Shown here: positions 1 to 64,000 of the stretch, piece by piece
Layout of the letters: every line of letters starts with the position of its first letter
Numbering within the stretch: position 1 is the first letter of the stretch
Source: Chitinophagaceae bacterium
Lineage (GTDB): Bacteria; Bacteroidota; Bacteroidia; Chitinophagales; Chitinophagaceae
Reading direction: 5' to 3'
Length of the DNA: 64,000 nucleotides
Assembly: GCA_014379345.1 (NCBI GenBank)
Contig: JACMLY010000030.1
Span: 1 to 64,000, forward strand
Position numbers and translations under genes: made by a program
The notes under the pieces: generated by a model
The model's database searches: none
Seen by the model: the letters and a program-made list of their open reading frames with translations, nothing else
Told to the model about the DNA's origin: nothing

Positions 1-998
1 ATGCCACCTTCGTACAGATCTCTTTTTATGCCGCGAAATATGCCGTTGCTGTTGAAAAAATCCGGATCGCCACCATTTTCACGGTGTGGGCCATTGTCGC
101 TCGTAAAAATGATCAAAGTATTATCGGCGATTCCTTTTTGATTGAGGAGCGTTACGATATCGCCTACATACCTGTCGAGCCTTGATACCATTGCAGCAAA
201 TGCTGCATGCGGGTATGGTTCGAAGCTTCGGTTTTTATTTGAATAGGAGGCGGGTCGTGCGTTCAAAGGTTTTTCATCAAACTTTTTAATATAATACGAA
301 TACAGGCTATCATGCGGAACAATGACATCGCCATGCGGCAAAGTATATGGCAGGTAAAGAAAGAATGGTTTTCGATGATCTTTTTGTAAAAATTCAACGG
401 CTTTTTGTTGAATGAGATCGGATGAATAGATCGAATCTCCTGAAAGATTTAATGGCAGGTCAACTCTATTGTGATTATTCCACAGATGATCAGGATAGTA
501 ATTATGTGCGAGGCTCTGGCAATTGTATCCGAAAAATTCGCCAAAACCTTTTTTGTTTGGATCTCCGCTTGTTGTTATAAATCCCAGCCCCCATTTGCCG
601 AAGGCGGCTGTTACGTAGCCTTGCTGTTGCAATAGCGTAGCGATGGTCGTTACCGAATCCGGCAATGGTGTTTGCCCTTCCGGTTCAAAGCCTTTATTTC
701 CTCTTACCGCAGTATGACCGGTATGCAATCCGGAGAGTAAGCTGGCACGTGAGGGTGCACATACCGTGGAACCTGAATAAAACTGAGTGAACCTGAGGCC
801 GGCTTTCGCCAGTCCGTCAATATTCGGTGTTTCTATCTTTTGTTGTCCGTAGCAACCAATATCGCCATACCCCAGGTCGTCTGCAAAAATGAGAACAATA
901 TTTGTTTTTTTTGGGAATGCCATTTTCTGCGCCCTGGAATTGAAGAAAACACTTCCCATTGCCAGAAGTATTATTAGTAAGATGGCTTGCCGGTACAT
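1..998 (-). CDS. Secreted sulfatase (S1-type), 3' end cut by window edge
   Basis: The first 332 codons of a sulfatase run off the left edge. The product starts MYRQAILLIILLAMGSVFF, a signal peptide, followed by the metal-binding start of the alkaline-phosphatase fold (FADDLGYGD, Asp about 40-41). The sulfatase signature CAPSRASLLSG has Cys at about residue 80, the residue that an anaerobic sulfatase-maturating enzyme would turn into formylglycine. A second family motif, LYEGG, is the last thing readable at the edge. It is the most downstream gene seen of the minus-strand pectin block, 127 bases after the GH2 gene, with a palindromic repeat in the gap. A sulfatase is unexpected beside pectinases, because land-plant pectin is not sulfated. 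The exact substrate and S1 subfamily cannot be read from the sequence. Confidence 0.93.
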   Translation of the reverse strand, partial: MYRQAILLIILLAMGSVFFNSRAQKMAFPKKTNIVLIFADDLGYGDIGCYGQQKIETPNIDGLAKAGLRFTQFYSGSTVCAPSRASLLSGLHTGHTAVRGNKGFEPEGQTPLPDSVTTIATLLQQQGYVTAAFGKWGLGFITTSGDPNKKGFGEFFGYNCQSLAHNYYPDHLWNNHNRVDLPLNLSGDSIYSSDLIQQKAVEFLQKDHRKPFFLYLPYTLPHGDVIVPHDSLYSYYIKKFDEKPLNARPASYSNKNRSFEPYPHAAFAAMVSRLDRYVGDIVTLLNQKGIADNTLIIFTSDNGPHRENGGDPDFFNSNGIFRGIKRDLYEGG

Positions 999-1029
999 AA
1001 TGAGTTTGTTATTCGTTCACTCACAGTGT

Positions 1030-1082
1030 TTGTGTCGTAGTGTCTTCGTGGCTAAAAATTTCCACAAAGGCACGAAGACACA
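1030..1082. repeat. Interspersed palindrome, 'cttcgtggc' family
   Basis: An imperfect inverted repeat has a left arm TTGTGTCGTAGTGTCTTCGT and a right arm ending GCACGAAGACACAA; 18 of 22 arm positions pair. It fills the gap between the GH2 gene and the sulfatase. Relatives lie at 4089-4131, 22597-22656, 25759-25818 and 35337-35400. Confidence 0.75.
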
Positions 1083-1125
1083 AAAAGGACAAATGACGCG
1101 ATGAATACATTTTTTTTGCAAACAT

Positions 1126-4100
1126 TTAGTGAAGAAAACCAGGCTTTTCATAAATCTCTACTTCTATAATGCTTAACGTTCCTGGTGCTTTTGCATCATC
1201 ACGTGCAACCCCATCATCCAGTTTTTTTCCAGATACTTCAACCATTGTATTCCCTCCTTCATCCTTCGAAAGAGTTGCCAGTTGTATCCTTATCTTTTTT
1301 CCTTTTTGCGGATTGCAGATGATCGTATAATACCCCAGGCTTGGCCTGGTGGTGCCGGCAAACGCTTTTTTTCCATCAACCGTGATCACCAAAGGATAAA
1401 CACGTGACCGGAAATTATTCAGTTTTAACGTGACTTCGCTTACCGTTGATTCTCTTTCCAGTTCATATTCAATCCAGGCAGTTGATAATTTTCCGTCGTT
1501 TACCCAGTCTGATAGTTCATTATCATCATAGCTTTGAAATGCTGTGTCTGCATGGGCGCCTGCGGTGGCTGCGATAATAGCAATGGGCATCCGGGTGATC
1601 GTATAGGAGGGTGTTAATGGGGTAGGACCTCTTTGCAAATTACAGGGCAGGCCAGCCGAAGATAAAATTTCTGTTAATCCATTTTGTACAGGAAATGCTT
1701 TTGTAGTTAATGTTAACATCGAACTTTTCAGTCCATTCGTGCTGGCTTTGATCGTTATCTTGCCGGGCGTAGTTGTTGATCGTATCAACACCCGGTTCAC
1801 TCCATTTTCAACCGGAAGAATTTTCGAAAGAACATAATTGCCGGGGCCCTGCGCCATTCCGCCTCTCCAATCCGCGGGTCCGTCCATCGTAAAGCGGATC
1901 GTATCCATAGCAGTCGGACACCTGTTTCCTTTCGCATCTATCACCTCTATCTCAATCAAAGAAACATCATGGCCATCAGACCTAAAACCAGTTGGCCTTT
2001 CAATATTAGTTAACCGAAGTGCAACGGGGGGGCCGACCGTATTTATAATGGTTGAACAAATTTGTGTTGCTTTCATATCAAAGCCGGCCGCCGAGATATT
2101 TCCGGGTTTCCATTCTATATTCTTAAAGGTGTAAAGAAAGCCATCGCTTTTTTCTCCATATCCCATGGATTTGCCATTTACTTTCAATTCAACTTTTTCT
2201 GCTGAAGAGATAACATAAATATTCTTTTTTACGCCAGCGGTATAATTCCAATGTCCAACAATATGTATTCCCGGTGTTTCTGGGGTCACCCATCCATTCC
2301 ACATGACCTGGTGCGCATAGAAGTTTTGCTTTTTAATTCTTAACGCATCCACCTCACCACTTCGACGATAATTTTCCGCACCACGGTGATGGGTATTGGT
2401 TTCAGAAAAAATAATATTGACACCGCCTGCACTTACCCGCTTACCAGTGCCCGGTCGTTCATTCCAGAACTCGAACCAGCGTTTCACATTTTCCACAGCA
2501 TGCGATTCCATGTTACGATTGTATGACGAAGCATTTTGCCCATTGTAAAGGGGACCATCCCCATCCTTGTGATAAGGTGGTGAAAAATCATCCCAGTATT
2601 TTCGAAGGCCCTCATCTCTGGAATACTCGGTAGCCCACAGCGGGATATCAGCGCTTTTGTTAGTATATAGCATTTCACCTCCATATTCTGCTGTTTTGCT
2701 ATCCAGCATTTCGCGTGACCCGATCGCTCTTCCCCCGTGTGGATCAAACTGGTCGCGAATGCTTATCATTTCTTCCATATGCTTTTCCCTGATGGACTCA
2801 TTTCCGCATTCGTAAAAAATAATGCTTGGATTATTTTTATTGTAAATGATGGCATCGCGCATAACCGCTTTTCGTTGTTCCCATCTTACGCCGTCTACAT
2901 CTCGTTCAGCATCGCCTGCTGGCATGGCCTGCATCAATCCAACCCGATCGCAACTTTCTACATCCTGTTTCCACGGCGCTATATGCATCCATCTAACGAG
3001 GTTGCCATTGCTTTCAACCATCAGCTTATTACTATAATCGCTCAGCCATGCAGGAACCGATAATCCAATAGCAGGCCATTCATTGGAAGTGCGTTGTGCA
3101 TAACCATGAACGAGTATCACGCGATCATTAAGATAGATCATACCATCCTTAAAAGCGGTTTTACGAAATCCTGTTTTCGTATTTACGATATCAACTGCCT
3201 TACCCGCGATCTTTACAATAGTTTGTACATTGTACAGGTAACCATATCCCCAACTCCAGAAGTTCAATCCGTTTACGATCGAGGCTGCTTTCAGTATTTT
3301 CATTTCACCCGCAGCGATAGGGATTTTATCACCACTAAATGTTTTCACCGGTTTATTATTCAGATCCGTAATGACAACTTCATATTGGAGTTCCTGTACC
3401 CGACCGGTTTCATTTTTAATTTCGGATTCCGTATGTATTGTTGCCGTTCTTTCTTTCACATCGAAATTATCGGCATATATAGTTACACCTGTTGTTCCCA
3501 GGTGTGTAAATAAAGGAAGCGTCTGGTACAGCTTCGAAGTAATATGGAGAAAAACATTTTTATTGATGCCTCCATAGTTTGCATTGAAATTTTTGTCTTC
3601 CCATTGAAATTTTGTACTGGTAGCTTTTTCTTTATATTCCCAGTCATTATCGATCCTCGCTGCGATCAGGTTTTCCTGATCGCCGAATTTTACAAGGTCA
3701 CTAATATCAAAGCCGAATGCGGTTACTCCGTTCTCATGGATACCAATATGCCTGCCGTTCAGATAGAAATCGCCGGCCTGGCGAATTCCTTCAAATTCCA
3801 GGAAAACTTTTTGTCCTTTCTGCCCGGCGGGGATTTTAAACTTTTTACGATACCAGGCAATGCCTGTTGAAAGCTCCCGGATATCTTTTTTAAATGCTTC
3901 GTCTTCATTCCATGCGTAAGGAAGGGTTACGTTTTTCCAGTTACCATCGTTAAAGTCAGGCTCTGAAGCTTCCGCGTTATCCCCAACAAAAACTTTCCAC
4001 CCTGGGTTGAAATTGTATTTTACACGTTGTGCGTTTAGAGTCAGAGTAAAGAATAAAAAACATATACCTACCAGAAGTTTCCTTCGCACCTTCGCGTCTT

Positions 4101-4164
4101 TGCGGGATATATTCGCGCGAAGACGCGAAGGCACAAGGGAGAATAATGTATTTTGTATGGTCAT
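1126..4164 (-). CDS. Secreted GH2 family glycoside hydrolase (beta-galactosidase-like)
   Basis: 1012 residues. An N-terminal jelly-roll sugar-binding domain (about 55-215, with FYLNGRHIGIHENGVTAFGF typical of GH2) precedes an Ig-like domain, a TIM barrel and C-terminal Ig-like and carbohydrate-binding modules. The barrel carries a likely acid/base Glu in FYECGNES and a likely nucleophile Glu in IIFSETNTHH. In an RG-I locus the probable job is removing beta-galactose or beta-glucuronate from side chains; specificity is inference. The start at 4164 is the only ATG upstream of the signal peptide (LLVGICFLFFTLTLNAQ), but it gives a 29-residue leader before the hydrophobic core, and part of that leader is encoded by a palindromic repeat at 4089-4131. 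It lies 17 bases downstream of GH105, so the two are probably cotranscribed. Confidence 0.9.
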   Translation of the reverse strand: MTIQNTLFSLVPSRLRANISRKDAKVRRKLLVGICFLFFTLTLNAQRVKYNFNPGWKVFVGDNAEASEPDFNDGNWKNVTLPYAWNEDEAFKKDIRELSTGIAWYRKKFKIPAGQKGQKVFLEFEGIRQAGDFYLNGRHIGIHENGVTAFGFDISDLVKFGDQENLIAARIDNDWEYKEKATSTKFQWEDKNFNANYGGINKNVFLHITSKLYQTLPLFTHLGTTGVTIYADNFDVKERTATIHTESEIKNETGRVQELQYEVVITDLNNKPVKTFSGDKIPIAAGEMKILKAASIVNGLNFWSWGYGYLYNVQTIVKIAGKAVDIVNTKTGFRKTAFKDGMIYLNDRVILVHGYAQRTSNEWPAIGLSVPAWLSDYSNKLMVESNGNLVRWMHIAPWKQDVESCDRVGLMQAMPAGDAERDVDGVRWEQRKAVMRDAIIYNKNNPSIIFYECGNESIREKHMEEMISIRDQFDPHGGRAIGSREMLDSKTAEYGGEMLYTNKSADIPLWATEYSRDEGLRKYWDDFSPPYHKDGDGPLYNGQNASSYNRNMESHAVENVKRWFEFWNERPGTGKRVSAGGVNIIFSETNTHHRGAENYRRSGEVDALRIKKQNFYAHQVMWNGWVTPETPGIHIVGHWNYTAGVKKNIYVISSAEKVELKVNGKSMGYGEKSDGFLYTFKNIEWKPGNISAAGFDMKATQICSTIINTVGPPVALRLTNIERPTGFRSDGHDVSLIEIEVIDAKGNRCPTAMDTIRFTMDGPADWRGGMAQGPGNYVLSKILPVENGVNRVLIRSTTTPGKITIKASTNGLKSSMLTLTTKAFPVQNGLTEILSSAGLPCNLQRGPTPLTPSYTITRMPIAIIAATAGAHADTAFQSYDDNELSDWVNDGKLSTAWIEYELERESTVSEVTLKLNNFRSRVYPLVITVDGKKAFAGTTRPSLGYYTIICNPQKGKKIRIQLATLSKDEGGNTMVEVSGKKLDDGVARDDAKAPGTLSIIEVEIYEKPGFLH
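4089..4131. repeat. Palindromic repeat inside the GH2 coding start
   Basis: Arms CCTTCGCGTCTTTGCG (4089-4104) and CGCGAAGACGCGAAGG (4116-4131) pair at 15 of 16 positions around an 11-base loop. It belongs to the 'cttcgtg-ctt' palindrome family that elsewhere occupies only intergenic gaps. Here it is read in frame and supplies part of the basic stretch ISRKDAKVRRK ahead of the signal peptide. Confidence 0.8.
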
Positions 4165-4181
4165 TATTAAAAGTTGGAGAT

Positions 4182-5312
4182 CTATTTCATTTTGTACACT
4201 TCCATTCCTGCAAGTAAAAAGCAGCCTAAACCATAATCTTCAAAGTCAGGTGTATTGGTATATGACACTGGTTGTCCATCCTTTGGTTCTTTACCTGTTC
4301 CCTGTACAAAGCCCAGCTTGCCGTCGGGATGCACACAGTCCTTCACCATAGCATTCCATGTTTTGGATACTACGGGTGCGTATACTTTTTTTTCGAGTAG
4401 ACCATTGTTTATACCCCAGGCAAAACCATAAATGAACAAGGCAGTGCCGCTTAATTCCTTTCCGCCGAAATTGGTTGAATCATGCAGGCTGACATTCCAA
4501 AATCCATCGCTTCGTTGGACGGGCAATAAGGCTGCGCACATATCCTGATAATCCTGTAAGTATTCAGCGTAATGCGGATCTGTTTTTGGAAGCATCGCCA
4601 ATGTTCGTACCAATGCTGCTATTACCCAGCCATTGCCGCGGCTCCAATAGCAATCTTCGCCATTAGGTTCTTTGTAAGGTGGCACAAAGTCCTTATCCCG
4701 CCACCATAGTTTTTCTGTTTGATTGTATAATCCTGTTCCGCCGTGATTGTATTTTGAGAAGTTGTATATGTCATACATCTTTCTGTAATAACTCGTGTCA
4801 TTATACAATATGCCCAATCTTACAAATACCGGCATGGCCATTTGCAATGCATCTATCCAGTTCCAATCATCTTTTTTCTCACTCTGAACCATATTGTCGA
4901 TCGAGGTCTTTATGGCAGTGATCCGCTCGGTTTGTTTGTCGATCAGGAAGAGGTCGATATAAGTTTGTCCACAGCATTGGTCATCCGCGTTTCTTGTATT
5001 TACGCCGCTTCTCAAGCCCCATTTGTGTTTGGTTCCCCAATCGACCGCATAGTCATAATATGCTTTGTTTTTATCGATATTGTACAGGGCCATCAGTCCT
5101 TCATAATATACAGCCCTTGTCCAGATATTACTCGGTCTTTCACGATTGGTGATGATCGATTTTCCCGGGTCTGGCCATTTATTCATGAAATAGGAGTTAG
5201 CCAAACGCATAGAAGCTAGAATCTTTTTTTTTGCGGGAAGCTTTTGCGCTTCTGACTGCTGAAGAGAAACAAAAATCAATGATAATAATAACAGCAAATT
5301 TTTACCTTTCAT
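4182..5312 (-). CDS. Secreted GH105 unsaturated rhamnogalacturonyl hydrolase
   Basis: 376 residues. GH105 enzymes remove the 4,5-unsaturated galacturonate left at the non-reducing end after lyase attack, here the expected follow-up to PL11. The product has a signal peptide (MKGKNLLLLLSLIFVSLQQS) and the (alpha/alpha)6 family motifs: NADDQCCGQTY around residue 120-130, containing the likely catalytic Asp, and WSRGNGWVIAAL around 220-230. Length matches YteR/YesR-type enzymes. The ATG at 5312 is preferred over an in-frame TTG two codons upstream. GH2 follows after 17 bases. Upstream is a 158-base gap with a 59-base palindrome. Confidence 0.95.
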   Translation of the reverse strand: MKGKNLLLLLSLIFVSLQQSEAQKLPAKKKILASMRLANSYFMNKWPDPGKSIITNRERPSNIWTRAVYYEGLMALYNIDKNKAYYDYAVDWGTKHKWGLRSGVNTRNADDQCCGQTYIDLFLIDKQTERITAIKTSIDNMVQSEKKDDWNWIDALQMAMPVFVRLGILYNDTSYYRKMYDIYNFSKYNHGGTGLYNQTEKLWWRDKDFVPPYKEPNGEDCYWSRGNGWVIAALVRTLAMLPKTDPHYAEYLQDYQDMCAALLPVQRSDGFWNVSLHDSTNFGGKELSGTALFIYGFAWGINNGLLEKKVYAPVVSKTWNAMVKDCVHPDGKLGFVQGTGKEPKDGQPVSYTNTPDFEDYGLGCFLLAGMEVYKMK

Positions 5313-5404
5313 GTGCAAGCTGATTGATGAACGTATAAATCAATCCCGATGATAATGGATAAAATCGATTAAATCATCCTGTAATATCCTGTTTAAAAAA
5401 GTCT

Positions 5405-5463
5405 GCCACTAATTACACGAATTATCACGAATTCAATTCGTGTCAATTCGTGTAATTAGTGGC
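5405..5463. repeat. 59-base near-perfect palindrome, 'cgaatt' family
   Basis: Arms GCCACTAATTACACGAATT (5405-5423) and its exact reverse complement (5445-5463) enclose a second inner palindrome (CACGAATT/AATTCGTG). It sits 8 bases beyond the stop of the 715-residue enzyme gene and upstream of GH105. A close relative lies at 11984-12038 in an equivalent position. There is no T-run typical of an intrinsic terminator, but the stem is strong enough to form in RNA. Confidence 0.85.
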
Positions 5464-5470
5464 TGGTCTT

Positions 5471-7618
5471 TTAGGGCATTTTTTTTAATCCTTCCCACTT
5501 AACTTTCCATTTGCCATTTTTGGGAATGCCGGGATTGATCTCCTTTGAGCCATCATATCCTGCACACATCATTGCCACGGCCGTGAGCAAACCTCCATTA
5601 CCGGGGAGGTAGAGTCGTAGGCGATCGTCCTGGTAATTGTGTCCATTTGGGAGATAGGTATTGGTTTTAATATTCATCAGTAAGGCATCAATTGCTTTTT
5701 CGGGAAGTCCGAGCCTGGTGGCAGTCATCGCCGTCATAGGAAAATCCCAACCCCAGGTATCGTTCCAACTCCAGTTGGTCCAAACCAGGTTGAAAGTCTT
5801 GCTCATTATTTTTTGATCCACCATTTTGCTGGCGGGCAATATTCCCAATGCGCCCAATACTGAAGGGTGATCTGTTCTATAATCCGGATTTGTATAAGAA
5901 TCAGGAGCACTTTCTGCAGCGAGGTAAAAATTATTCTGGACGGGAAGAGGTGAAAGCTTTTTCAACACTGAATCCCATTTTTTTTGCCTTGGCATTTTTA
6001 ATCGTTCTCTCCATTCCTGCGCCATCGACAGAGCCCAATGCCAGTACGCCAACTCATAGGTGGGATTGAATGTTTCCTCCGGTTTAAATCGTTCCTGTGC
6101 CGGGATCAATCCCTTTCCTAAAATGAACCTGTCTTTTTCTTTTTCATAAAAGGCGTAAGACGCCATGAAATCGGCGGTAGCAAAGACAAGATTTTTGTAT
6201 TTGTTCAAAGTCCGGAGATCTTTCTTTTGGCGATGAAGCAATTCAGCAAAATAAATAAAGTGAGGTTGTTGCCATATTAAAAACGATCCTACGGAAGATG
6301 GGCTTTCTTCTCCCGCATTATCCGTCATTTTTTGCCAGCGTATTCCCTGATAACCCTGGCGGGATGCGATCTTTTTTGCATTTTTTTCTGCTATCGCATA
6401 CCAGTCCACGCTTTTTTCTAACAGATGTGCTCTATCCCACAATGCAAAATGAACGCCATGCCACCAGTGCATTTCCAGGTGCGGCTTGCCAAACCAGCTG
6501 TTATAGGTAAGACCCGTTTCCTGAGGAGGATAAGAGCCGGCGCATTGAATTTTTGTAAGATATTGCGATAAAACAACCCGCCTTTCCAATTCATTCGCTC
6601 TCGGATCAGTGCTGCCGCTAAAATCGATGGCGGCTCCGCGATTCCAGAATTGCTGCCATTCTATAATACTATTTAGTTCTGTGAGATAAAAATCAACAAC
6701 GGGTTGCAATTTTTTATTGGGCGAGAACCGGCAACTAAAGGCGAACATCGTCTGGTCCTGCGCAGGAGAAATAACGAAATCATGTTTTTGTTTTTGCGTG
6801 ATCGAGCCATTATTCTTCCAGTTTATATCGATATAGTACCTGGTGGTGTCTAACAGGTGGAGTATTGTGGCTCCATTTGAAATGGTAGTTTCAACGGAGG
6901 TGGTATGTTTGTCAGCATTCGTGTAATTTGTTCCCATATCTGCCCATTCTCCTGTGGGATATGGAAAACGCAGCCTGACCTTTAATCTTCCTTCCCGAAT
7001 CAAATTGGATCTGATGTTGGAAGCGATCTGGTCTTCATCCTGATGGCAGTATGTGGAGACGTCAACGGGAACATTTTCAAGAGTAAAATAACTTTTTATC
7101 TCTCCGGTCCAGGGATCAAGTTGCTGGCGAATGTTTTGGATATCATCTATGCCTGCCGGGGAACCATCTTTCTTAGTCAGTTCAAGGCCTATATTCCCCA
7201 ATTGTAATCGATGAGGATTTTGCCGAAACCAGTTCGCGGCATTTTTATTTCTTTCAGGCTCATTCCATTGAACGCTATAGCTGGTTGTACGCCCGTTCAG
7301 ATTATACTGTTTCAGTGTTTCAACATGTTGGTAACCGGCTACATCAATAAAGCTATGCCAGCCCCATTCAGATTGAGTACCCAGTGCAACTCCTTTTTCA
7401 TATCGTTCGGGAAAAGTTTGCAAACCGGTTGCATCAACCGTAAAGGCAAATTTTCCATTGCCAACTGATAAAGAAGACAAAGGATCAAATGTTGTGACCT
7501 TTACGATATGTCGTTGTACCAATCCCTTCCTGTTTATTACCTGTGCATTCAGAAAGGAGATAGAGAATGTAAAAAAAAGAGCAAGGGATATCCTCCATTC
7601 CGGTATTGGTATTCTCAT
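5471..7618 (-). CDS. Secreted protein of unassigned six-hairpin glycosidase type
   Basis: 715 residues with a signal peptide (FFTFSISFLNAQ). The region after it (DPLSSLSVGNGKFAFTVDAT) looks like the N-terminal beta-sandwich of GH65/GH95-type enzymes, and the region after about residue 330 has the helical, Trp-rich look of an (alpha/alpha)6 barrel (HLEMHWWHGVHFALWDRAHL; NDTWGWDFPMTAMTATRLG). I cannot assign a numbered GH family, and catalytic residues are not obvious. Its ATG follows directly after the TAA of the acetylesterase gene (TAAATG), so translation of the two is probably coupled. Between CE12 and GH105 in an RG-I cluster it is a candidate exo-acting enzyme on an RG-I oligosaccharide or side chain; this is inference. 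Confidence 0.85.
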   Translation of the reverse strand: MRIPIPEWRISLALFFTFSISFLNAQVINRKGLVQRHIVKVTTFDPLSSLSVGNGKFAFTVDATGLQTFPERYEKGVALGTQSEWGWHSFIDVAGYQHVETLKQYNLNGRTTSYSVQWNEPERNKNAANWFRQNPHRLQLGNIGLELTKKDGSPAGIDDIQNIRQQLDPWTGEIKSYFTLENVPVDVSTYCHQDEDQIASNIRSNLIREGRLKVRLRFPYPTGEWADMGTNYTNADKHTTSVETTISNGATILHLLDTTRYYIDINWKNNGSITQKQKHDFVISPAQDQTMFAFSCRFSPNKKLQPVVDFYLTELNSIIEWQQFWNRGAAIDFSGSTDPRANELERRVVLSQYLTKIQCAGSYPPQETGLTYNSWFGKPHLEMHWWHGVHFALWDRAHLLEKSVDWYAIAEKNAKKIASRQGYQGIRWQKMTDNAGEESPSSVGSFLIWQQPHFIYFAELLHRQKKDLRTLNKYKNLVFATADFMASYAFYEKEKDRFILGKGLIPAQERFKPEETFNPTYELAYWHWALSMAQEWRERLKMPRQKKWDSVLKKLSPLPVQNNFYLAAESAPDSYTNPDYRTDHPSVLGALGILPASKMVDQKIMSKTFNLVWTNWSWNDTWGWDFPMTAMTATRLGLPEKAIDALLMNIKTNTYLPNGHNYQDDRLRLYLPGNGGLLTAVAMMCAGYDGSKEINPGIPKNGKWKVKWEGLKKMP

Positions 7619-8395
7619 TTATTTGAAAAATTTCTTCAATTTAAGAGATTTGATCTCTCTAAGGGAATTTATTACAATATCCGCATTGATTTTTGCACCA
7701 TCCAGGTTGGTATGCGTATGATCTGCAGGAAAGAAAGGCTTTACTTTATCAGGCCCTATTTCTTCATACTTTGACGCAATAAGGTTATTCAAATCGATAA
7801 AATAGGCCGCTTCGTTGTCAGCCACTTCTTTTGCCCATTTGCTATAACTATCGGATGACCTGACGACTTTGCCGTCCCTCCAGTCATTTCGGGGAATCGG
7901 AGAACAAACAATGGCTATTGCTTTTTTTTCTTTTGCCTCCCTGATATATTTCCGCATATACCAACCGTAAGTATGCACAACTTCTTGTTTTTTGGTGATG
8001 GGGTCATAAATTTCTTTTGATTCTTCGCCGATTCCCCTGATCGTGCCCCTTGCACGGGCTGTATCATCCAAGGGGCCGCCATCATTGTGTCCGAATTGCA
8101 TGATTACGAAATCCCCTTTTTCAAGATCTGCCACAATTTTATCCCATCGGCCTTCCGTAATAAAAGTCCGGCTGCTTCTTCCTCCAATGGCAAGATTTCT
8201 TACGCTTATCTTACCGGTATCAAAATAATCTGCGATAAAACTACCCCAACCCCATTGTGTATTCCTGCTGGAACCATCACCATTACGAACAGTGGAATCT
8301 CCTATGATATAAAATACCGGCTTATCTTTTTTCAGCATGATAAAAGAAGACAACGTGATCATCAACAGCACCAAAACCGATAATTTTCTAATCAT
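7619..8395 (-). CDS. Rhamnogalacturonan acetylesterase (SGNH/GDSL, CE12-like)
   Basis: 258 residues with a short N-terminal signal or anchor segment (VLVLLMITLSSFIML). All SGNH blocks are present: block I IIGDSTVRNGDG with the nucleophile Ser at about 34, block II with the Gly of NLAIGGRSS, block III MQFGHNDGG with the Asn, and block V PADHTHTNLDGA with the Asp-x-x-His pair. CE12 enzymes remove acetyl groups from galacturonate of RG-I, which clears the backbone for lyases and hydrolases. It lies 55 bases downstream of PL11 and abuts the 715-residue enzyme gene with no spacer, which fits a joint RG-I deconstruction operon. Confidence 0.93.
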   Translation of the reverse strand: MIRKLSVLVLLMITLSSFIMLKKDKPVFYIIGDSTVRNGDGSSRNTQWGWGSFIADYFDTGKISVRNLAIGGRSSRTFITEGRWDKIVADLEKGDFVIMQFGHNDGGPLDDTARARGTIRGIGEESKEIYDPITKKQEVVHTYGWYMRKYIREAKEKKAIAIVCSPIPRNDWRDGKVVRSSDSYSKWAKEVADNEAAYFIDLNNLIASKYEEIGPDKVKPFFPADHTHTNLDGAKINADIVINSLREIKSLKLKKFFK

Positions 8396-8450
8396 ACTTA
8401 AATCATTGATTTTATTTTTTGAGAAGTGGCTGGCAACGGAATTACTCCGG

Positions 8451-10337
8451 TTATTTTTTACTAAACACTATTTTGGGCTTAGGAGGATTTTTCATTCCTT
8501 CTCCCATATAGAAACTGGTATGTGGAGGCTGATTATAAGCCACATTCTGCCAGGCAATGCTTAAACGGTAATGCGGGTCGTGCATCAACGTGTAAAATTT
8601 TTTATCTGTTGGAATGCTGGTGGAGAAAATTCTTAACTCTTTGCCATCTGTTGTTCGGTAAATGACTTCCTCTCTCCAGTCGCCCAAAATATCGGCGGAT
8701 AATACCGGGTTGGCTTTTGTTCCATTGTTGCTAAGGCATTGATAATTTGCCGCATTGAACAGGCGTATGGTTTGCTCATTTTCATAGTTCCATTTATCTA
8801 TATAGGTTGAGTTTAATATTTCGCTCAACACATCACCATCCCAAAATATCCCCATATTTACAGAAGGCGTTTTCTCGGATATTTTATTTCCCTTACTATC
8901 AAACATGCCTGTGATGTTTGCACCGGCCACCCAACATTCAAAACCGGGATAACGGGGATCAATATCTAATGCGAGGCCCCGGCCGGGGCCTTCACCATCT
9001 TCTCCTGCTTTTACAGATGCTTTTTTCCAAAGCACTTCGCCGGTCCTCGCGTCGCGAAAGTTTGCGCCTGCATCGGCAAATCGTTCCTGTATATCAAATA
9101 CCTCGAGACCGGGACGTGTGGGATCAAGATCCGAAACATGCAATGCATCGCCATGACCCAGGCCAGTTGAATACAACCCTTTTCCATTATCATCGATCGT
9201 CATCGCGCCAAAAACGATTTCATCTTTTCCATCATCATCAACATCAGCTACCGACAGGTTGTGGTTTCCCTGTCCACGGTAAGCTTTATTTTCAGTTGTT
9301 CCGTCATCACTATCGAAAGTCCACAAATGCTCGATCTTTCCATTTCGAAAATTCCAAGCAGCCAGTACGGACCGCGTATAATAGCCTCTCGACATAACAA
9401 GGCTCGGTGTTTTTCCATCCAGATATGCAACGGCACCAAGAAAGCGATCCATACGGTTGCCATATCCATCGCCCCAGATTTCCTTGAGTTGATCGGTAGT
9501 AGGTGTTAATGTTGTTGGATGACGTGAAGGAATATAATCGGTTGTCGCCAACGCAACTCCGGTTAGTCCATTAAACACGGTAAGGTATTCAGGACCTGCA
9601 AGAATATACCCTTTCTCATTGCGCCAGTCTTTGCTTGAGTCACCAATTATTTTTCCCTTTGCGTCAATGGTCCCATCTCCCGTTTTCATTGCAATTTCTG
9701 CTTTGCCATCACCGTCCAGGTCGTACACCATAAACTGCGTGTAGTGTGCACCCTCACGAATATTTTTTCCAAGATTAATTGTCCACAGTAAGGTGCCATC
9801 CAGTTTGTAAGCCTGGAATATTGGTGGGTCCGTGATACCAGCCTGGCTATTATCCCGGCCTCTTCCTGTCTGATGAAGAATGATCTCGTATTCACCGTCG
9901 CCATCGAGGTCACCGACAGACGCATCATTCGGGGTATAGCCTGGTGGCGTTTGCAATGTGATCGACAAATAAGGAGCCGTACCGGGTTTTAATACAAACG
10001 ATTTACTTGCCTTGCTTTCTTTTCCTTTGGAAATAGTTTTTACGAAATACGTTTTTTGTACTGTGGAATCAACAGCATCATCTGAGAAATTGGTGGTTTT
10101 GCTGATCGGCTGTGTATTCAATTTGATCGGTTTTCCATTGGCGAGGATTCTATAGACATTGAAAGCAAGATCATCGGGCTCTGTTCCAAGTAAACGCCAG
10201 CTTACAAAAACTTTGCCGTCCGGGCCGTTAACGGCAATTACGCCCCGGTCAAGATTCTCCATTACCCGCTGGGATGAAACATCTTTTAATTTTATCGTTA
10301 GCAGAACGAGTAACACGAAGTATCTAAATAGTTTCAT
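8451..10337 (-). CDS. Secreted rhamnogalacturonan lyase, PL11
   Basis: 628 residues, the usual PL11 length. PL11 lyases cleave rhamnose-galacturonate bonds of RG-I by beta-elimination and need calcium. After the signal peptide, RVMENLDRGVIAVNGPDGKV is the characteristic family opening. The body is an eight-bladed propeller whose blades carry calcium-binding repeats: DLDGDGEYEI, DLDGDGKAEIAMKTGDGT and DVDDDGKDEIVFG. The C-terminus (DPHYRLSIAWQNVAYNQPPH) is also family-typical. The ATG at 10337 has a clean signal peptide behind it. It is the head enzyme for the downstream CE12 and GH105 genes, whose substrates it makes or exposes. No internal damage is seen. Confidence 0.96.
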   Translation of the reverse strand: MKLFRYFVLLVLLTIKLKDVSSQRVMENLDRGVIAVNGPDGKVFVSWRLLGTEPDDLAFNVYRILANGKPIKLNTQPISKTTNFSDDAVDSTVQKTYFVKTISKGKESKASKSFVLKPGTAPYLSITLQTPPGYTPNDASVGDLDGDGEYEIILHQTGRGRDNSQAGITDPPIFQAYKLDGTLLWTINLGKNIREGAHYTQFMVYDLDGDGKAEIAMKTGDGTIDAKGKIIGDSSKDWRNEKGYILAGPEYLTVFNGLTGVALATTDYIPSRHPTTLTPTTDQLKEIWGDGYGNRMDRFLGAVAYLDGKTPSLVMSRGYYTRSVLAAWNFRNGKIEHLWTFDSDDGTTENKAYRGQGNHNLSVADVDDDGKDEIVFGAMTIDDNGKGLYSTGLGHGDALHVSDLDPTRPGLEVFDIQERFADAGANFRDARTGEVLWKKASVKAGEDGEGPGRGLALDIDPRYPGFECWVAGANITGMFDSKGNKISEKTPSVNMGIFWDGDVLSEILNSTYIDKWNYENEQTIRLFNAANYQCLSNNGTKANPVLSADILGDWREEVIYRTTDGKELRIFSTSIPTDKKFYTLMHDPHYRLSIAWQNVAYNQPPHTSFYMGEGMKNPPKPKIVFSKK

Positions 10338-10443
10338 TTTGTTGAGTTATGCTTTAATTGAATCGAAATTCTGCTGGCTTAATGTATTGATTGATCGCAG
10401 GGAATTATTGAACTCGTCAAAGAAACCGAATGAATAACACCAT

Positions 10444-11907
10444 TTAGTTTTTTCCCAGTTTCATTTCTTCAGAATTCGCCACATTCAAAGGTTTGCCGTC
10501 TGCACCTGTAATCATCACATCGCTAAACACCCAATTTTTTGCGTACGAGATACCGCCGGCACTTTTGCCTCTTACATTGACGTTATTAAAATGAAAACCT
10601 TGCAGGGCGGATTCAATTAGTCCTGCAGCATTCACCACTTTTGTTACGCCGGTTGCAGTAATGTTTGAAACATAAATGTTTCTGAATGTTGGAATCCCTT
10701 TTTCTGACGGTTCTACTTTTTGCAGCAGCGTTTTCCAGTGAGCAGGTAGGGAGTCATAGTGATATCCATCAGGTAATTTAGAATAACTGTAAGCAGGATT
10801 CCAGTTCATTGTAAATTGAAAAGCGGTGCCGACACTGTCCATTTGAATATTTTGAAAATGAATATCTTCAACGATGCCGCCCCTTGTTGTAGCAGATTTT
10901 ATGTGGAATCCATTGCCTGTACCTTTACCAACAAGATCTGTTGCCAGTACATGCCTGATGCCACCTGAAGTTTCACTGCCAAGTGTAACAAGTCCGCCTC
11001 CTTTGCGCGCAATGCATTTACGAATGACTACATATTCTGTAGGGCGATTCACTCTTAGGCCGTCCCAATCGCGTCCCGACTTTAAAACAAAATCATCGTC
11101 ATTACAATCGATATCACAATTTTCGATCAATACCCATGATGATGAGTCCACATCTACACCATCGGTGCTCGGGCCTTTGCCATCTTCATTGTTCCGGACA
11201 ATGAGCCCGTCTACTGTGAGATGATCCGAGTATAACAGCTGCACTGTCCAGAAGCCTGCATTTTTCACTGTAATTTCTTTCACTGTAATATCGGAGGAGT
11301 TTTGTACTAAGATCGTACGCACCCGTTTTGCGTCATAGTCAACTATCCAGCGGAGTCCTTTTGGTTCATACTCTCTGCGCATTGCCCAATATTTATCCCA
11401 GCAGAATTTCCCCCGGGCATTAATGATGCCCGGGCCACTCAGTGCTGCGTTGGTGGTATTGAGAATATTGATGAGTGCCGCAGGCCATTTCATTTCTATG
11501 CCTGCAATCCTTGTATCTATCTCCGGGTAATCGGAAAAACTTTCGCTACCCAATATCAACACGCCCTGATCAATATGCAGATTAACATTTTTTTTCAAAA
11601 AGATGGCGCCGGTAACATAAGTGCCGGGTTTAAATCGTACAACGCCTCCGCCTTTGGCTGAACAGGCGTCGACGGCTTTTTGAATCGCCTTTGTACTTAT
11701 TGTTACTCCGTCGCTAATGGCTCCATATCGGTTGACAAAAAAAATTTGCTTACCAGACGGAAATTTTCTGGCTCCCACTTTTTTTATCCAGCCTGCCTGG
11801 TTGATATTATCTGTTGCCGGAATAGATCCCTGCGCAAAGAATATCTGCGGAATGAAAAGAGATATAAATGTTATTGTAAAACTTCGAAGAATCACTACTA
11901 CAAACAT
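10444..11907 (-). CDS. Secreted GH28 polygalacturonase / RG hydrolase family
   Basis: 487 residues with a signal peptide (IFFAQ). It has a right-handed parallel beta-helix with the GH28 opening FVNRYGAISDGVTISTKAIQ. Active-site segments are recognisable: STDGVDVDSS (general-acid Asp), CNDDDFVLKSG (paired Asp) and HIKSATTRGG in place of the RIK motif. The usual GHG is represented by GGGLVTLGSE, so the conserved His is not where the canonical endo-polygalacturonase has it. That pattern is commoner in exo-acting or RG-I-specific members, so endo-polygalacturonase activity should not be assumed. It is 106 bases upstream of PL11 on the same strand. Confidence 0.93.
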   Translation of the reverse strand: MFVVVILRSFTITFISLFIPQIFFAQGSIPATDNINQAGWIKKVGARKFPSGKQIFFVNRYGAISDGVTISTKAIQKAVDACSAKGGGVVRFKPGTYVTGAIFLKKNVNLHIDQGVLILGSESFSDYPEIDTRIAGIEMKWPAALINILNTTNAALSGPGIINARGKFCWDKYWAMRREYEPKGLRWIVDYDAKRVRTILVQNSSDITVKEITVKNAGFWTVQLLYSDHLTVDGLIVRNNEDGKGPSTDGVDVDSSSWVLIENCDIDCNDDDFVLKSGRDWDGLRVNRPTEYVVIRKCIARKGGGLVTLGSETSGGIRHVLATDLVGKGTGNGFHIKSATTRGGIVEDIHFQNIQMDSVGTAFQFTMNWNPAYSYSKLPDGYHYDSLPAHWKTLLQKVEPSEKGIPTFRNIYVSNITATGVTKVVNAAGLIESALQGFHFNNVNVRGKSAGGISYAKNWVFSDVMITGADGKPLNVANSEEMKLGKN

Positions 11908-11983
11908 GGCGGAGCAATCTTAAGGCAGTAAAATAGTTCTTCTAAACCTTGTGGCTATCCTGACGCATCCTGTTAAAGGTTTT

Positions 11984-12038
11984 TTGCCACTAATTCCACG
12001 AATTACCACGAATTTAATTCGTGCAGATTCGTGGCAAA
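11984..12038. repeat. 55-base palindrome, 'cgaatt' family
   Basis: TTTGCCAC opens the element and GTGGCAAA closes it; inner arms CCACGAATT/AATTCGTG pair as well. It is the same family as 5405-5463, and again lies just past the stop codon of a minus-strand hydrolase gene (stop at 12051) and before the next gene. Confidence 0.8.
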
Positions 12039-12050
12039 TGTATTCGGCTG

Positions 12051-12995
12051 TTAATTACCCGAAATTTTCTGGAACTCGGCTTGTGAAACTGTAAATACAG
12101 TTCCATGGCTTGTGCCTTTGGGAAAACTGATTTTGTCTGAGATATCCGTCCAGTTAATAAGGTCCGTAGAAGTAACTGCACCATATGTATGGGAGGTATA
12201 TTTATCGAAGTAGATGATCCACTGCTTTCCCAGTTTCAGTACTGTAGGGCCTTCCGCCCAATAATTCCCGGTTATCGGCGCCGTTGGTTTGCTATACTTA
12301 CCGCCAAGATTTTTGCTTGTGGCTATGCGCAGGTTTTTTTGGGGTGGATTACGCGTTTCATCTTTCAGGAACATCAGGTATTGCTTTCCATTTTTTTGGA
12401 TGGTTGCATCAATCACATTGAATCCCTGGTCGTATAATAATTTTGCTTTGCTAAATATTTTGAACTCTTTTGTAATCGTATAATACATGCGGTGATTGTA
12501 CTTGTCATCCCCCGTTTTTTCGGACGATGCAAACCTTCCTGGAATAGTGGTTGCCCAAAAAATAATGTATTCTTTTTTTCCGTCGTCATAAAAAATTTCA
12601 GGGGCCCAGCAATTCCTTGCAGAATCTTCCTGTTCCATTACAGGAATATATTGCTGGTCGCTCCAACGGATCAAATCATCGGACGAAGCATAGCCGATTC
12701 CTCTTTCATTCCAACTTACTGTCCAGACCATATGAAATTTTGCATCTGCTCCACGGACTATACAGGGATCGCGCATTAGTTTATCCTTACCTGCCGTAGG
12801 CCTTAAAAAAGAGCTATCATTTTTCAAGCTTTTCCAGGTATAGCCATCATGACTATAGGCAAGATGCAAACCATCCTGACCGTTATTCTTAAAATAAGAG
12901 AACAGGTAAACCTTATCGTTGGATTGCGCTTCGATAATCATCGTACTGAACATGAAAAAAAAACATCCAACTAATTTTTGTGCCTGATGTATCAT
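12051..12995 (-). CDS. Secreted GH43-like five-bladed beta-propeller protein
   Basis: 314 residues with a signal peptide ending EAQ. The repeated pattern of blades (YLFSYFKNNGQDGLHLAYS; RDPCIVRGADAKFHMVWT; CWAPEIFYDDGKKEYIIFW; YWAEGPTVLKLGKQWIIYFD) is that of the GH43/GH32 clan. Likely catalytic carboxylates are the Asp of RDPCI, the Asp of NVIDATI and the Glu of WAEGPTV, the usual base, pKa-tuning and acid positions. This supports an alpha-L-arabinosidase-type or related exo-activity on side chains, but the substrate cannot be read. It lies between the DUF4450 gene and GH28, on the same strand, with about 200-base gaps, so its own promoter is possible. Confidence 0.87.
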   Translation of the reverse strand: MIHQAQKLVGCFFFMFSTMIIEAQSNDKVYLFSYFKNNGQDGLHLAYSHDGYTWKSLKNDSSFLRPTAGKDKLMRDPCIVRGADAKFHMVWTVSWNERGIGYASSDDLIRWSDQQYIPVMEQEDSARNCWAPEIFYDDGKKEYIIFWATTIPGRFASSEKTGDDKYNHRMYYTITKEFKIFSKAKLLYDQGFNVIDATIQKNGKQYLMFLKDETRNPPQKNLRIATSKNLGGKYSKPTAPITGNYWAEGPTVLKLGKQWIIYFDKYTSHTYGAVTSTDLINWTDISDKISFPKGTSHGTVFTVSQAEFQKISGN

Positions 12996-13207
12996 ATACT
13001 ATATTTTTCGAATGATATCCAATGTTCTTCAAATATGCTTTGTCAGAAATTCTTTAAAATAAATCATTCACTGATCTCTCGCGAAGACGGTAAGACGCAA
13101 AGAGAGGTTTGACATTCACGGTCTGACCTGTTTTTTCGACACTTATTTTTGCAAAAGCACTATCTGAAGCCACCAGGATTTTTCGAACATTCGGATTATA
13201 TAACCAA

Positions 13208-16200
13208 TCATTTGCTTCTTAGCAACGTCGCACTCATCAAACCTATCAAAACATCATTAGCCATAGTTCTCACGGTCAGCGTTTCCAGCTCTTTTGTTTC
13301 ATCAAGCGGAAGGTCCAGTATGGTCGCTGCGCCACCGTCTATGGCGCGATTGCTAAATCCCTTGATTGATGTGTAATTTTTAAAATCAGTATGTACCAAT
13401 CCTGTTTTAAGATGCAATCTGGGTGGCTTCGGCTGATTAAATGTAAAAGCATATCCATCCTCTACATAGTCCTGCTCAATCGGCCACCAGGTTTCGGGAT
13501 TGATAAGCGATAAGATGGCTGTTGTTCCATCTTTATATTTTACAATGAGCTCTCCATTTACAAACCGGCTCTGCATCGGATTTGTAGAACCTGCCATCAG
13601 TAAATAAATATGCATCGCTTTTCCCGAAAGGGGGATGCTGATTGAGTCGGGATAATTATCCCACAATGAAGTGAATGACACATTTTGATTTGGACCTGGT
13701 CCTGGTGTGGAAAACGGAATGCCTTGTTCTAAAACAATCTCATTGTTTGTGCCGGCTCTTTGCCGTAACCCGTTATCATCAATAATGGCAGTAGCTAGTG
13801 GATAGCACCAGTTGCCAATGCCGTGTGTGGGTAATTGCAGGGTGGGGGATTGAGGACGCGGGCTTAAGTAATTATTTGAAAAAATATTCGTGACCCTGTC
13901 ATTAAAAAAAGGTGTAAGATTTATTTTCTCATAGATATTTTTTTCCTGCCTGTCGATGTTCCATTGTTGCAGATATCCTTTTATTTTATTACGCCCCGCT
14001 TCGATCTCAATAAGATTTGTTCCGGCTCGTAACAATTTCTGTTGAACTGAAATATCTATTGTGTTTTCTTTATTCAGAGATATTTGTTGCACGAAGGCAT
14101 TTGAGCCGCGATTTACGGTGATCGTTGCATCGCCTGTCATCGAATGATTAAGTACCCTGAATCGTAACGAGTTTTTTTCAGTACTGCCGGTCATTACGAT
14201 TTCTGCCGCTGGTTTCACTTTAAAGCAAACTGGTTGCCACCAGCTAAATGATCCTTGTTTAAGTTTTACAAAAATTGTTTTATTTCCCTCAGAGAGATTA
14301 ATTCGCGCTTCTAACGATTTGTTCGTGGTGCTTACCTGCGTCAACATTTGTTGGGGGTCATAGATTTGAAGCAAACTGGCTTTTTTAGTGTCAGCAACAA
14401 GCATATTACCCGGTGAATAATCAGGTTTTGTTGTTACTGTCGTCAGTGGATCACCTGCCCACTCGATATCAATGATGTATTTGTTTAGTAATCCAGCTTC
14501 GATTTCGATCCGGGGAACACTCATTACGGTGTCTGTCATCTTCCAGGAAATGTTTTTGCCATTCAGTTTTACACTTCTTATCTCATCGCGTGCCGCCCTT
14601 ACCTGCAAATGAAGTTGTAATGGTTTGACAAAGGAAGATATGATTGTATAACGATCGTCATTACCCGTCCTTTTAAAATTAAAATCAATGTCAGCGATCT
14701 TCAGTGTTGCATGATCCCAGTCTAACGGATAGCCGGGTCTGATCACCAGTTTATTGTTTAATGCATCTGGCAGAATTCCGAATACGCCTTCTACCAGCGA
14801 TCGGGCAGCCATGCCGATGGGATCGGCGAAGTCGCGGTAAAGTTCGCCACGGACAGCATCATAAAAAGGCAACTGCTGAAATCCGCCCGGGCTACTGCTC
14901 AGGTACATGCTTTCAAGGATGGAAGTTTTCCATAAATGAAAAGCTGCATCAGCTCTTCCTCCCTGCCAGTAGGCTAATGCAGCATGAAGATTTTCGGCCA
15001 ATGCCACATTATTGATGGACCAGGTGTATGGATGCCAGCTAGTGGTTGATAAAACGAAACCACTATCGGGAAACCCGATTGCTCTTACCGGAATATGCGG
15101 AATTTCATTGTCGATATACCTGAGCGATTGGTATGCCTGGAAAATATCCGGAACCTCTGAGTCGATAGTATGATAGATCGTCCAGAGTGCAGCAGACGGA
15201 TGAATAGATTTTAATCCAAGTAGGTCTTTGTATTCTGCATACCATCCTTTTTCAGGTATCCATAATTTGGTTTGAATTGCCTGAAGGATTTTATCAGCTT
15301 CTTTTTTGTAAATACTTCCATCTTCGCCAATTTTAACGGCTAATTCTGCAGCCAGCTTATTTGCCCGATAGTTGTAGGCGGATGAATGGGTTACGCCTCC
15401 TCCGCTATATTGCAATGCATCACTTGCCCAGATACAGCAATAGGCATCATAAAGGCCATCGCCATCTGCATCGAAATTTCTTTTTTCCCAGTCAAAATGC
15501 TTTTGTATTACCGGCCATATTTGCTTTGCAAAAGCGATATCTCCTGTCCAGTTAAAATGAGTCATTAGCTGATCGATGAAAACAAGGTTCATATCATAAT
15601 GATGGGGCCGGATGTCGCCATTTGGATTTCGACAGATATAGCCACTACTGAACATAGCAGTTCCCATTTTTTCGAGCTGGCGTGCAAAATGCAAGGCTGT
15701 ATCTGGTGTAACAGGGCCGCTTTCGGGTGTGGTTACCTGTGATTTTGCATAACTGCTGAAATGAGTACGCGCCCTGTCATGCCATCCCAGGGGATCAGCT
15801 GTATAAGCGCCCCTCCAGGCCGGCAAACGCATACGCCATGCAATAGCGCCATGCATGTAGGAGGGTGTTTCCCATATTGCATCGGCAGCAATGCCAAGTG
15901 CGCCACCTAAAGTATTTAAGTATAGGTCGGGGGTAACCAGTGTTACCCGATCAACTATTTTTTTTCTCGCAGACTCAGCATGATTGAAAATGACAGGCAA
16001 CTCATTATAACCAGGTAAAGAATCCAGCGGACTATTCTGAAGGAGGTAGTAGCCCGTTTGATTTGTCAGAGAAATTTTTCCGGTGATGACCGGTGTTGAA
16101 GAGGCACTGGATTGATACAGTACAGATGGTAATTGCTGTTTGGCTGCATCTGCAAGATGCGCTAAGGTACCGGCAGCAAATACGCCTGCCATCGATTTTA

Positions 16201-16915
16201 AATTTTGTGCAGTTCCACCTGTCTTGATTCCCTGCGATGGAATATGTTGAATTTCGTACAGCTCCATTTCACTCAACACTTTTCCCGTCCCGTAATGAAG
16301 CTGAAATTTATTTTCTTTGATCTGAAACGTATTATCAGTGCAATATTCCGGATGCAGGTAAAATGAAGATTCAGGGTCTGCACCAATATCGCCATCCCTG
16401 GAGAATCTTTTACCCGATGCTCCTCCATACACCCATATCAATTCAGTTTTTTGTTCAACTCCTGTAAGTGTATACTGAATGATCATTCCCTCTCTATTGG
16501 CGAGTGCAAGAATAGTAAGTTTTAACAGTCCGTTTCCAAGTAGAGGATCCTTTATTTCATAGACCATCGAACCGGGACGGTAAATGGTTTTTATGTTTTG
16601 TGCATCGATCAGCCATTTACTATTGTTGCCTGCGATCAGGCCGAGTTTAAAATTCCCTCCCATGCCCGGCATATAAAAAGCAAATTCGGGAAGGTCACCG
16701 GTTTCTATTCTGAATCCCGTATTGGTGCCATATAGAGCACGATTGAAACGAAGACCGCCATTTACCCTTACAAAATCGGAGCCCTGTGGCTGGTAATGGA
16801 TTTTTCGCTGCTTGTTGTGCCACCATCCATTATCATTGGTCTGGGCATTTGAAATGTTGCAGATAGAGCCACAAAATAAAATAATACAAAATGCATTCGA
16901 TGTAAGTCTGCACAT
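13208..16915 (-). CDS. Very large secreted DUF4450 protein
   Basis: 1235 residues with a signal peptide (IILFCGSICNISNAQ). The N-terminal third (NGGLRFNRALYGTN, LPEFAFYMPGMGGNFKLGLI) matches what I recall of DUF4450, a family of unknown function found in Bacteroidota polysaccharide loci. The middle (about 330-730) is helical and Trp-rich with a six-hairpin glycosidase look (NLVFIDQLMTHFNWTGD, DADGDGLYDAYCCIWASDAL, YNYRANKLAAELA). The C-terminal 400 residues are beta-rich modules, one with WDNYPDSISIPLSGKA resembling carbohydrate-binding folds. The combination suggests a large exo-glycosidase acting on a branched pectin side chain; the reaction is unknown. It is 171 bases downstream of GH51 on the same strand. 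Confidence 0.87.
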   Translation of the reverse strand: MCRLTSNAFCIILFCGSICNISNAQTNDNGWWHNKQRKIHYQPQGSDFVRVNGGLRFNRALYGTNTGFRIETGDLPEFAFYMPGMGGNFKLGLIAGNNSKWLIDAQNIKTIYRPGSMVYEIKDPLLGNGLLKLTILALANREGMIIQYTLTGVEQKTELIWVYGGASGKRFSRDGDIGADPESSFYLHPEYCTDNTFQIKENKFQLHYGTGKVLSEMELYEIQHIPSQGIKTGGTAQNLKSMAGVFAAGTLAHLADAAKQQLPSVLYQSSASSTPVITGKISLTNQTGYYLLQNSPLDSLPGYNELPVIFNHAESARKKIVDRVTLVTPDLYLNTLGGALGIAADAIWETPSYMHGAIAWRMRLPAWRGAYTADPLGWHDRARTHFSSYAKSQVTTPESGPVTPDTALHFARQLEKMGTAMFSSGYICRNPNGDIRPHHYDMNLVFIDQLMTHFNWTGDIAFAKQIWPVIQKHFDWEKRNFDADGDGLYDAYCCIWASDALQYSGGGVTHSSAYNYRANKLAAELAVKIGEDGSIYKKEADKILQAIQTKLWIPEKGWYAEYKDLLGLKSIHPSAALWTIYHTIDSEVPDIFQAYQSLRYIDNEIPHIPVRAIGFPDSGFVLSTTSWHPYTWSINNVALAENLHAALAYWQGGRADAAFHLWKTSILESMYLSSSPGGFQQLPFYDAVRGELYRDFADPIGMAARSLVEGVFGILPDALNNKLVIRPGYPLDWDHATLKIADIDFNFKRTGNDDRYTIISSFVKPLQLHLQVRAARDEIRSVKLNGKNISWKMTDTVMSVPRIEIEAGLLNKYIIDIEWAGDPLTTVTTKPDYSPGNMLVADTKKASLLQIYDPQQMLTQVSTTNKSLEARINLSEGNKTIFVKLKQGSFSWWQPVCFKVKPAAEIVMTGSTEKNSLRFRVLNHSMTGDATITVNRGSNAFVQQISLNKENTIDISVQQKLLRAGTNLIEIEAGRNKIKGYLQQWNIDRQEKNIYEKINLTPFFNDRVTNIFSNNYLSPRPQSPTLQLPTHGIGNWCYPLATAIIDDNGLRQRAGTNNEIVLEQGIPFSTPGPGPNQNVSFTSLWDNYPDSISIPLSGKAMHIYLLMAGSTNPMQSRFVNGELIVKYKDGTTAILSLINPETWWPIEQDYVEDGYAFTFNQPKPPRLHLKTGLVHTDFKNYTSIKGFSNRAIDGGAATILDLPLDETKELETLTVRTMANDVLIGLMSATLLRSK

Positions 16916-17086
16916 TATATAAAGTTGTTTGTTAATTCGGGTAAGGTTTCAAAATGTTTTCCAGGCCAGGCATCATGTATAGAATCTTAGTGTTCTTCTT
17001 GCTTTCCGTTGTGCTCCTGCGTTGGGCGGGTTGTGAACCCCCTGACTATACAATCAGCAGCACCACGAACAACATGTTCCCGGATA

Positions 17087-18652
17087 TTATTTAAGCTCTA
17101 TCACTACTACACTTTTTGATGGCAGATCAACTACCAGTTTATTTCCTTCTTTTTTGGCTGCACTGAATTTTGCGATCTGAATCGTATTCATTTTATCAAA
17201 ACTATTAATATCAGTGAGCTTTGCAGAAGTCAGTACCTGACCTGTCACTGTCTTCCAGTTCACGGCATCCATAGAGATAGTTACCGGGATATTTTTATTG
17301 GGGTCAATATTAACAAACGAGAGATGAATGGTGCCTGTTGAATCCTGCGAAGCAGAAACATTGACGGCAGGAAGGTTTTGGTTTTCGAGTGTATAATCAG
17401 GCGTGCTGATTGTAAACGGAAGATATTTTGCGTCCTGGTGAACCTTGTACATATCGAAAATATGGTAAGTAGGAGTGAGTAACATCTTTCTGCCCTCTGT
17501 AAGAATGATGGCCTGAAGCACATTTACCGTTTGTGCCAGGTTCGCCATTCTTACCCTGTCGCTATGATTGTTAAAAATGTTTAAGGTTGTTCCGGCAATG
17601 AGTGCATCACGTAAGCTGTTTTGCTGATACAGAAATCCTGGATTTGTTCCGGGTTCCACATCAGTCCAGATGCCCCATTCATCTACTACCAGTGCAACTC
17701 TTTTGGCGCTGTCATATTTGTCCATGATGGCAGCATGTTTTGCGACCAGTTCGTCCATGAACAGGCAATTCTTCATTGTCTGGAAATATTCTTTTTCATC
17801 AAACTTTGTTGCAGATCCTTTTTTTGACCAATTGCCTGTTGGAATTGTATAATGGTGTAGTGAGAGGCCCCACATCTGGTTGGCACGGATATTTTTCATG
17901 CAAACCTCTGTCCAGTTATAGTCTCTGGAATTTGCGCCACCGGCTACTTTGCGCAATGGTGTGCCGGGATAATTTCTGGCATAGGTAGCATAACGTTTGT
18001 ACTCACCCGCATAATACTCTGCAGTCATATTGCCGCCGCAACCCCAATTCTCATTCCCGATTCCCCAGTAGGTTACCCGCCATGGTTCCTCACGGCCATT
18101 TTCTTTTCGTAAGGCTGCCATGGGGCTTACTCCATTAAAATTTACATACTCTACCCATTTGGCCATTTCTTCTACTGTTCCGCTTCCAACATTTCCGGCA
18201 ATGTATGCCTCGCATTTCAGTAAACTTATCAACTCTAAAAATTCATGTGTTCCAAAACTGTTATCCTCCGTTACTCCACCCCAATGCGTGTTGATCATTT
18301 TGGGACGTTCTTTTGGTTTTCCTATTCCATCCCTCCAATGGTATTCATCAGCAAAGCAGCCTCCCGGCCATCGAAGATTGGGCACGTTTATTTTTTTCAA
18401 TGCTTCTACAACATCGAGCCGTATGCGGCCCTGGCGGGGAACCTTCATGGTATCGGCTACCCAGAATCCATCATAGATACACCGGCCCAGATGCTCCGAA
18501 AAATGGCCATAGATATGCCGGCTGATATTGTGTTTTGATGCTTTCGTATCAATAGCGATCTCCGCAGCTTTTTGTGCGGATACGCAAATACCGATCAAAA
18601 CAAAAAATGAAAGCACTAATGCATGCCTGAATAATTTAGTAGAATATATCAT
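17087..18652 (-). CDS. Secreted GH51 alpha-L-arabinofuranosidase
   Basis: 521 residues. GH51 enzymes release terminal arabinofuranose from arabinan and arabinogalactan side chains. Family motifs are intact: [29 protein letters not shown] with the acid/base Glu (around residue 205) and VVDEWGIW with the nucleophile Glu (around 320), then a C-terminal beta-sandwich. The start at 18652 gives a compact signal peptide ([16 protein letters not shown]). An in-frame ATG at 18697 would add 15 residues and has GGGGGA just upstream, so it remains possible. GH51 is often cytoplasmic in other phyla, so the signal peptide places this one outside the cytoplasm. It lies downstream of the 339-residue propeller gene on the same strand. 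Confidence 0.95.
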
Positions 18653-18715
18653 ATGGTGCTTGGTTTCTGAATACAATAGTACTGATAACTGTCGCATGGT
18701 CCCCCAGATAAAAAC

Positions 18716-19735
18716 TCAGTTAGCTCTTAATTGAATATTGACGGGTTCGTCTCTGTTACAGGTGATCGTGCCATTTGTATAATTCAATTCTGCCAATTGG
18801 ATAACACTGCGCTTCACATCAAAATTGTTTTTGCCCCCGGGTACATCTTTTGTTCTTCCAGGATGTGTGAAATAAAACACGAAGGCCCGGTTGTTATTCA
18901 CCACTACGTCACAATGACCGCCGATAGCCTGGTCATCCGGTCCTTTACCCGGCTGCTCCAGTATTCTTTCGCTTTGCTTTTTCCATTTCAACAGGTCATC
19001 AGTTTGGTATAGTTCCAGTCCTTTCCACACGTCTACAATCATCCAATAGATATTGTGCCACCTGAAAACTTTAGGACCTTCACCCCGTGCTGCAATTGCT
19101 TTCCCTTTATCTTGCCAGGTGAATAAGTCTTTACTGTCTGCATAATAAATAGATTTGCCATCCTTTTCATTATTATACCACATCCGCCAGTTTCCATCCT
19201 GTAATTGAAATACGCTGGCATCGATCACTTTGTCATTTACGAGTTTTAAGGTGGATTCATATTTCCAGTTAAGCAGATCGGTGCTGGTCAGGTGAAGAAT
19301 CATCCTCGGGTGATTCCAATCAACAAAAACACCGGGCACATAAGTGAGGTACATATGAAAAATACCCCTGTCTTCGATGACATCGGGCGCCCAGAAAGTA
19401 TAGCCCTTATCCGGGCGGTAATTGATATTGGCGGTGTCTTTGTATGTCCATGTTTTTCCATCCTGCGACTCTGCGATGCCGATCCGCGTGCCGTGGACCC
19501 AGGCAACGCCGGTTGTGTCATCAAGTGTAGCGCGCCGGTTGGTATAAAACATCCACCAGCGCTGTTTATTTCTATTATAAATGATAACAGGATCTGCCGC
19601 GCCATGAAACACCGGATCATCGAACAATGGCTTTGGTGCTGCTTTTTTAGTGTCGATTATTTGTGCCGCTACGCTTGCGCAAAATATAATAGTCAATGTT
19701 CCCAGAAAATAACGGCAAAAGTTTCGGCTATTCAT
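18716..19735 (-). CDS. Secreted five-bladed propeller glycosidase (GH43/GH130-like)
   Basis: 339 residues with a signal peptide ending SVAAQ. Propeller blades are clear (ADPVIIYNRNKQRWWMFYTN; TFWAPDVIEDRGIFHMYLTY; VIDASVFQLQDGNWRMWYNN; GEGPKVFRWHNIYWMIVDVW), with candidate acidic residues in ADPVI, WAPDV, IDASV and GEGPK. It resembles GH43-clan hydrolases more than phosphorylases, but family number and substrate are uncertain. Its ATG overlaps the stop of the GH106 gene by 8 bases (ATGAATAG), so the two are translationally coupled. Products of GH106 (rhamnose removal) and of this enzyme are therefore probably made in fixed proportion. Confidence 0.88.
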   Translation of the reverse strand: MNSRNFCRYFLGTLTIIFCASVAAQIIDTKKAAPKPLFDDPVFHGAADPVIIYNRNKQRWWMFYTNRRATLDDTTGVAWVHGTRIGIAESQDGKTWTYKDTANINYRPDKGYTFWAPDVIEDRGIFHMYLTYVPGVFVDWNHPRMILHLTSTDLLNWKYESTLKLVNDKVIDASVFQLQDGNWRMWYNNEKDGKSIYYADSKDLFTWQDKGKAIAARGEGPKVFRWHNIYWMIVDVWKGLELYQTDDLLKWKKQSERILEQPGKGPDDQAIGGHCDVVVNNNRAFVFYFTHPGRTKDVPGGKNNFDVKRSVIQLAELNYTNGTITCNRDEPVNIQLRAN

Positions 19736-22553
19736 AGTTTACCGGTGCTAGGGTAACGGGCCCCGATAGTCCTGAGGGTAATGGTTTCCATGCAGAAGCA
19801 TCAAACAATCCATTCTTTGTATTTTCTCTTCGCCTTGCAGGCATATTCGTATTGTAAAATTTCTTCCAATGAATATTGTTCCGGTCCATGTACGAAATCC
19901 TGTTTGCCATCAGGTTGGAAACAATAATTTCCAACGTATTTGCCTGCTTAAAGTTTTCCCTTGAAATTACCACTTGGAATTTTGGCCCGATCAATGTGCC
20001 GATTTTCTGGCCATTCAAAAACACCTCCGCTGTTTCATTTACCTGGCCCAGTTCCAATAGCCATGCAAATGAATTGCCTGCTGGTTTTTCAAAACGAATG
20101 GAATATTTTGCCGTACCCGAAAAATTCTTAACATCCTCTCCTTCCAGATCTGTCCAGGATGACAGCTTACTGACAGTGGTTTTTGCCGGAACCGCCGGTC
20201 CTCCATTTAAAAACTCAATGGTCCATTCTCCATGGATGGGTTGTGCACTGCCAACAGCTTTGATATACGGAAAGACCTGCCCTGTCTTTTTACTGTTAAA
20301 AGTCTGAACGATCACTGATTCAAATGGCTGCAATTGCAATAATACTTCGATTGCTCCCGTGGAAGCAGTTTTCCATTTAGCCAGGCCTTTTATTCCGACC
20401 ATCGCATCAAATAAAGCAACCGAACTGGCTTTTGTATTGACGGGGATCCAATCATTCACTATTTTATCGCTGCGGTTATTAATGAAGTAAGTATAGCCAT
20501 CCGGATTTTTTCTCCTGATAAATGAAAGTCCTTTTTCTGGCAGGGACTCCCGTCTTATACCGGCTTCTTCAAAAAGTGTAGTCATATCGTTGCCGATCAT
20601 AAAAGCACCTTTGCCCATCACCGATTTTTTGATAGAGCCATCACCGGTAAACTGAAATTGCTTTATCATATTCTGAAATAAGACCCTTCTATCCTGCAGT
20701 TTATGAAAACCCGGAACATCAGATGGCAGGTTCTTATAAACAATAATTTTTGCCCCGGCCTTTGCGAGATCAACGAGTTTTTGAAGAGATTTTTCGGAGA
20801 TGAATTTATTTGCGGGGAGCAGGATGGTTTGGTAAGTATTTCCCCCGGTCATTAATCCATCGCCGGTAAACGATATATTTTGTAGTTGTCTGTCAGAAAA
20901 AAAATCAAAACCGTAACCGTTAGTGAGCATCCATTCTGATAATTTCTGAAAATCGGTACCATTAAACTCATGTTCCATATTATCGAAATGTTGCAGCAGG
21001 TTATTTCCCGGCTCCTGGTACCGGTCTGCCAGGGGATAGAACATCAACACATCATTATCGGGCCTTCCCTTTTGTAAAAAAGACTGTGTACGTGTCACGT
21101 AATTGTTCAACGCATGAAAATCTTTCCACTGCGGATTGGTTTGTTGAAAATGAACCGCTGCATAAAACAACCAACCCGGAAATTCTTCTTTTTTTGGTGA
21201 ATAGTTCACGCCGTGATAAAAAATATGGTTCACACCGCCCAGGAAAAAAAGATCGAGCACTTTTTTTACATCGCCCCAGGAAGAAAGAAAATGTTCGTTT
21301 AACCACGTCGCAGACTCTGATGACACCAGCGGCTTGCCCATCACATTGCCTGCTGAAGTGGCAAATTTGAAACGTGGGATATCGTTCCCTTCTGTTTCAG
21401 GTATGTCTATGGCGCCATACAGATCAAGCAAATTTGCTGGAGAACCGTGTGACTGGTTGCGGATGACAGCACCCTTTGTATCGCCCCAGCTTTTCCATTG
21501 TTTGGTGAAGTATTCAAGTATCAATTCGTCAATGGTTGAGCGATAATCGTAAATGATCCGGCTGTTTGTTTCTTCATCAGCTTTTTTAAACAATGCAGGC
21601 AAATGATCTCTCAGGTCATAGCCTCTTCTTTTTTGAAATTCTTCAAACAATCGCGGGGTCCAGTTAGATTGTCCGCGTGCATCATCTACTTCATACGAAT
21701 CGTTAAACAATGCCCGTATATAACTTATATCATATCCCCTGAAAGCATCATCAAATTTTCTAAAATAGTTTTTAACAGCTTCCCTGCTGAAATGATCGAT
21801 CGCATACCCTTCACCACCGGGAGCTGCCCGCTCAACCATTTTTCCATGCAGGCCTTCAAACAATGCATACAATGTCCATTTTCCCGGTGGCGCTTTCCAG
21901 TTCAGTTTTCCACCTGCATCTACCTGACCGGTCAGGTTTATGATCGTTCCTTTATCAGAATAAGCCATCAATGATTGCAAGGGAAGATGTCCGGGAAATT
22001 TTACCTGGTCAAGTGCGAGAGACTGGAGATTCTTATTTTCCGGAATATTCCGGTTGATCTCTTCAATAGCTGGCTGTTTGTCATTGGCAACCCTTATCCA
22101 TTTTTCCTGTGTATAAATTATATTCTCTTTTAATTCTTCTCCTTCACTGATGGTATATGTTTTATAAAGAATGGTTTTGCTGGCATCTTTATCGGACGTT
22201 GTCGGTCCTCCAAAAGGCCATCCGGTGCCATTGGCAAGATCGATGCCTAAGTCAAGCCGTTTTGCTTCTTTGATGGTGTGGTCAAGCATTTGCATCCACT
22301 GAGGAGCCAAAAAATTGATGAATTCCTTTTCATAACCGTGCACTCCATAAATAGGTGTAATTTCTAAACCGCCAAGGCCTGCAGCCTGGTAGTCCAACAT
22401 ATTTGCGGTAAGATCTTTTTTATTGACCGCACTTCCTTCCCACCACCAGCGTGCCCAGGGTTTCGTTTGCTGCGATATGGCTGGCCATTGGATCTGGCAT
22501 ATTCCTGAAGTGAAAGCCAACACAATCAATAATAACAAAAGGAATTTCTTCAT
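19728..22553 (-). CDS. Secreted GH106-like alpha-L-rhamnosidase
   Basis: 941 residues with a signal peptide (LLLLLIVLAFTSGICQ). The family opening ARWWWEGSAVNKKDL and conserved stretches GLGGLEITPIYGVHG, GIDLANGTGWPFGGP, RALFNDSYEVDDARGQ and IDIPETEGND identify GH106. The C-terminus is a jelly-roll domain (AEVFLNGQKIGTLIG). GH106 enzymes remove alpha-L-rhamnose from RG-I, RG-II or related glycans, using a calcium ion. Length is normal for the family. It overlaps the downstream propeller gene by 8 bases. The gap to the upstream GH28-like gene holds a degenerate palindrome of the 'cttcgtg' family. Confidence 0.93.
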   Translation of the reverse strand: MKKFLLLLLIVLAFTSGICQIQWPAISQQTKPWARWWWEGSAVNKKDLTANMLDYQAAGLGGLEITPIYGVHGYEKEFINFLAPQWMQMLDHTIKEAKRLDLGIDLANGTGWPFGGPTTSDKDASKTILYKTYTISEGEELKENIIYTQEKWIRVANDKQPAIEEINRNIPENKNLQSLALDQVKFPGHLPLQSLMAYSDKGTIINLTGQVDAGGKLNWKAPPGKWTLYALFEGLHGKMVERAAPGGEGYAIDHFSREAVKNYFRKFDDAFRGYDISYIRALFNDSYEVDDARGQSNWTPRLFEEFQKRRGYDLRDHLPALFKKADEETNSRIIYDYRSTIDELILEYFTKQWKSWGDTKGAVIRNQSHGSPANLLDLYGAIDIPETEGNDIPRFKFATSAGNVMGKPLVSSESATWLNEHFLSSWGDVKKVLDLFFLGGVNHIFYHGVNYSPKKEEFPGWLFYAAVHFQQTNPQWKDFHALNNYVTRTQSFLQKGRPDNDVLMFYPLADRYQEPGNNLLQHFDNMEHEFNGTDFQKLSEWMLTNGYGFDFFSDRQLQNISFTGDGLMTGGNTYQTILLPANKFISEKSLQKLVDLAKAGAKIIVYKNLPSDVPGFHKLQDRRVLFQNMIKQFQFTGDGSIKKSVMGKGAFMIGNDMTTLFEEAGIRRESLPEKGLSFIRRKNPDGYTYFINNRSDKIVNDWIPVNTKASSVALFDAMVGIKGLAKWKTASTGAIEVLLQLQPFESVIVQTFNSKKTGQVFPYIKAVGSAQPIHGEWTIEFLNGGPAVPAKTTVSKLSSWTDLEGEDVKNFSGTAKYSIRFEKPAGNSFAWLLELGQVNETAEVFLNGQKIGTLIGPKFQVVISRENFKQANTLEIIVSNLMANRISYMDRNNIHWKKFYNTNMPARRRENTKNGLFDASAWKPLPSGLSGPVTLAPVNYE

Positions 22554-22596
22554 GCAGTTTTATTTATTCTTGGTACCTGGACGTTGGTGATTGTCT

Positions 22597-22656
22597 GGCA
22601 CAAAGACACAAAGTAAAAGGGTTTCTGATGACTTCGTGTCCTGATGCCTTTGCGGC
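22597..22656. repeat. Degenerate 'cttcgtg' palindrome
   Basis: GGCACAAAGACACAAAGT and ACTTCGTGTCCTGATGCC are imperfect reverse complements (13 of 18). The element fills most of the 115 bases between the GH28-like and GH106 genes. Confidence 0.55.
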
Positions 22657-22668
22657 AAAATTTTTTTA

Positions 22669-24240
22669 TCAAAATAACACTGTAGTAACCTTTTGAAGTC
22701 TTTTATCATTAAAACCTTCCGTTTGTTGCATACTGAAATCTTCGATATTCTTTAAACTAAACGTTTTTGTTCCCGGAACGGGTTGCGCTTTTACCCGGAA
22801 AAGATCAATGCCTTTCACATCTTCCATTACAAAAGCAGGTCTTGTCTCTTTGCCCAGGTAATAAATTTCAACATTATTCAACTCGATATTTTTTGCATGC
22901 CTGATGAAAAAACCATAGGCTGGCATGATACCCATTTTAGCTGGTTCGGGATATTGTTTTTCATTTTCCGGAACGATAGTTTGAATTTTTGAAATTGCAG
23001 AATCCATCTGTCGGTAGTAGATACGGATATTGTTCAATTTTACGTCTTCGATATTGTGTCCGGGTATTCCGCTTATGATGGAGGCAAAATGCGAATCGGC
23101 ATTATATACGGAGATATTGCTGATCATTATTCTCCGGAGGGCGCCCACGGGTGTACCATCGGGCCCACGCATTCTTGCTCCGATCCTTAAAAACAGGGGA
23201 GCGTTCACGATATCCTTCATTACCAGATTGGTGATGGTGACATCTTCAAGCATGCCGCCATCAACAGTTTCAAGTGCCAGGCCACGGCAATGAATGAATA
23301 CACAATTCGAGATAGTGATATTCCGGAAACCACCGTTTGATTCCGTACCAAATTTTATTCTTCCTGTAGGGCCTTCATGATCGGGTACAAGTTGCCATTC
23401 ATTTTTTTGATAGGTGCCATTGAGAAGCGTTCCCCGGTCGAAGCCACTTACCTGGCAATTGGTGATGGTCACATTTTCTGTTGACCGTGCAAATCCCAAT
23501 GCGTAAGAGCTTTTCAGGCAGATGGCATCATCAAACGGGGAATTAACGGTGCAATTGGAAATACGTACGTTGCGGCAGCAATCAATATCCATTCCGTCGC
23601 GGTTGGTATCCATTTTTACATTATCGATCGTTAGGTTGTCAATACCCGTGGCCAGCAGCGCGAAATGTCCACCCAATAGAACGGTAAAATCTTTCAGGAT
23701 AACGTTGCGGCAAAGTTTTAATGCGATCGCTTTATTGCCTATGCCATTCCCTTGCCGGCCAAATCCTCTTGTTAATCCTTTGCCATGAATGGTTCCGGGA
23801 CCGAGTATGGAAATGTTTTCCAGGTTTTCTCCCCATATAAGACTGTTACGCCAATGGCTATGACCGAAATCCTGGTATCGATATTTATCACCCCACTCAT
23901 TGGGTTCAGCTTCGTCATATCCCGCAAAGCCCGCTGACGCCGAATCCGCAGCCAGCAGGGTTGATCCCTGATCAAGATATAATGAAATATTACTTTTTAA
24001 ATGAATCGAAAAACTCAGGAATATTCCGGGGGGAAAATAAACAGTGCCTCCACCAGATCCGGATGCAGAGTCAATGGCTGCATTGATCGCTTTTGTATCA
24101 AGGGTCTTGCCATCTCCGCGGGCTCCGAAATTTTTTATATTGAGCCAGTTTTGCTGTTGTGAGCTCGCAACAGCGGAAATCAAAAAACAGCTGCTCAAAG
24201 CCAGGACAAGGCGGCGAATAGTAAAATATACTAGCTGCAT
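22669..24240 (-). CDS. Secreted GH28-like parallel beta-helix protein
   Basis: 523 residues. The signal peptide (LVLALSSCFLISAVASSQ) is followed by the pectin-lyase-fold opening IKNFGARGDGKTLDTKAINA. GH28-type active-site segments are TNRDGMDIDCCRN and SPFDDAICLKS, so the key Asp residues seem kept. The canonical GHG becomes FGTESNGGF and the RIK segment is not recognisable (LRIGARMRGPDG lies near the expected place). This resembles the divergent GH28 branch seen in RG-I loci, with exo-acting members on unusual galacturonides. The ATG at 24240 is chosen over an in-frame TTG three codons upstream. It is the first gene of the minus-strand run that leads to GH106. Confidence 0.88.
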   Translation of the reverse strand: MQLVYFTIRRLVLALSSCFLISAVASSQQQNWLNIKNFGARGDGKTLDTKAINAAIDSASGSGGGTVYFPPGIFLSFSIHLKSNISLYLDQGSTLLAADSASAGFAGYDEAEPNEWGDKYRYQDFGHSHWRNSLIWGENLENISILGPGTIHGKGLTRGFGRQGNGIGNKAIALKLCRNVILKDFTVLLGGHFALLATGIDNLTIDNVKMDTNRDGMDIDCCRNVRISNCTVNSPFDDAICLKSSYALGFARSTENVTITNCQVSGFDRGTLLNGTYQKNEWQLVPDHEGPTGRIKFGTESNGGFRNITISNCVFIHCRGLALETVDGGMLEDVTITNLVMKDIVNAPLFLRIGARMRGPDGTPVGALRRIMISNISVYNADSHFASIISGIPGHNIEDVKLNNIRIYYRQMDSAISKIQTIVPENEKQYPEPAKMGIMPAYGFFIRHAKNIELNNVEIYYLGKETRPAFVMEDVKGIDLFRVKAQPVPGTKTFSLKNIEDFSMQQTEGFNDKRLQKVTTVLF

Positions 24241-24441
24241 AACAAGCAATCTGTTGAAGCTGTAAAGTAAGTGTTCAGGCTCCTTTAACTATCCTGTTGC
24301 GTCCTGAGAAAAAAGACAGATGTTTTTTTCCGGAAAATGGTCTGCTTCCCGGTGTAAGCAGGGATTTTTGTGGCAATAAGAATTAAGAGCGATATTATTT
24401 TGGTGCTGGCAGGAAATTTGAAGTCACACTCTAAAAAGTAT

Positions 24442-24639
24442 ATGAAAAGAAACTGCATTATACTTGCTGTTGTACTGTTCTGTACTGGTTGCGATGGAGA
24501 GGTAAAGGTCAACGAACAGAAACTGGATTCCGCCGGAGCCAGGCTCCAGAAAACGGTAGAAAAAGGGGCAGATAGCATTGGCGTGAAACTCGGCAGGCTG
24601 AAAGATAAATTGGATAAGGATGACACGTTAAAGAAATAA
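24442..24639 (+). CDS. Small lipoprotein of unknown function
   Basis: 65 residues, starting MKRNCIILAVVLFCTGCDGE: a short basic start, a hydrophobic stretch and a Cys at about position 17 in a lipobox-like context. The mature part is charged and helical (KLDSAGARLQKTVEKGADSI, KLGRLKDKLDKDD), possibly a small amphipathic coiled coil. An in-frame ATG at 24370 lacks a signal sequence, so 24442 is preferred. It is the only plus-strand gene within the minus-strand hydrolase block, and neither neighbour suggests a role. Function unknown. Confidence 0.6.
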   Translation: MKRNCIILAVVLFCTGCDGEVKVNEQKLDSAGARLQKTVEKGADSIGVKLGRLKDKLDKDDTLKK

Positions 24640-24689
24640 TTTTATTTTCCGGCGATGTTCAAGAAAACTGTGTTAGAAAATAATTTCTC

Positions 24690-24790
24690 CTATGTTCCTT
24701 TGTGGTAAAAAAATCTTACATAATCTTGATATTACCCACGTGCAGATCATGTACCACATAGAATCATAGGAACATAGAAAGAACATAGAA
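24690..24790. repeat. Palindrome, 'ctatgttcc' family
   Basis: TCCTATGTTCCTTTGTGGTA and TACCACATAGAATCATAGGA form an imperfect inverted repeat around a 40-base centre, with trailing ACATAGAA units. The related element at 26909-26954 shares CTATGAT, GTGG/CCAC and CATAG. Confidence 0.65.
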
Positions 24791-25010
24791 TTTGTTATTG
24801 TCAACAAGAATTGCATCCTCTTAGGCTTCAAAAGATTTAGAGTAACTTTCAAATAAAAATAATCGTCCCGCAAAAGTTCAACTCCGCAGATGCCAATCCA
24901 TCAATTTTATTTCATATAGTGGAATTTAGGAATGTTCGCCTAAAAAGTTACAGATAAAATTTAAGGCCTGGAATCAATGACATTGCGTGGGGCAGAATGT
25001 CAATAACGAG
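24791..25010. other. Intergenic stretch with nothing recognised
   Basis: This 220-base part of the gap between the small lipoprotein and the DinB-like gene is AT-rich. I see no convincing reading frame, promoter or repeat in it beyond the palindromes on either side. Confidence 0.5.
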
Positions 25011-25066
25011 AAATCTTGAAGGTCTTACCCGGATTTTAACGTCCGGATTTCAAACCTTCAAGATTT
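25011..25066 (-). repeat. Hairpin downstream of the DinB-like gene
   Basis: AAATCTTGAAGGT (25011-25023) and ACCTTCAAGATTT (25054-25066) are perfect reverse complements, and an inner CCGGA/TCCGG pair makes a second stem. It begins 14 bases past the stop codon of the minus-strand gene. It could end transcription, but it lacks a clear U-run. Confidence 0.65.
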
Positions 25067-25079
25067 TTATAACCGACGA

Positions 25080-25577
25080 TCACATAGTCATTTCATCAGC
25101 ACTTGGTCCATAGCTACCCGGGATCGGAATATCCAAAATTCTTAGATAAACGCCCAATTGGGCGCGATGGTGAGTGATCTGATTCAAGCAATGCCTGATC
25201 AATTCGTATTTGGTCATTACGGCGTATATCTGCTGTCCGTTTCGCAGGGTCCAGCTTGGTAAAAGATCTTCTTTGCCCGCACTGTTTAAAGACTCTTTCC
25301 CGCTTTCATAAGACCGTTCCAAAATAGCCAACAGATCCGAAGTATGCTCCGCAGCTGTTGGAGTGTACGGACTGGTTTCAAAATCCATTTCAGTTGTATT
25401 TAAACCCATAGTGATCCAGGAAGGTAATTCTGCAATATGAACAGCAAGTTCCCTCATGGCGGTACTTTTTTGATGGGGTTTCCAGGCGAATTTATCTTCG
25501 GGTACAAGTGTCAGCATTTTTCGCGCAACCTGTACCTCATGATCTAATTCTTTTAAAAGCAATGGAATGATTTGCAT
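25080..25577 (-). CDS. DinB-like four-helix metalloprotein
   Basis: 165 residues. The DinB/YfiT fold is a four-helix bundle with a His-based metal site. Here the candidate ligands are the His of LAVHIAEL (about 45) and the pair in NQITHHRAQLG (about 135-139). No signal peptide is present, so it is cytoplasmic. Members are often thiol-dependent transferases or stress proteins; none of that can be decided here. The ATG at 25577 is preferred to a TTG seven codons upstream. It stands alone inside the pectin region, divergent from the next lipoprotein gene, and has no evident link to pectin breakdown. Confidence 0.88.
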   Translation of the reverse strand: MQIIPLLLKELDHEVQVARKMLTLVPEDKFAWKPHQKSTAMRELAVHIAELPSWITMGLNTTEMDFETSPYTPTAAEHTSDLLAILERSYESGKESLNSAGKEDLLPSWTLRNGQQIYAVMTKYELIRHCLNQITHHRAQLGVYLRILDIPIPGSYGPSADEMTM

Positions 25578-25758
25578 ATAATTTGTTTTATGATACAAAG
25601 TAACACCCGGCTATTGACAACCCTATGTCAGTATCTATTATGGTGAGAAAAATATTTAAAGAAAAGCAGTATCAAATTAGTTTGAAAACACCCTGTATCT
25701 TTAGAAAGAATCATAATTTGTTAGTTCGTTGTGTCTTTCTTTGTGTACGTAGTAGTTT

Positions 25759-25818
25759 CCTTTGTGTCTTAGTGCCTTCGTGGCAAAAAAGTTGCCACTA
25801 AGTCACTAACACAAAGAA
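25759..25818. repeat. 'cttcgtggca' palindrome
   Basis: CCTTTGTGTCTTAGTGCCTT with CGTGGCAA on the left faces TTGCCACTAAGTCACTAACA with CAAAG on the right. It is a strong member of the palindrome family, lying between the divergent DinB-like and propeller lipoprotein genes and close to the latter's start. Confidence 0.75.
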
Positions 25819-25866
25819 AGGCATGAAGAAAGCAGCTGATTAAACCTTCACGATATAAACAGAACT

Positions 25867-26862
25867 ATGACAACTCCTTTAAAAAAAAATCTTAATAGCT
25901 GCAGGCTGTTTCTAATTGTCTTATGCCTGCTATCGATCTTTTTTATAAGCTGCAGTTCTCAACGGCCGGTCGTCACGAAATCTCCTGATCCGAGTTCCCA
26001 CAAGCTTCTTCTTCGGGATGAAGGCTTATCGCAATTGAGCTATGTAGATCTGAAAAATCCCGAAGCAAATTGGCATATGCCCGTGCCGGCCGGCAGGGAT
26101 ATGCAGCTCGTTGGACGGAGGCGTGTTCTTATCGGAACAGGAACGGGTTATGAAGAGCGGGAAATTTTAACGGGGGCAAAAGTGTATGAACTCAATGCAT
26201 TCAATGGTACCATTGCCGCAAGAAGACTTCGGAACGGCAACACGTTATTAACAGGATTGAACTGGCAGGGTAAACAAGGAATTGTATTGGTGGAAGTGGA
26301 TAAGGATGGTAAAATAAAAAGATTGATCGTGTACCCAGGACATAATTACGTGCGGCTTGTTCGCGAAACTGTTGCAGGTACCTTTTTGATTACGGCCGAT
26401 GACACCATCTTTGAAGGAAATGCAGATGGAACCATTTTATGGCAGGCAACACTAACCGGTCGTGATAAGCCTCATGCATGGCAGGCCTTGCGTTTATCAA
26501 ACGGACAAACTGTGGTAAGTGGTGGCTTTACGGCGAATTTTCAAATCTTCGGGAAAGATGGAAAATTATTGGACACGATCAGTGGGCCTGCCACCGTAAA
26601 ACCTCATTTTTATGCAGGGTTCCAGATACTTTCGAATGATAATTTATTAGTTACTAACTGGCAGGGGCATGGTGCAAATTTTGGTACAAGCGGAATACAA
26701 GTTCTGGAATATAATCGAAACGGTGATCTGGTGTGGTCGTGGAAACAGGATGCAGCAAAATTTTCATCTTTGCAGGGGGTGATTGTGCTGGATGGCCTGG
26801 ATGTAAATCAGTTGCATGTTGAGGATGCAAATGGAAGACTCGCCGCGGTAAAGCTGCCTTAG
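25867..26862 (+). CDS. Propeller-like outer-surface lipoprotein, unknown function
   Basis: 331 residues. The N-terminus ends a hydrophobic stretch with FFISC, a lipobox, so the mature protein starts at a lipidated Cys near 29. The rest is a series of short beta-strand repeats with aromatic-Gly turns (NGTIAARRLRNGNTLLTGLN, NADGTILWQATLTG, LSNGQTVVSGGF, NRNGDLVWSWKQDA), the pattern of PQQ-like or YncE-like propellers. No catalytic motif is seen. It is one of few plus-strand genes here and may be a surface binding or scaffold protein; function is unknown. Confidence 0.8.
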   Translation: MTTPLKKNLNSCRLFLIVLCLLSIFFISCSSQRPVVTKSPDPSSHKLLLRDEGLSQLSYVDLKNPEANWHMPVPAGRDMQLVGRRRVLIGTGTGYEEREILTGAKVYELNAFNGTIAARRLRNGNTLLTGLNWQGKQGIVLVEVDKDGKIKRLIVYPGHNYVRLVRETVAGTFLITADDTIFEGNADGTILWQATLTGRDKPHAWQALRLSNGQTVVSGGFTANFQIFGKDGKLLDTISGPATVKPHFYAGFQILSNDNLLVTNWQGHGANFGTSGIQVLEYNRNGDLVWSWKQDAAKFSSLQGVIVLDGLDVNQLHVEDANGRLAAVKLP

Positions 26863-26908
26863 CTTTGCTCTTCGATTCATAAATTTATTAACTATGATCC
26901 TTGTATGT

Positions 26909-26954
26909 TCTATGATCCCATGTGGCAAATTTTTTTCACCACACAGGATCATAG
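26909..26954. repeat. Palindrome, 'ctatgatcc' family
   Basis: CTATGATCCCATGTGG on the left and CCACACAGGATCATAG on the right pair at 14 of 16 positions around an A/T loop. It lies between the convergent ends of the propeller lipoprotein and the 363-residue lipoprotein gene. Confidence 0.75.
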
Positions 26955-26981
26955 AAACATAGGACAAAACATAGCAATTGT

Positions 26982-28073
26982 CTAACGTTTTATAACAAAA
27001 GGCCGCTCATAGTTTCTTTCGTCGGGCATTGACGGTGTCGTTGTAATGTCCCGGTCGAAAACCCTGTTGAGGTTATTTCCTGCCAGGTCTTCCAGATAGG
27101 ATGCAACCTGTAGAGCATGGCCTCCAACCGACCATGGGTTGATCGGAATAAAAATGAGTTTTGATTCTTCCGCAGAAATAGAAAAAGAACCAGGTATACT
27201 TTTCTTATTTTCATCAACCACACGGATCGTTTCCTGCAAAAGGAAATAATCGAGCGATTCATCCATATTTATCACAAGTGGGTGTGTGGTTCCGGCGCCA
27301 GGTAAATCCAATATCCACCGTTTGGGATCAGGCGAAATGCTGTCGCGGGATATTACGCTGAATTGTCGTGCATAAGATTGTGCTAAAGGCAATCCCCGTG
27401 TATCCTGCCATTTTGATGAAACAGATAAAGTGTACAGTTCGCCTTTTTTTAATGGATTTCCCATTTGCTCATTCGGTATCAGATCACGTTTTATTCTCCC
27501 GGGATCAAGCCAGACAGTTAATATGGTTCTTTGTTCATTCCATAATTCAGGTTGAAGGTTCAGGAAAACATCTGCAATCGTATCTTTCTGGTTGCTTAAA
27601 AGGGTGATGTATTTCTGCGATTCGCCTTCACGCATGGGATGTGAAAATTCAAGATAGACCTTAATAAGATTCTCAGGCAACTCATACCGGGTAGGATATA
27701 TTTTGATGAGGGCGGGAAGATTGTTTGTATCAGCTGGTGGGATTTTTATTTTTGCAATTTGCATGTTTCGAAAAATAATTTGATAAGTCAATCCTCTTGA
27801 AAAAGGAATGACCGGCTCAAAGATCAATTTATTACCCACAATGTTTTGTTCACCCAAAATGGAAGATGTATTTCGAGTTTCAAGACGAACCTCAAAAAGG
27901 TTTCGCAAGGAATCGATAGGAAGCTCAGCTAAAGAACTTATAGGCACTGAAATAGCGTTGGCGCGATCGTCTTTCCAAATAATACTGATCTCTCCGGTCT
28001 TATTCTCCACGCAGGAAGAAAATAAACACAGGACAAAAAAAATCAGGCTAGGCAAATTGCCTAACCTGATCAT
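26982..28073 (-). CDS. Lipoprotein with Ig-like domains, unknown function
   Basis: 363 residues from ATG 28073: MIRLGNLPSLIFFVLCLFSS then Cys, a classic lipoprotein signal. Longer in-frame starts (28106, 28133) would overlap the upstream gene and bury the signal. The mature region is beta-rich, and the phrase VYLEFSHPMREGE plus a closing YLEDLAGNNLNRVFDRD resemble the Ig-like 'SbsA_Ig' type domains of surface proteins. No enzymatic motif was found. It starts 16 bases after the stop of the 367-residue secreted protein, so the two are surely one operon and probably a functional pair. Confidence 0.8.
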   Translation of the reverse strand: MIRLGNLPSLIFFVLCLFSSCVENKTGEISIIWKDDRANAISVPISSLAELPIDSLRNLFEVRLETRNTSSILGEQNIVGNKLIFEPVIPFSRGLTYQIIFRNMQIAKIKIPPADTNNLPALIKIYPTRYELPENLIKVYLEFSHPMREGESQKYITLLSNQKDTIADVFLNLQPELWNEQRTILTVWLDPGRIKRDLIPNEQMGNPLKKGELYTLSVSSKWQDTRGLPLAQSYARQFSVISRDSISPDPKRWILDLPGAGTTHPLVINMDESLDYFLLQETIRVVDENKKSIPGSFSISAEESKLIFIPINPWSVGGHALQVASYLEDLAGNNLNRVFDRDITTTPSMPDERNYERPFVIKR

Positions 28074-28089
28074 TCCGGGAAACTGAAAT

Positions 28090-29193
28090 TTATAAATTGG
28101 TATCATTGGCTGTCCACAGATCAACGTCGCCATTTGTTTTCTTTTGCAGAACCAATACCTGGGTATTATCTAGTTTATCCAATTGAAGTACATTGGTCAT
28201 AGGCAATGCTGTAAAATTAACTCCTGCGGTACCCTTTACCGGTTCAGTCAAAGTTCCTTCAAACGCCCCAATGTTTTTATAGTTGACTTTTGCTACGGGG
28301 TGTTTAGTGTTGGCCATCATTAAAAAAGATTCATTGCCCGCTGTTAGCGTTATCATATCGATTGGAGAATTACCGCTTCCCATTTCAGCAACTGTTCTTC
28401 CCTTTACATGAGCACCTGGCTTCAATTCATCCAAAGAAAAAAGCACCAATGGGGTGCAGGTATAACTGGCCACCAGATATTTCTTTCCATTTATTTCAGC
28501 AGTAGTAAAAGTTCTGATAGGCGCAGAGGTCTCATATTTTCCATGAGCTGCATGATATATCTCAAGGGTTGATTCATCCTGTTTGCTCGTGAAGGGATAC
28601 GGAATGCTTTTAAAAGAAGAACTGAACTCATGGTTTGATAAACCGCTAACCATCAATTTTCCATCCATATATCCAAGATCAGATATCGAAGAAATACGTA
28701 ACGGTCTTCCCCGATGGTCTTTTGCATCTTCAGCAGGCGCATTGTTCAATACTACGGAAGTATAACGCAGATCCTTCACCGGAACTGCCTCGATCTTGTC
28801 TCCGGTCAATGTCAGCAACACCGGAGTACCATCACTATTCTGTACGGCCAGGTATATTTTTTTTGAGAGCGGATTCACTGCCATATCCACGATGGTAATA
28901 TTCGTAACCTCGGTGCCTAAAGCTGCCGCTATCTTCTGGTCGATATTCTTCATTTCCACTGCCGCAGGCTTTTTGTTCTGCTTTATATCTTTTGTGTTAA
29001 CAGCGAATACCGTTGCGCTTTTAGAATCTCCCACAAACAGAATTCCATCAGGTCCAAAACTTAGCGAGCTAATGGATTTGATCTCAGGGCCCACCAACAT
29101 GGAATTATTTTCAGAAGGCGGAGTGGTAGCTGCAAATAAAAATAACCCGGCAACAGCAGCAACCAGGTAGAAATATGTCTTTTTCATATTCAT
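28090..29193 (-). CDS. Secreted propeller-like protein, unknown function
   Basis: 367 residues with an N-terminal signal (YFYLVAAVAGLFLFAATTPP). The body has propeller-like repeats: ISSLSFGPDGILFVGDSKSA, IVDMAVNPLSKKIYLAVQNS, LGYMDGKLMVSGLSNHEF and YLVASYTCTPLVLFSLDEL. It resembles NHL/SMP-30-like beta-propellers by pattern only. No catalytic residues can be named. A TATATTTG promoter element is readable 47 bases upstream of the start. The downstream gene, a lipoprotein with Ig-like domains, follows after 16 bases. Neither has an obvious tie to pectin, although they sit inside the cluster. Confidence 0.8.
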   Translation of the reverse strand: MNMKKTYFYLVAAVAGLFLFAATTPPSENNSMLVGPEIKSISSLSFGPDGILFVGDSKSATVFAVNTKDIKQNKKPAAVEMKNIDQKIAAALGTEVTNITIVDMAVNPLSKKIYLAVQNSDGTPVLLTLTGDKIEAVPVKDLRYTSVVLNNAPAEDAKDHRGRPLRISSISDLGYMDGKLMVSGLSNHEFSSSFKSIPYPFTSKQDESTLEIYHAAHGKYETSAPIRTFTTAEINGKKYLVASYTCTPLVLFSLDELKPGAHVKGRTVAEMGSGNSPIDMITLTAGNESFLMMANTKHPVAKVNYKNIGAFEGTLTEPVKGTAGVNFTALPMTNVLQLDKLDNTQVLVLQKKTNGDVDLWTANDTNL

Positions 29194-29239
29194 GCGGTTT
29201 TATATTGAATAAAATAAAAATTGGAGCGTAAGACGATAC

Positions 29240-29247
29240 CAAATATA
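29240..29247 (-). promoter_or_regulatory. Candidate -7 element (TATATTTG) for the secreted propeller gene
   Basis: An exact match to the Bacteroidota consensus TAnnTTTG on the minus strand, placing a start of transcription around 29233 and giving a leader of about 40 bases before the ATG at 29193. Confidence 0.4.
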
Positions 29248-29368
29248 ACGATCATAAGGCTGAAAAGTGCGGAAAAGTTAGAAAGAGACAATCCAATGCA
29301 CTTGAACTTCTTATTTAGTTTTCTTGTGATAGCGCTCTTCTTAAATTCAGATCTTTATCATCGTCCAA

Positions 29369-29607
29369 AAAAACTCCGTCAGGAGTTTACTCTTTGTAGA
29401 AAAGACATCCCAACCGTGGACCCGCTCCGTAGGAGCGGCATCTTTAAATGATACGTGTGCAATAAACATTTTTCGTCAACTCGATTTAAAACTTTTTCAA
29501 AAATTTGAGATATTCCTGCAAGGAGAGATGGTGCTCCTACGGAGCACATCTCTGGCTGTGGGTTGGTCTATAAAGATTACACCCCGATGGGGTGTTTTAA
29601 ATTCGGT
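29369..29607. repeat. Modular palindromic repeat cluster, copy 1
   Basis: Four palindromes are arranged in a row: AAACTCCGTCAGGAGTTT (29371-29388) followed by CTCTTTGTAGA; CCGCTCCGTAGGAGCGG (29422-29438) followed by ATCTT; GTGCTCCTACGGAGCAC (29531-29547), with an inverted TTGCAGGAATAT and TTGACGAAAA module beside it; and ACACCCCGATGGGGTGT (29579-29595). The same modules recur, in other orders and orientations, at 59981-60485. The rest of the 645-base gap between the PL22 and propeller genes (29608-29838) shows nothing I recognise. Confidence 0.85.
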
Positions 29608-29838
29608 TTTAAGCGAAAAATTTTTGTTGATCCTACCGGTTATTCAATCAGTTAATGTTTGTGGAAACAGGCCAGAGCATTAGGACATCATTCTTTTTCT
29701 TCTATTATACTTTCACGATTTATGTCGGGGGCACCTCCAAGTAATTCAAAAATTTAAGAGGACCTCCCTCTTTCACAAAATGGACAAAGTCAGTTGAGAT
29801 GCGGACACAATTTGTGACGGCATAGATAATAGGCCAGA

Positions 29839-31212
29839 CTATTTTTTATAGGAACGTTTTAGCCATTCCTCTGGAACGCCGATGATACAGATATTCATTG
29901 ACCGGTTATTCTCCGACAGCATTGCAGACTGGATCTGTATTTTTTCCCCATCCGGGCTAAAAGTGGGATGAGGATGATCTGCAGCGGTCGTTTTATGACC
30001 GGTGGAAAGCAGGATCATTTCCTTTGTATTCCTGTCTATCAAATAAAGGCTACGGGAAAAGTCATCTCCTACAGCCCATCGACCGTCTGGCGATCCGTGA
30101 ATATGCCAAAGACCGCTGCCTGTGGTCGTTTGACCGACGATCAACATTTCACGGGTCCGTAGATTAACAATACCAAGCCCGGTAGGTTTTTCGCGTGTGC
30201 CGGAGGGCCCCCATGCATTTTCCTGCCCCGGATTTTGAGGATCGCTTGCGCGGCGTGCAGTATCTGTTCCTTTTTGAAAATTTATTTTCCTGTGGCCTAA
30301 AATAGCAATAGCTACTTCATCTTTTGAAATAACAGCTTCGTGCGTAACCCATTCGTAGTCCGCTTCAGGATATAACGGCCGCAGCCCGCTGCCGTCGGCC
30401 ATCACCGTCCAGGTCCGCTGTGGAGATTTTCCGCCTGTTTCCCAGCAGAAAACGATCTCGCCGGCGTTCCATGGGTTTGATTGAATATGTCCTACCTGGA
30501 AAGGCACTGAAACAATATGTTTCAACTCACCGGTTTTGATATTCATGCGGGCAAGACCGGCAGGTCCGGCGCCCATATTCCGGGGCCCAAACATTTCAGC
30601 GATCTTTGTACCAGGTGCCAGGTATTTCGCTGCTTCGGTTTTACCTACCCGAAAGTATACCCACTCTTCGTCCCCATCCAGTGCCATGTCGCCGCCGGCA
30701 CCCATTTGAGGCGGCGTTATGCCACAGATACGCTGGTACACCGTTGAAGGTTTTAAATTTCCTGCTTTACTGTCTACAAATAATTTTTCAAGATCAACTT
30801 CAATAATTTGCAATGAGCGGTCACTATTGCGGTCTTGCCCTGACTGTATTGTTGTGTTCCGCATGAAATATAATTTCATTGATTTTTGGGCAATGCATAA
30901 CATACCACTGAATCCGCCTTCGGAAACCTGTACTATATCACCTGTCTTTTCATTCACTGCCATTGCTTCCCCTTTTACTCGGTCAGAACGGAAGATAAGC
31001 CATTGGCCATCTGAAGTCCATTGGGGATGGGTAGGATAAATTTTGGAGTCGCCCTTGGGTGTACTCGTAAGAAAAACAAGTGGTGTGCCGGTTACCGGGT
31101 CTTTTACAACTTTTCGCTCAGAAGGAAAGCGGGTACCGATCTGCGAATACAGGCCGGAGAAAATTACCAATGACAAAATGGTTATGAAAAAGCAAATTTT
31201 TAGTCTAGGCAT
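29839..31212 (-). CDS. Exported PL22-like oligogalacturonate lyase
   Basis: 457 residues. PL22 enzymes act on short galacturonides, splitting dimers and trimers by beta-elimination within a seven-bladed propeller with a metal bound by His and Gln residues. Candidate ligands are visible: VGHIQSNPWNAGEI, LWHIHGSPDGRW and ADHPHPTFSPDGEKIQIQS. The ATG at 31212 starts MPRLKICFFITILSLVIF, a signal peptide ending LYSQ; the longer in-frame start at 31308 would put 32 charged residues ahead of it. Most described PL22 enzymes are cytoplasmic or periplasmic, so the signal peptide implies action in the periplasm. Upstream lies a gap with palindromes and a broken GH29 gene. Confidence 0.9.
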   Translation of the reverse strand: MPRLKICFFITILSLVIFSGLYSQIGTRFPSERKVVKDPVTGTPLVFLTSTPKGDSKIYPTHPQWTSDGQWLIFRSDRVKGEAMAVNEKTGDIVQVSEGGFSGMLCIAQKSMKLYFMRNTTIQSGQDRNSDRSLQIIEVDLEKLFVDSKAGNLKPSTVYQRICGITPPQMGAGGDMALDGDEEWVYFRVGKTEAAKYLAPGTKIAEMFGPRNMGAGPAGLARMNIKTGELKHIVSVPFQVGHIQSNPWNAGEIVFCWETGGKSPQRTWTVMADGSGLRPLYPEADYEWVTHEAVISKDEVAIAILGHRKINFQKGTDTARRASDPQNPGQENAWGPSGTREKPTGLGIVNLRTREMLIVGQTTTGSGLWHIHGSPDGRWAVGDDFSRSLYLIDRNTKEMILLSTGHKTTAADHPHPTFSPDGEKIQIQSAMLSENNRSMNICIIGVPEEWLKRSYKK

Positions 31213-31324
31213 AAAATCGTTTATTTTTTTTGAAGTCCGGCAATTGAGGAGGTCATGGCATTTTCTAAGGTAATGCGTTTTGGCATTAATTTTTTTTTGA
31301 TGACGCAAACGATTGCAAGGACTT

Positions 31325-31380
31325 TGTCATGCTTCATTGTTTACCTGTGTCCGCCCCAGGGTAAACAATGAAGCATGACA
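31325..31380. repeat. Perfect 21-base inverted repeat
   Basis: The left arm at 31325-31345 (starting TGTCATGCTTCATTG) and the right arm at 31360-31380 are exact reverse complements separated by 14 bases. A related but decayed motif, GTCATGCTGTGATAGGAAGC, follows at 31427-31446. The stretch 31381-31560 shows nothing else recognisable. Confidence 0.8.
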
Positions 31381-31560
31381 GTTAAAAAGGAAGGTTACAC
31401 AAATGACAAACATCCCTCCCAATCCGTCATGCTGTGATAGGAAGCATCTGAGAGACCTGAACCTTCGGAGTTTTATAGAGAAAGTTATACTCATTTAGCA
31501 TGTTCCAGAATATACAAACAGAGGATTATTTTATTCCGGTCCGTACATCTGCCATTCCAA

Positions 31561-31848
31561 TTAGGGGGGTTGGGCTTCTTTATTTTCAATCACCAACCTG
31601 AAGTATTGAGTGGTAACCGGCTTGAAATTTGCCCCTGTTCATGATCCATTCACCGATGCCGGCAACTTGTTTTTCATTGTTAGTACCCGCAGGAACAGCA
31701 TATACGCTCCAATGAATAAACATTCCAACCTTGGCATCTTTCTACCATTTCATTCTATTTGAATCGGCGGCTGATTGCGCTGTTTGTGCATTGATCATGT
31801 GAATACATGTTGCTGAAAAATCACTACAAGAATCATTTTTTTCATCAT
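31561..31848 (-). pseudogene. Relic of a GH29 alpha-L-fucosidase gene
   Basis: Reading from ATG 31848 gives MMKKMILVVIF, then a one-base slip restores a signal peptide (SATCIHMINAQ) and the GH29 opening: RMKW, an in-frame stop where Trp is expected, then KDAKVGMFIHWSVYAVPAGT and IGEWIMNRGKF. Homology breaks off after about 90 codons. Another frame then gives PVTTQYFRLVIENKEAQPP before a TAA at 31561, which looks like the C-terminal domain end of a different glycosidase. So the relic has a frameshift, a nonsense codon and a deletion joining unrelated ends. It lies 119 bases downstream of the Gfo/Idh gene and near GH95, so an L-fucose-releasing function was probably lost here. Confidence 0.8.
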
Positions 31849-31967
31849 GATAATTTGATTTTTTTGTTGTGGTTATCTTTGTGTATTCGCGTCTTCTAAT
31901 CGAAAATTTTTCAGACTTAGTAGCCCTCAGGAATATTTTATTCTTTATTCATTTCAGAAATCCTGCC

Positions 31968-32957
31968 TCAAAACTTCACCCATGCGCCTTGCTTTGCGCT
32001 TTCGGAGATCACTTCAATTACTCTCATATTATTTACAGCATCTTCAAGTGGCGTGGGTACACTGCTATTATTTAATATTGATTCGGCGAAAAGACTTCCC
32101 TGGATCGTATACTGGTCGACCGCATCAAAGACAATTTCTTTAACCTCGTTTTTTGAATGAAGCCAGATCCTGGTAGATTTGTCGGGCGGCGCATTGAAAG
32201 GGATTTCTATTTCGATGCGAGCTTCGGTACCCAGGATATTTACACGCTGGTAAGGCGTTAGTTGCGTAGAACAGGTGAATGTAGATGTCTGCCCGCCAAA
32301 ATCAAGTATGCCGGATGCAAGCCGGTCGGTTTGTAGTGTTGGATCCAATTCAATAATTCCAAAAACCCTTTCCGGTTCCTTTGCGAACATAAATCTTGCC
32401 AGCGAAATGCAATAGCAGCCTATGTCCATCATGCCACCCCCGCCTGCAGCTTTCTGGTTGCGGATATTTTGCGGATCAATATTGTAATAAGAAAAAAAAC
32501 TTTGGATGGTTTTGAGCTCACCGATCGCTCCATCTGTTACTAGCTTTTTTGTGTGCTGCCACTGCGGATGGAACCTGTACATAAAAGCCTCCATTACTTT
32601 TAAATGAGGTTTTTGCCGTGCAATGGTTACTAAACGCATTACTTCTGCGGAAGACAGACCGATAGGCTTTTCACACAACACATGTTTGTCTGCTTCAAGG
32701 CATTTAATAGCCCATTCTATGTGCAGGTGATTGGGAAGGGGAATGTAAACAGCATCTATCACCGGATCTCGCAACAAGGCATCGTATGAATCATAAATCT
32801 TTGGTATGTTCAGGCGCGCAGATTCCGCCTGTGCGCGCTCTTTGTTTGTGGAGGCAATGGCAACAATCTCGCAAAATTCGCTTCCCTGCATAGCAGGAAT
32901 TACTTTTTCACGTGCAATTTTAGCAGTGCTTAAAATCCCCCAACGAACTTTATTCAT
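31968..32957 (-). CDS. Gfo/Idh/MocA family NAD(P)-dependent oxidoreductase
   Basis: 329 residues, no signal peptide, so cytoplasmic. The N-terminal Rossmann domain begins MNKVRWGILSTAKIAREKVI. It contains CEKPIGLSSAEV, the family's EKP motif with the catalytic Lys, at about residue 95, followed by the C-terminal alpha/beta domain with GGMMDIGCYCISLARFMF, including a conserved Asp and a Cys where many members have His or Tyr. Substrates in this family are sugars and sugar derivatives. It is 34 bases downstream of the mutarotase gene, pointing to one monosaccharide pathway, most likely L-fucose or L-rhamnose oxidation; that is inference. Confidence 0.9.
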   Translation of the reverse strand: MNKVRWGILSTAKIAREKVIPAMQGSEFCEIVAIASTNKERAQAESARLNIPKIYDSYDALLRDPVIDAVYIPLPNHLHIEWAIKCLEADKHVLCEKPIGLSSAEVMRLVTIARQKPHLKVMEAFMYRFHPQWQHTKKLVTDGAIGELKTIQSFFSYYNIDPQNIRNQKAAGGGGMMDIGCYCISLARFMFAKEPERVFGIIELDPTLQTDRLASGILDFGGQTSTFTCSTQLTPYQRVNILGTEARIEIEIPFNAPPDKSTRIWLHSKNEVKEIVFDAVDQYTIQGSLFAESILNNSSVPTPLEDAVNNMRVIEVISESAKQGAWVKF

Positions 32958-32991
32958 AAATTGGTTGCCGTTTAAAACTATGTCGTTGAAT

Positions 32992-33327
32992 CTATAGTTG
33001 AAAAATCTTATCCATTAATATCCATTTTTCGCCTGGTTTGGCCCACGGTAATGGTTGCTGAAACTTCCACATTAATTTTTCCCATTCCTGCACTTTTGGG
33101 TTTTCTAAATCCATAATCGATTTCTTTTCGAAACTGAAGTCATCGGTTGTTTCCATGATCATAAACAGGCGATTTGCGGTACGATAGATCTCCATACTGG
33201 TAATTCCTGCATCGGACATGCTTTTTTTTATCTGCGGCCAGGCATTTTCAGTTTTATGCCAATGCTCGTATTCCGCGATAAGCGCCTGGTCGTTGACAAG
33301 GTCTAGCGCTAAGCAATATTTTTTCAT
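32992..33327 (-). CDS. L-rhamnose/L-fucose mutarotase family protein
   Basis: 111 residues, the size of the DUF718/RhaM family. Members interconvert alpha and beta anomers of L-rhamnose, and some act on L-fucose. The pattern is typical: YCLALDLVNDQALIAEYEHW with His in the acidic/His segment (EYEHWHK), ITSMEIYRTANRLFMIMET, and a C-terminal PWAKPGEKW segment. It is cytoplasmic, with no signal peptide. The neighbouring oxidoreductase, GH95 and the GH29 relic favour fucose, while GH106 favours rhamnose; I cannot decide. It is the first gene of a two-gene operon with the Gfo/Idh oxidoreductase. Confidence 0.85.
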   Translation of the reverse strand: MKKYCLALDLVNDQALIAEYEHWHKTENAWPQIKKSMSDAGITSMEIYRTANRLFMIMETTDDFSFEKKSIMDLENPKVQEWEKLMWKFQQPLPWAKPGEKWILMDKIFQL

Positions 33328-33452
33328 AGCAGGGTATAGTTTATATAAAAAAACTGGATCATCATTTCAATCCGGGCTGGCCCAAAAAAAGAACTTCCGG
33401 AAAGATTATTCATAATCTTTTATCTTAAAAACCGGCAGCAAATACATGATCG

Positions 33453-33623
33453 GTGAAAGTATATAAAAATACAAAAGCTGGTAATTATTTTCCGTATAAT
33501 ATATATCTGTACCATCAGGGATTTGCGGAAAAGTTGAAGGAAGACAAAGAACCCGAAGAAGACTCTCGCATACTAATGCAATTATATCGGTTTTATAAAA
33601 ACGATTTGGTCATTCTTGTTTGA
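33453..33623 (+). CDS. Possible small ORF antisense to the GH43 3' end
   Basis: A 56-codon frame from GTG 33453 reads VKVYKNTKAGNYFPYNIYLY then HQGFAEKLKEDKEPEEDSRI and ends after VILV, overlapping the last codons of the GH43 gene on the other strand. The composition is protein-like and charged. There is no clear ribosome binding site, and chance is possible in AT-rich DNA. It might be a fragment of an older gene. It fills most of the 282-base gap, where nothing else is seen. Confidence 0.2.
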   Translation: MKVYKNTKAGNYFPYNIYLYHQGFAEKLKEDKEPEEDSRILMQLYRFYKNDLVILV

Positions 33624-35214
33624 TGTAATTGTAACGGAAGAAATCCACGTCTATATGACCTTCGTCGGTTTTGTTATTATAACTGAAAATGCCTAGACGA
33701 TCGCCTCTATAAGAACCCCACATCATTTGATAAGGATCGCCGAAGGGTATATATGAAAAACCATCTGTGCTGTAAAAATATAAGCTTTTGCCATCTAATC
33801 CCCAGGTTGACTTCAGCCATAAAATATTTCCGGTGAGCACGGGCCCTTCTGTTATTATTCCTTTTAAATTAAATTCCAGGTTTTTTGTATTGCCATTGCA
33901 CGCGACTCCGATGGTAGAATAATTGGGTGACCCGAAATGGGTCAGCCCGGCTTTTTGTCCGTCCGCCATTCCGCTGATGTCTAATTTTATAATTACTTCA
34001 TTTCCATCCGTACGAAATGAGCGTTGTGTTATGGTATTACCTGCTTTCAGAAGGTTGTTTGAAATAATCGGTTTAAAGGCACGAAGTCGTAACCATCCGG
34101 GTCTTTGCGTCAATGACCACTTATCTGAACGTGGATGATAGTTCCATTCCCATTGTGGCGATAGAATTTTTTTACTAAATTCATCACTTGCTTTAGGGGT
34201 AATAACTTTTGACCGATCTACCGGTATTTTGCCCGACCATACCATTCGCCCAATGCCATCCTCACCAATTTCTCCAATAACAGGCCAACCATCTACCCAG
34301 CTAACCGGAAGAAGGCTCATCACACGACCCGACCAATCACCCGTGCCATGATGGGTAAGAAAATACCAATCGCCTTTTTGGGTTTGAACAATCCCACCCT
34401 GGTTAGGTTCATTGAATTGTTTTTGTGCATGGCTGAGTTGCCTGAGTTCTGTATAAGGTCCCCGGATATTTTTTGACCTTTCCATCATGATCGCACGACC
34501 AGACGGCTTCACTTCACTAAAAAAATGGTAATACGTGCCATTGATCTTATAGAGTTTGTTCGCTTCACTGCCTTTGGATTGATAGATCACTTTACCGGAC
34601 TCCCTGAAGATATTTTTTCCGTCGGCTGTCAGCTTGAAAAGATGGATTTTATATCCATCACTAAAATTTGTTCCTATTAAGTAACCCTGGCCATCATCAT
34701 CCCAGAAAGGACAACAATCATCCCATCCTTTTTCTGCCATGACCTGGTGTAAAGGCTCCCATGGGCCTGCTGGATTTTTGGCGGTGGTCATAAAATATCC
34801 TTCATCAGGAGTACCAAAGTATATCCAGAATTTTTTATTATGATAACGGATAGCCCCAGCCCAGATGCCCCGCCCATACCTGTTCATTTTATCCCAGTTC
34901 ATTTCAGCTGAGATTTGCGTGATATCCGTTACAGCATGACCTAAAACAGACCAGTTCACCAGATCATTTGAATGAAGTATGATAAATCCCGGCGAGTATT
35001 GAAATGTTGAGGATACCGCGTAGTAATCGTTACCGACACGGATGCAATCAAGATCGCTGTAGTCAGCGGGAAGGATTGGATTCATATAGGTGCCGTTTCC
35101 CTGATCGCCCCAGGTCTTCCAATCACCCCATTTACGCGATAAGCTGTCCGTCTGAGCTAACACATTCAATAAAATAAAACTTAAGGCAATGAAAATGATT
35201 ATTCTTCGGTACAT
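33610..35214 (-). CDS. Secreted GH43 arabinofuranosidase/xylosidase-like enzyme
   Basis: 534 residues. After the signal peptide (ending NVLAQ), GTYMNPILPADYSDLDCIRV holds the catalytic-base Asp, the middle WDDCCPFWDDDGQGYLIGT holds the pKa-modulating Asp, and YQSKGSEANKLYKING holds the acid Glu. Residues about 20-330 form the five-bladed propeller and 350-534 a beta-sandwich of the concanavalin-A type (WNYHPRSDKWSLTQRPGWLR), as in the xylosidase/arabinofuranosidase subgroup. In this locus an arabinan or xylogalacturonan side chain is the natural target. It is downstream of GH95 on the same strand with a 309-base gap holding two repeat remnants. Confidence 0.94.
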   Translation of the reverse strand: MYRRIIIFIALSFILLNVLAQTDSLSRKWGDWKTWGDQGNGTYMNPILPADYSDLDCIRVGNDYYAVSSTFQYSPGFIILHSNDLVNWSVLGHAVTDITQISAEMNWDKMNRYGRGIWAGAIRYHNKKFWIYFGTPDEGYFMTTAKNPAGPWEPLHQVMAEKGWDDCCPFWDDDGQGYLIGTNFSDGYKIHLFKLTADGKNIFRESGKVIYQSKGSEANKLYKINGTYYHFFSEVKPSGRAIMMERSKNIRGPYTELRQLSHAQKQFNEPNQGGIVQTQKGDWYFLTHHGTGDWSGRVMSLLPVSWVDGWPVIGEIGEDGIGRMVWSGKIPVDRSKVITPKASDEFSKKILSPQWEWNYHPRSDKWSLTQRPGWLRLRAFKPIISNNLLKAGNTITQRSFRTDGNEVIIKLDISGMADGQKAGLTHFGSPNYSTIGVACNGNTKNLEFNLKGIITEGPVLTGNILWLKSTWGLDGKSLYFYSTDGFSYIPFGDPYQMMWGSYRGDRLGIFSYNNKTDEGHIDVDFFRYNYIKQE

Positions 35215-35336
35215 GGGTTTAAATCGATTTTACGGGGTGTCAGCATTCGTGTTCTTCATGCCTTCCGTTGTGTTCTTAGTGAATCCTTGCTGGTAATTAA
35301 GAAGGTTCACAAAAAATCTTTAGATCAGAACGCCTT

Positions 35337-35400
35337 TCTTTGTGTCCTTTAGTGACCTGGTGGCAATCTCTTTTGCCACGAAGGCACCAAGACACAAAGG
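35337..35400. repeat. 'cttcgtggca' palindrome
   Basis: TTTGTGTCCTTTAGTGACCT with GGTGGCAA faces TTGCCACGAAGGCACCAAGA with CACAAAGG. It lies in the 309-base gap between the GH95 and GH43 genes; the remainder of that gap (35215-35336 and 35401-35523) holds only a decayed similar segment around 35241-35276. Confidence 0.75.
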
Positions 35401-35523
35401 GAACTACTAGGTACACGGAGTAAATTGTCTTTTCAAGAATTCAGGGTAAGCTCCGCCAATTTTTACACCAGGCTTTTGATAGCTCAGCTTGAAATGAAAT
35501 TTATCTTGCCTGGGCATCATCAC

Positions 35524-37986
35524 TCAAAAAACAACTCCCTTTAGAATATACTTCTTCCCTTTTTCAGTTTTAAAAGATAGGGTATACCCCATATCGGAAC
35601 TGGTGGATTCCAAATTCAATCCCTCAACAAACACCGCTGTGTTTGTTCTTACGACGCATTCGCCTCCTATCCTGGAAAATATTTCTGCAGTTTCCAAACG
35701 GTTATCATTCCAATTTATATTTACCACAAATCCTCCCCTTGCCACCAAACCTTTGACAGATCCTTGCTTCCAGGCATTAGGGATGGCGGGCAATAAATAC
35801 AAATCCCTGTCCTGACTTTGTAAAAGCATTTCGGCAACGCCGGCGGTTCCGGCAAAATTTCCATCGATCTGAAAGGGAGGATGTGCATCGAACATGTTGG
35901 GATAGGCGCCTCCGCCGCGATTGTAATTGGTATTGTCTTCTTTGGTTAACCGCATTAAATTCCGATAAAGTTTGTAAGCGTGGTTTCCATCCAGCAAACG
36001 CGCCCAGAAATTCACTTTCCAGGCAAGGCTCCATCCGGTGCCCTCGTCACCTCTCAATTCAAGGGTGCGCTTTGCAGCATTGGCCAGCTGAGGCGTTTTA
36101 ATAACAGAAATTAAATTGGCAGGATGTAATGCATATAGATGCGATACATGACGGTGATGCGGATCCACGTCTTCAAAATCTTTGTACCATTCCTGCAACT
36201 GCCCTTTCGTGCCAATGGAAAAAGGGTATAATTTTTCCGTTGTCTTCAGTAACGTATCTCTGAATGGAGCATCAATTTCAAGGACCTTACCTGCTTCGAT
36301 CAAATTGGAAAACAAGTCGCGGATAATCCCCATATCCATCGTGGTGGACACAGAAAGACCGGAAGCTTTTTTATCACCATAATAAAAATCATTTTCAGGT
36401 GAAGTGGAAGGTGCGGTTACCAGGTGCCCGCTGCTATCTGGCACTAACCAATCCAGTGTGAACAAGGCAGATCCCTTCATCAAGGGATATGCTGTTTCCT
36501 TTAAAAATTTTTTATCCCCGGTAAATAAATAATGGTCCCACAAATGACGGGTGAGCCACTGACTTCCAAGTGCCCAGTTAGCCCATTTGGGATCGCCTTT
36601 TCCTATATCTCCCACAGGATTTGAAAGCGCCCATATATCGGAGTTATGATGCGTAGCCCATCCTTTCATTCCATAAAATTGTCTGGCAGTTACGGCACCC
36701 GTGACGGAGAGATTTTTAAGCAGGCCAAACAATGGCTGATGCAATTCAGACAGATTGGTTGATTCTGCCGGCCAATAGTTCATCTGTACATTGATATTTG
36801 TAGTGTAATTAGAGCTCCATGGCGGGCGTAGCGACTTGTTCCAAATTCCTTGTAAGTTGGCCGGAACCTCGGGTACACGAGAACTGCCGATCAACAAGTA
36901 GCGACCGTATTGGAAATACAATGATTCAAGACCTGGGTCTTCGCCGCCTTTCGTATATGCTTCCAATCTCTCGTCCGTCGGCAGATTGGTTTTACTTCCT
37001 TCACCCTTGTTTATTGTTAATGAAACGCGGTTAAAATATTTTTGAAAGTCAGTGATATGTGCTGAAAACAATACCGGATAGGTTTTAACGACTGCCTTGT
37101 CCATGAATGCCCTGGCAAGTTTATTTTCATCTTTGCCCTCTTTATCAGGACATTTATCAAATCCATTAAAACTGGTGGCGGCAGACAGGTATAAAATTAT
37201 TTCGGAAGCATCGCCAATAGAAATGCCGCTGGTATCGGACGAAATTTTCCCATCCTTACTAACGGCCCTGATCAGTAAGGTAAAACGCATGCCCCTGCAA
37301 CCATCTGTGTCCTGATAAATTACCGGTTCTTTGTTTGCATTAAAATAGCTGGGGTCAACACGGGCAGGTGCTTTTCCGCGTAAAGCAAGTTCACTGTTGC
37401 TGATCACTTCTTTACGGTGCTGTAAAATGCTTTTCGCGCTTACCTTAATGGTTAACTGTTTTGGCGTACCCGATGTAAGGCGAACCACTATCACCTGGTC
37501 CGGCGCTGATACAAATACTTCTCTTTTATATTCCACCCCATCAACTGTAAACTTTGTCATTGACGTTGCATTTTGAATATTCAGGTCGCGATAGTACACA
37601 GAGGACTGGTTGTTTGTAAGCGTTTGTGTAATCAACAGATCGCCAAGAGGCATATAACTTTCGGAATACAGGCCCTGCATTTTTTTTACAAGCGAATTGG
37701 CCGTAGGATAATCCCCTTTGAACAGCGCTTCCCGCACTTTTGGCAAATATTCCGGGGATTGAGGATTCACATTTGTTTTAACGGGACCACCAGACCATAA
37801 CGTGGCTTCATTCAATTGGATCAATTCTTCACCGACACCACCGAATACCATAGCACCGAGCCGGCCGTTTCCTACAGGAAGTGCTTCCGTCCATACGGAT
37901 GCCGGTTTATTGTACCAAAGCTTTGTATCCTGTGCTAATGAAACTGAAGAAGAGATCAGTAAGGCCACTATCAATGAATGCTTCAT
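35524..37986 (-). CDS. Secreted GH95 alpha-L-fucosidase / L-galactosidase
   Basis: 820 residues, the usual GH95 length, with a signal peptide ending SLAQ. Motifs are intact: LWYNKPASVWTEALPVGNGR at the start, the catalytic-region Asn pair in NVQMNYWPAESTNL, THHNSDIWALSNPVGD, and the late FQIDGNFAGTAGVAEMLLQS with a catalytic Asp. GH95 enzymes invert alpha-1,2-linked L-fucose or L-galactose, both found in pectin RG-II and hemicelluloses. Domains: N-terminal beta-sandwich (to about 260), linker, (alpha/alpha)6 barrel and a C-terminal beta domain. It is divergently placed to the FG-GAP gene across 202 bases, so this gap should hold the promoter for both. Confidence 0.95.
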   Translation of the reverse strand: MKHSLIVALLISSSVSLAQDTKLWYNKPASVWTEALPVGNGRLGAMVFGGVGEELIQLNEATLWSGGPVKTNVNPQSPEYLPKVREALFKGDYPTANSLVKKMQGLYSESYMPLGDLLITQTLTNNQSSVYYRDLNIQNATSMTKFTVDGVEYKREVFVSAPDQVIVVRLTSGTPKQLTIKVSAKSILQHRKEVISNSELALRGKAPARVDPSYFNANKEPVIYQDTDGCRGMRFTLLIRAVSKDGKISSDTSGISIGDASEIILYLSAATSFNGFDKCPDKEGKDENKLARAFMDKAVVKTYPVLFSAHITDFQKYFNRVSLTINKGEGSKTNLPTDERLEAYTKGGEDPGLESLYFQYGRYLLIGSSRVPEVPANLQGIWNKSLRPPWSSNYTTNINVQMNYWPAESTNLSELHQPLFGLLKNLSVTGAVTARQFYGMKGWATHHNSDIWALSNPVGDIGKGDPKWANWALGSQWLTRHLWDHYLFTGDKKFLKETAYPLMKGSALFTLDWLVPDSSGHLVTAPSTSPENDFYYGDKKASGLSVSTTMDMGIIRDLFSNLIEAGKVLEIDAPFRDTLLKTTEKLYPFSIGTKGQLQEWYKDFEDVDPHHRHVSHLYALHPANLISVIKTPQLANAAKRTLELRGDEGTGWSLAWKVNFWARLLDGNHAYKLYRNLMRLTKEDNTNYNRGGGAYPNMFDAHPPFQIDGNFAGTAGVAEMLLQSQDRDLYLLPAIPNAWKQGSVKGLVARGGFVVNINWNDNRLETAEIFSRIGGECVVRTNTAVFVEGLNLESTSSDMGYTLSFKTEKGKKYILKGVVF

Positions 37987-38101
37987 GGTATGAGTATGTT
38001 TTTAGTAGTTACGCAACTTTTAGTTTTTGCTTTGCAATCTTACTAAAGTTATTGTTACCATGCCTTGCTTAATCACAAGAGGCTGCCAAATAACGGAACA
38101 T

Positions 38102-38136
38102 CCAATCTGGTCAGACGGAGCCGTCAGGCAGATTGG
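38102..38136. promoter_or_regulatory. Palindrome in the GH95 / FG-GAP divergent region
   Basis: CCAATCTG and CAGATTGG bracket GACGG/CCGTC: a 35-base near-symmetric element located 115 bases upstream of GH95 and 53 bases upstream of the plus-strand start. It could be an operator or just another mobile palindrome. No regulator gene is adjacent. Confidence 0.35.
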
Positions 38137-38188
38137 GTCAGGCTTTTTGAATAACTCAATATACTTTATCATTAACTTACTTGTGAAT

Positions 38189-39961
38189 ATGAAAAAATTA
38201 ACCGGCATATCTATTATTTTCTTCTTTCAATTAATTGCCATTTCCGTCAATGGAAAATGCAAGGCTAACGGATTCATGCAATACGCCGGTAAACAGATGC
38301 ATGATCTTCCAGGTACTATTATCATTCCTGCATCGCATTTTTTGCATGAAATTCCTAAAGGAAATATCATTACAGATGCGGCCGCCCTGGATGTTGATTG
38401 GCTTTTCAATAATACCGGTCTTGTTCTGAAATCAGAAACGAATATGATGACCCAAATACAGGTTTCTGAGGCGGGCAGGTATTTTCTTTATGTAAGAAGT
38501 CATGGAAAAAAAGGAAGCTCTTTTAAGATTGCAGTGAATGATACAGTAACAGATTCGGTTTTTGGAAATGAAACACTTTGCTGGAGGCAGGGCAACTCAT
38601 TTGAATTGAAATCGGGGATCACGAATGTAAAGATAACGCGCATCGATCCCGGTTCAGTATTGGATGTAATAGTCCTTACCAAAAATACCGGATTAAAAGA
38701 AAATGATATTATTCCGTATCAGCTACATGATGATGTGAAGCTTTTAAAGGAATATAAGATACCAGTATCCGGTACAGTAAAATTTGGTGATGTTAATGCA
38801 GATGGATTAACTGATATGATGGTTTTAACACCAGCCTATTCTTCCCACGTTTTTGATAACAGTGGCAAAGAATTATGGTCATGGAAGGCACCGGATTTGT
38901 ACATTAAAGAGCGATCTGAATTTGAACCGCCGGGTGTGATCTGGGATTTTGACAGGGATGGCAAGGCAGAAATCGTTCAATGGCGAATGATAGATGAAAA
39001 AGAGTGGCTTGTAATAGCGGATGGCCAAACAGGCGCTGTCAAAATAAAAACAGAATGGCCCACTAAACCGTTGCCTCATGTGTATAATAATTTTCGTCTT
39101 GCTATTGGTAAACTCACCACGAGCGATCCGAACGAAGTAATTGTTTTTACAGATATGGGCGGAACCATCCGGGTTGATGCCTATAATGCAGCATTGAAGC
39201 CGTTATGGAGTCATATCGAAAACAGGAAAAAAGACAATCTTGGTCATTATGTTTATCCGGTTGATCTGAATAATGATGGAATCGATGAAGTGCTTGTTGG
39301 CTCATTGTTACTGAACGCTAAAGGCGTAACGCTTTGGAATCGCTTTGCATTATTGAACGATAATCATGACCACGCCGATAGTTACAAGTTTGCAGACATA
39401 GACAAGGATGGAAATACAGACATCGTGACCGCCAATAGTGAAACAGGCATTTTTATTTACAGAGGCATGACGGGAGAGATCATCTGGCAAAATGTTGCTG
39501 AACATACCCAGCAAATACAGGCCGGCGAATTTCTGAAAAATGTTCCCGGCCTGCAGGTTGTCGCTGGTGGAAGAACCTATGGAAACCGGCAGATTGGAGA
39601 ACCTTATCTTTCAAGCCAGTTGTATTGGTTTGATAATAAAGGGAAACTCATTTTAAAATGGCCAGGAAATCCTATCAATGGCAATCCTGATTTCGTAAAG
39701 GGAGACTGGCTTGGAAATGGCAATGATCAATTGTTCTGGTATAAATTCAGGATTAACGATAGTGGCGCCGGTGAACTATATTTTCACGACCCTGTTTTTC
39801 ACATGTTCGACTTCACAGGCAATGGCGCAGAAGAAGTTATTACTGTAAACAGGGGAGTATTGCGTGTGTACGGCTCAAAAAATGCCCGTTATACAAACAG
39901 GGACAAGAAAAAAGACCTGAATTATTTAAAGAATTCAGTAGTTAACCACACTCATTACTAA
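38189..39961 (+). CDS. Secreted FG-GAP propeller protein, possible RG-lyase relative
   Basis: 590 residues from ATG 38189 (MKKLTGISIIFFFQLIAISV, a signal peptide); the frame is open 162 bases further upstream but that part encodes no signal. An N-terminal domain (about 25-190) looks like a carbohydrate-binding beta-sandwich (VSEAGRYFLYVRSHGKKGSS). The rest is a propeller with DxNxDG calcium loops: DVNADGLTDMMV, DFDRDGKAEIVQ, DLNNDGIDEVLVG, DIDKDGNTDIVT. These loops match those in the PL11 lyase of this window, but the lyase opening is missing. It may be a divergent lyase or a binding protein; its position opposite GH95 supports a pectin role. Confidence 0.85.
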   Translation: MKKLTGISIIFFFQLIAISVNGKCKANGFMQYAGKQMHDLPGTIIIPASHFLHEIPKGNIITDAAALDVDWLFNNTGLVLKSETNMMTQIQVSEAGRYFLYVRSHGKKGSSFKIAVNDTVTDSVFGNETLCWRQGNSFELKSGITNVKITRIDPGSVLDVIVLTKNTGLKENDIIPYQLHDDVKLLKEYKIPVSGTVKFGDVNADGLTDMMVLTPAYSSHVFDNSGKELWSWKAPDLYIKERSEFEPPGVIWDFDRDGKAEIVQWRMIDEKEWLVIADGQTGAVKIKTEWPTKPLPHVYNNFRLAIGKLTTSDPNEVIVFTDMGGTIRVDAYNAALKPLWSHIENRKKDNLGHYVYPVDLNNDGIDEVLVGSLLLNAKGVTLWNRFALLNDNHDHADSYKFADIDKDGNTDIVTANSETGIFIYRGMTGEIIWQNVAEHTQQIQAGEFLKNVPGLQVVAGGRTYGNRQIGEPYLSSQLYWFDNKGKLILKWPGNPINGNPDFVKGDWLGNGNDQLFWYKFRINDSGAGELYFHDPVFHMFDFTGNGAEEVITVNRGVLRVYGSKNARYTNRDKKKDLNYLKNSVVNHTHY

Positions 39962-39971
39962 TTCATTAAAC

Positions 39972-40120
39972 GCTGATTAGCCGATTTGATGAGTAGCAAA
40001 TTAGCCAATTTGAATACAGAATACAGCATATTATAAATCAATTTTTTATTAGCATCATCACATCGGCTAATAAGCATTCCACATCGGCTAATTTGCTAAT
40101 CATCAAATCGGCTAATCAGC
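39972..40120. repeat. Long inverted repeat between convergent genes
   Basis: The outer 21 bases at 39972-39992 and 40100-40120 are perfect reverse complements (opening GCTGATTAGCCGATTTG). Pairing continues with four mismatches to about 41 bases per arm. The centre contains a second copy of the unit CATCGGCTAAT. It fills the gap between the convergent FG-GAP and DUF4097 genes and ends two bases from the latter's stop, so it may stop transcription from both sides. Confidence 0.8.
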
Positions 40121-40121
40121 A

Positions 40122-41126
40122 TCAAATGCTTCTCGTCTTCTTCTTCTCTTTATTTTTCTCAGCAACTTTCATTTCTAAATTATGTCCTACAATTACCTGT
40201 CCGAATTCAGATTGAATTCTTACTGAGGAAGTACCGCTGCCTGACTTGCCTGCATACTGATGTTTAAATTTAGGCCCCCGGCTATCATCGTTCTTACCCT
40301 GCTGGGAAATAGCGAAATCGGTTTTATTGGAGAACTCTCCAAAGTTCGTATTGATATTAAAATTGGCTGAGAAAGTTTTATTAACATCCAGGTACAAATT
40401 TGAGAAAGTATTTACGATATTTATTTCTTTTACATTGTTTTCAAGAACCAGTTTTACACCACCACTATGTTCCAGGATCACGTCTACACGGCCGTTTAAT
40501 TTGTTGACAATGCTTTTGCCCGAAAAATGAATATTCAATTGTCCGTTATTGATGCTTTCAATGGATGCTTCGCCAAATTCAACCCTTACTCTTTTCACAT
40601 TTGCCAGATCACCTGCAGTAAGGCTCCCGAATTTCGATTCAACTTCTATTTCTCCGGTGTAATCGGGAATAATTGTTTTCCCGAATTCATTTTTTGCGCT
40701 TAGTGGATTGCGTGAAGGCATGTACACCATATAGTTAATGCTGAAGCCTTCATTCCGGTATTTTTCTTTGTCCTCTTTGCTGTATTTTTTATCCTGATTA
40801 TCAATATGTGTTTTGAAAAAAACGCCCGAGCCGGTTTTCCCATCTTCGATACGGATGCCGTTGAGGATTTCCTGTGCCCGTTCATCGGTGTTTGCCTTAC
40901 CAGTCATGGACACATCAACCTTCACTTCATTTTTATCCCAAGTGGTGATTTTCAACTCACCGAAACGGTTATCAAATGATACCTTTTCACTGGCGCCTAC
41001 ATTGTACGATTTACTGTATGTCTTTTTCTTTTCAATCTTTGGTTCTTCACCGGCAATTGCAGTATTCGTTAATGCCAGTCCCCCGGCGATCAATAAAATA
41101 CTATATGCTTTTAGAATTTTTTTCAT
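40122..41126 (-). CDS. Secreted DUF4097-like beta-repeat protein
   Basis: 334 residues with a signal peptide ending AIAGE. The mature protein is a regular ladder of short beta strands (VSFDNRFGELKITTWDKNEV, NIVNTFSNLYLDVNKTFSAN, VRIQSEFGQVIVG), the layout of DUF4097 or adhesin-like repeats that form a right-handed beta solenoid. No enzymatic motif is present. Its ATG at 41126 lies inside the last codons of the anti-sigma gene (26-base overlap), so it is coupled to the sigma/anti-sigma operon and is a likely cell-envelope effector or sensor for it. An in-frame GTG at 41129 is a possible alternative start. Confidence 0.85.
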   Translation of the reverse strand: MKKILKAYSILLIAGGLALTNTAIAGEEPKIEKKKTYSKSYNVGASEKVSFDNRFGELKITTWDKNEVKVDVSMTGKANTDERAQEILNGIRIEDGKTGSGVFFKTHIDNQDKKYSKEDKEKYRNEGFSINYMVYMPSRNPLSAKNEFGKTIIPDYTGEIEVESKFGSLTAGDLANVKRVRVEFGEASIESINNGQLNIHFSGKSIVNKLNGRVDVILEHSGGVKLVLENNVKEINIVNTFSNLYLDVNKTFSANFNINTNFGEFSNKTDFAISQQGKNDDSRGPKFKHQYAGKSGSGTSSVRIQSEFGQVIVGHNLEMKVAEKNKEKKKTRSI

Positions 41127-41688
41127 CACTTATAGTTTTTGTTTGTTTGATTTTTTTAATAATGAGAAGCTGATGATTTAACAGATCGGTCTGCAGCCGG
41201 AGGTTTTCAATCATTGCTTCCAGTAATTGTTCGCGATTTGGGTTTTGAGGTAATTCTTTTTTCAATGCATTGTAAGAACTATCAAGAGTGGTAATATCAC
41301 CAATAAATTCATTGTACAGAGCGGGCTGCTCTTTTGCGATCTTCTTCAATTCAGTTTGCTTCAATTCGATCAATTGAGTAAAATGATATACTTCTTTGGC
41401 GTACACCGGATTGATGGCATTCATAATTTCATTTGTCTGTATGTTTGAACCGTTGCCGGCAACGCCATTTGTAGCGGGTTTATTTGTAAAATAGAATACC
41501 CCCAATGTTGCCAATATTGTAACCGCCGCAACCGCGCTCCACCTAATGATCATCATTCGATGCAACTTTTTATCGCTTACGCCTGAGTGCAATTGTTGCT
41601 CTAATTTTTTCCACAATTGCGGATCGGGTTCATCGCTGTCGAATTCAGCACGGTGATTACGAACAAATTTTTCCAGCCGCGAATTCAT
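41101..41688 (-). CDS. Anti-sigma factor-like membrane protein
   Basis: 195 residues. A cytoplasmic part (about 1-45, EPDPQLWKKLEQQL typical of anti-sigma factors in this phylum) is followed by one membrane span (IRWSAVAAVTILATLGVFYF, about 48-67) and a periplasmic helical domain of charged heptad-like residues (LIELKQTELKKIAKEQ). It follows the ECF sigma gene by one base, and the DUF4097 gene starts within it, a standard sigma/anti-sigma/effector arrangement. No zinc-binding His-Cys-Cys motif of the ZAS type is visible, so it belongs to another anti-sigma class. Confidence 0.82.
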   Translation of the reverse strand: MNSRLEKFVRNHRAEFDSDEPDPQLWKKLEQQLHSGVSDKKLHRMMIIRWSAVAAVTILATLGVFYFTNKPATNGVAGNGSNIQTNEIMNAINPVYAKEVYHFTQLIELKQTELKKIAKEQPALYNEFIGDITTLDSSYNALKKELPQNPNREQLLEAMIENLRLQTDLLNHQLLIIKKIKQTKTISDEKNSKSI

Positions 41689-41689
41689 A

Positions 41690-42223
41690 TCAGCCTCCTT
41701 GTTTTAGTATCAACAATAATTTGTGTTTTGCCCGTATATACTGAGTACGCACTGTATTGTGGGTTATTCCCAGGATCTCTGCTATTTCTTCCTGGTCGTA
41801 TCCTTCCAATAAATATAAACTCAGCACGGTACGATAGCCATCGGCTAGTTTTTGTATTCCTTTCCTAACCTGCTCCACTTTATATTGTAATTCCAGTTCA
41901 TCTGATCTTTCTTCTTCCATCAGTGTATGGGCGGTAGACTTGTCCAATTCCACCAGATACAGTTTTCGTTTTCTCAGGATATTGATCGATTTGTTGATCA
42001 CTATTCTTTTCAGCCAGGCGCCAAAAGTGGAGTGATACTGGAAATCGTTCAAACAGCGGAAAGCATCTAGAAATGCTTCCTGCATTACATCTTCTGCATC
42101 GGCAGCATTGTTTACAATACGCAGGCTGGTATTATACATCGCCTTTACGTATTGCCGGTAAAGCGTTTCATAACTGGCCGTATCGCCCAGTTTGCAACGT
42201 TCTACCAATTCATCCCGGACCAT
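41690..42223 (-). CDS. ECF RNA polymerase sigma factor
   Basis: 177 residues. Sigma-2 region: YETLYRQYVKAMYNTSLRIV and DAEDVMQEAFLDAFRCLNDF, the core-binding and -10 recognition helices. Sigma-4 region: LYLLEGYDQEEIAEILGITH followed by NTVRTQYIRAKHKL, the -35 recognition helix-turn-helix. The ATG at 42223 is chosen; GGAG lies about 12 bases upstream, and an in-frame TTG at 42241 is the weaker option. It would be released from the membrane protein encoded one base downstream when an envelope signal is sensed. The regulated genes are unknown. Confidence 0.94.
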   Translation of the reverse strand: MVRDELVERCKLGDTASYETLYRQYVKAMYNTSLRIVNNAADAEDVMQEAFLDAFRCLNDFQYHSTFGAWLKRIVINKSINILRKRKLYLVELDKSTAHTLMEEERSDELELQYKVEQVRKGIQKLADGYRTVLSLYLLEGYDQEEIAEILGITHNTVRTQYIRAKHKLLLILKQGG

Positions 42224-42394
42224 TGTTGCAGTCAGCTCCAAAATGAGAAGGTTTTAAATTTTGAGTTAATTAATAGACACCGGCCTTTCAACCATGTTGC
42301 ATAGGAGGCAATGTTTTTTTAAGAGCACACTTAAATTTACCAAATACCCGATGGTTTATAGGCCAATCATTTAGCTGGTCAGGTCGGTTTTTCT

Positions 42395-42402
42395 TACTTT
42401 TG
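42395..42402 (+). promoter_or_regulatory. Candidate -7 element (TACTTTTG) for the acyl-CoA dehydrogenase
   Basis: An exact TAnnTTTG match 24 bases upstream of the ATG at 42426, implying a leader shorter than 25 bases. No clear -33 TTG is seen at the ideal distance. Confidence 0.4.
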
Positions 42403-42425
42403 CCGCTCACTGTAAAAAGCTACTC

Positions 42426-43610
42426 ATGGCGATACGTTCCGATCTGTTCACAAGCCCCGATTATTTTTTGGCAGATGATCTATTGACAGAAGAACAAAAA
42501 TTAATTCGTGAATCAGTACGTAGTTATGTAAAGAAAGAGATCTCGCCCATTATCGAAGAATATGCCCAGAGGGCTGAATTTCCTCAGCAAATTGTCAAAC
42601 AATTGGGAGAACTTGGCTGCTTCGGACCTACTATTCCAATAGAATACGGCGGCGGCGGGCTGGACTATATCAGTTATGGGCTCATGATGCAGGAATTGGA
42701 AAGAGGAGATAGCGGGGTTCGGTCAACAGCTTCAGTACAAGGTTCATTGGTGATGTTTCCCATATTTGAATATGGCAGTGACGAGCAACGACGGAAATTC
42801 CTGCCGAAACTGGCAAGCGGGGAATGGCTGGGATGTTTTGGCCTTACGGAACCGGATCATGGGTCAAATCCCGCGGGCATGCTGACCAATTTTAAAGATG
42901 CCGGTGACCATGTTATATTGAACGGGGCAAAAATGTGGATCAGCAACGCTCCGTTTTCGCAGGTTGCCGTGGTTTGGGCCAAAGATGAGGCCGGAGATAT
43001 TCGCGGACTGATTGTGGAACGGGGGATGGAGGGATTTTCGACCCCCACTACACATGGTAAATGGAGCCTGAGGGCCAGCGCTACAGGTGAACTGGTTTTT
43101 GATAACGTAAAAGTTCCTAAAGAAAATATTTTTCCGGATATAAAAGGATTGAAAGGACCGTTGAGTTGCCTGACAAAAGCACGTTACGGGATTGCTTGGG
43201 GGAGCGTAGGAGCAGCGATGGATTGTTATGATACGGCCCTGCGTTACTCCAAAGAACGTATCCAGTTCGACAGGCCTATCGGAGGTTTCCAGTTACAACA
43301 AAAGAAACTGGCCGAAATGATCACGGAAATAACAAAGGCGCAACTGCTGAACTGGCGATTAGGTGTATTGATGAATGAAAACCGGGCCACCCCACAGCAG
43401 GTATCCATGGCTAAAAGAAATGGTTGTGAAATAGCCGCCGATATTGCCAGAGAAGCAAGACAAATCTTAGGGGGAATGGGAATTACGGGAGAATATCCCA
43501 TCATGCGGCATATGATGAATATCGAAAGCGTGATCACCTATGAAGGAACACATGATATTCATTTGCTGATTACGGGTATGGATGTAACGGGGATAAATGC
43601 TTTTTCGTGA
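42426..43610 (+). CDS. Glutaryl-CoA dehydrogenase family acyl-CoA dehydrogenase
   Basis: 394 residues, cytoplasmic. Acyl-CoA dehydrogenase signatures are present: GCFGLTEPDHGSNPAGM (FAD/substrate region), KMWISNAPFSQVAVVWAK, and YSKERIQFDRPIGGFQLQQK. The closing YEGTHDIHLLITGMDVTGIN places the catalytic Glu as in glutaryl-CoA dehydrogenase, which oxidises and decarboxylates glutaryl-CoA to crotonyl-CoA during lysine and tryptophan breakdown. The Arg/Ser/Glu details that separate it from other short-chain dehydrogenases were not checked, hence the family-level call. It is a single gene with a TACTTTTG promoter element upstream and a heptamer repeat starting directly after its stop codon. Confidence 0.9.
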   Translation: MAIRSDLFTSPDYFLADDLLTEEQKLIRESVRSYVKKEISPIIEEYAQRAEFPQQIVKQLGELGCFGPTIPIEYGGGGLDYISYGLMMQELERGDSGVRSTASVQGSLVMFPIFEYGSDEQRRKFLPKLASGEWLGCFGLTEPDHGSNPAGMLTNFKDAGDHVILNGAKMWISNAPFSQVAVVWAKDEAGDIRGLIVERGMEGFSTPTTHGKWSLRASATGELVFDNVKVPKENIFPDIKGLKGPLSCLTKARYGIAWGSVGAAMDCYDTALRYSKERIQFDRPIGGFQLQQKKLAEMITEITKAQLLNWRLGVLMNENRATPQQVSMAKRNGCEIAADIAREARQILGGMGITGEYPIMRHMMNIESVITYEGTHDIHLLITGMDVTGINAFS

Positions 43611-43653
43611 GGTACTAAGTATGATGTACGAAGTACGAAGTACGATGTAAAGT
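43611..43653 (+). repeat. Heptamer run (TACGAAG)n abutting a stop codon
   Basis: GTACTAAG then ATGATGTACGAAGTACGAAG and TACGATG: imperfect direct repeats of seven bases starting on the base after the TGA at 43608-43610. An equivalent run follows the stop at 56598. Confidence 0.8.
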
Positions 43654-43734
43654 GTTTGAAATTAAATGGGGTTGTAATGTTATAGATGTGGGGATACATT
43701 AAATTTTCTTCTTTATTATTACAAGATCTGATCA

Positions 43735-43988
43735 TGATAAAAACTGTTTTCAACCTCGAAATTTTTCAGCGGTCATATAATTCTGCCACGGATATTTTTA
43801 AGATTGCAGGAATTTTCCGAAGCAAGAACGCTATTCCCTGAGGAATGATCTTTAAGATCTATTGCGGCAAACATTGCTGAAGGATTGGGAAAGAGGAGAT
43901 ATGAAAATGATTGTAAAAGACATTTGATTTATGCCAGGAAGAATGTAGCAACTTTTTGAAACTGGAAAATCTTTTAATATTTGTATGA
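43735..43988 (+). pseudogene. Broken four-helix-bundle (S23-type) protein gene
   Basis: From ATG 43735 the frame reads MIKTVFNLEIFQRSYNSATD and on to FRSKNAIP, then stops. In another frame (P)EE-stop-SLRSIAANIAEGLGKRRYEN then DCKRHLIYAR continues, and a third frame gives EECSNFLKLENLLIF. Together these match the order of the family of about 120 residues found at intervening sequences of 23S rRNA and elsewhere (SIAANIAEG is its hallmark). At least one nonsense codon and two frame changes make it a relic. It lies between the glutaryl-CoA dehydrogenase and shikimate kinase genes. The rest of this gap holds only the heptamer run. Confidence 0.75.
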
Positions 43989-44043
43989 TGTCAAAGTCCA
44001 GAACATCCCATCAGACCTCAGATTTCAAACCTCAAACTTCACT

Positions 44044-44553
44044 ATGCGCATCTTTCTAATCGGTTTTATGGGTTCGGGAAAAACACATTGGGCTAAAATA
44101 TTGGCCGACCGGCTGAAATTACCGTTGTACGATCTGGATATGGAAATCATCAATCGCGAACGGCGAAGCATACCCGAGATTTTTTCAAATTCCGGTGAAG
44201 AATATTTCAGATTAAAGGAAAGAGAGATACTGGATGACCTGATCGATAACAACAGTTCAATGGTTCTTTCCTGCGGAGGAGGAACTCCCTGTTTTTTAAA
44301 CAATATTGAATTGATGAAAAAATATGGTACAGTGGCCTGGTTGAATACCCATGTTGATGTATTGTTGCAACGGCTCATCAAAGAGAAAGCACAGCGCCCG
44401 CTGCTTAAAAATGTGGATGATGACGATCTCAAAAGTTATATCATCCGCAAACTGAATGAACGGCGGATGTATTACCAGCAGGCCGATGTTACTATTGATA
44501 ACGAGAACAGCATTTCGGTCAATTACCTTGTTGAAACCATTTTACATGCATAA
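44044..44553 (+). CDS. aroK: Shikimate kinase
   Basis: 169 residues. It phosphorylates shikimate at O3 with ATP in aromatic amino acid synthesis. The P-loop GFMGSGKT is at residues about 7-14; DLDMEI supplies the substrate Asp, FRLKERE the Arg, CGGGTP the third shikimate motif and AQRPLL the Arg of the LID. The ATG at 44044 starts MRIFLIGFMGSGKT and is preferred over an in-frame ATG 21 codons upstream that would overlap the four-helix-bundle relic. The stop overlaps the start of the DUF423 gene by eight bases (ATGCATAA), so they form an operon. Confidence 0.96.
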   Translation: MRIFLIGFMGSGKTHWAKILADRLKLPLYDLDMEIINRERRSIPEIFSNSGEEYFRLKEREILDDLIDNNSSMVLSCGGGTPCFLNNIELMKKYGTVAWLNTHVDVLLQRLIKEKAQRPLLKNVDDDDLKSYIIRKLNERRMYYQQADVTIDNENSISVNYLVETILHA

Positions 44554-44950
44554 AGGATTTCTGATCACCGGATCCATTGTAGGAGCATTGTCAGTGATAC
44601 TGGGCGCTTTCGGAGCTCATGCGCTCAAAAAGATAGTTCCCCCCGAATCAATAAACACATTTGAAACCGGCGTACGGTATCAGTTCTATCACACATTTGC
44701 TTTGCTGGCGGTTGCTATATTGTTTGAAAAATTTCCTGGTAAATGGCTGGCAAGCGCCGGATGGCTATTCATTTTCGGCATTATTCTATTTTCAGGATCC
44801 TTATATATTTTAACTGCATTAAAAGCTTCCGGTACTGTTGGTTTAAAAGGAGTAGGAATGATCACTCCGATCGGCGGATTATTGTTTGTTGCGGGATGGT
44901 TGTGCCTGATGGCAGGTATTGTGTCCTCTGCTGTCTCTAAAACTTTATAG
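44546..44950 (+). CDS. DUF423 family membrane protein
   Basis: 134 residues, four predicted membrane spans (about 5-25, 45-65, 72-92 and 105-128), with the family opening GALSVILGAFGAHALKK and TFETGVRYQFYHTFALLAVA. DUF423 is widespread in bacteria, and its function is not established. The start at 44546 is fixed by the 8-base overlap with the end of aroK and by the downstream spacing of four bases to the PP-loop gene. All three lie on one transcript. Confidence 0.93.
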   Translation: MHKGFLITGSIVGALSVILGAFGAHALKKIVPPESINTFETGVRYQFYHTFALLAVAILFEKFPGKWLASAGWLFIFGIILFSGSLYILTALKASGTVGLKGVGMITPIGGLLFVAGWLCLMAGIVSSAVSKTL

Positions 44951-44954
44951 AACA

Positions 44955-45602
44955 ATGGAAAAGGTCGCCTGCTCATGGAGTGGTGGTAAAGATAGTTGCT
45001 ATGCCCTGATGCAGACCCTGCAACAAGGATCCGTGTTAACGGCGCTGGTAAACATGATGAATGAAAACGGTATTATTTCACGGTCGCATGGCTTGCCTCT
45101 GCCGGTATTACAACAACAGGCAACCGCTATGGATATCCCGTTGATTGCAATTCCAACTTCATGGGCCGACTATGAAAAAAACTTTATCGATACGCTACTC
45201 AACATCAAAAGCCGTTTCGGGGTAGACGCCATGGTATTCGGTGATATAGATCTGCAGGCTCATCGCGATTGGGAGGAAATGGTTTGCGCAAAAGCCGCCA
45301 TCCAGGCTCGTCTTCCTATATGGCAAAAGAACCGGAAAGAATTGGTGTATGAAATGTTGCATAAAGGTATTGAAGCGATGATCGTATCCTGTAACACAGT
45401 AATGGGCGAGGATTTTCTGGGCCTGATGATCTCTGAACCTCTAATTCCGGAACTGGAGAAGATAGGGGTGGATGTCTGCGGAGAAAATGGTGAATTCCAT
45501 ACAGTAGTAATCGATTGCCCGCTATTTGAAAATAAAATAAATCTGCCCGCATTTCACAAAATAAAGCATGAAGAGTATTGGTTTTTGCAATGGAAGGATT
45601 GA
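44955..45602 (+). CDS. Diphthine-ammonia ligase-like PP-loop ATPase
   Basis: 215 residues, cytoplasmic. The PP-loop SWSGGKDSCYALMQ is at residues about 7-20, followed by an adenylation-fold body and GENGEFHTVVIDCPLF, the family's C-terminal motif. The eukaryotic and archaeal relatives amidate diphthine on EF-2; bacteria lack diphthamide, so the bacterial substrate is unknown. It starts four bases after the DUF423 stop. An alternative start at 44919 would overlap DUF423. Confidence 0.92.
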   Translation: MEKVACSWSGGKDSCYALMQTLQQGSVLTALVNMMNENGIISRSHGLPLPVLQQQATAMDIPLIAIPTSWADYEKNFIDTLLNIKSRFGVDAMVFGDIDLQAHRDWEEMVCAKAAIQARLPIWQKNRKELVYEMLHKGIEAMIVSCNTVMGEDFLGLMISEPLIPELEKIGVDVCGENGEFHTVVIDCPLFENKINLPAFHKIKHEEYWFLQWKD

Positions 45603-45658
45603 TCATACTCCGTGATACTCCTGCGGCTTTTCTGTTGTATTCGAAAACTCCTTATGTT

Positions 45659-45819
45659 TAAGACCAAAGATAACCACAGAGGTAAAGGAGTTAAGGCGCA
45701 GCGGTACACGGCGCGGGGATATGTTCCAGAGGGAGTGTTGAAAAAAAATCGAGAGCCAAATTAATGCTCCTTCACCTCTGTGACCACCTCCTGTGCCTCT
45801 GTCGTTAACTTTGGTCTTA
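45659..45819. repeat. 161-base element with inverted ends (MITE-like)
   Basis: TAAGACCAAAGATAAC (45659-45674) and GTTAACTTTGGTCTTA (45804-45819) pair at 15 of 16 positions. Inside, ACCACAGAGGTAAAGGAG faces CTCCTTCACCTCTGTG, and ACCACCTCCTGTGCCTCTG is a further unit. No reading frame is present, and no target-site duplication was confirmed. The gap 45603-45897 holds nothing else but an 'accacggagga' fragment at about 45852. Confidence 0.65.
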
Positions 45820-45897
45820 CACCCAACGTCTCTAATAATGCTGGAGTTTTTTAACCACGGAGGAAATGGAGGTATGCACAGAAGGAATGGACGATGA

Positions 45898-47877
45898 TCA
45901 AACGGGTAGTTCAAAATAAAGAATCGTTCCGTCGCTTGTTTCGATCCTGAACTCGCCCTGAATATTCTGCATCCTTCTTTTCATATTATTCAATCCATTT
46001 CCAAACCTCCTAAGCTTTTCAGTATCGATGCCCACACCGTTATCTGCGATCTTAATGGTTAATTTATCATCGACTACCATAATATTTATTTTTACTTTGG
46101 TAGCCTGCGAATGTTTCATAATGTTATTCAATGCTTCTTTAACTCCCAGGAAAATATTCCTTCTTTTTTCGCCGCTCATTTCAACATCCGGAACGTCTGT
46201 AACGTGCACACTGCAATCTATAGGTGTACTGTCAAAATATTCAATGGCATGAGCACGGATGTAGGCTATCAGACTTTCCAGTGTGTCATTGGAGCTTTTC
46301 ATTGTCCAGATGATGGTATTCATCTTTCCGAGAAGATCATTCGCTGAATTGGATATTTTTTCGATTTCCGGAAGCGAGGTTTGTTTCATTTTAGTTTTTA
46401 CAATTTCGCTCATCAGCCGGATGGCTGTAACACCCGAACCCAGTTCATCATGCATATCGGCAGAGATCCTGTTTCTTTCATCCTGTTGAGCTGCCATTAC
46501 AGCCATTTGTTTTTCAAACTCCTTTCTTTCATTCTCCAGTTTAAACCGTTCACGTTCTTTCACTGATTCAATGATATCCCGGCGATTTTTGTAGGCAAGA
46601 CCTGCAAGAAAAAATACCAGTTCCAAAACAATTCCCAATTCATAATAGAAGAGCGGCCTGTTCCAGACAGATTGCCGATTATCGGGAACAATCGTCCAGT
46701 CGAATACGATGATGGCGAGTGAGAGTATTGAAAAGAATACAAGCGAGATATTGCCGGCTGCCAGGTATTTCAATAAGGTGCTTTTCCGGCGCATGCTATA
46801 AACGATAAACACAATTCCGATGAGGCAGAGAAAAACCTTGATCACATAATTTTCGAGAATAAGTAAAACAACGTATTTATCTGTTAAAAAGTAGATCGCA
46901 GAAAAAATAGTCAACAGCGCCACAAGAACGATTTTTGCAATTTTCAGGAATTTATCAAGTCGGGGGTATTGAATTTTTGAATTAAGAAATTTTCTTACAA
47001 ATATGAGATAGAAAAAAACGCCGGTGCATAAGATCATAAAATCCAGGTACTCTTCATAAAAAAAATGAAGCGCAGTATGGTCCATGTTTAAATAAGACTT
47101 GGAGAACAACAGCAATCCGCTGCAAAACGCATAGACGGAGTAATAAATAAATTCCATGTTCAGGTATTGCACATAAGCAGCCAACGAATAAAAGATCATT
47201 AATAATAATATCCCCGAAACCAGGTAGGTAACCATATCGAGCATTGGATCTCTCGACTTCATCTCTTTAATCGATTGTGGGCCATAGTCAATTTCAATAA
47301 GCCTGGGCGAAAGACTATTCACATTGGTTCGCAAAAAGTTAAAACGGGTAAAATAAACCAGGGTATCTTTTGGAGGAATTGACAAAATTTTATATCCGGC
47401 AAATTCATCTGTGAGTAGCACACTGTCGGGAATTCTCCTGAAGGTTTGCGCGATATTTTGCGGCGAAGCTTCAAACAAACTAACATTCTTGCAGAATCTG
47501 CTGGGCATAAAATAAAGCCGCACCGCTGAATCTGCACTATTGAATAAGGCAAACCGGAAGTAAATATCTTTTTCAATAAACGAAGGTGATACGCTGGTAT
47601 TATTTTTTGAAAAAGGCGCCGGTTCGAAATGGAGCGACGGTATCTGCGCGTCTCTAACCTGGTGGGGTGATGATGCGGTAAAAAAGATTTCTTTAGAGAG
47701 GGTTTTTTGAAACCTGATCTTCGCAATGTCAATTATCGTTGAATCCTTTACCTCGTCCAGGGAGTCTGTTTGGGCCCAAAGCATGCTATCACTTATTGAA
47801 AAAAAAGCCAGTGTCGCAAAAAAGGCCAGCTTACAATATTTTTTGATCAAAGCGCAGGTATATTGGGATAATCTCAT
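45898..47877 (-). CDS. 7TMR-DISM sensor histidine kinase
   Basis: 659 residues. A signal segment is followed by a periplasmic 7TMR-DISMED2-like domain (about 45-190), seven membrane spans (about 205-430), a coiled coil (ERERFKLENERKEFEKQMAV) and a HisKA_3/HATPase module. The phospho-acceptor His is in SADMHDELGSGVTAIR (about 477). The N-box is KEALNNIMKHSQ, the G1 box ADNGVGID and the G2 box GNGLNNMKRRM, placing it in the NarL/DegS-type kinases. There is no adjacent response regulator, so it is an orphan; the partner would be of LuxR/NarL type. The periplasmic domain may bind a carbohydrate or another ligand. The start at ATG 47877 is chosen over a TTG two codons upstream. Confidence 0.93.
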   Translation of the reverse strand: MRLSQYTCALIKKYCKLAFFATLAFFSISDSMLWAQTDSLDEVKDSTIIDIAKIRFQKTLSKEIFFTASSPHQVRDAQIPSLHFEPAPFSKNNTSVSPSFIEKDIYFRFALFNSADSAVRLYFMPSRFCKNVSLFEASPQNIAQTFRRIPDSVLLTDEFAGYKILSIPPKDTLVYFTRFNFLRTNVNSLSPRLIEIDYGPQSIKEMKSRDPMLDMVTYLVSGILLLMIFYSLAAYVQYLNMEFIYYSVYAFCSGLLLFSKSYLNMDHTALHFFYEEYLDFMILCTGVFFYLIFVRKFLNSKIQYPRLDKFLKIAKIVLVALLTIFSAIYFLTDKYVVLLILENYVIKVFLCLIGIVFIVYSMRRKSTLLKYLAAGNISLVFFSILSLAIIVFDWTIVPDNRQSVWNRPLFYYELGIVLELVFFLAGLAYKNRRDIIESVKERERFKLENERKEFEKQMAVMAAQQDERNRISADMHDELGSGVTAIRLMSEIVKTKMKQTSLPEIEKISNSANDLLGKMNTIIWTMKSSNDTLESLIAYIRAHAIEYFDSTPIDCSVHVTDVPDVEMSGEKRRNIFLGVKEALNNIMKHSQATKVKINIMVVDDKLTIKIADNGVGIDTEKLRRFGNGLNNMKRRMQNIQGEFRIETSDGTILYFELPV

Positions 47878-48003
47878 AAGCAAACGGTACCAAATACTGT
47901 ATCCGTTGTTGGTTGATTGTTTGAAAGTACAATTTTTAAAGCAATCGGGTCTGGGCGCTGATTTAATTTGAACAAAAGCTATCCATGGGGCGTGTCAACT
48001 ACT

Positions 48004-48011
48004 TATCTTTG
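48004..48011 (+). promoter_or_regulatory. Candidate -7 element (TATCTTTG) for ftsK
   Basis: An exact TAnnTTTG match ending only five bases before the ATG at 48017. If used, the transcript would begin at or next to the start codon and be nearly leaderless. Confidence 0.35.
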
Positions 48012-48016
48012 CAAGC

Positions 48017-50536
48017 ATGGCAAAACGCAAGAACTCAAGAAAAAGCCAGTCTCCCAATCCGGAAAAATTGAATCCTGAAAAAGAAGAACAGGTTAGGGTT
48101 AAGGAATTAATGAACGACGAACGGACCCGCAAGATAGCAGGATCGGTTTCATTGCTTGTAAGCCTTTTTCTTCTTATCGCTTTTACATCCTATTTATTTA
48201 CCTGGAGAGAAGACCAGGATAAGGTCTTTCGCGGTGCATCCATTTTATTGCCTTCAGAAGGTGTTCAAACGGTAAACCTGCTTGGCAATTTTGGTGCGTA
48301 CATTTCGCACATGTTTTTTTACAATGGCTTCGGAGTTGCATCCTTTTTATTTTGCTCCCTTTTTTTTGTAGTTGGCATCAATGCGGTCATGGGCCGTAAG
48401 GTTTTTTCGATCTGGAGAAATATCAGGTATGTGTTGGTGGGGATTGTTTTTTTCTCCGTCTTGCTGGCATTTATAGCGAGAGCAGGTGTATTTCCATGGG
48501 GCGGGGCGCTCGGCGACCTGGTGAGCCAATGGCTTACCCGTTTTCTCGGGTACATTGGCACAGCAGCCTTGTTGTTTTTAGCAGGACTCGCCTATTTTAT
48601 ATGGAGATTCAATCCGGTTTTCAGAGTGCCAACATTAAAAAAGGGCGCGGTAGCAAATGAATCAGATAGTGGTGAACAACAAAGCATTTCGGAAATGGAT
48701 GAATCTCCTTCCTTACTGATCAAGCCGAACAAACTAAATGGAGGAAAAGGGATTGTTGTGATCCCCCCAAAAAACGATGCGACATCTATCAACTTTACAG
48801 TTATTGAAAAAGAACCTGATCACAAGGCTTTGCTACCTGTAATACCTCCGGTTGTTGATGAAGTGCCCGCAGTTAAAAAAGATGCATTATTAAAAGAAGA
48901 GGAAAATAAGAACCCCGTTAAAAAAACGAAAGAAAAAAGCAATGGTGACCTTGAACTGGAAATTAATCCTGTTCAGGACGAGTTATTGGAAGAGGAAGAA
49001 GAGTTGACTGAGACGAAATTACCTGAGCTGGCACCCTATGAGCCCACACTGGATCTTCGTGATTATAAATATCCATCACTTGATCTGCTGGAAACACATG
49101 GAAGTGAAAAAATTATTCACGATCCTGCGGAACTGGACACAAACAAGAACCAGATCATCAGCACCCTGCAGAATTATGACATCGCTATTCAAAAAATCAG
49201 CGCTACAGTAGGCCCAACCGTTACTTTATACGAGATCGTTCCGGCTCCCGGGGTGAGGATCTCACGTATAAAAAACCTGGAAGATGATATCGCCTTAAGC
49301 CTGGCAGCATTGGGTATTCGTATTATTGCTCCGATACCCGGCAAGGGAACCATCGGTATTGAAGTACCCAATGTGAAAAAGACCGTGGTAAGTATGCGAA
49401 CATTGCTGGCTTCTGATAAATTCCAACACAACAATTATAGCTTGCCTATTGCCATCGGAAAAAAAATAGACAATGAAAACTTCATTGTTGACCTTGCCAC
49501 CATGCCTCACCTCTTAATGGCCGGTGCAACCGGGCAGGGTAAATCTGTTGGGCTTAACGCCATCCTGGTATCACTGCTTTACAAGAAACATCCATCGCAG
49601 CTAAAACTGGTTTTGGTCGATCCCAAAAAAGTAGAGCTGAGTTTATACCGTACGATAGAGAAACATTTCCTGGCAAAGCTTCCCGGGGAAGAAGAGGCAA
49701 TCATTACAGATACAAAAAAAGTAATTCATACCCTGAATGCGTTGTGTATTGAAATGGATACACGCTACGATCTGCTAAAGGAAGCCGGCGCCAGGAATAT
49801 CAAAGAATACAATGAAAAATTTATCAAGCGTCGCCTCAATCCGGAAAAAGGTCATCAATTTCTTCCTTTCATTGTGCTGGTGATCGATGAATTTGCGGAT
49901 TTGATCATGACGGCCGGAAAAGAAGTTGAGATGCCCATCGCCCGTTTGGCCCAGCTTGCGAGAGCCGTAGGCATTCACCTGATCATTGCTACACAACGTC
50001 CTTCGGTGAATATCATAACTGGTACGATCAAGGCAAATTTTCCTGCTCGTATTGCTTTTAAAGTGTCATCTAAAATTGATTCAAGAACGATTTTAGATAC
50101 GGGGGGTGCCGAGCAGTTGATCGGCAAGGGGGATATGCTCATTTCATACAATGGTGAACTCACACGTTTACAATGTGCATTTGTTGATACACCTGAAGTA
50201 GAAGACGTTTGCGATTTCGTTGGCGAGCAGCGCGGATATCCGCAGGCATTCCTATTGCCCGAATACGTTGATGAAAAGGAATTGGAAGGGAAGGATTTTG
50301 ATTTGAGCGATCGGGATAATTTATTCGATGATGCCGCGCGTTTAATTGTTCAAAGCCAGATAGGCTCAACTTCTTTGCTGCAACGTAGAATGAAATTGGG
50401 CTATAACCGCGCAGGAAGGTTAATGGACCAATTGGAAGCGGCCGGCATTGTAGGCCCCAACCAGGGTAGTAAAGCAAGGGATGTATTCATAAAAACAGAA
50501 GCTGATCTCACACAGCATCTTCTCAACCTGGGTTAG
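48017..50536 (+). CDS. ftsK: DNA translocase FtsK
   Basis: 839 residues. An N-terminal membrane domain with four spans (about 40-210) is followed by an acidic linker (about 215-360), then the alpha and beta motor domains: Walker A GATGQGKSVGLNA, Walker B FIVLVIDEFADLI, and ARAVGIHLIIATQRPSVN. The gamma domain at the C-terminus (SLLQRRMKLGYNRAGRLMDQ) reads KOPS-type DNA signals. It pumps chromosome DNA through the closing septum and helps dimer resolution at dif. The long N-terminal linker is shorter than in E. coli and typical of this phylum. LolA follows after 102 bases on the same strand. Confidence 0.97.
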   Translation: MAKRKNSRKSQSPNPEKLNPEKEEQVRVKELMNDERTRKIAGSVSLLVSLFLLIAFTSYLFTWREDQDKVFRGASILLPSEGVQTVNLLGNFGAYISHMFFYNGFGVASFLFCSLFFVVGINAVMGRKVFSIWRNIRYVLVGIVFFSVLLAFIARAGVFPWGGALGDLVSQWLTRFLGYIGTAALLFLAGLAYFIWRFNPVFRVPTLKKGAVANESDSGEQQSISEMDESPSLLIKPNKLNGGKGIVVIPPKNDATSINFTVIEKEPDHKALLPVIPPVVDEVPAVKKDALLKEEENKNPVKKTKEKSNGDLELEINPVQDELLEEEEELTETKLPELAPYEPTLDLRDYKYPSLDLLETHGSEKIIHDPAELDTNKNQIISTLQNYDIAIQKISATVGPTVTLYEIVPAPGVRISRIKNLEDDIALSLAALGIRIIAPIPGKGTIGIEVPNVKKTVVSMRTLLASDKFQHNNYSLPIAIGKKIDNENFIVDLATMPHLLMAGATGQGKSVGLNAILVSLLYKKHPSQLKLVLVDPKKVELSLYRTIEKHFLAKLPGEEEAIITDTKKVIHTLNALCIEMDTRYDLLKEAGARNIKEYNEKFIKRRLNPEKGHQFLPFIVLVIDEFADLIMTAGKEVEMPIARLAQLARAVGIHLIIATQRPSVNIITGTIKANFPARIAFKVSSKIDSRTILDTGGAEQLIGKGDMLISYNGELTRLQCAFVDTPEVEDVCDFVGEQRGYPQAFLLPEYVDEKELEGKDFDLSDRDNLFDDAARLIVQSQIGSTSLLQRRMKLGYNRAGRLMDQLEAAGIVGPNQGSKARDVFIKTEADLTQHLLNLG

Positions 50537-50609
50537 GAATTTGTTAATATGCCCAGTCCCTGTAAACGCATCCAGAACAATCGTGGTCTTACAATTGCAT
50601 CATAACTAA

Positions 50610-50617
50610 TATATTTG
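50610..50617 (+). promoter_or_regulatory. Candidate -7 element (TATATTTG) for lolA
   Basis: An exact TAnnTTTG match 22 bases before the ATG at 50639, giving a leader of under 20 bases. A TTG at 50595 is too close to be a standard -33 partner. Confidence 0.4.
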
Positions 50618-50638
50618 CGGCTCTCTTAAAATCAAAGC

Positions 50639-51301
50639 ATGAAAAATTTATATCTATCGATTGTTGGAATGTTTTTCCTGGCCTTCACAGGTTACGGACA
50701 GGGAGGATTGGGTTCAAGTGATCCTGCGGCCAAAAAGATCTTAGATGCGGTTAGTAATAAATTCAAGACTTTTAAAGGCGTTCAATCAAGTTTTGTATTG
50801 AAAGTGGAGGATGGAAAAGGAAAAGTGCAGGGCACCGAAAAAGGGACCGTATATATGAAAGGGCCAAAATACCGGGTAGATATGGGTGGGAGAAATATTT
50901 TTTGCGATGGGAAAAACATATGGACGTATGAAAAAGGGGCTAATGAGGTGACAATTACTCAACTTGACCCATCAGCGAGCAGTATCACTCCTCAAAAGTT
51001 ATTTACCAATTTTTACGACAAAGATTTTCTGTATAAAATGAATGGCGAAAAAAAAGAAGCCGGGAAGGTTTTGCAGGAAGTTGAAATGACCCCTGTTGAT
51101 AAAACCAAAACCTTTCACAAAGTATACATTTCAGTAGACAAGAAAACGCAGACTATTTATAGCACGAAAGTGCTTGAGAAAAATGGGAATAAATATACTT
51201 ATACTGTAAATAATTTAAACGGCCAGGCAACCATCAGCGATGCCATGTTCGTGTTCGATAAAAAGAAATATCCGGGTGTTGAAGAAGTTGACTTGAGATA
51301 A
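50639..51301 (+). CDS. lolA: Outer-membrane lipoprotein carrier LolA-like
   Basis: 220 residues with a signal peptide (IVGMFFLAFTGYGQ). The domain begins AKKILDAVSNKFKTFKGVQS and has the LolA pattern of an open beta-barrel lined with hydrophobic residues: GTVYMKGPKYRVDMG, FCDGKNIWTYEKGANEVTIT and YSTKVLEKNGNKYTY. LolA ferries lipoproteins across the periplasm to the outer membrane. A strong hairpin followed by a T-run terminates the gene at 51323-51356. Confidence 0.92.
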   Translation: MKNLYLSIVGMFFLAFTGYGQGGLGSSDPAAKKILDAVSNKFKTFKGVQSSFVLKVEDGKGKVQGTEKGTVYMKGPKYRVDMGGRNIFCDGKNIWTYEKGANEVTITQLDPSASSITPQKLFTNFYDKDFLYKMNGEKKEAGKVLQEVEMTPVDKTKTFHKVYISVDKKTQTIYSTKVLEKNGNKYTYTVNNLNGQATISDAMFVFDKKKYPGVEEVDLR

Positions 51302-51322
51302 TACCCAGATTCAAAAGCGTTG

Positions 51323-51356
51323 AAAAGGGATCGCATTTGCTACGATCCCTTTTTTA
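51323..51356 (+). terminator. Intrinsic terminator after lolA
   Basis: AAAAGGGATCG (51323-51333) pairs perfectly with CGATCCCTTTT (51343-51353), with a nine-base loop and a run of T, then ATT. It lies 21 bases past the stop codon. Confidence 0.85.
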
Positions 51357-51376
51357 TTAAGACCATGTATTGTTTA

Positions 51377-51937
51377 TTATTCATTGCCCCACCGGAATGA
51401 AGGATATTTCAATCCTGCAATATCCAGCATTCGGTCAACTACCGTTGAAACAACAGCTTCGATGGTGGAAGGCTTGCTGTAGAAAGAAGGTGTTGCCGGA
51501 CAGATAATACCGCCGGCGAGTGTAACAGTTTCCATGTTGCGGATATGAACAAGGTTATAGGGTGTATCCCTGACCATACAGATCAGTTTTCTCCTTTCCT
51601 TCAAAACCACATCAGCAGCCCGTGTGATCAGATCGTTCGATATGCCAGTCGCAATTCTGCCCAGGGTGCCCATTGAACAGGGTGCAATGATCATACAATC
51701 GAATTGAGCTGATCCGGAGGCAAAGGGAGCCATAAAATCGTCGTTTGTATATATTTTAACGGGGTACTTATTATAATCTTCGTTCTCCAACTCCGTTTTC
51801 CAGATCTGTTTGGCGTTTTCGGTCATCACAATTGCCAGTTCCTGCCATTGATCCTGAATTGTTAACAGTTTTTCTATCAATAATTTTGGATACATTGATC
51901 CACTGGCCCCCGTGATCGCTAACACAATTTTATGCAT
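51377..51937 (-). CDS. ubiX: Flavin prenyltransferase UbiX
   Basis: 186 residues, cytoplasmic. It attaches dimethylallyl phosphate to FMN to make prenyl-FMN for UbiD-type decarboxylases. The FMN-binding start is AITGASGSMYPKLLIEKL; IIAPCSMGTLGRIATGISND, AADVVLKERRKL and GGIICPATPSFYSKP are conserved active-site segments. The ATG at 51937 is chosen because the Rossmann-like start fits and a TATTTTTG promoter element sits just upstream; an in-frame ATG at 51982 lies across that element and the thioredoxin gene start. No ubiD is in the window. Confidence 0.94.
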   Translation of the reverse strand: MHKIVLAITGASGSMYPKLLIEKLLTIQDQWQELAIVMTENAKQIWKTELENEDYNKYPVKIYTNDDFMAPFASGSAQFDCMIIAPCSMGTLGRIATGISNDLITRAADVVLKERRKLICMVRDTPYNLVHIRNMETVTLAGGIICPATPSFYSKPSTIEAVVSTVVDRMLDIAGLKYPSFRWGNE

Positions 51938-51948
51938 GGAATTTGAGT

Positions 51949-51956
51949 TATGTTTG
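51949..51956 (+). promoter_or_regulatory. Candidate -7 element (TATGTTTG) for the thioredoxin-fold gene
   Basis: An exact TAnnTTTG match, 20 bases before the ATG at 51977. It makes the earlier in-frame ATG at 51950 an unlikely start, since that codon lies inside the element. Confidence 0.5.
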
Positions 51957-51966
51957 AGTCGAAAAA

Positions 51967-51974
51967 CAAAAATA
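51967..51974 (-). promoter_or_regulatory. Candidate -7 element (TATTTTTG) for ubiX
   Basis: An exact minus-strand match, 29 bases before the ATG at 51937, interleaved with the opposite-facing element at 51949-51956. The two divergent promoters share about 39 bases. Confidence 0.45.
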
Positions 51975-51976
51975 GC

Positions 51977-52507
51977 ATGCAATCACTGAAATTATTGGTT
52001 TTGTTTGGCTGGATATCTGTCTTTGCCTGTGCACAAAAGTCCGGTGCGGGCTTCGCAAAAGTAGAGTGGATGACCTTGGAACAAGCTGCCAACAGCATGC
52101 AAAAAGAGAGACGCCCTATCCTCATAGATTTGTATACAGATTGGTGTGGATGGTGCAAGGTGATGGATAAGAAAACATATTCCAATAAGAATGTGAGCGC
52201 CTATCTTCAACAGAAATTCTATTCTGTAAAACTGAATGCGGAAGCAACCCAAAGTATTCAATGGAATGGGAAAACATATAAGTTCAATGCGAACTATAAA
52301 ACCCACGACTTTGCTATTTATCTTACCGGAGGCCAGTTATCATATCCAACTACTGTTATCATTCCTGTTGAAGAAGCACAACCGCAGGCCATCCCCGGTT
52401 ATCTTGAGCCAAAAGATTTTGAAATGATCGTCAAGTATTTTGGTGAAGGGAAGTTTGGAAAAGTTCCTTTTAACCAATTTCAGCAAAAATTCAAATCGAC
52501 CTGGTGA
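51977..52507 (+). CDS. Secreted thioredoxin-fold protein (DUF255-like)
   Basis: 176 residues with a signal peptide (LVLFGWISVFACAQ). The active-site motif is WCGWC in LIDLYTDWCGWCKVMD (about 62-66), and a cis-Pro loop is in LSYPTTVIIPVEE. The WCGWC form is common in the DUF255/thioredoxin-like 'WCGWC' group in Bacteroidota, probably periplasmic disulfide reductase or isomerase proteins. No membrane partner gene is adjacent. It is divergent from ubiX with overlapping promoter elements. Confidence 0.88.
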   Translation: MQSLKLLVLFGWISVFACAQKSGAGFAKVEWMTLEQAANSMQKERRPILIDLYTDWCGWCKVMDKKTYSNKNVSAYLQQKFYSVKLNAEATQSIQWNGKTYKFNANYKTHDFAIYLTGGQLSYPTTVIIPVEEAQPQAIPGYLEPKDFEMIVKYFGEGKFGKVPFNQFQQKFKSTW

Positions 52508-52730
52508 ATTTTTTTCTTAACACAACGAAGGATGCACCAACTAAATCGCAACTACGTACAAGCATAACCTTCACTCTGACAAATCCTTCTTCCAAATTGA
52601 AAAGCCGAGTAAGGGTTTTTTTGTAGGCTTAATGAGATACATGTAGAAGAGTTGATTTTTTTTCTAATAACGAGTTGATGCTAATCAATAATATGCTTGT
52701 AGGCTTAAAAAAATATTGAATTTCTAACCA
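52508..52730. other. Intergenic stretch before a candidate small RNA
   Basis: This stretch of more than 220 bases holds no convincing reading frame. AAGCCGAGTAAGGGTTTTTT at about 52601-52620 is T-rich and may act as a weak terminator for the thioredoxin-fold gene. TGTAGGCTTAA appears twice (around 52622 and 52698). Confidence 0.3.
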
Positions 52731-52758
52731 TTGTTTCAACACTAGTACCTTATATTTG
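52731..52758 (+). promoter_or_regulatory. Candidate promoter of a small RNA
   Basis: TTG at 52731-52733 and TATATTTG at 52751-52758, separated by 17 bases, form a fair Bacteroidota promoter pair (-33 TTTG/-7 TAnnTTTG). No coding region follows on this strand. Confidence 0.45.
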
Positions 52759-52763
52759 GTTTT

Positions 52764-52836
52764 TCATAGGATAAGGTTTAATGGTTAATGGTATTTGATT
52801 AGTGCAGCCTCCCTCGGGGGGCTCTTTTTATTTTTA
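52764..52836 (+). ncRNA. Candidate small RNA of about 70 bases
   Basis: The interval between the promoter at 52731-52758 and a clear intrinsic terminator has no reading frame: TTCATAGGATAAGGTTTAAT, then GGTTAATGGTATTTGATTAG. It then runs into the terminator hairpin and a T-run. The size and layout suit a small regulatory RNA; it might also be a remnant leader. Neither of its neighbours is oriented so as to need it. Confidence 0.4.
52806..52834 (+). terminator. Intrinsic terminator with CTCG loop
   Basis: AGCCTCC (52806-52812) pairs with GGGGGCT (52817-52823) including one G-U pair, closed by a CTCG-type loop, followed by C then TTTTTATTTTT. It faces plus-strand transcription. Confidence 0.75.
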
Positions 52837-52855
52837 TAGTTCTAACCTGTAACAG

Positions 52856-53290
52856 CTATCTATATTTTTTTGTCTTTGTAACCCCTAAATTGGAAAGGTC
52901 AAACACAGTAGCTGGAATGATCGCCGTACCCGGGATGTATATTTCATACGTTTTGAAGGGAATAAAAACTTTGTTTGACCTGCGCTTGCCAATTCTGCTG
53001 ATCTGGGTGAAGCTTTGTCGATCAACGCCAATGCAAAATACATCAACGTAGTATTTGCCTTTTGGGACTTTTTCAATAACAACTTTGTTGTCTGATGGAT
53101 AAAAAATCTGCTTGATTATCCCCGCGCCTGTCAGATCATACCGGTCGAAGATTATAAAAACACTATCAACGGTTATTTTTTTATTCTTTAAGAGGATAGT
53201 GACAGAAATGCTGTCCGGAGCATGGTGCTGAGCTTGTATTCCGGGAGCCAGGCAGGCTGAAAAAAACAACAGAGTCAAGATCGTTTTCAT
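52856..53290 (-). CDS. Small secreted protein, unknown function
   Basis: 144 residues with a signal peptide (LTLLFFSACLAPGIQAQ). The rest is a single beta-rich domain (VTILLKNKKITVDSVFIIFD; IEKVPKGKYYVDVFCIGVDR) that may be a carboxypeptidase-regulatory-like or Ig-like fold. No motif identifies a function. It lies between the candidate small RNA and the oxoamine synthase gene, on the same strand as the latter but about 180 bases away, so it is probably separate. Confidence 0.75.
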   Translation of the reverse strand: MKTILTLLFFSACLAPGIQAQHHAPDSISVTILLKNKKITVDSVFIIFDRYDLTGAGIIKQIFYPSDNKVVIEKVPKGKYYVDVFCIGVDRQSFTQISRIGKRRSNKVFIPFKTYEIYIPGTAIIPATVFDLSNLGVTKTKKYR

Positions 53291-53471
53291 ACAGTGTAGG
53301 GGTTGGTATGTTTTGATCTTCGTAGGGTCTGGATATAAAACGCCAGAACCGTCTACATGCGTGCCTGTTTCGCGGAAACTTTAAAGAAAATGCAGATGGC
53401 ATCTCGTAAACCCTTGTAATTCAATCATAAAAAAAACACGGTTCCGGATTTTTTTTTCATTATAGTCGTTA

Positions 53472-54734
53472 TCAAGCGGAAGCATCTGCCATATCGGGGA
53501 TTGAGGCAGCCTTGTATTTTCCCGCATCCAATGTTTTCTTGGTTTCATCAAAGGCTCTCAATGTTTCCTCAATATCTGCATCCGTATGTACAGCGGTTGG
53601 TATCAGCCTGTATATGATATGGCCTTTTGGAATCACAGGATAAACGACAATGGAGCAGAAAACATGATAGTTTTCGCGCAGATCCATAACCATAGCGGTG
53701 GCTTCCTCCACTCCTCCCGTCATATAAATGGGAGTAACAGGCGAGTCGGTATTGCCAATATCAAATCCATGCGCTTTTAATCCGCTTTGAAGCTTGCGGG
53801 CATTTCCCCAGAGTTTTTCTTTTAATTCAGGTCTTGTGCGTAATAACTCCAAACGTTTCAAATTTCCAATGACAAGAGGCATGGGTAAACTTTTCGCGAA
53901 TATCTGCGACCTGATATTGTACCGGATATAGTCCACAATTTTCCTTTCCCCGCCTATAAAAGCTCCAATCGAGGCCATTGATTTGGCAAAAGTTGAGAAA
54001 TACAGATCAATCTTGTCCTGCACCCCTTGTGCTTCTCCTGCCCCTGCACCTGTTTTTCCCAGAGTGCCGAACCCATGGGCATCGTCGACCAACAAACGGA
54101 ATTCATAAGTCTCTTTTAATGCGGCTATTTCCTTTAGTTTCCCCTGGTCTCCTGCCATCCCAAATACTCCCTCAGTGATCACAAGAATGCCTCCGGCCTT
54201 TTGTTTTTCGATTAGTGTTGTAGCCCTTTGCAATTGCTTTTCAAGATCTGCCATATCGTTATGTTTGTAAACATAGCGATGGCCGGCATGCATTCTGAGC
54301 CCGTCAACAATACAGGCATGGCTTTCTGCATCGTATACGATAATATCATGTCGGCTGCAAAGAGCATCTATCAGGCTCGACATGCCCTGGTAACCATAAT
54401 TCAATAAAGCAGCATCTTCTTTCATAACGAACTCTGCCAACTCCTTTTCAAGCTGCTCATGATAATTGCTATTGCCACTCATCATCCTTGCCCCCATAGG
54501 CGCAGCCAAACCAAATCTTGCGGCGCCTTCAGCATCTGCTTTCCGTACATCAGGATGATTTGCAAGACCTAAATAGTTGTTCAGGCTCCAAACGATCACT
54601 TCCTTTCCTCTAAATATCATTCTACCCCCGATATCTCCTTCTAATTTTGGGAATGCAAAATACCCATGAGCGTGTTCCCGGTGTTGACCAATCGGGCCAT
54701 AGTTTTTAATCAATCTTTCAAAAATATCTGCCAT
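53472..54734 (-). CDS. Alpha-oxoamine synthase family acyltransferase
   Basis: 420 residues, PLP-dependent, cytoplasmic. Family motifs: NNYLGLANHPDVRKA, LNYGYQGMSSLIDAL, YDAESHACIVDGLRMHAGHR (substrate His), LVDDAHGFGTLGKTGAG (PLP Asp and His) and STFAKSMASIGAFIGG with the PLP Lys. Enzymes of this family join an amino acid to an acyl thioester: glycine (KBL), alanine (BioF), serine (SPT), and in Bacteroidota cysteate for sulfonolipids. The sequence differs from the classical Sphingobacterium SPT in its opening (MADIFERLIKNYGPIGQHRE). The ATG at 54734 is chosen over a TTG 18 codons upstream. Which donor and acceptor it uses is open. Confidence 0.88.
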   Translation of the reverse strand: MADIFERLIKNYGPIGQHREHAHGYFAFPKLEGDIGGRMIFRGKEVIVWSLNNYLGLANHPDVRKADAEGAARFGLAAPMGARMMSGNSNYHEQLEKELAEFVMKEDAALLNYGYQGMSSLIDALCSRHDIIVYDAESHACIVDGLRMHAGHRYVYKHNDMADLEKQLQRATTLIEKQKAGGILVITEGVFGMAGDQGKLKEIAALKETYEFRLLVDDAHGFGTLGKTGAGAGEAQGVQDKIDLYFSTFAKSMASIGAFIGGERKIVDYIRYNIRSQIFAKSLPMPLVIGNLKRLELLRTRPELKEKLWGNARKLQSGLKAHGFDIGNTDSPVTPIYMTGGVEEATAMVMDLRENYHVFCSIVVYPVIPKGHIIYRLIPTAVHTDADIEETLRAFDETKKTLDAGKYKAASIPDMADASA

Positions 54735-54785
54735 ATTGAATTGTTTTAAAACCTCCGTCTGTGGGAGTCCGTTTTTTGAGTTGCC

Positions 54786-54793
54786 CAAAGGTA
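54786..54793 (-). promoter_or_regulatory. Candidate -7 element (TACCTTTG) for the oxoamine synthase
   Basis: An exact TAnnTTTG match on the minus strand, 51 bases before the ATG at 54734, giving a leader of about 45 bases. It lies inside the open frame that extends upstream, which supports the shorter start. Confidence 0.4.
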
Positions 54794-54925
54794 ATGTTTT
54801 TGCCTAACGGATGCTCTACCCGGGCCGGACGTTTAACAAAAAACCATCGAATAGATCAAGGATAAAGGTGTGAAAATCATGCTAAAGACAAGAATTTTTT
54901 AATCTGCATACAACTCCATTCGCCA

Positions 54926-54933
54926 TACATTTG
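54926..54933 (+). promoter_or_regulatory. Candidate -7 element (TACATTTG) for the PafA-like gene
   Basis: An exact TAnnTTTG match ending 15 bases before the ATG at 54949, giving a very short leader. Confidence 0.4.
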
Positions 54934-54948
54934 CCAAAACAACTTTAA

Positions 54949-56598
54949 ATGCGGAAGATATTTATTCTGGCGATCTTATCAGGTGTTGTTGTGATTTCTT
55001 TTTCTCAAACCAAATCAATACCACTAAATGCCAATGCGATTCAAAGGCCAAAACTGGTTGTAGGAATTGTCGTAGATCAGATGCGCTGGGATTTTTTGTA
55101 CCGGTATTATGAACGGTATGCAGTCACTGGCGGCTTCAAACGTTTTCTAACTCAGGGTTATAGCTGCGAAAATACCCTGATCCCGTACACACCAACAGTA
55201 ACTGCCTGTGGCCATACTACCATTTATACGGGTAGTGTGCCTTCAATTCATGGTGTTACTGGAAATGCCTGGTATGATAACCTGTTGAAGAGAACGGTTT
55301 ATTGTACAGAAGATAATACCGTTAAAGCAGTTGGAGCAACCGGCGCGGTCGGGGAGATGAGCCCCAGAAATATGTTGGTAACTACTATTTGCGACGAATT
55401 ACGACTGGCCAGCAATTTTGGTAGCAAGGTGATCGGTGTAGCTTTTAAAGACAGGGGAGGTATTTTACCTGCCGGCCACTCAGCAAATGCAGCGTATTGG
55501 TATAACGGAAGCACCGGAGATTGGATCACGTCAACTTATTATATGAATGAATTGCCCGCCTGGGTAAAGGATTTTAATGCAAAAAAACTGTCTGACAAAT
55601 ACTATAAGCAGAATTGGAAAACCTTGTATCCCATTGGAACTTACCTGCAAAGCACAACCGATGAAAAAGGATATGAAGTAAAATCGTTGGGAGCTGATGC
55701 AAAGGGATTTCCATACGATCTTGAAAAATTCGTTGGAAAAAATTATGGTGCAATTGCTTCAACGCCTTATGGGAACAGTATAACTGCAGAAATGGCCAAA
55801 GCAGCCATTGAAGCCGAGCGGCTCGGCGCCGATAATGTTACGGATATCCTGGCCGTGAGTTTTTCCTCACCCGATTATGTGGGTCATGCTTTCGGTCCAA
55901 ACTCTATTGAAATTGAAGATACTTACCTGCGGTTGGATAAGGATCTGGGAGATTTTTTTACTTACCTGGACACAAAGATCGGAAAGGGCGAATACCTCGT
56001 CTTTCTTTCAGCAGATCATGGGGTTTCACATATTCCCGATTTTTTGAAAGAGAATAGAATTCCTGCAGGAACTATCAATAGTGGTGAGATCATGAGCCGT
56101 TTTAATATACAATTGAAAGAAAAATTTGGAAAAGACCGGTTAATTGTGAGCATGTTCAATTACCAGGTCCATTTAAATCATCCTGTTATCGATTCATCCA
56201 CATTGAATGAAAATGCTATTAAAAAATGGATCATTGATTCTTTAAAGGGAATAGAAAGCGTTGTTCAGGCAATAGACCTTCAACAACTTGGAAATATTCC
56301 TTTAAATGTTACGATAAAGACGATGATCGAAAATGGCTATTTCCCCAGAAGATGCGGCGATATACAAATTATATTCAGACCTCAATTCATTGATGGTGGA
56401 TTTACCGGAACAACCCATGGTTCCTGGAACCCATATGATGCACATATTCCGCTATTGTGGTACGGCTGGAACATTTTGCCAGGCAAGACACACCGCGAAA
56501 CCTATATGACAGATATTGCTCCAACCCTGGCTGCCATTTTAAAAATTCAAGCGCCTAGTGGTTCGGTGGGAAAGGTGATTGAAGAAGTGGTTAGGTAA
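54949..56598 (+). CDS. pafA: PafA-like alkaline phosphatase
   Basis: 549 residues with a signal peptide ending SFSQ. It has the alkaline phosphatase superfamily fold with the Thr-nucleophile layout of PafA from flavobacteria: VVDQMRWDF (metal Asp), TVTACGHTTIYTGSVPSIHG (nucleophile Thr at about 84), GNAWYDN (Asn of the PafA active site) and VAFKDRGGIL (the Lys-x-Arg pair). Metal ligands follow in SFSSPDYVGHAFGPNS and LVFLSADHGVSHIP. PafA hydrolyses phosphomonoesters without being strongly blocked by phosphate product. It is a single gene, and a heptamer run begins just past its stop. Confidence 0.93.
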   Translation: MRKIFILAILSGVVVISFSQTKSIPLNANAIQRPKLVVGIVVDQMRWDFLYRYYERYAVTGGFKRFLTQGYSCENTLIPYTPTVTACGHTTIYTGSVPSIHGVTGNAWYDNLLKRTVYCTEDNTVKAVGATGAVGEMSPRNMLVTTICDELRLASNFGSKVIGVAFKDRGGILPAGHSANAAYWYNGSTGDWITSTYYMNELPAWVKDFNAKKLSDKYYKQNWKTLYPIGTYLQSTTDEKGYEVKSLGADAKGFPYDLEKFVGKNYGAIASTPYGNSITAEMAKAAIEAERLGADNVTDILAVSFSSPDYVGHAFGPNSIEIEDTYLRLDKDLGDFFTYLDTKIGKGEYLVFLSADHGVSHIPDFLKENRIPAGTINSGEIMSRFNIQLKEKFGKDRLIVSMFNYQVHLNHPVIDSSTLNENAIKKWIIDSLKGIESVVQAIDLQQLGNIPLNVTIKTMIENGYFPRRCGDIQIIFRPQFIDGGFTGTTHGSWNPYDAHIPLLWYGWNILPGKTHRETYMTDIAPTLAAILKIQAPSGSVGKVIEEVVR

Positions 56599-56599
56599 A

Positions 56600-56631
56600 T
56601 ACGAAGTACGAAGTATGAGGTACGATGTGGG
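56600..56631 (+). repeat. Heptamer run (ACGAAGT)n after the PafA stop
   Basis: ACGAAGTACGAAGTATGAGG then TACGATG begins within two bases of the TAA at 56596-56598. It is the same pattern as 43611-43653. Confidence 0.8.
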
Positions 56632-56781
56632 ACGAGGATTGAGTTTTATGTTTAGTTTGTCGAAATGTTAGTTGGGTTGGTTGTTATATGTTCCGTAGGC
56701 AATCTCGTTGAGGTAGGCTTTACGCATTGCAATTCCTGCATGTACCGGAATCAAATATTTGTGATAAACGAATAAAGAAAT

Positions 56782-56848
56782 ATCCCGTCGGATCAGATAT
56801 CGGTAGCATCAAACATATTTCATAAAATCCCGTAGGGACTAAATATGT
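56782..56848. repeat. Tandem 'atcccgt-ggg' modules
   Basis: Two units start ATCCCGTCGGATCAGATATC and ATCCCGTAGGGACTAAATAT, 45 bases apart, each followed by a GTAG. They look like relatives of the CTCCGTAGGAG modules at 29369-29607 and 59981-60485. The rest of the 428-base gap to the M16 gene (56632-56781 and 56849-56995) shows no gene. Confidence 0.6.
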
Positions 56849-56995
56849 AGTCAGAGGATATAATTATCAGAACTGCTTTTGCTTAGAATCAATATTTATA
56901 TGCAACCTATAAACGGAATAATCAGGACATGACAACGATTGAATAATTTTCTTCATCTTTTTTACGAACGGAAATTCACTAAATTGTTCCTCCGG

Positions 56996-57003
56996 TATAT
57001 TTG
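56996..57003 (+). promoter_or_regulatory. Candidate -7 element (TATATTTG) for the M16 gene
   Basis: An exact TAnnTTTG match ending 24 bases before the ATG at 57027. Confidence 0.4.
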
Positions 57004-57026
57004 TATTACATAAAATCACAATTAAC

Positions 57027-59891
57027 ATGAAGAAATTCTTCTCTCCATCTACCCGGTGGATGTTGCTGTTGATCGCCATAGTTTCTGTGGAATTTTCGGT
57101 AGCCCAGGTAAATGCCACAGATAAACTTCCACTTGATCCCAAGGTAAAGATCGGCAAGCTTGAAAACGGCCTGACCTACTATATCCGGCAAAACAAAAAA
57201 CCCGAACAAAAAGTTGAGTTAAGGCTGGTGCTGAATGCAGGAGCCATCAATGAAGATGATGATCAACGTGGCTTGGCACATATGGCTGAGCATATGGCCT
57301 TCAACGGAACGACGAATTTCAAAAAAAATGATATCGTTTCTTTTTTGCAGGATATTGGGGTTGGTTTTGGAAGCGACCTGAATGCATATACCAGTTTTGA
57401 TGAAACGGTCTATATGCTTCCTGTACCCATCGATAAAGCCGGTAACCTGGAGAAAGGATTCCAGGTTCTGGAAGACTGGGCACATAACGTGACTTATGTA
57501 GACGCAGATATTGAAGGCGAACGCTCTATCATATTGGAAGAAAGTCGTTTGGGAAAAGGCGCGAGTGACAGGATGTTTAAAAAGATCTATCCCCAATTAT
57601 TTGCCGGTTCCAAATATGGAGATCGTTTACCGATCGGGCTTGACAGCATCATCAAAGGCTTTAAGTACGATGTTATCCGCCGGTTCTACAAAGACTGGTA
57701 CAGGCCCAACCTGATGGCGGTTATCGTAGTTGGCGATATTGAGCCTGCCAAGGCTGAAGAGATGATCAGGAAACATTTTTCATCACTCACCAATCCATCA
57801 CAGGAGCGCAAACGTGAATATGCTGATGTGCCACCATACAAAACTGCTGAAGCTGCCGTTGTAACCGATAAAGAAGCGACCAGTTATAATATTGGTATTT
57901 TCTATCCAGCTTATAAATCAAGCCCGGCATCATCTATTGGCGATTACCGGGATGATCTTACAGAACAGATGTTTACTTCCATGTTAAACCAGCGCTTGCA
58001 GGAACTGACACAGAAAGAAAATCCGCCGTTTATTTTTGCCTCTTCCAATTTTCAGACTTTTGCGAGAGGTTACCAGGCATTTAATGTGTTTGCAGGAACA
58101 GGTACCGGAGACATAAACAAAGGATTGAGTGCGGTTGCTGAAGAGATTGAAAGGGTGAAAAGATACGGTTTTACAGCAGCAGAATTAGAAAGAGCCAAAA
58201 AAAACACACTCACTTTTTATGAAAAGGCGTATAATAACAGGGATAAAACAGAGTCTGAAAATTATGTGCAGGAATACGTGAATCATTTTCTTGAACAGGA
58301 ACCTACACCAGGTATCGAAAAGGAATTTGAATATGCAAAGTCTTTATTGCCGGGCATCACCATTGAGGAAGTAAATGCGATGACGAAAAAATTCAGTGAT
58401 GAAAAAAACAAATTCGTTTTTGCTCTGGGACCTGAACCAAAAGCCGATCAAAAATTGCCCGAAGAAAAAGATCTTCTCGCAATAATAGCTGCGAAAGAAA
58501 AAGCAGATATCAAACCTTATGAGGAAAAGGCCATCGCAACAAATTTGATCACCACCGAACCCAAAGCGGGTAAAATCCTCAGCCAAACAAAAAATGCCCT
58601 GCTAAAAACCACTGAATTGAAATTAAGCAATGGTGTTACGGTCACATTAAAGCCAACTGATTTCAAAAATGACCAAATACTTATGGGAGCTACACGTGCC
58701 GGTGGTAAAAATAACTATGGGCTTGCGGATAAATACAATGCGGAGTATGCGACTGCCATCATAAACACAATGGGAGTGGGCGAGTTTTCGCCTACCGATT
58801 TAAAGAAAGCCCTGGCCGGAAAATCGGTATCTGTAAACCCGGTTTTTTCCACAACGTCTGAAGGAGTTCGTGGAAATTCAACGGTGAAAGATCTGGAAGC
58901 CCTTTTTCAATTGACCCATCTTTATTTTACAAGCCCGCGTAAAGACACAGCATTGTTCAATTCTTTTATTCAGAAGAATAAATCGCAATATGCTAATCTT
59001 TCAGCCAATCCGCAGGCCGCATTTATTGATACGATGTATAAAACTTTTTTCAATAATAACCCATTAGCACCCGTTGCTGTTCCGAAAAGCGAATATTATG
59101 ATAAGATAAAACTCGACAGGTCATTTGCAATTTATAAAGAACGTTTTGGTGACGCCAATGGAATGAACTTTGTTTTTGTGGGTAGTTTCAAAGAAGAAGA
59201 AATGATCCCATTGATTGAAAAATACATTGCAAGTCTTCCTGCTACTACAAAAAAATTCACATTTGCCGACAACAAGGTTCGCCCGGTAAGCGGTAAGAGA
59301 TCATTTAATGTAAATAAGGGAAAGGAAGAAAAAAGCCTGATACTGGCATTTTACACAGGGGAGTTGCCCTATAGCGAGGAGCTTGACCTGAAAGTTCAGG
59401 CTATGAGTGAGATCCTGAACATACGTATCATTGAAGAGCTTCGTGAAAAAGTTCAGGGGATCTATGGTGGAGGAACCTTTGCTGAATTTGAAAAATATCC
59501 TTACGCGAATTACAGTTTTGTTTTGCAATTGCCATGCGGACCCGAAAAGGTTGACACGCTGCTGAAAGCAGTGAACAAGGAATTCGAGATGATTGTAAAA
59601 GAAGGCCCTGCCCAGAGTTATCTCGACAAAGTAAAAAAGCAATGGATCGAACAGTACAAAACCAATGTCAAAGAAAACAATACGTGGTTAGCCAAAATAC
59701 TGGATTATAAATTACAGGGAGGCGATCCAAAACGGTTTGTTGATTATGAAAAATTTGTGCAGCAATTGACCGTAAAAGATATTCAGCAGGCTGCAAAATT
59801 GGTTTTAGAAGGTAAGAACCAGTTTACTGCGGTACTTATGCCTGAAAATTATGGTACTAAAAATTCAGATGGTAAGTTGAAAGGTTTTTAA
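57027..59891 (+). CDS. Secreted M16 family zinc protease (pitrilysin-like)
   Basis: 954 residues with a signal peptide (VSVEFSVAQVNA). The inverse zinc motif HMAEH is present in LAHMAEHMAFNG (about 82-86) and the third zinc ligand Glu in EGERSIILEESRLGK (about 160). The second half repeats the fold without an intact HxxEH, the standard active/inactive pairing. It lacks the N-terminal lid features of insulinase, so peptide clearance in the periplasm is the most likely role. It is a single gene with a TATATTTG element upstream. No partner gene is adjacent, though many Bacteroidota have a tandem M16 pair. Confidence 0.94.
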   Translation: MKKFFSPSTRWMLLLIAIVSVEFSVAQVNATDKLPLDPKVKIGKLENGLTYYIRQNKKPEQKVELRLVLNAGAINEDDDQRGLAHMAEHMAFNGTTNFKKNDIVSFLQDIGVGFGSDLNAYTSFDETVYMLPVPIDKAGNLEKGFQVLEDWAHNVTYVDADIEGERSIILEESRLGKGASDRMFKKIYPQLFAGSKYGDRLPIGLDSIIKGFKYDVIRRFYKDWYRPNLMAVIVVGDIEPAKAEEMIRKHFSSLTNPSQERKREYADVPPYKTAEAAVVTDKEATSYNIGIFYPAYKSSPASSIGDYRDDLTEQMFTSMLNQRLQELTQKENPPFIFASSNFQTFARGYQAFNVFAGTGTGDINKGLSAVAEEIERVKRYGFTAAELERAKKNTLTFYEKAYNNRDKTESENYVQEYVNHFLEQEPTPGIEKEFEYAKSLLPGITIEEVNAMTKKFSDEKNKFVFALGPEPKADQKLPEEKDLLAIIAAKEKADIKPYEEKAIATNLITTEPKAGKILSQTKNALLKTTELKLSNGVTVTLKPTDFKNDQILMGATRAGGKNNYGLADKYNAEYATAIINTMGVGEFSPTDLKKALAGKSVSVNPVFSTTSEGVRGNSTVKDLEALFQLTHLYFTSPRKDTALFNSFIQKNKSQYANLSANPQAAFIDTMYKTFFNNNPLAPVAVPKSEYYDKIKLDRSFAIYKERFGDANGMNFVFVGSFKEEEMIPLIEKYIASLPATTKKFTFADNKVRPVSGKRSFNVNKGKEEKSLILAFYTGELPYSEELDLKVQAMSEILNIRIIEELREKVQGIYGGGTFAEFEKYPYANYSFVLQLPCGPEKVDTLLKAVNKEFEMIVKEGPAQSYLDKVKKQWIEQYKTNVKENNTWLAKILDYKLQGGDPKRFVDYEKFVQQLTVKDIQQAAKLVLEGKNQFTAVLMPENYGTKNSDGKLKGF

Positions 59892-59980
59892 TGGAACCGA
59901 ATTTTTTTAGGAGTTTGTGATCTTCTGCGTGTACGATCAAAGTTCACGAAAACATAAAGAATAAATTTGATTAAATACAA

Positions 59981-60485
59981 AGCCGGTTGCAGGAATATCT
60001 CAAATTCAAAAAGAGTTGAAATCGATTTTGACGAAAATATTTTTTTGACATTTAGATTAGAAGATACCGCTCCTACGGAGCGGATTGAAGGTTGTGATGA
60101 TTTTCTACAAAGATTAAACTCCTGACGGAGTTTTTTTCCGGTTGATTTTGGGATCTGGTTTTGATAAGATGTCCATTACCTTGCGCAGGATTATTTCTTC
60201 AAAGATTGAGCCCTGACGAAGTTTTTTGGCCGATGAAGTAACCGGGTTTTAATAAGAGGTCCTTTACTTTGCGCAGGGTTGTTTTTTCAAAGATTAGACA
60301 TCTGAATAACAGCTAAATCACAAATTTTTTTCATTAAATACAAATTTAAACACCCCATCGGGGTGTGATCTTTGTAGACCAGATCATAACATGGGATGTG
60401 CTCCGTAAGAGCACTATCTACTTGCAGGAATATTTTAAATTCGAAAACAATTGGAATCGATTTTGACGAAAAATATTTTGGCATT
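59981..60485. repeat. Modular palindromic repeat cluster, copy 2
   Basis: It contains TTGCAGGAATATCT with AATCGATTTTGACGAAAA (59987-60037), CCGCTCCTACGGAGCGG (60067-60083), TTTCTACAAAGATTAAACTC with CTGACGGAGTTT (60101-60133), ACACCCCATCGGGGTGT (60350-60366) followed by GATCTTTGTAGA, GTGCTCCGTAAGAGCAC (60398-60414) and a second TTGCAGGAATAT (60422-60433) with TTGACGAAAAAT. Between them a segment of about 54 bases is duplicated (60161-60214 and 60246-60298, sharing TTGCGCAGG and TCAAAGATT). It fills most of the 702-base gap between the M16 gene and the antiporter gene; no coding frame is seen. Confidence 0.85.
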
Positions 60486-60593
60486 TATGATTAACGATGC
60501 CGCTGACGATGTCAGGCGAATAAATTTGGTCAATACACAGTCGCTCACAATACGAATCAGCGGCTGTGTAATTATTTGTGATGTTATTATTCT

Positions 60594-62471
60594 TTAATTC
60601 TTTGCATTTATTTCTTCGCGTAAGCTTTCAACATCCCAACCCGCGTCACGTTCAAGGGCAGGCTCCTTTGTATCTGCCTGCACGATGAGTTCGAGTTCTT
60701 CAATATAATTTTTAGCCGCCAGAATGTATTCATCAGGATCGCGGATAGCGGCCAGTTTTTTTAAATTTGCCTCATCATGTTTTAAAAAAGTACGTGCCAA
60801 TCGATTTGCCGTATAGGCCCTTTTCCCTAAAAGCGTCATTACATCAACGCCCATCCGAATAGCGGTATCAACCGTTTCGCGGTATACACGCAGAACCCCT
60901 GCGTTCATCAGGTCGTATGCATCGTAGCGGTTGGAGGCTCTTACAAACATATGCAGGTTCGGGAAATGCTTTTTGACTGTTTCGATCATTTCGAGTCGCT
61001 TCTCGGCTGAGTCAATGGCAATAATGATCATTTTGGCCTGGCTGGCGCCTGCCGCATGCAATAGATCGTACCGAGAGGCATCGCCATAAAATACCTTAAA
61101 GCCCAGGCGCCGCAACACATCAACTCTGTCAGAATCTATATCAAGATAGGTGGCTTTGATATTGTTTGCCCGCAAAAAGCGGCCAACTATATTCCCAAAA
61201 TGTCCGAACCCGGCTACAATCACCGGATTTTTTTCATCAATTTCATCAGATGGTTTTACTTCCTTTTGAAGTGTGCCAATACGTGGCAGTATCCAACGTT
61301 CATTGATCATCATCAGAAATGGGGTGAGCGCCATACTTATGGCCACTACAGCTATCATCAGGCTCACTGTCTGCTGTTCAAATATGCCTTCTTCCAATGA
61401 AAAAGAAAATAATACGAAGGCAAATTCGCCTACCTGGCTGAGTGCAAATGAAAAAATAAGATTTTGGTCTTTACCGATCTTAAAAAACGTACCAAGCAGG
61501 AAAAGCACCAGTCCTTTAACAACGATCAGCAACAGTACTAAACTGAAAACCAGACCGGGTTGCAAGAGAATAAGATTAAAATCAATCGAGGCCCCCACTG
61601 CAATGAAAAATAGCCCCAACAGCAGGCCCTTGAAAGGTTCTATATCGCTTTCCAGTTCGTGGCGGTATTCGCTGTTTGCCAGTACAACACCTGCCATGAA
61701 CGTACCCAACGCGGGGCTCAGGCCTACCTGTGTCATTAACACAGCGATTCCAACAATTAATAGCAAGGCCGTGGCGGTAAAGACTTCCCGCATCCGGGTA
61801 GCTGCAACAATTCTTAACAAGGGCTTGATAAGAAATCTTCCGGCTACAATGATCAGGATGATCGTACCCAGTACAATGATAGTTTGTATCCAGCCCGGCT
61901 GCCCGCCAACCCAGGTATGGTCCGCACCCGGCTGTGTTGCCGTATTATCCGAGGGTGCCAACAGGGGAAAGATGGCCAGCATGGGGATGACTGCAATATC
62001 CTGGAACAACAACACAGCAAATGAACTTTGACCCGAAACAGATTTCATCAATCCTTTTTCGGTTAATGTTTGCATTACGATTGCTGTAGAAGATAATGAC
62101 AGTATCATTCCCAACGCGAGAGATGGTTTACCTTCTAATCCGAACAACATTGCTATCCCGGCTATGATCATTGCTGTAAGGATCACCTGCAAACCGCCCA
62201 AGCCAACGATTGACTTTCGCAATTTCCATAACAGCTCAGGTTCAAGTTCAAGACCGATCAGGAACAACATCATTACCACGCCAAACTCTGCGAAATGCAT
62301 AATGTCCTGGCCTTCCTTTCCTACAAAACCCATTACTGCAGGACCGATCACAATGCCGGCCATCAGGTACCCGAGTACAGATCCTAAACCAAGCTTTTTG
62401 GCAATAGGAACAAATAGCACAGCCGATGCCAAATACACCAATGCCTGGAAAAGAAAGGAGTGCTGATCCAT
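60594..62471 (-). CDS. CPA2 family cation:proton antiporter (Kef-type)
   Basis: 625 residues. About twelve membrane spans (residues about 5-390), with LGLGSVLGYLMAGIVIGPAV near the N-terminus and the GLSPALGTFMAGVVLANSEY segment conserved in KefB/KefC-type transporters. A cytoplasmic TrkA-N domain follows (about 405-530; VIVAGFGHFGNIVGRFLRAN with the nucleotide-binding GFGHFG). A C-terminal charged tail closes it. It exchanges K+ or Na+ for protons, gated in Kef proteins by glutathione adducts and by a flavodoxin-like partner, which is encoded here just upstream: the partner's stop and this ATG are five bases apart. Confidence 0.94.
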   Translation of the reverse strand: MDQHSFLFQALVYLASAVLFVPIAKKLGLGSVLGYLMAGIVIGPAVMGFVGKEGQDIMHFAEFGVVMMLFLIGLELEPELLWKLRKSIVGLGGLQVILTAMIIAGIAMLFGLEGKPSLALGMILSLSSTAIVMQTLTEKGLMKSVSGQSSFAVLLFQDIAVIPMLAIFPLLAPSDNTATQPGADHTWVGGQPGWIQTIIVLGTIILIIVAGRFLIKPLLRIVAATRMREVFTATALLLIVGIAVLMTQVGLSPALGTFMAGVVLANSEYRHELESDIEPFKGLLLGLFFIAVGASIDFNLILLQPGLVFSLVLLLIVVKGLVLFLLGTFFKIGKDQNLIFSFALSQVGEFAFVLFSFSLEEGIFEQQTVSLMIAVVAISMALTPFLMMINERWILPRIGTLQKEVKPSDEIDEKNPVIVAGFGHFGNIVGRFLRANNIKATYLDIDSDRVDVLRRLGFKVFYGDASRYDLLHAAGASQAKMIIIAIDSAEKRLEMIETVKKHFPNLHMFVRASNRYDAYDLMNAGVLRVYRETVDTAIRMGVDVMTLLGKRAYTANRLARTFLKHDEANLKKLAAIRDPDEYILAAKNYIEELELIVQADTKEPALERDAGWDVESLREEINAKN

Positions 62472-62476
62472 AATAA

Positions 62477-63085
62477 TTATGTTTCTATAGATTTGCGAAT
62501 AGGTAACAATTCATTCAGGTAATTAATCGACTCTGTTTCCTTCATATCGATTTTCTCATCGCGCAAGGCTGATAAAAGGGCGGCATACTGGATAGACTGA
62601 ATATTGATATCGGCTTCGTTCATCCGGTGAGTGCCATGTATTACATAAGGGGGCCAGTATTCCATACGGCATAATCTTGCAGTGCGCTCCACAGGCCGAA
62701 GAAAATCCTGTATGGAATAAGCATTATAACCTTCTTTATTATAAGATTCAGCCCTCCCTCCCGATGTGATAACATGAAAAATTTTTTTGCCTTCGAGCAT
62801 CCGCCCATTTTTACCGTATGCCCATCCATGTTCCAGCACAAGGTCCTGCCACTGCTTGACAATGGCTGGTGAACTGTACCAATATAAAGGATGCTGAAAA
62901 ACAAATATATCATTCGACAATAATAACTCCTGCTCTCTTTGAATATCGATATCGAAAAACGGGTATTGCTGGTAAAGATCGTTGATAGTAATATCAGTTA
63001 TTTGTTGAACACGTTTCAGCATGGCTGCATGTACTCGGGATTTTTCTAATGCGGGATGTGCAAATAACAGCAGTATTCTGGCCAT
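62477..63085 (-). CDS. Kef-ancillary NAD(P)H oxidoreductase (flavodoxin-like)
   Basis: 202 residues, cytoplasmic. A flavodoxin_2 fold begins ARILLLFAHPALEKSRVHAA and has the FMN and nicotinamide segments FVFQHPLYWYSSPAIVKQWQ, and GKKIFHVITSGGRAESYNKE. In enterics KefF/KefG reduce quinones and are required for full activity of KefC/KefB. The operon layout (this gene first, antiporter second, five-base spacing) is the same pairing, which gives confidence in both calls. Whether it follows KefF or KefG cannot be settled here, so no symbol is given. Confidence 0.92.
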   Translation of the reverse strand: MARILLLFAHPALEKSRVHAAMLKRVQQITDITINDLYQQYPFFDIDIQREQELLLSNDIFVFQHPLYWYSSPAIVKQWQDLVLEHGWAYGKNGRMLEGKKIFHVITSGGRAESYNKEGYNAYSIQDFLRPVERTARLCRMEYWPPYVIHGTHRMNEADINIQSIQYAALLSALRDEKIDMKETESINYLNELLPIRKSIET

Positions 63086-63151
63086 ATCTGTATTAAGATC
63101 AGGAATGTTAAGATCACCGAAGTTAATGAAAACAGGGTACTGGGTGCTTTG

Positions 63152-63195
63152 TATGGATGCCGGATACTTGATACCGGATACTGGATGCTTAATCG
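63152..63195. repeat. Heptamer run (GGATACT)n
   Basis: GGATGCCGGATACTTGATAC then CGGATACTGGATGCTTAATC: near-perfect seven-base repeats in the gap between the Kef operon start and the lactone oxidase gene. It is a different heptamer from the ACGAAGT runs but has the same period. Confidence 0.7.
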
Positions 63196-63242
63196 GGGGA
63201 GTATGTTATATTAAATTTGAATTCGTTGAAAGCGCTTAAAGT

Positions 63243-63273
63243 AAAAAAGGGGCCAGGATAGAAATCCAGCCCC
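63243..63273 (-). terminator. Intrinsic terminator for the lactone oxidase gene
   Basis: On the minus strand GGGGCTGGAT, loop TTCT, ATCCTGGCCCC and then TTTTTT; the stem pairs with one bulged base. It lies about 150 bases past the stop at 63424. Confidence 0.75.
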
Positions 63274-63423
63274 GTTAAAATCCAATATCCTATGAAAAAC
63301 CAGTTCTATGATAACCAAATACGGGCCAATCGCATTTTGTGTTTGAATTCATGTTCTCAGGCTTATTTTGTTTCCTTGCCAAGGAATTTTAATACCATTT
63401 CCGGAACAATCGGACGATAAACT

Positions 63424-64000
63424 TTAGAATGGGCGTAATAACGTTGTATCCAATCCCCAATCCATTAATGTTTGATTGTTGAAGATTTGCAGCGCGTCGA
63501 CCGGCATCAATGTATTTCTTGCCTTGATCCATTTGCTGATATTGTGTTGATACATTTTTTCCAGTTTAGCCGCATCCAGCTCGCTGATCTTGCCCCAATG
63601 GAAAGTATGGGGAATATTTCTCTCTTCCAGTTGCTTCCATACAGCCTTATAGAAATTTCTTGTGGTTGCTGATTCAACTCCATCCAGCTCAACGATGCAG
63701 GTATGCTCGTACCTTGTAAATGCGAGCGTGGCCTCTGAGCGTTTAACGTACCTGTAGGAAAATATACCGGAAAATGGACCTTGCGCCTCATTGATCCCGA
63801 TCAGCATTTCATTGACCTGATTCACGAAACGAATTGGTATTCCAATAGCGGTGCTGAGAAGTTTCCCCCTTGTGTCCATATTTGTAAAGATCTCACCGGA
63901 TGTTCCCCAAACATTTGAGAAGGTTACAAAGGAGGTTTTGATCAGATTGTTTACTATGAAAGGTGTCACCACCGGAAGTAGCTGGGTTAATTTTCCGAGA
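63424..64000 (-). CDS. C-terminal part of an aldonolactone oxidase-like FAD protein
   Basis: 192 codons with the frame open to the right edge; the start is outside the window, and the GTG at 63972 is not a start. The readable region includes WKQLEERNIPHTFHWGKISE, a helical, aromatic stretch typical of the C-terminal ALO (arabinonolactone oxidase) domain of FAD-linked oxidases, with HFHWGK-like residues near the flavin. No covalent-FAD His region is in view. The substrate cannot be determined. A +1 frame past the stop continues with a protein-like tail, see findings. A strong terminator lies 150 bases downstream. Confidence 0.72.
   Translation of the reverse strand, partial: LGKLTQLLPVVTPFIVNNLIKTSFVTFSNVWGTSGEIFTNMDTRGKLLSTAIGIPIRFVNQVNEMLIGINEAQGPFSGIFSYRYVKRSEATLAFTRYEHTCIVELDGVESATTRNFYKAVWKQLEERNIPHTFHWGKISELDAAKLEKMYQHNISKWIKARNTLMPVDALQIFNNQTLMDWGLDTTLLRPF

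Follow-up and report, generated by a model that had tools for sequence, protein, structure and literature searches.

REP-like dispersed palindromes with arms of tandem 8-nt units in bacteria and phages

The palindromes in a 64,000-nt stretch of DNA from a Chitinophagaceae bacterium (phylum Bacteroidota; this whole stretch is hereafter called the window) are, on balance, best explained as members of a REP-like family of short, non-autonomous, dispersed inverted repeats, whose arms are built of units and which would be moved by a putative factor acting in trans. The family arm was TTNGTGNC-TTNGTGNC-TTNGTGGC, i.e., three tandem units of 8 nt in which the N positions are free, the final unit closing with GTGGC. 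Arm matches were scored by mismatches to the 20 fixed letters. The window contained 4, 6, 9, and 14 matches at ≤2, ≤3, ≤4, and ≤5 mismatches, respectively, some of which were shifted registers of one arm, compared to 0, 0, 0, and 0-3 matches in eight order-1 Markov windows.

Three of the five elements grouped in a preliminary description of this DNA were good copies, with 0-4 mismatches per arm. The inward palindrome at 1029-1084 (inverted repeat I6) consisted of two three-unit arms around an 8-nt A/T loop, with one mismatch in each arm. At 25761-25817, an inward palindrome had an exact left arm and three mismatches in the right arm, and its left flank on the plus strand (25743-25760, TGTACGTAGTAGTTTCC), common to other copies, matched 17 of 18 letters of a seed taken from those copies. 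The inward palindrome at 35341-35398 had an exact right arm and four mismatches in the left arm, and was bordered on the minus strand by two flanks common to other copies, both with approximate limits: AAAGGCGTTCTGATCTAAAGATTTTTTGTGAACC at 35302-35340 (31 of 34 seed letters) and, on the opposite side, GTGTACCTAGTAGTTCCC at 35399-35417 (16 of 18 seed letters). The remaining two elements were weaker. The one at 4083-4137 was a diverged inward variant with TTCGCG/TTTGCG units and five mismatches in each arm, a level also reached in the simulated windows. The one at 22597-22656 was a degenerate copy (five and three mismatches) of the opposite, outward orientation, with its GGC ends outside. The 10-mer cttcgtggca, previously described as recurring, was found once in the window, as was its reverse complement.

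One copy had been assigned to coding DNA. The element at 4083-4137 did overlap the start of an ORF (1126-4164), lying within its first 27 codons and directly before a signal-peptide-like stretch of the N-terminal translation; since an inner GTG start would place the element upstream of the gene, it is probably a 5′ leader. A related element absent from the earlier list was found at 5396-5472 (inverted repeat I1), with 38-nt arms that were 84% complementary and the sequence AATTCGTGTC AATTCGTGTA ATTAGTGGC. Its architecture was that of the 8-nt family but the word was 10 nt long (AATTCGTGTC), and we read it as akin to that family.

Beyond the window, a pattern search of the host genome recovered 96 half-sites at ≤2 mismatches and none with the pattern read backwards as a control. 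None of the 64 clusters fetched lay inside a called ORF of ≥100 aa, and 39 of 77 neighbouring gene 3′ ends were ≤50 bp away. Groups of copies within one genome had spacers or flanks in common. Of 392 Bacteroidota genomes, 36 carried the exact arm. Named genome contigs had it in at least 117 stretches (about 15 phylum-level names among the matches listed) and virus contigs in 75, compared to about 0.5 exact arms that chance alone would put into the entire collection. Phage elements often lay past a stop codon and ahead of the next ribosome-binding site. The three same-genus genomes contained no arm at ≤1 mismatch, no arm was found in the plasmids searched, and cultured phages yielded three chance-level matches with one query and none with a second query. 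A search of open-licence PMC papers by sequence words and topics turned up no named family for the palindrome among the papers listed, in agreement with the preliminary description; the sequence words also matched many unrelated primers.

Because 18 kb of the window had no match in the same-genus genomes, occupied and empty sites were compared in phages and in another Bacteroidota genus (g66, probably Flavobacterium). Counting the seed locus of each set, the arm was present in the orthologous slot of 3 of 24 phages (L309, L310, and L331 being near-identical), in 4 of 18 places for the first g66 slot (4 of the 18 were rearranged), and in 4 of the 12 places that could be mapped for the second, compared to 5 of 600 random stretches. 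Arm-free slots contained other unit-word repeats or were nearly empty, phage junctions were found in both empty and filled versions, and the flanking genes compared did not differ between the two. Inverted repeats were compared in 18 of the 24 phage slots after removal of six near-duplicates (L311 and L312, both retained, were still identical), with the limits of five slots reaching into the upstream gene; of 28 gaps in lambda and P2, 7 also reached scores ≥3. The earlier view of the elements as REP-like and dispersed finds support in copy number, nearness to gene 3′ ends, patchy distribution, and presence/absence at orthologous slots.

The slots can also be read as evolution in place, by which intergenic period-8 arrays would arise and change without any transposition of this element as such, by slippage, template switching, and conversion between copies. 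Different g66 species held different period-8 arrays in these slots, and related phages had different words in one slot. The other arrays of equal period that neighbours carry in the g66 slots fit in-place change as well, and they count against movement by a trans-acting factor, as does the fact that neither an excised form of the element nor a strain pair differing by one clean insertion was found. However, the same 20 fixed letters occurred in the roughly 15 phylum-level groups among the matches listed, and filled slots had nearly empty counterparts. We consider in-place evolution a rather unlikely explanation.

In phages, 97% of the fixed letters of the two arms paired but only 12% of the N letters did (43 of 365 N positions vs. 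110 expected). Since N positions avoid pairing there, letters rather than a hairpin look conserved in phage elements. With strict thinning (17 of 73 phage elements kept), 14 of 85 N positions were identical vs. 23.6 (P = 0.008). For named chromosomes, strict thinning (22 of 58 kept) gave 29 of 110 vs. 30.2 and no effect, the unthinned set gave 72 of 290 vs. 87.1 (P = 0.02), and looser arms gave 88 of 310 vs. 94.9; avoidance was not clear in chromosomes. In the inward copies of the host genome, N positions paired above chance (134 of 220 vs. 100.1), and outward copies showed no difference (23 of 50 vs. 19.3). Both the above-chance pairing in the host and the lack of clear avoidance in chromosomes elsewhere speak against the trans-factor explanation. 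Folding of the phage elements was strand-asymmetric. The 32 of 73 elements that could be oriented had fewer G-U and more A-C pairs than pooled arms, a difference not seen against a side-by-side shuffle (G-U 10 vs. 9.9), and their mean folding energy of -27.7 was near the value of -29.4 for arms re-paired between elements. Perfect palindromes may also be lost in assembly, a possibility we considered beside these counts.

The preliminary description had suggested a single-strand transposase as the mover, and REP/REPIN or TIR elements mobilized as single-stranded hairpins by a RAYT/TIRYT (Y1, HUH) transposase would share the size, palindromy, 3′-end location, and lack of target-site duplication seen here. 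Y1 genes, defined by Pfam PF01797, were present in 43 of 59 relatives and in 13 of 15 element-rich genomes, but they were not associated with the elements (10 of 12 vs. 33 of 47, p = 0.48). No arm at ≤3 mismatches was found in 62 Y1 loci (12, 20, and 30 loci, a few genes being counted twice), and locus L167 had a single arm at 4 mismatches. The two Y1 genes of the host genome had no arms nearby, and the stronger was bordered by a different palindrome. Elements were present in three genomes that had no Y1 match: G096 (a single contig with 9 exact arms), G389 (4 exact arms), and G027 (6 arms at ≤1 mismatch). A Y1 search with 11 seeds, one of which was an antisense frame (L031, minus strand), gave 37 matches in Y1 loci. 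Among the 117 named arm loci it gave one weak match (L045, E = 7.6e-4), and it gave none in 75 viral loci or 70 loci of the host's own. With Y1 loci free of arms at ≤3 mismatches and arm loci almost free of Y1, the palindrome was not seen as a RAYT-flanking repeat or as the terminal repeat of a TIRtron (TIRYT), and the profile of 148 arms with flanks contained no GTAG-like or CGTC-like REP tag. With arm pairing avoided in phages as well, mobilization of hairpins by a Y1 transposase is unlikely, and the putative mover is probably not a RAYT/Y1 enzyme. The mover may since have been lost, or may be one that PF01797 misses.

An immobile functional signal in RNA or DNA (a terminator, processing site, or protein-binding site under host or phage selection) would agree with the closeness to gene 3′ ends, the position of phage elements after stop codons, and the above-chance pairing in host inward arms, but most orthologous slots and the same-genus genomes lacked the element, phages avoided pairing, and no Rfam family matched window positions 1-40000 at the gathering score. 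We regard such a signal as improbable. The same Rfam result gives no sign of a known structured RNA in that region, where three sub-threshold microRNA matches were seen, one of them on 5403-5468. An integron-like (attC-like) recombination site of gene cassettes is very improbable: the position right after stop codons and the strand-asymmetric folding would suit it, and an integron integrase above the cut-off was found in 17 of 36 element-bearing Bacteroidota vs. 90 of the remaining 356 (p = 0.009), but hand tallies within two families showed no excess (7 of 9 vs. 10 of 17; 4 of 6 vs. 30 of 41), the host genome had no integrase above the cut-off, arms occurred in one of six integrase regions and ~7 kb away, and the compared flanking genes did not change with the presence of the element.

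Neither the 73 viral nor the 58 named outward elements had an excess of target-site duplications of 2-9 nt, although old or diverged copies could hide them; by this measure, the palindromes do not look like MITEs of a classical DDE transposon. Among the unannotated neighbour genes of arm loci, the largest cluster spanned 16 of 117 loci and the next at most five, and none stood out. No mover was found by the Y1, integrase, and neighbour-gene searches, which also counts against the favoured explanation. If a trans-acting factor does move the palindromes, we infer that it would read the letters of the arm in double-stranded DNA and place copies elsewhere without target-site duplication; copies would survive where a slot after a stop codon tolerates them. 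Arm pairing is disfavoured in phage operons. More tentatively, the palindromes could belong to a distinct class of mobile DNA, in which the ends of miniature elements are arrays of 7-10-nt words. Many word families might then compete, in phages and bacteria alike, for the same slots downstream of stop codons; each would have its own putative recombinase reading the word in double-stranded DNA, and the free positions in phages would stay unpaired to keep messages from folding.

Small dispersed repeats of cyanobacteria, reportedly described by Elhai et al., are said to be very small and to have no known mover, a description that the palindromes share. As far as described by Bertels and Rainey (2011, PMC3116915), REPs and REPINs are short, dispersed, and extragenic, with two inverted arms as the likely unit and single arms occurring too, which also holds for the palindromes here. 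Unlike that REP/REPIN-RAYT system as outlined there, the arms are tandem arrays of 8-nt units with no hairpin of their own, have no linked RAYT, avoid pairing in phages, and span many phyla and phages. Di Nocera et al. (2013, PMC3733652), in the parts relevant here, describe CGTC REPs as palindromes without a dedicated transposase, REPs as lying mostly downstream of genes, and TIRs as flanking RAYT-like genes, with TIR elements able to disperse as dimers. The palindromes are likewise dispersed, often near gene 3′ ends, and no dedicated transposase was found for them, but in contrast to those families as characterized there, their arm consensus lacks the GTAG/CGTC tag and they were not seen to flank RAYT-like genes. 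Start-associated sequences of cluster K mycobacteriophages, going by the portion of PMC3203893 that treats them, are also imperfect inverted repeats with a variable spacer upstream of phage genes; within that single cluster they are largely conserved at orthologous genes, whereas the palindromes were gained, lost, or replaced and occur in bacteria too.

REP-like DNA is usually described for one genome or clade, while this family has one exactly definable word across phyla and phages, with natural occupied and empty slots. If the proposed explanation is true, the spread of REP-like DNA without a linked transposase would become testable, and the anti-pairing signal in phages would help to tell recognition of letters from recognition of a hairpin.

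Three clear inward palindromes, with the GGC ends of the arms inside, were read directly in the sequence at 1029-1084, 25761-25817 and 35341-35398. Each consists of two arms in inverted orientation around an A/T-rich loop of 8-10 nt, every arm being built from three 8-nt units TTNGTGNC; the arm pattern has 20 fixed letters and five free N positions. The preliminary description, which counted five palindromes, holds with corrections: these three stand, but 4083-4137 is diverged, with 5 mismatches in each arm (a level that simulated windows reach too), and 22597-22656 is degenerate and opposite in geometry. Positions 5396-5472 contain a related element whose word is 10 nt long. Arm matches in the window numbered 4, 6, 9 and 14 at up to 2, 3, 4 and 5 mismatches, including some shifted registers, versus 0, 0, 0 and 0-3 in eight first-order Markov control windows. 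Positions 1126-37986 form a polysaccharide-utilisation region, with Pfam matches in 6 of 7 proteins scanned, all glycoside-hydrolase-related (GH2, GH88, GH28, GH43, GH95 and GH106). At 31325-31380 lies an inverted repeat that is perfect over 21 nt and has a loop of 14 nt (TGTCATGCTTCATTGTTTACC).

Further copies were found across the 5.14-Mb genome, with 96 half-sites at ≤2 mismatches (53 forward, 43 reverse), compared to none for the arm pattern read backwards. Exact matches numbered 39, and base composition predicted ~2.5e-5. The 64 clusters defined around half-sites, which cover every place except C57 (not fetched), comprised 42 inward, 10 outward and 12 single. Among the 63 that could be placed, the neighbouring genes were co-directional for 33, convergent for 22 and divergent for 8, and no cluster lay within an ORF of ≥100 aa by our own ORF caller; for window gaps of ≥60 bp the corresponding numbers were 17, 5 and 5. 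Gene ends lay within 50 bp of a cluster for 39/77 neighbouring 3' ends versus 8/49 5' ends. Of 54 non-outward clusters, 16 (25761 and 35341 included) had flank-seed scores above the 99% level of shuffles, a partly circular result, the seeds having been taken from some of the copies themselves.

Among 59 genomes (own and relatives), 12 carried the arm at ≤1 mismatch, with counts of 41, 29 and 12 in relatives G033, G019 and G010; three other genomes of the same genus had none. The exact arm occurred in 36/392 Bacteroidota genomes and the backwards control in one (G191), whose 23 places indicate that this genome has a different repeat, one with a mirror-like word. Named genome contigs yielded at least 117 stretches with the exact arm, where chance would give ~0.5 for the collection as a whole. 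The 80 titles among the matches listed named Planctomycetes, Bacteroidetes, Deferribacteres, Deltaproteobacteria, Ignavibacteria, Acidobacteria (with Aminicenantes), Nitrospirae, Nitrospinae, Calditrichaceae, Kiritimatiellia, Elusimicrobia, Omnitrophota, Neomarinimicrobiota, Cloacimonadota, WOR-3 and other Proteobacteria; most were metagenome bins, and single matches may be misbinned. Named strains among the matches listed include Desulfonema magnum 4be13 and Flavobacterium pectinovorum DSM 6368. For the 148 exact arms in these stretches, the inverted partner was upstream in 99 (outward geometry, ends GCCAC/GTGGC), downstream in 12 and absent within 200 bp in 37; at random places a partner was met in 30/351. 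One locus (G157:C15 220500-222500) held a tandem array of half elements, single same-direction arms every 41-49 bp.

Exact arms were also present in 75 stretches of virus contigs, with up to 14 half-sites per record in the 10 records searched whole; no convincing match turned up in phage and plasmid record collections. Locus L276 is a tailed phage with portal, head protease, head and tail proteins (named function for 5/10 proteins scanned). In inspected contigs the elements often lay just past a stop codon, ahead of the next ribosome-binding site, although of 113 arm-bearing junctions in the 75 loci our ORF caller classed 25 as divergent and 17 as convergent. A second palindrome of ~38 bp, TTCGACAGGCTCA...TGAGC...GTCGAA, sat inside element arms or spacers or shared the element's slot (L254, junctions 4 and 5; L224, 6058-6168; L243, near 3900). 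One junction is common to L238, without it, and L254, with it, and no duplication was visible.

Pairing between the arms of 73 distinct phage elements reached 97% for the fixed letters, and at the five N positions it was 43/365 versus 110.2 ± 8.4 in shuffled arms. The per-contig mean of N pairing was 0.139 versus 0.309 ± 0.036 (38 contigs), and the deficit persisted after strict thinning to 17 elements (P 0.008). An orientation could be assigned to 32 phage elements, whose computed hairpin energies averaged -27.7 (sense), -31.9 (antisense), -29.4 (arms re-paired across elements) and -49.6 (perfect arms). We infer that in phages the letters are conserved and pairing is disfavoured. In named chromosomes N pairing was 72/290 versus 87.1 (P 0.02), an effect that disappeared on thinning, and in inward arms of the own genome it was above chance (134/220 versus 100.1 ± 5.8).

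At homologous junctions of different phage contigs the element was present in some and absent in others. Upstream of one phage gene, compared in 24 loci, TTNGTGNC occupied the slot in three near-identical ones (L309, L310, L331); other slots held repeats that we read as GGTTCNNN, GTTGAGTN, AATTCGTG, GCTGACN and CCTAAAAN, and several were short (12 nt from stop to start in L323). In a set of 18 slots from which most near-duplicates had been removed, 8 were <40 bp and 10 longer; an inverted-repeat or tandem z ≥3 was found in 10/10 longer slots versus 8/28 lambda and P2 gaps, and a tandem z ≥3 in 9/10 versus 1/28. At two slots in another Bacteroidota genus (g66, probably Flavobacterium), arms at ≤3 mismatches occupied 4/18 and 4/12 orthologous places, compared to 5/600 random 180-nt stretches, and several arm-less places held other arrays, often of period 8. 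Orthologous sites without the element therefore exist in phages and in g66, and the constant presence that would have told against the movement first proposed was not seen; such slots may reflect either insertion or change in place.

The suggested mover, a single-strand (Y1) transposase, was not supported. Two Y1 matches exist in the own genome: the stronger is bordered by palindromes of a different family, and around the other the 7 kb examined contained no arm. Sets of 12, 20 and 30 Y1 loci (a few genes counted twice) contained no arm at ≤3 mismatches and one at 4 (L167), and arm-bearing G096, G389 and G027 gave no Y1 match. Y1 did not track the element in the 59 genomes (10/12 with versus 33/47 without, p 0.48). 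The stronger match (L042 1000-2350; G000:C134 near 54938) is a 153-aa RAYT-like protein with its own palindromic repeats on both sides (ATCCC..GGGAT with a GGTAG motif); this REPtron-like unit has no relation to the arm family. According to Di Nocera and colleagues (PMC3733652), the REP superfamily CGTC lacks a dedicated transposase, and there are RAYT-like genes with unrelated repeats at their flanks. An integron integrase was rejected: it was over cut-off in 17/36 element-bearing versus 90/356 other Bacteroidota genomes (p 0.009), but the association was absent inside the two families examined, and the own genome had none over cut-off. Such integrases exceeded the curated cut-off in 107/392 sampled Bacteroidota genomes, more than we expected. 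Target-site duplications around outward elements showed no excess.

The preliminary label of REP-like is apt for behaviour, but tests showed that the family lacks defining features of REP/REPIN-RAYT. No description of the arm word was found in open-licence papers, in agreement with the earlier remark that no named family was known for it. It is best described as a family of unit-armed, dispersed elements common to bacteria and phages, probably non-autonomous and served by a putative mover.
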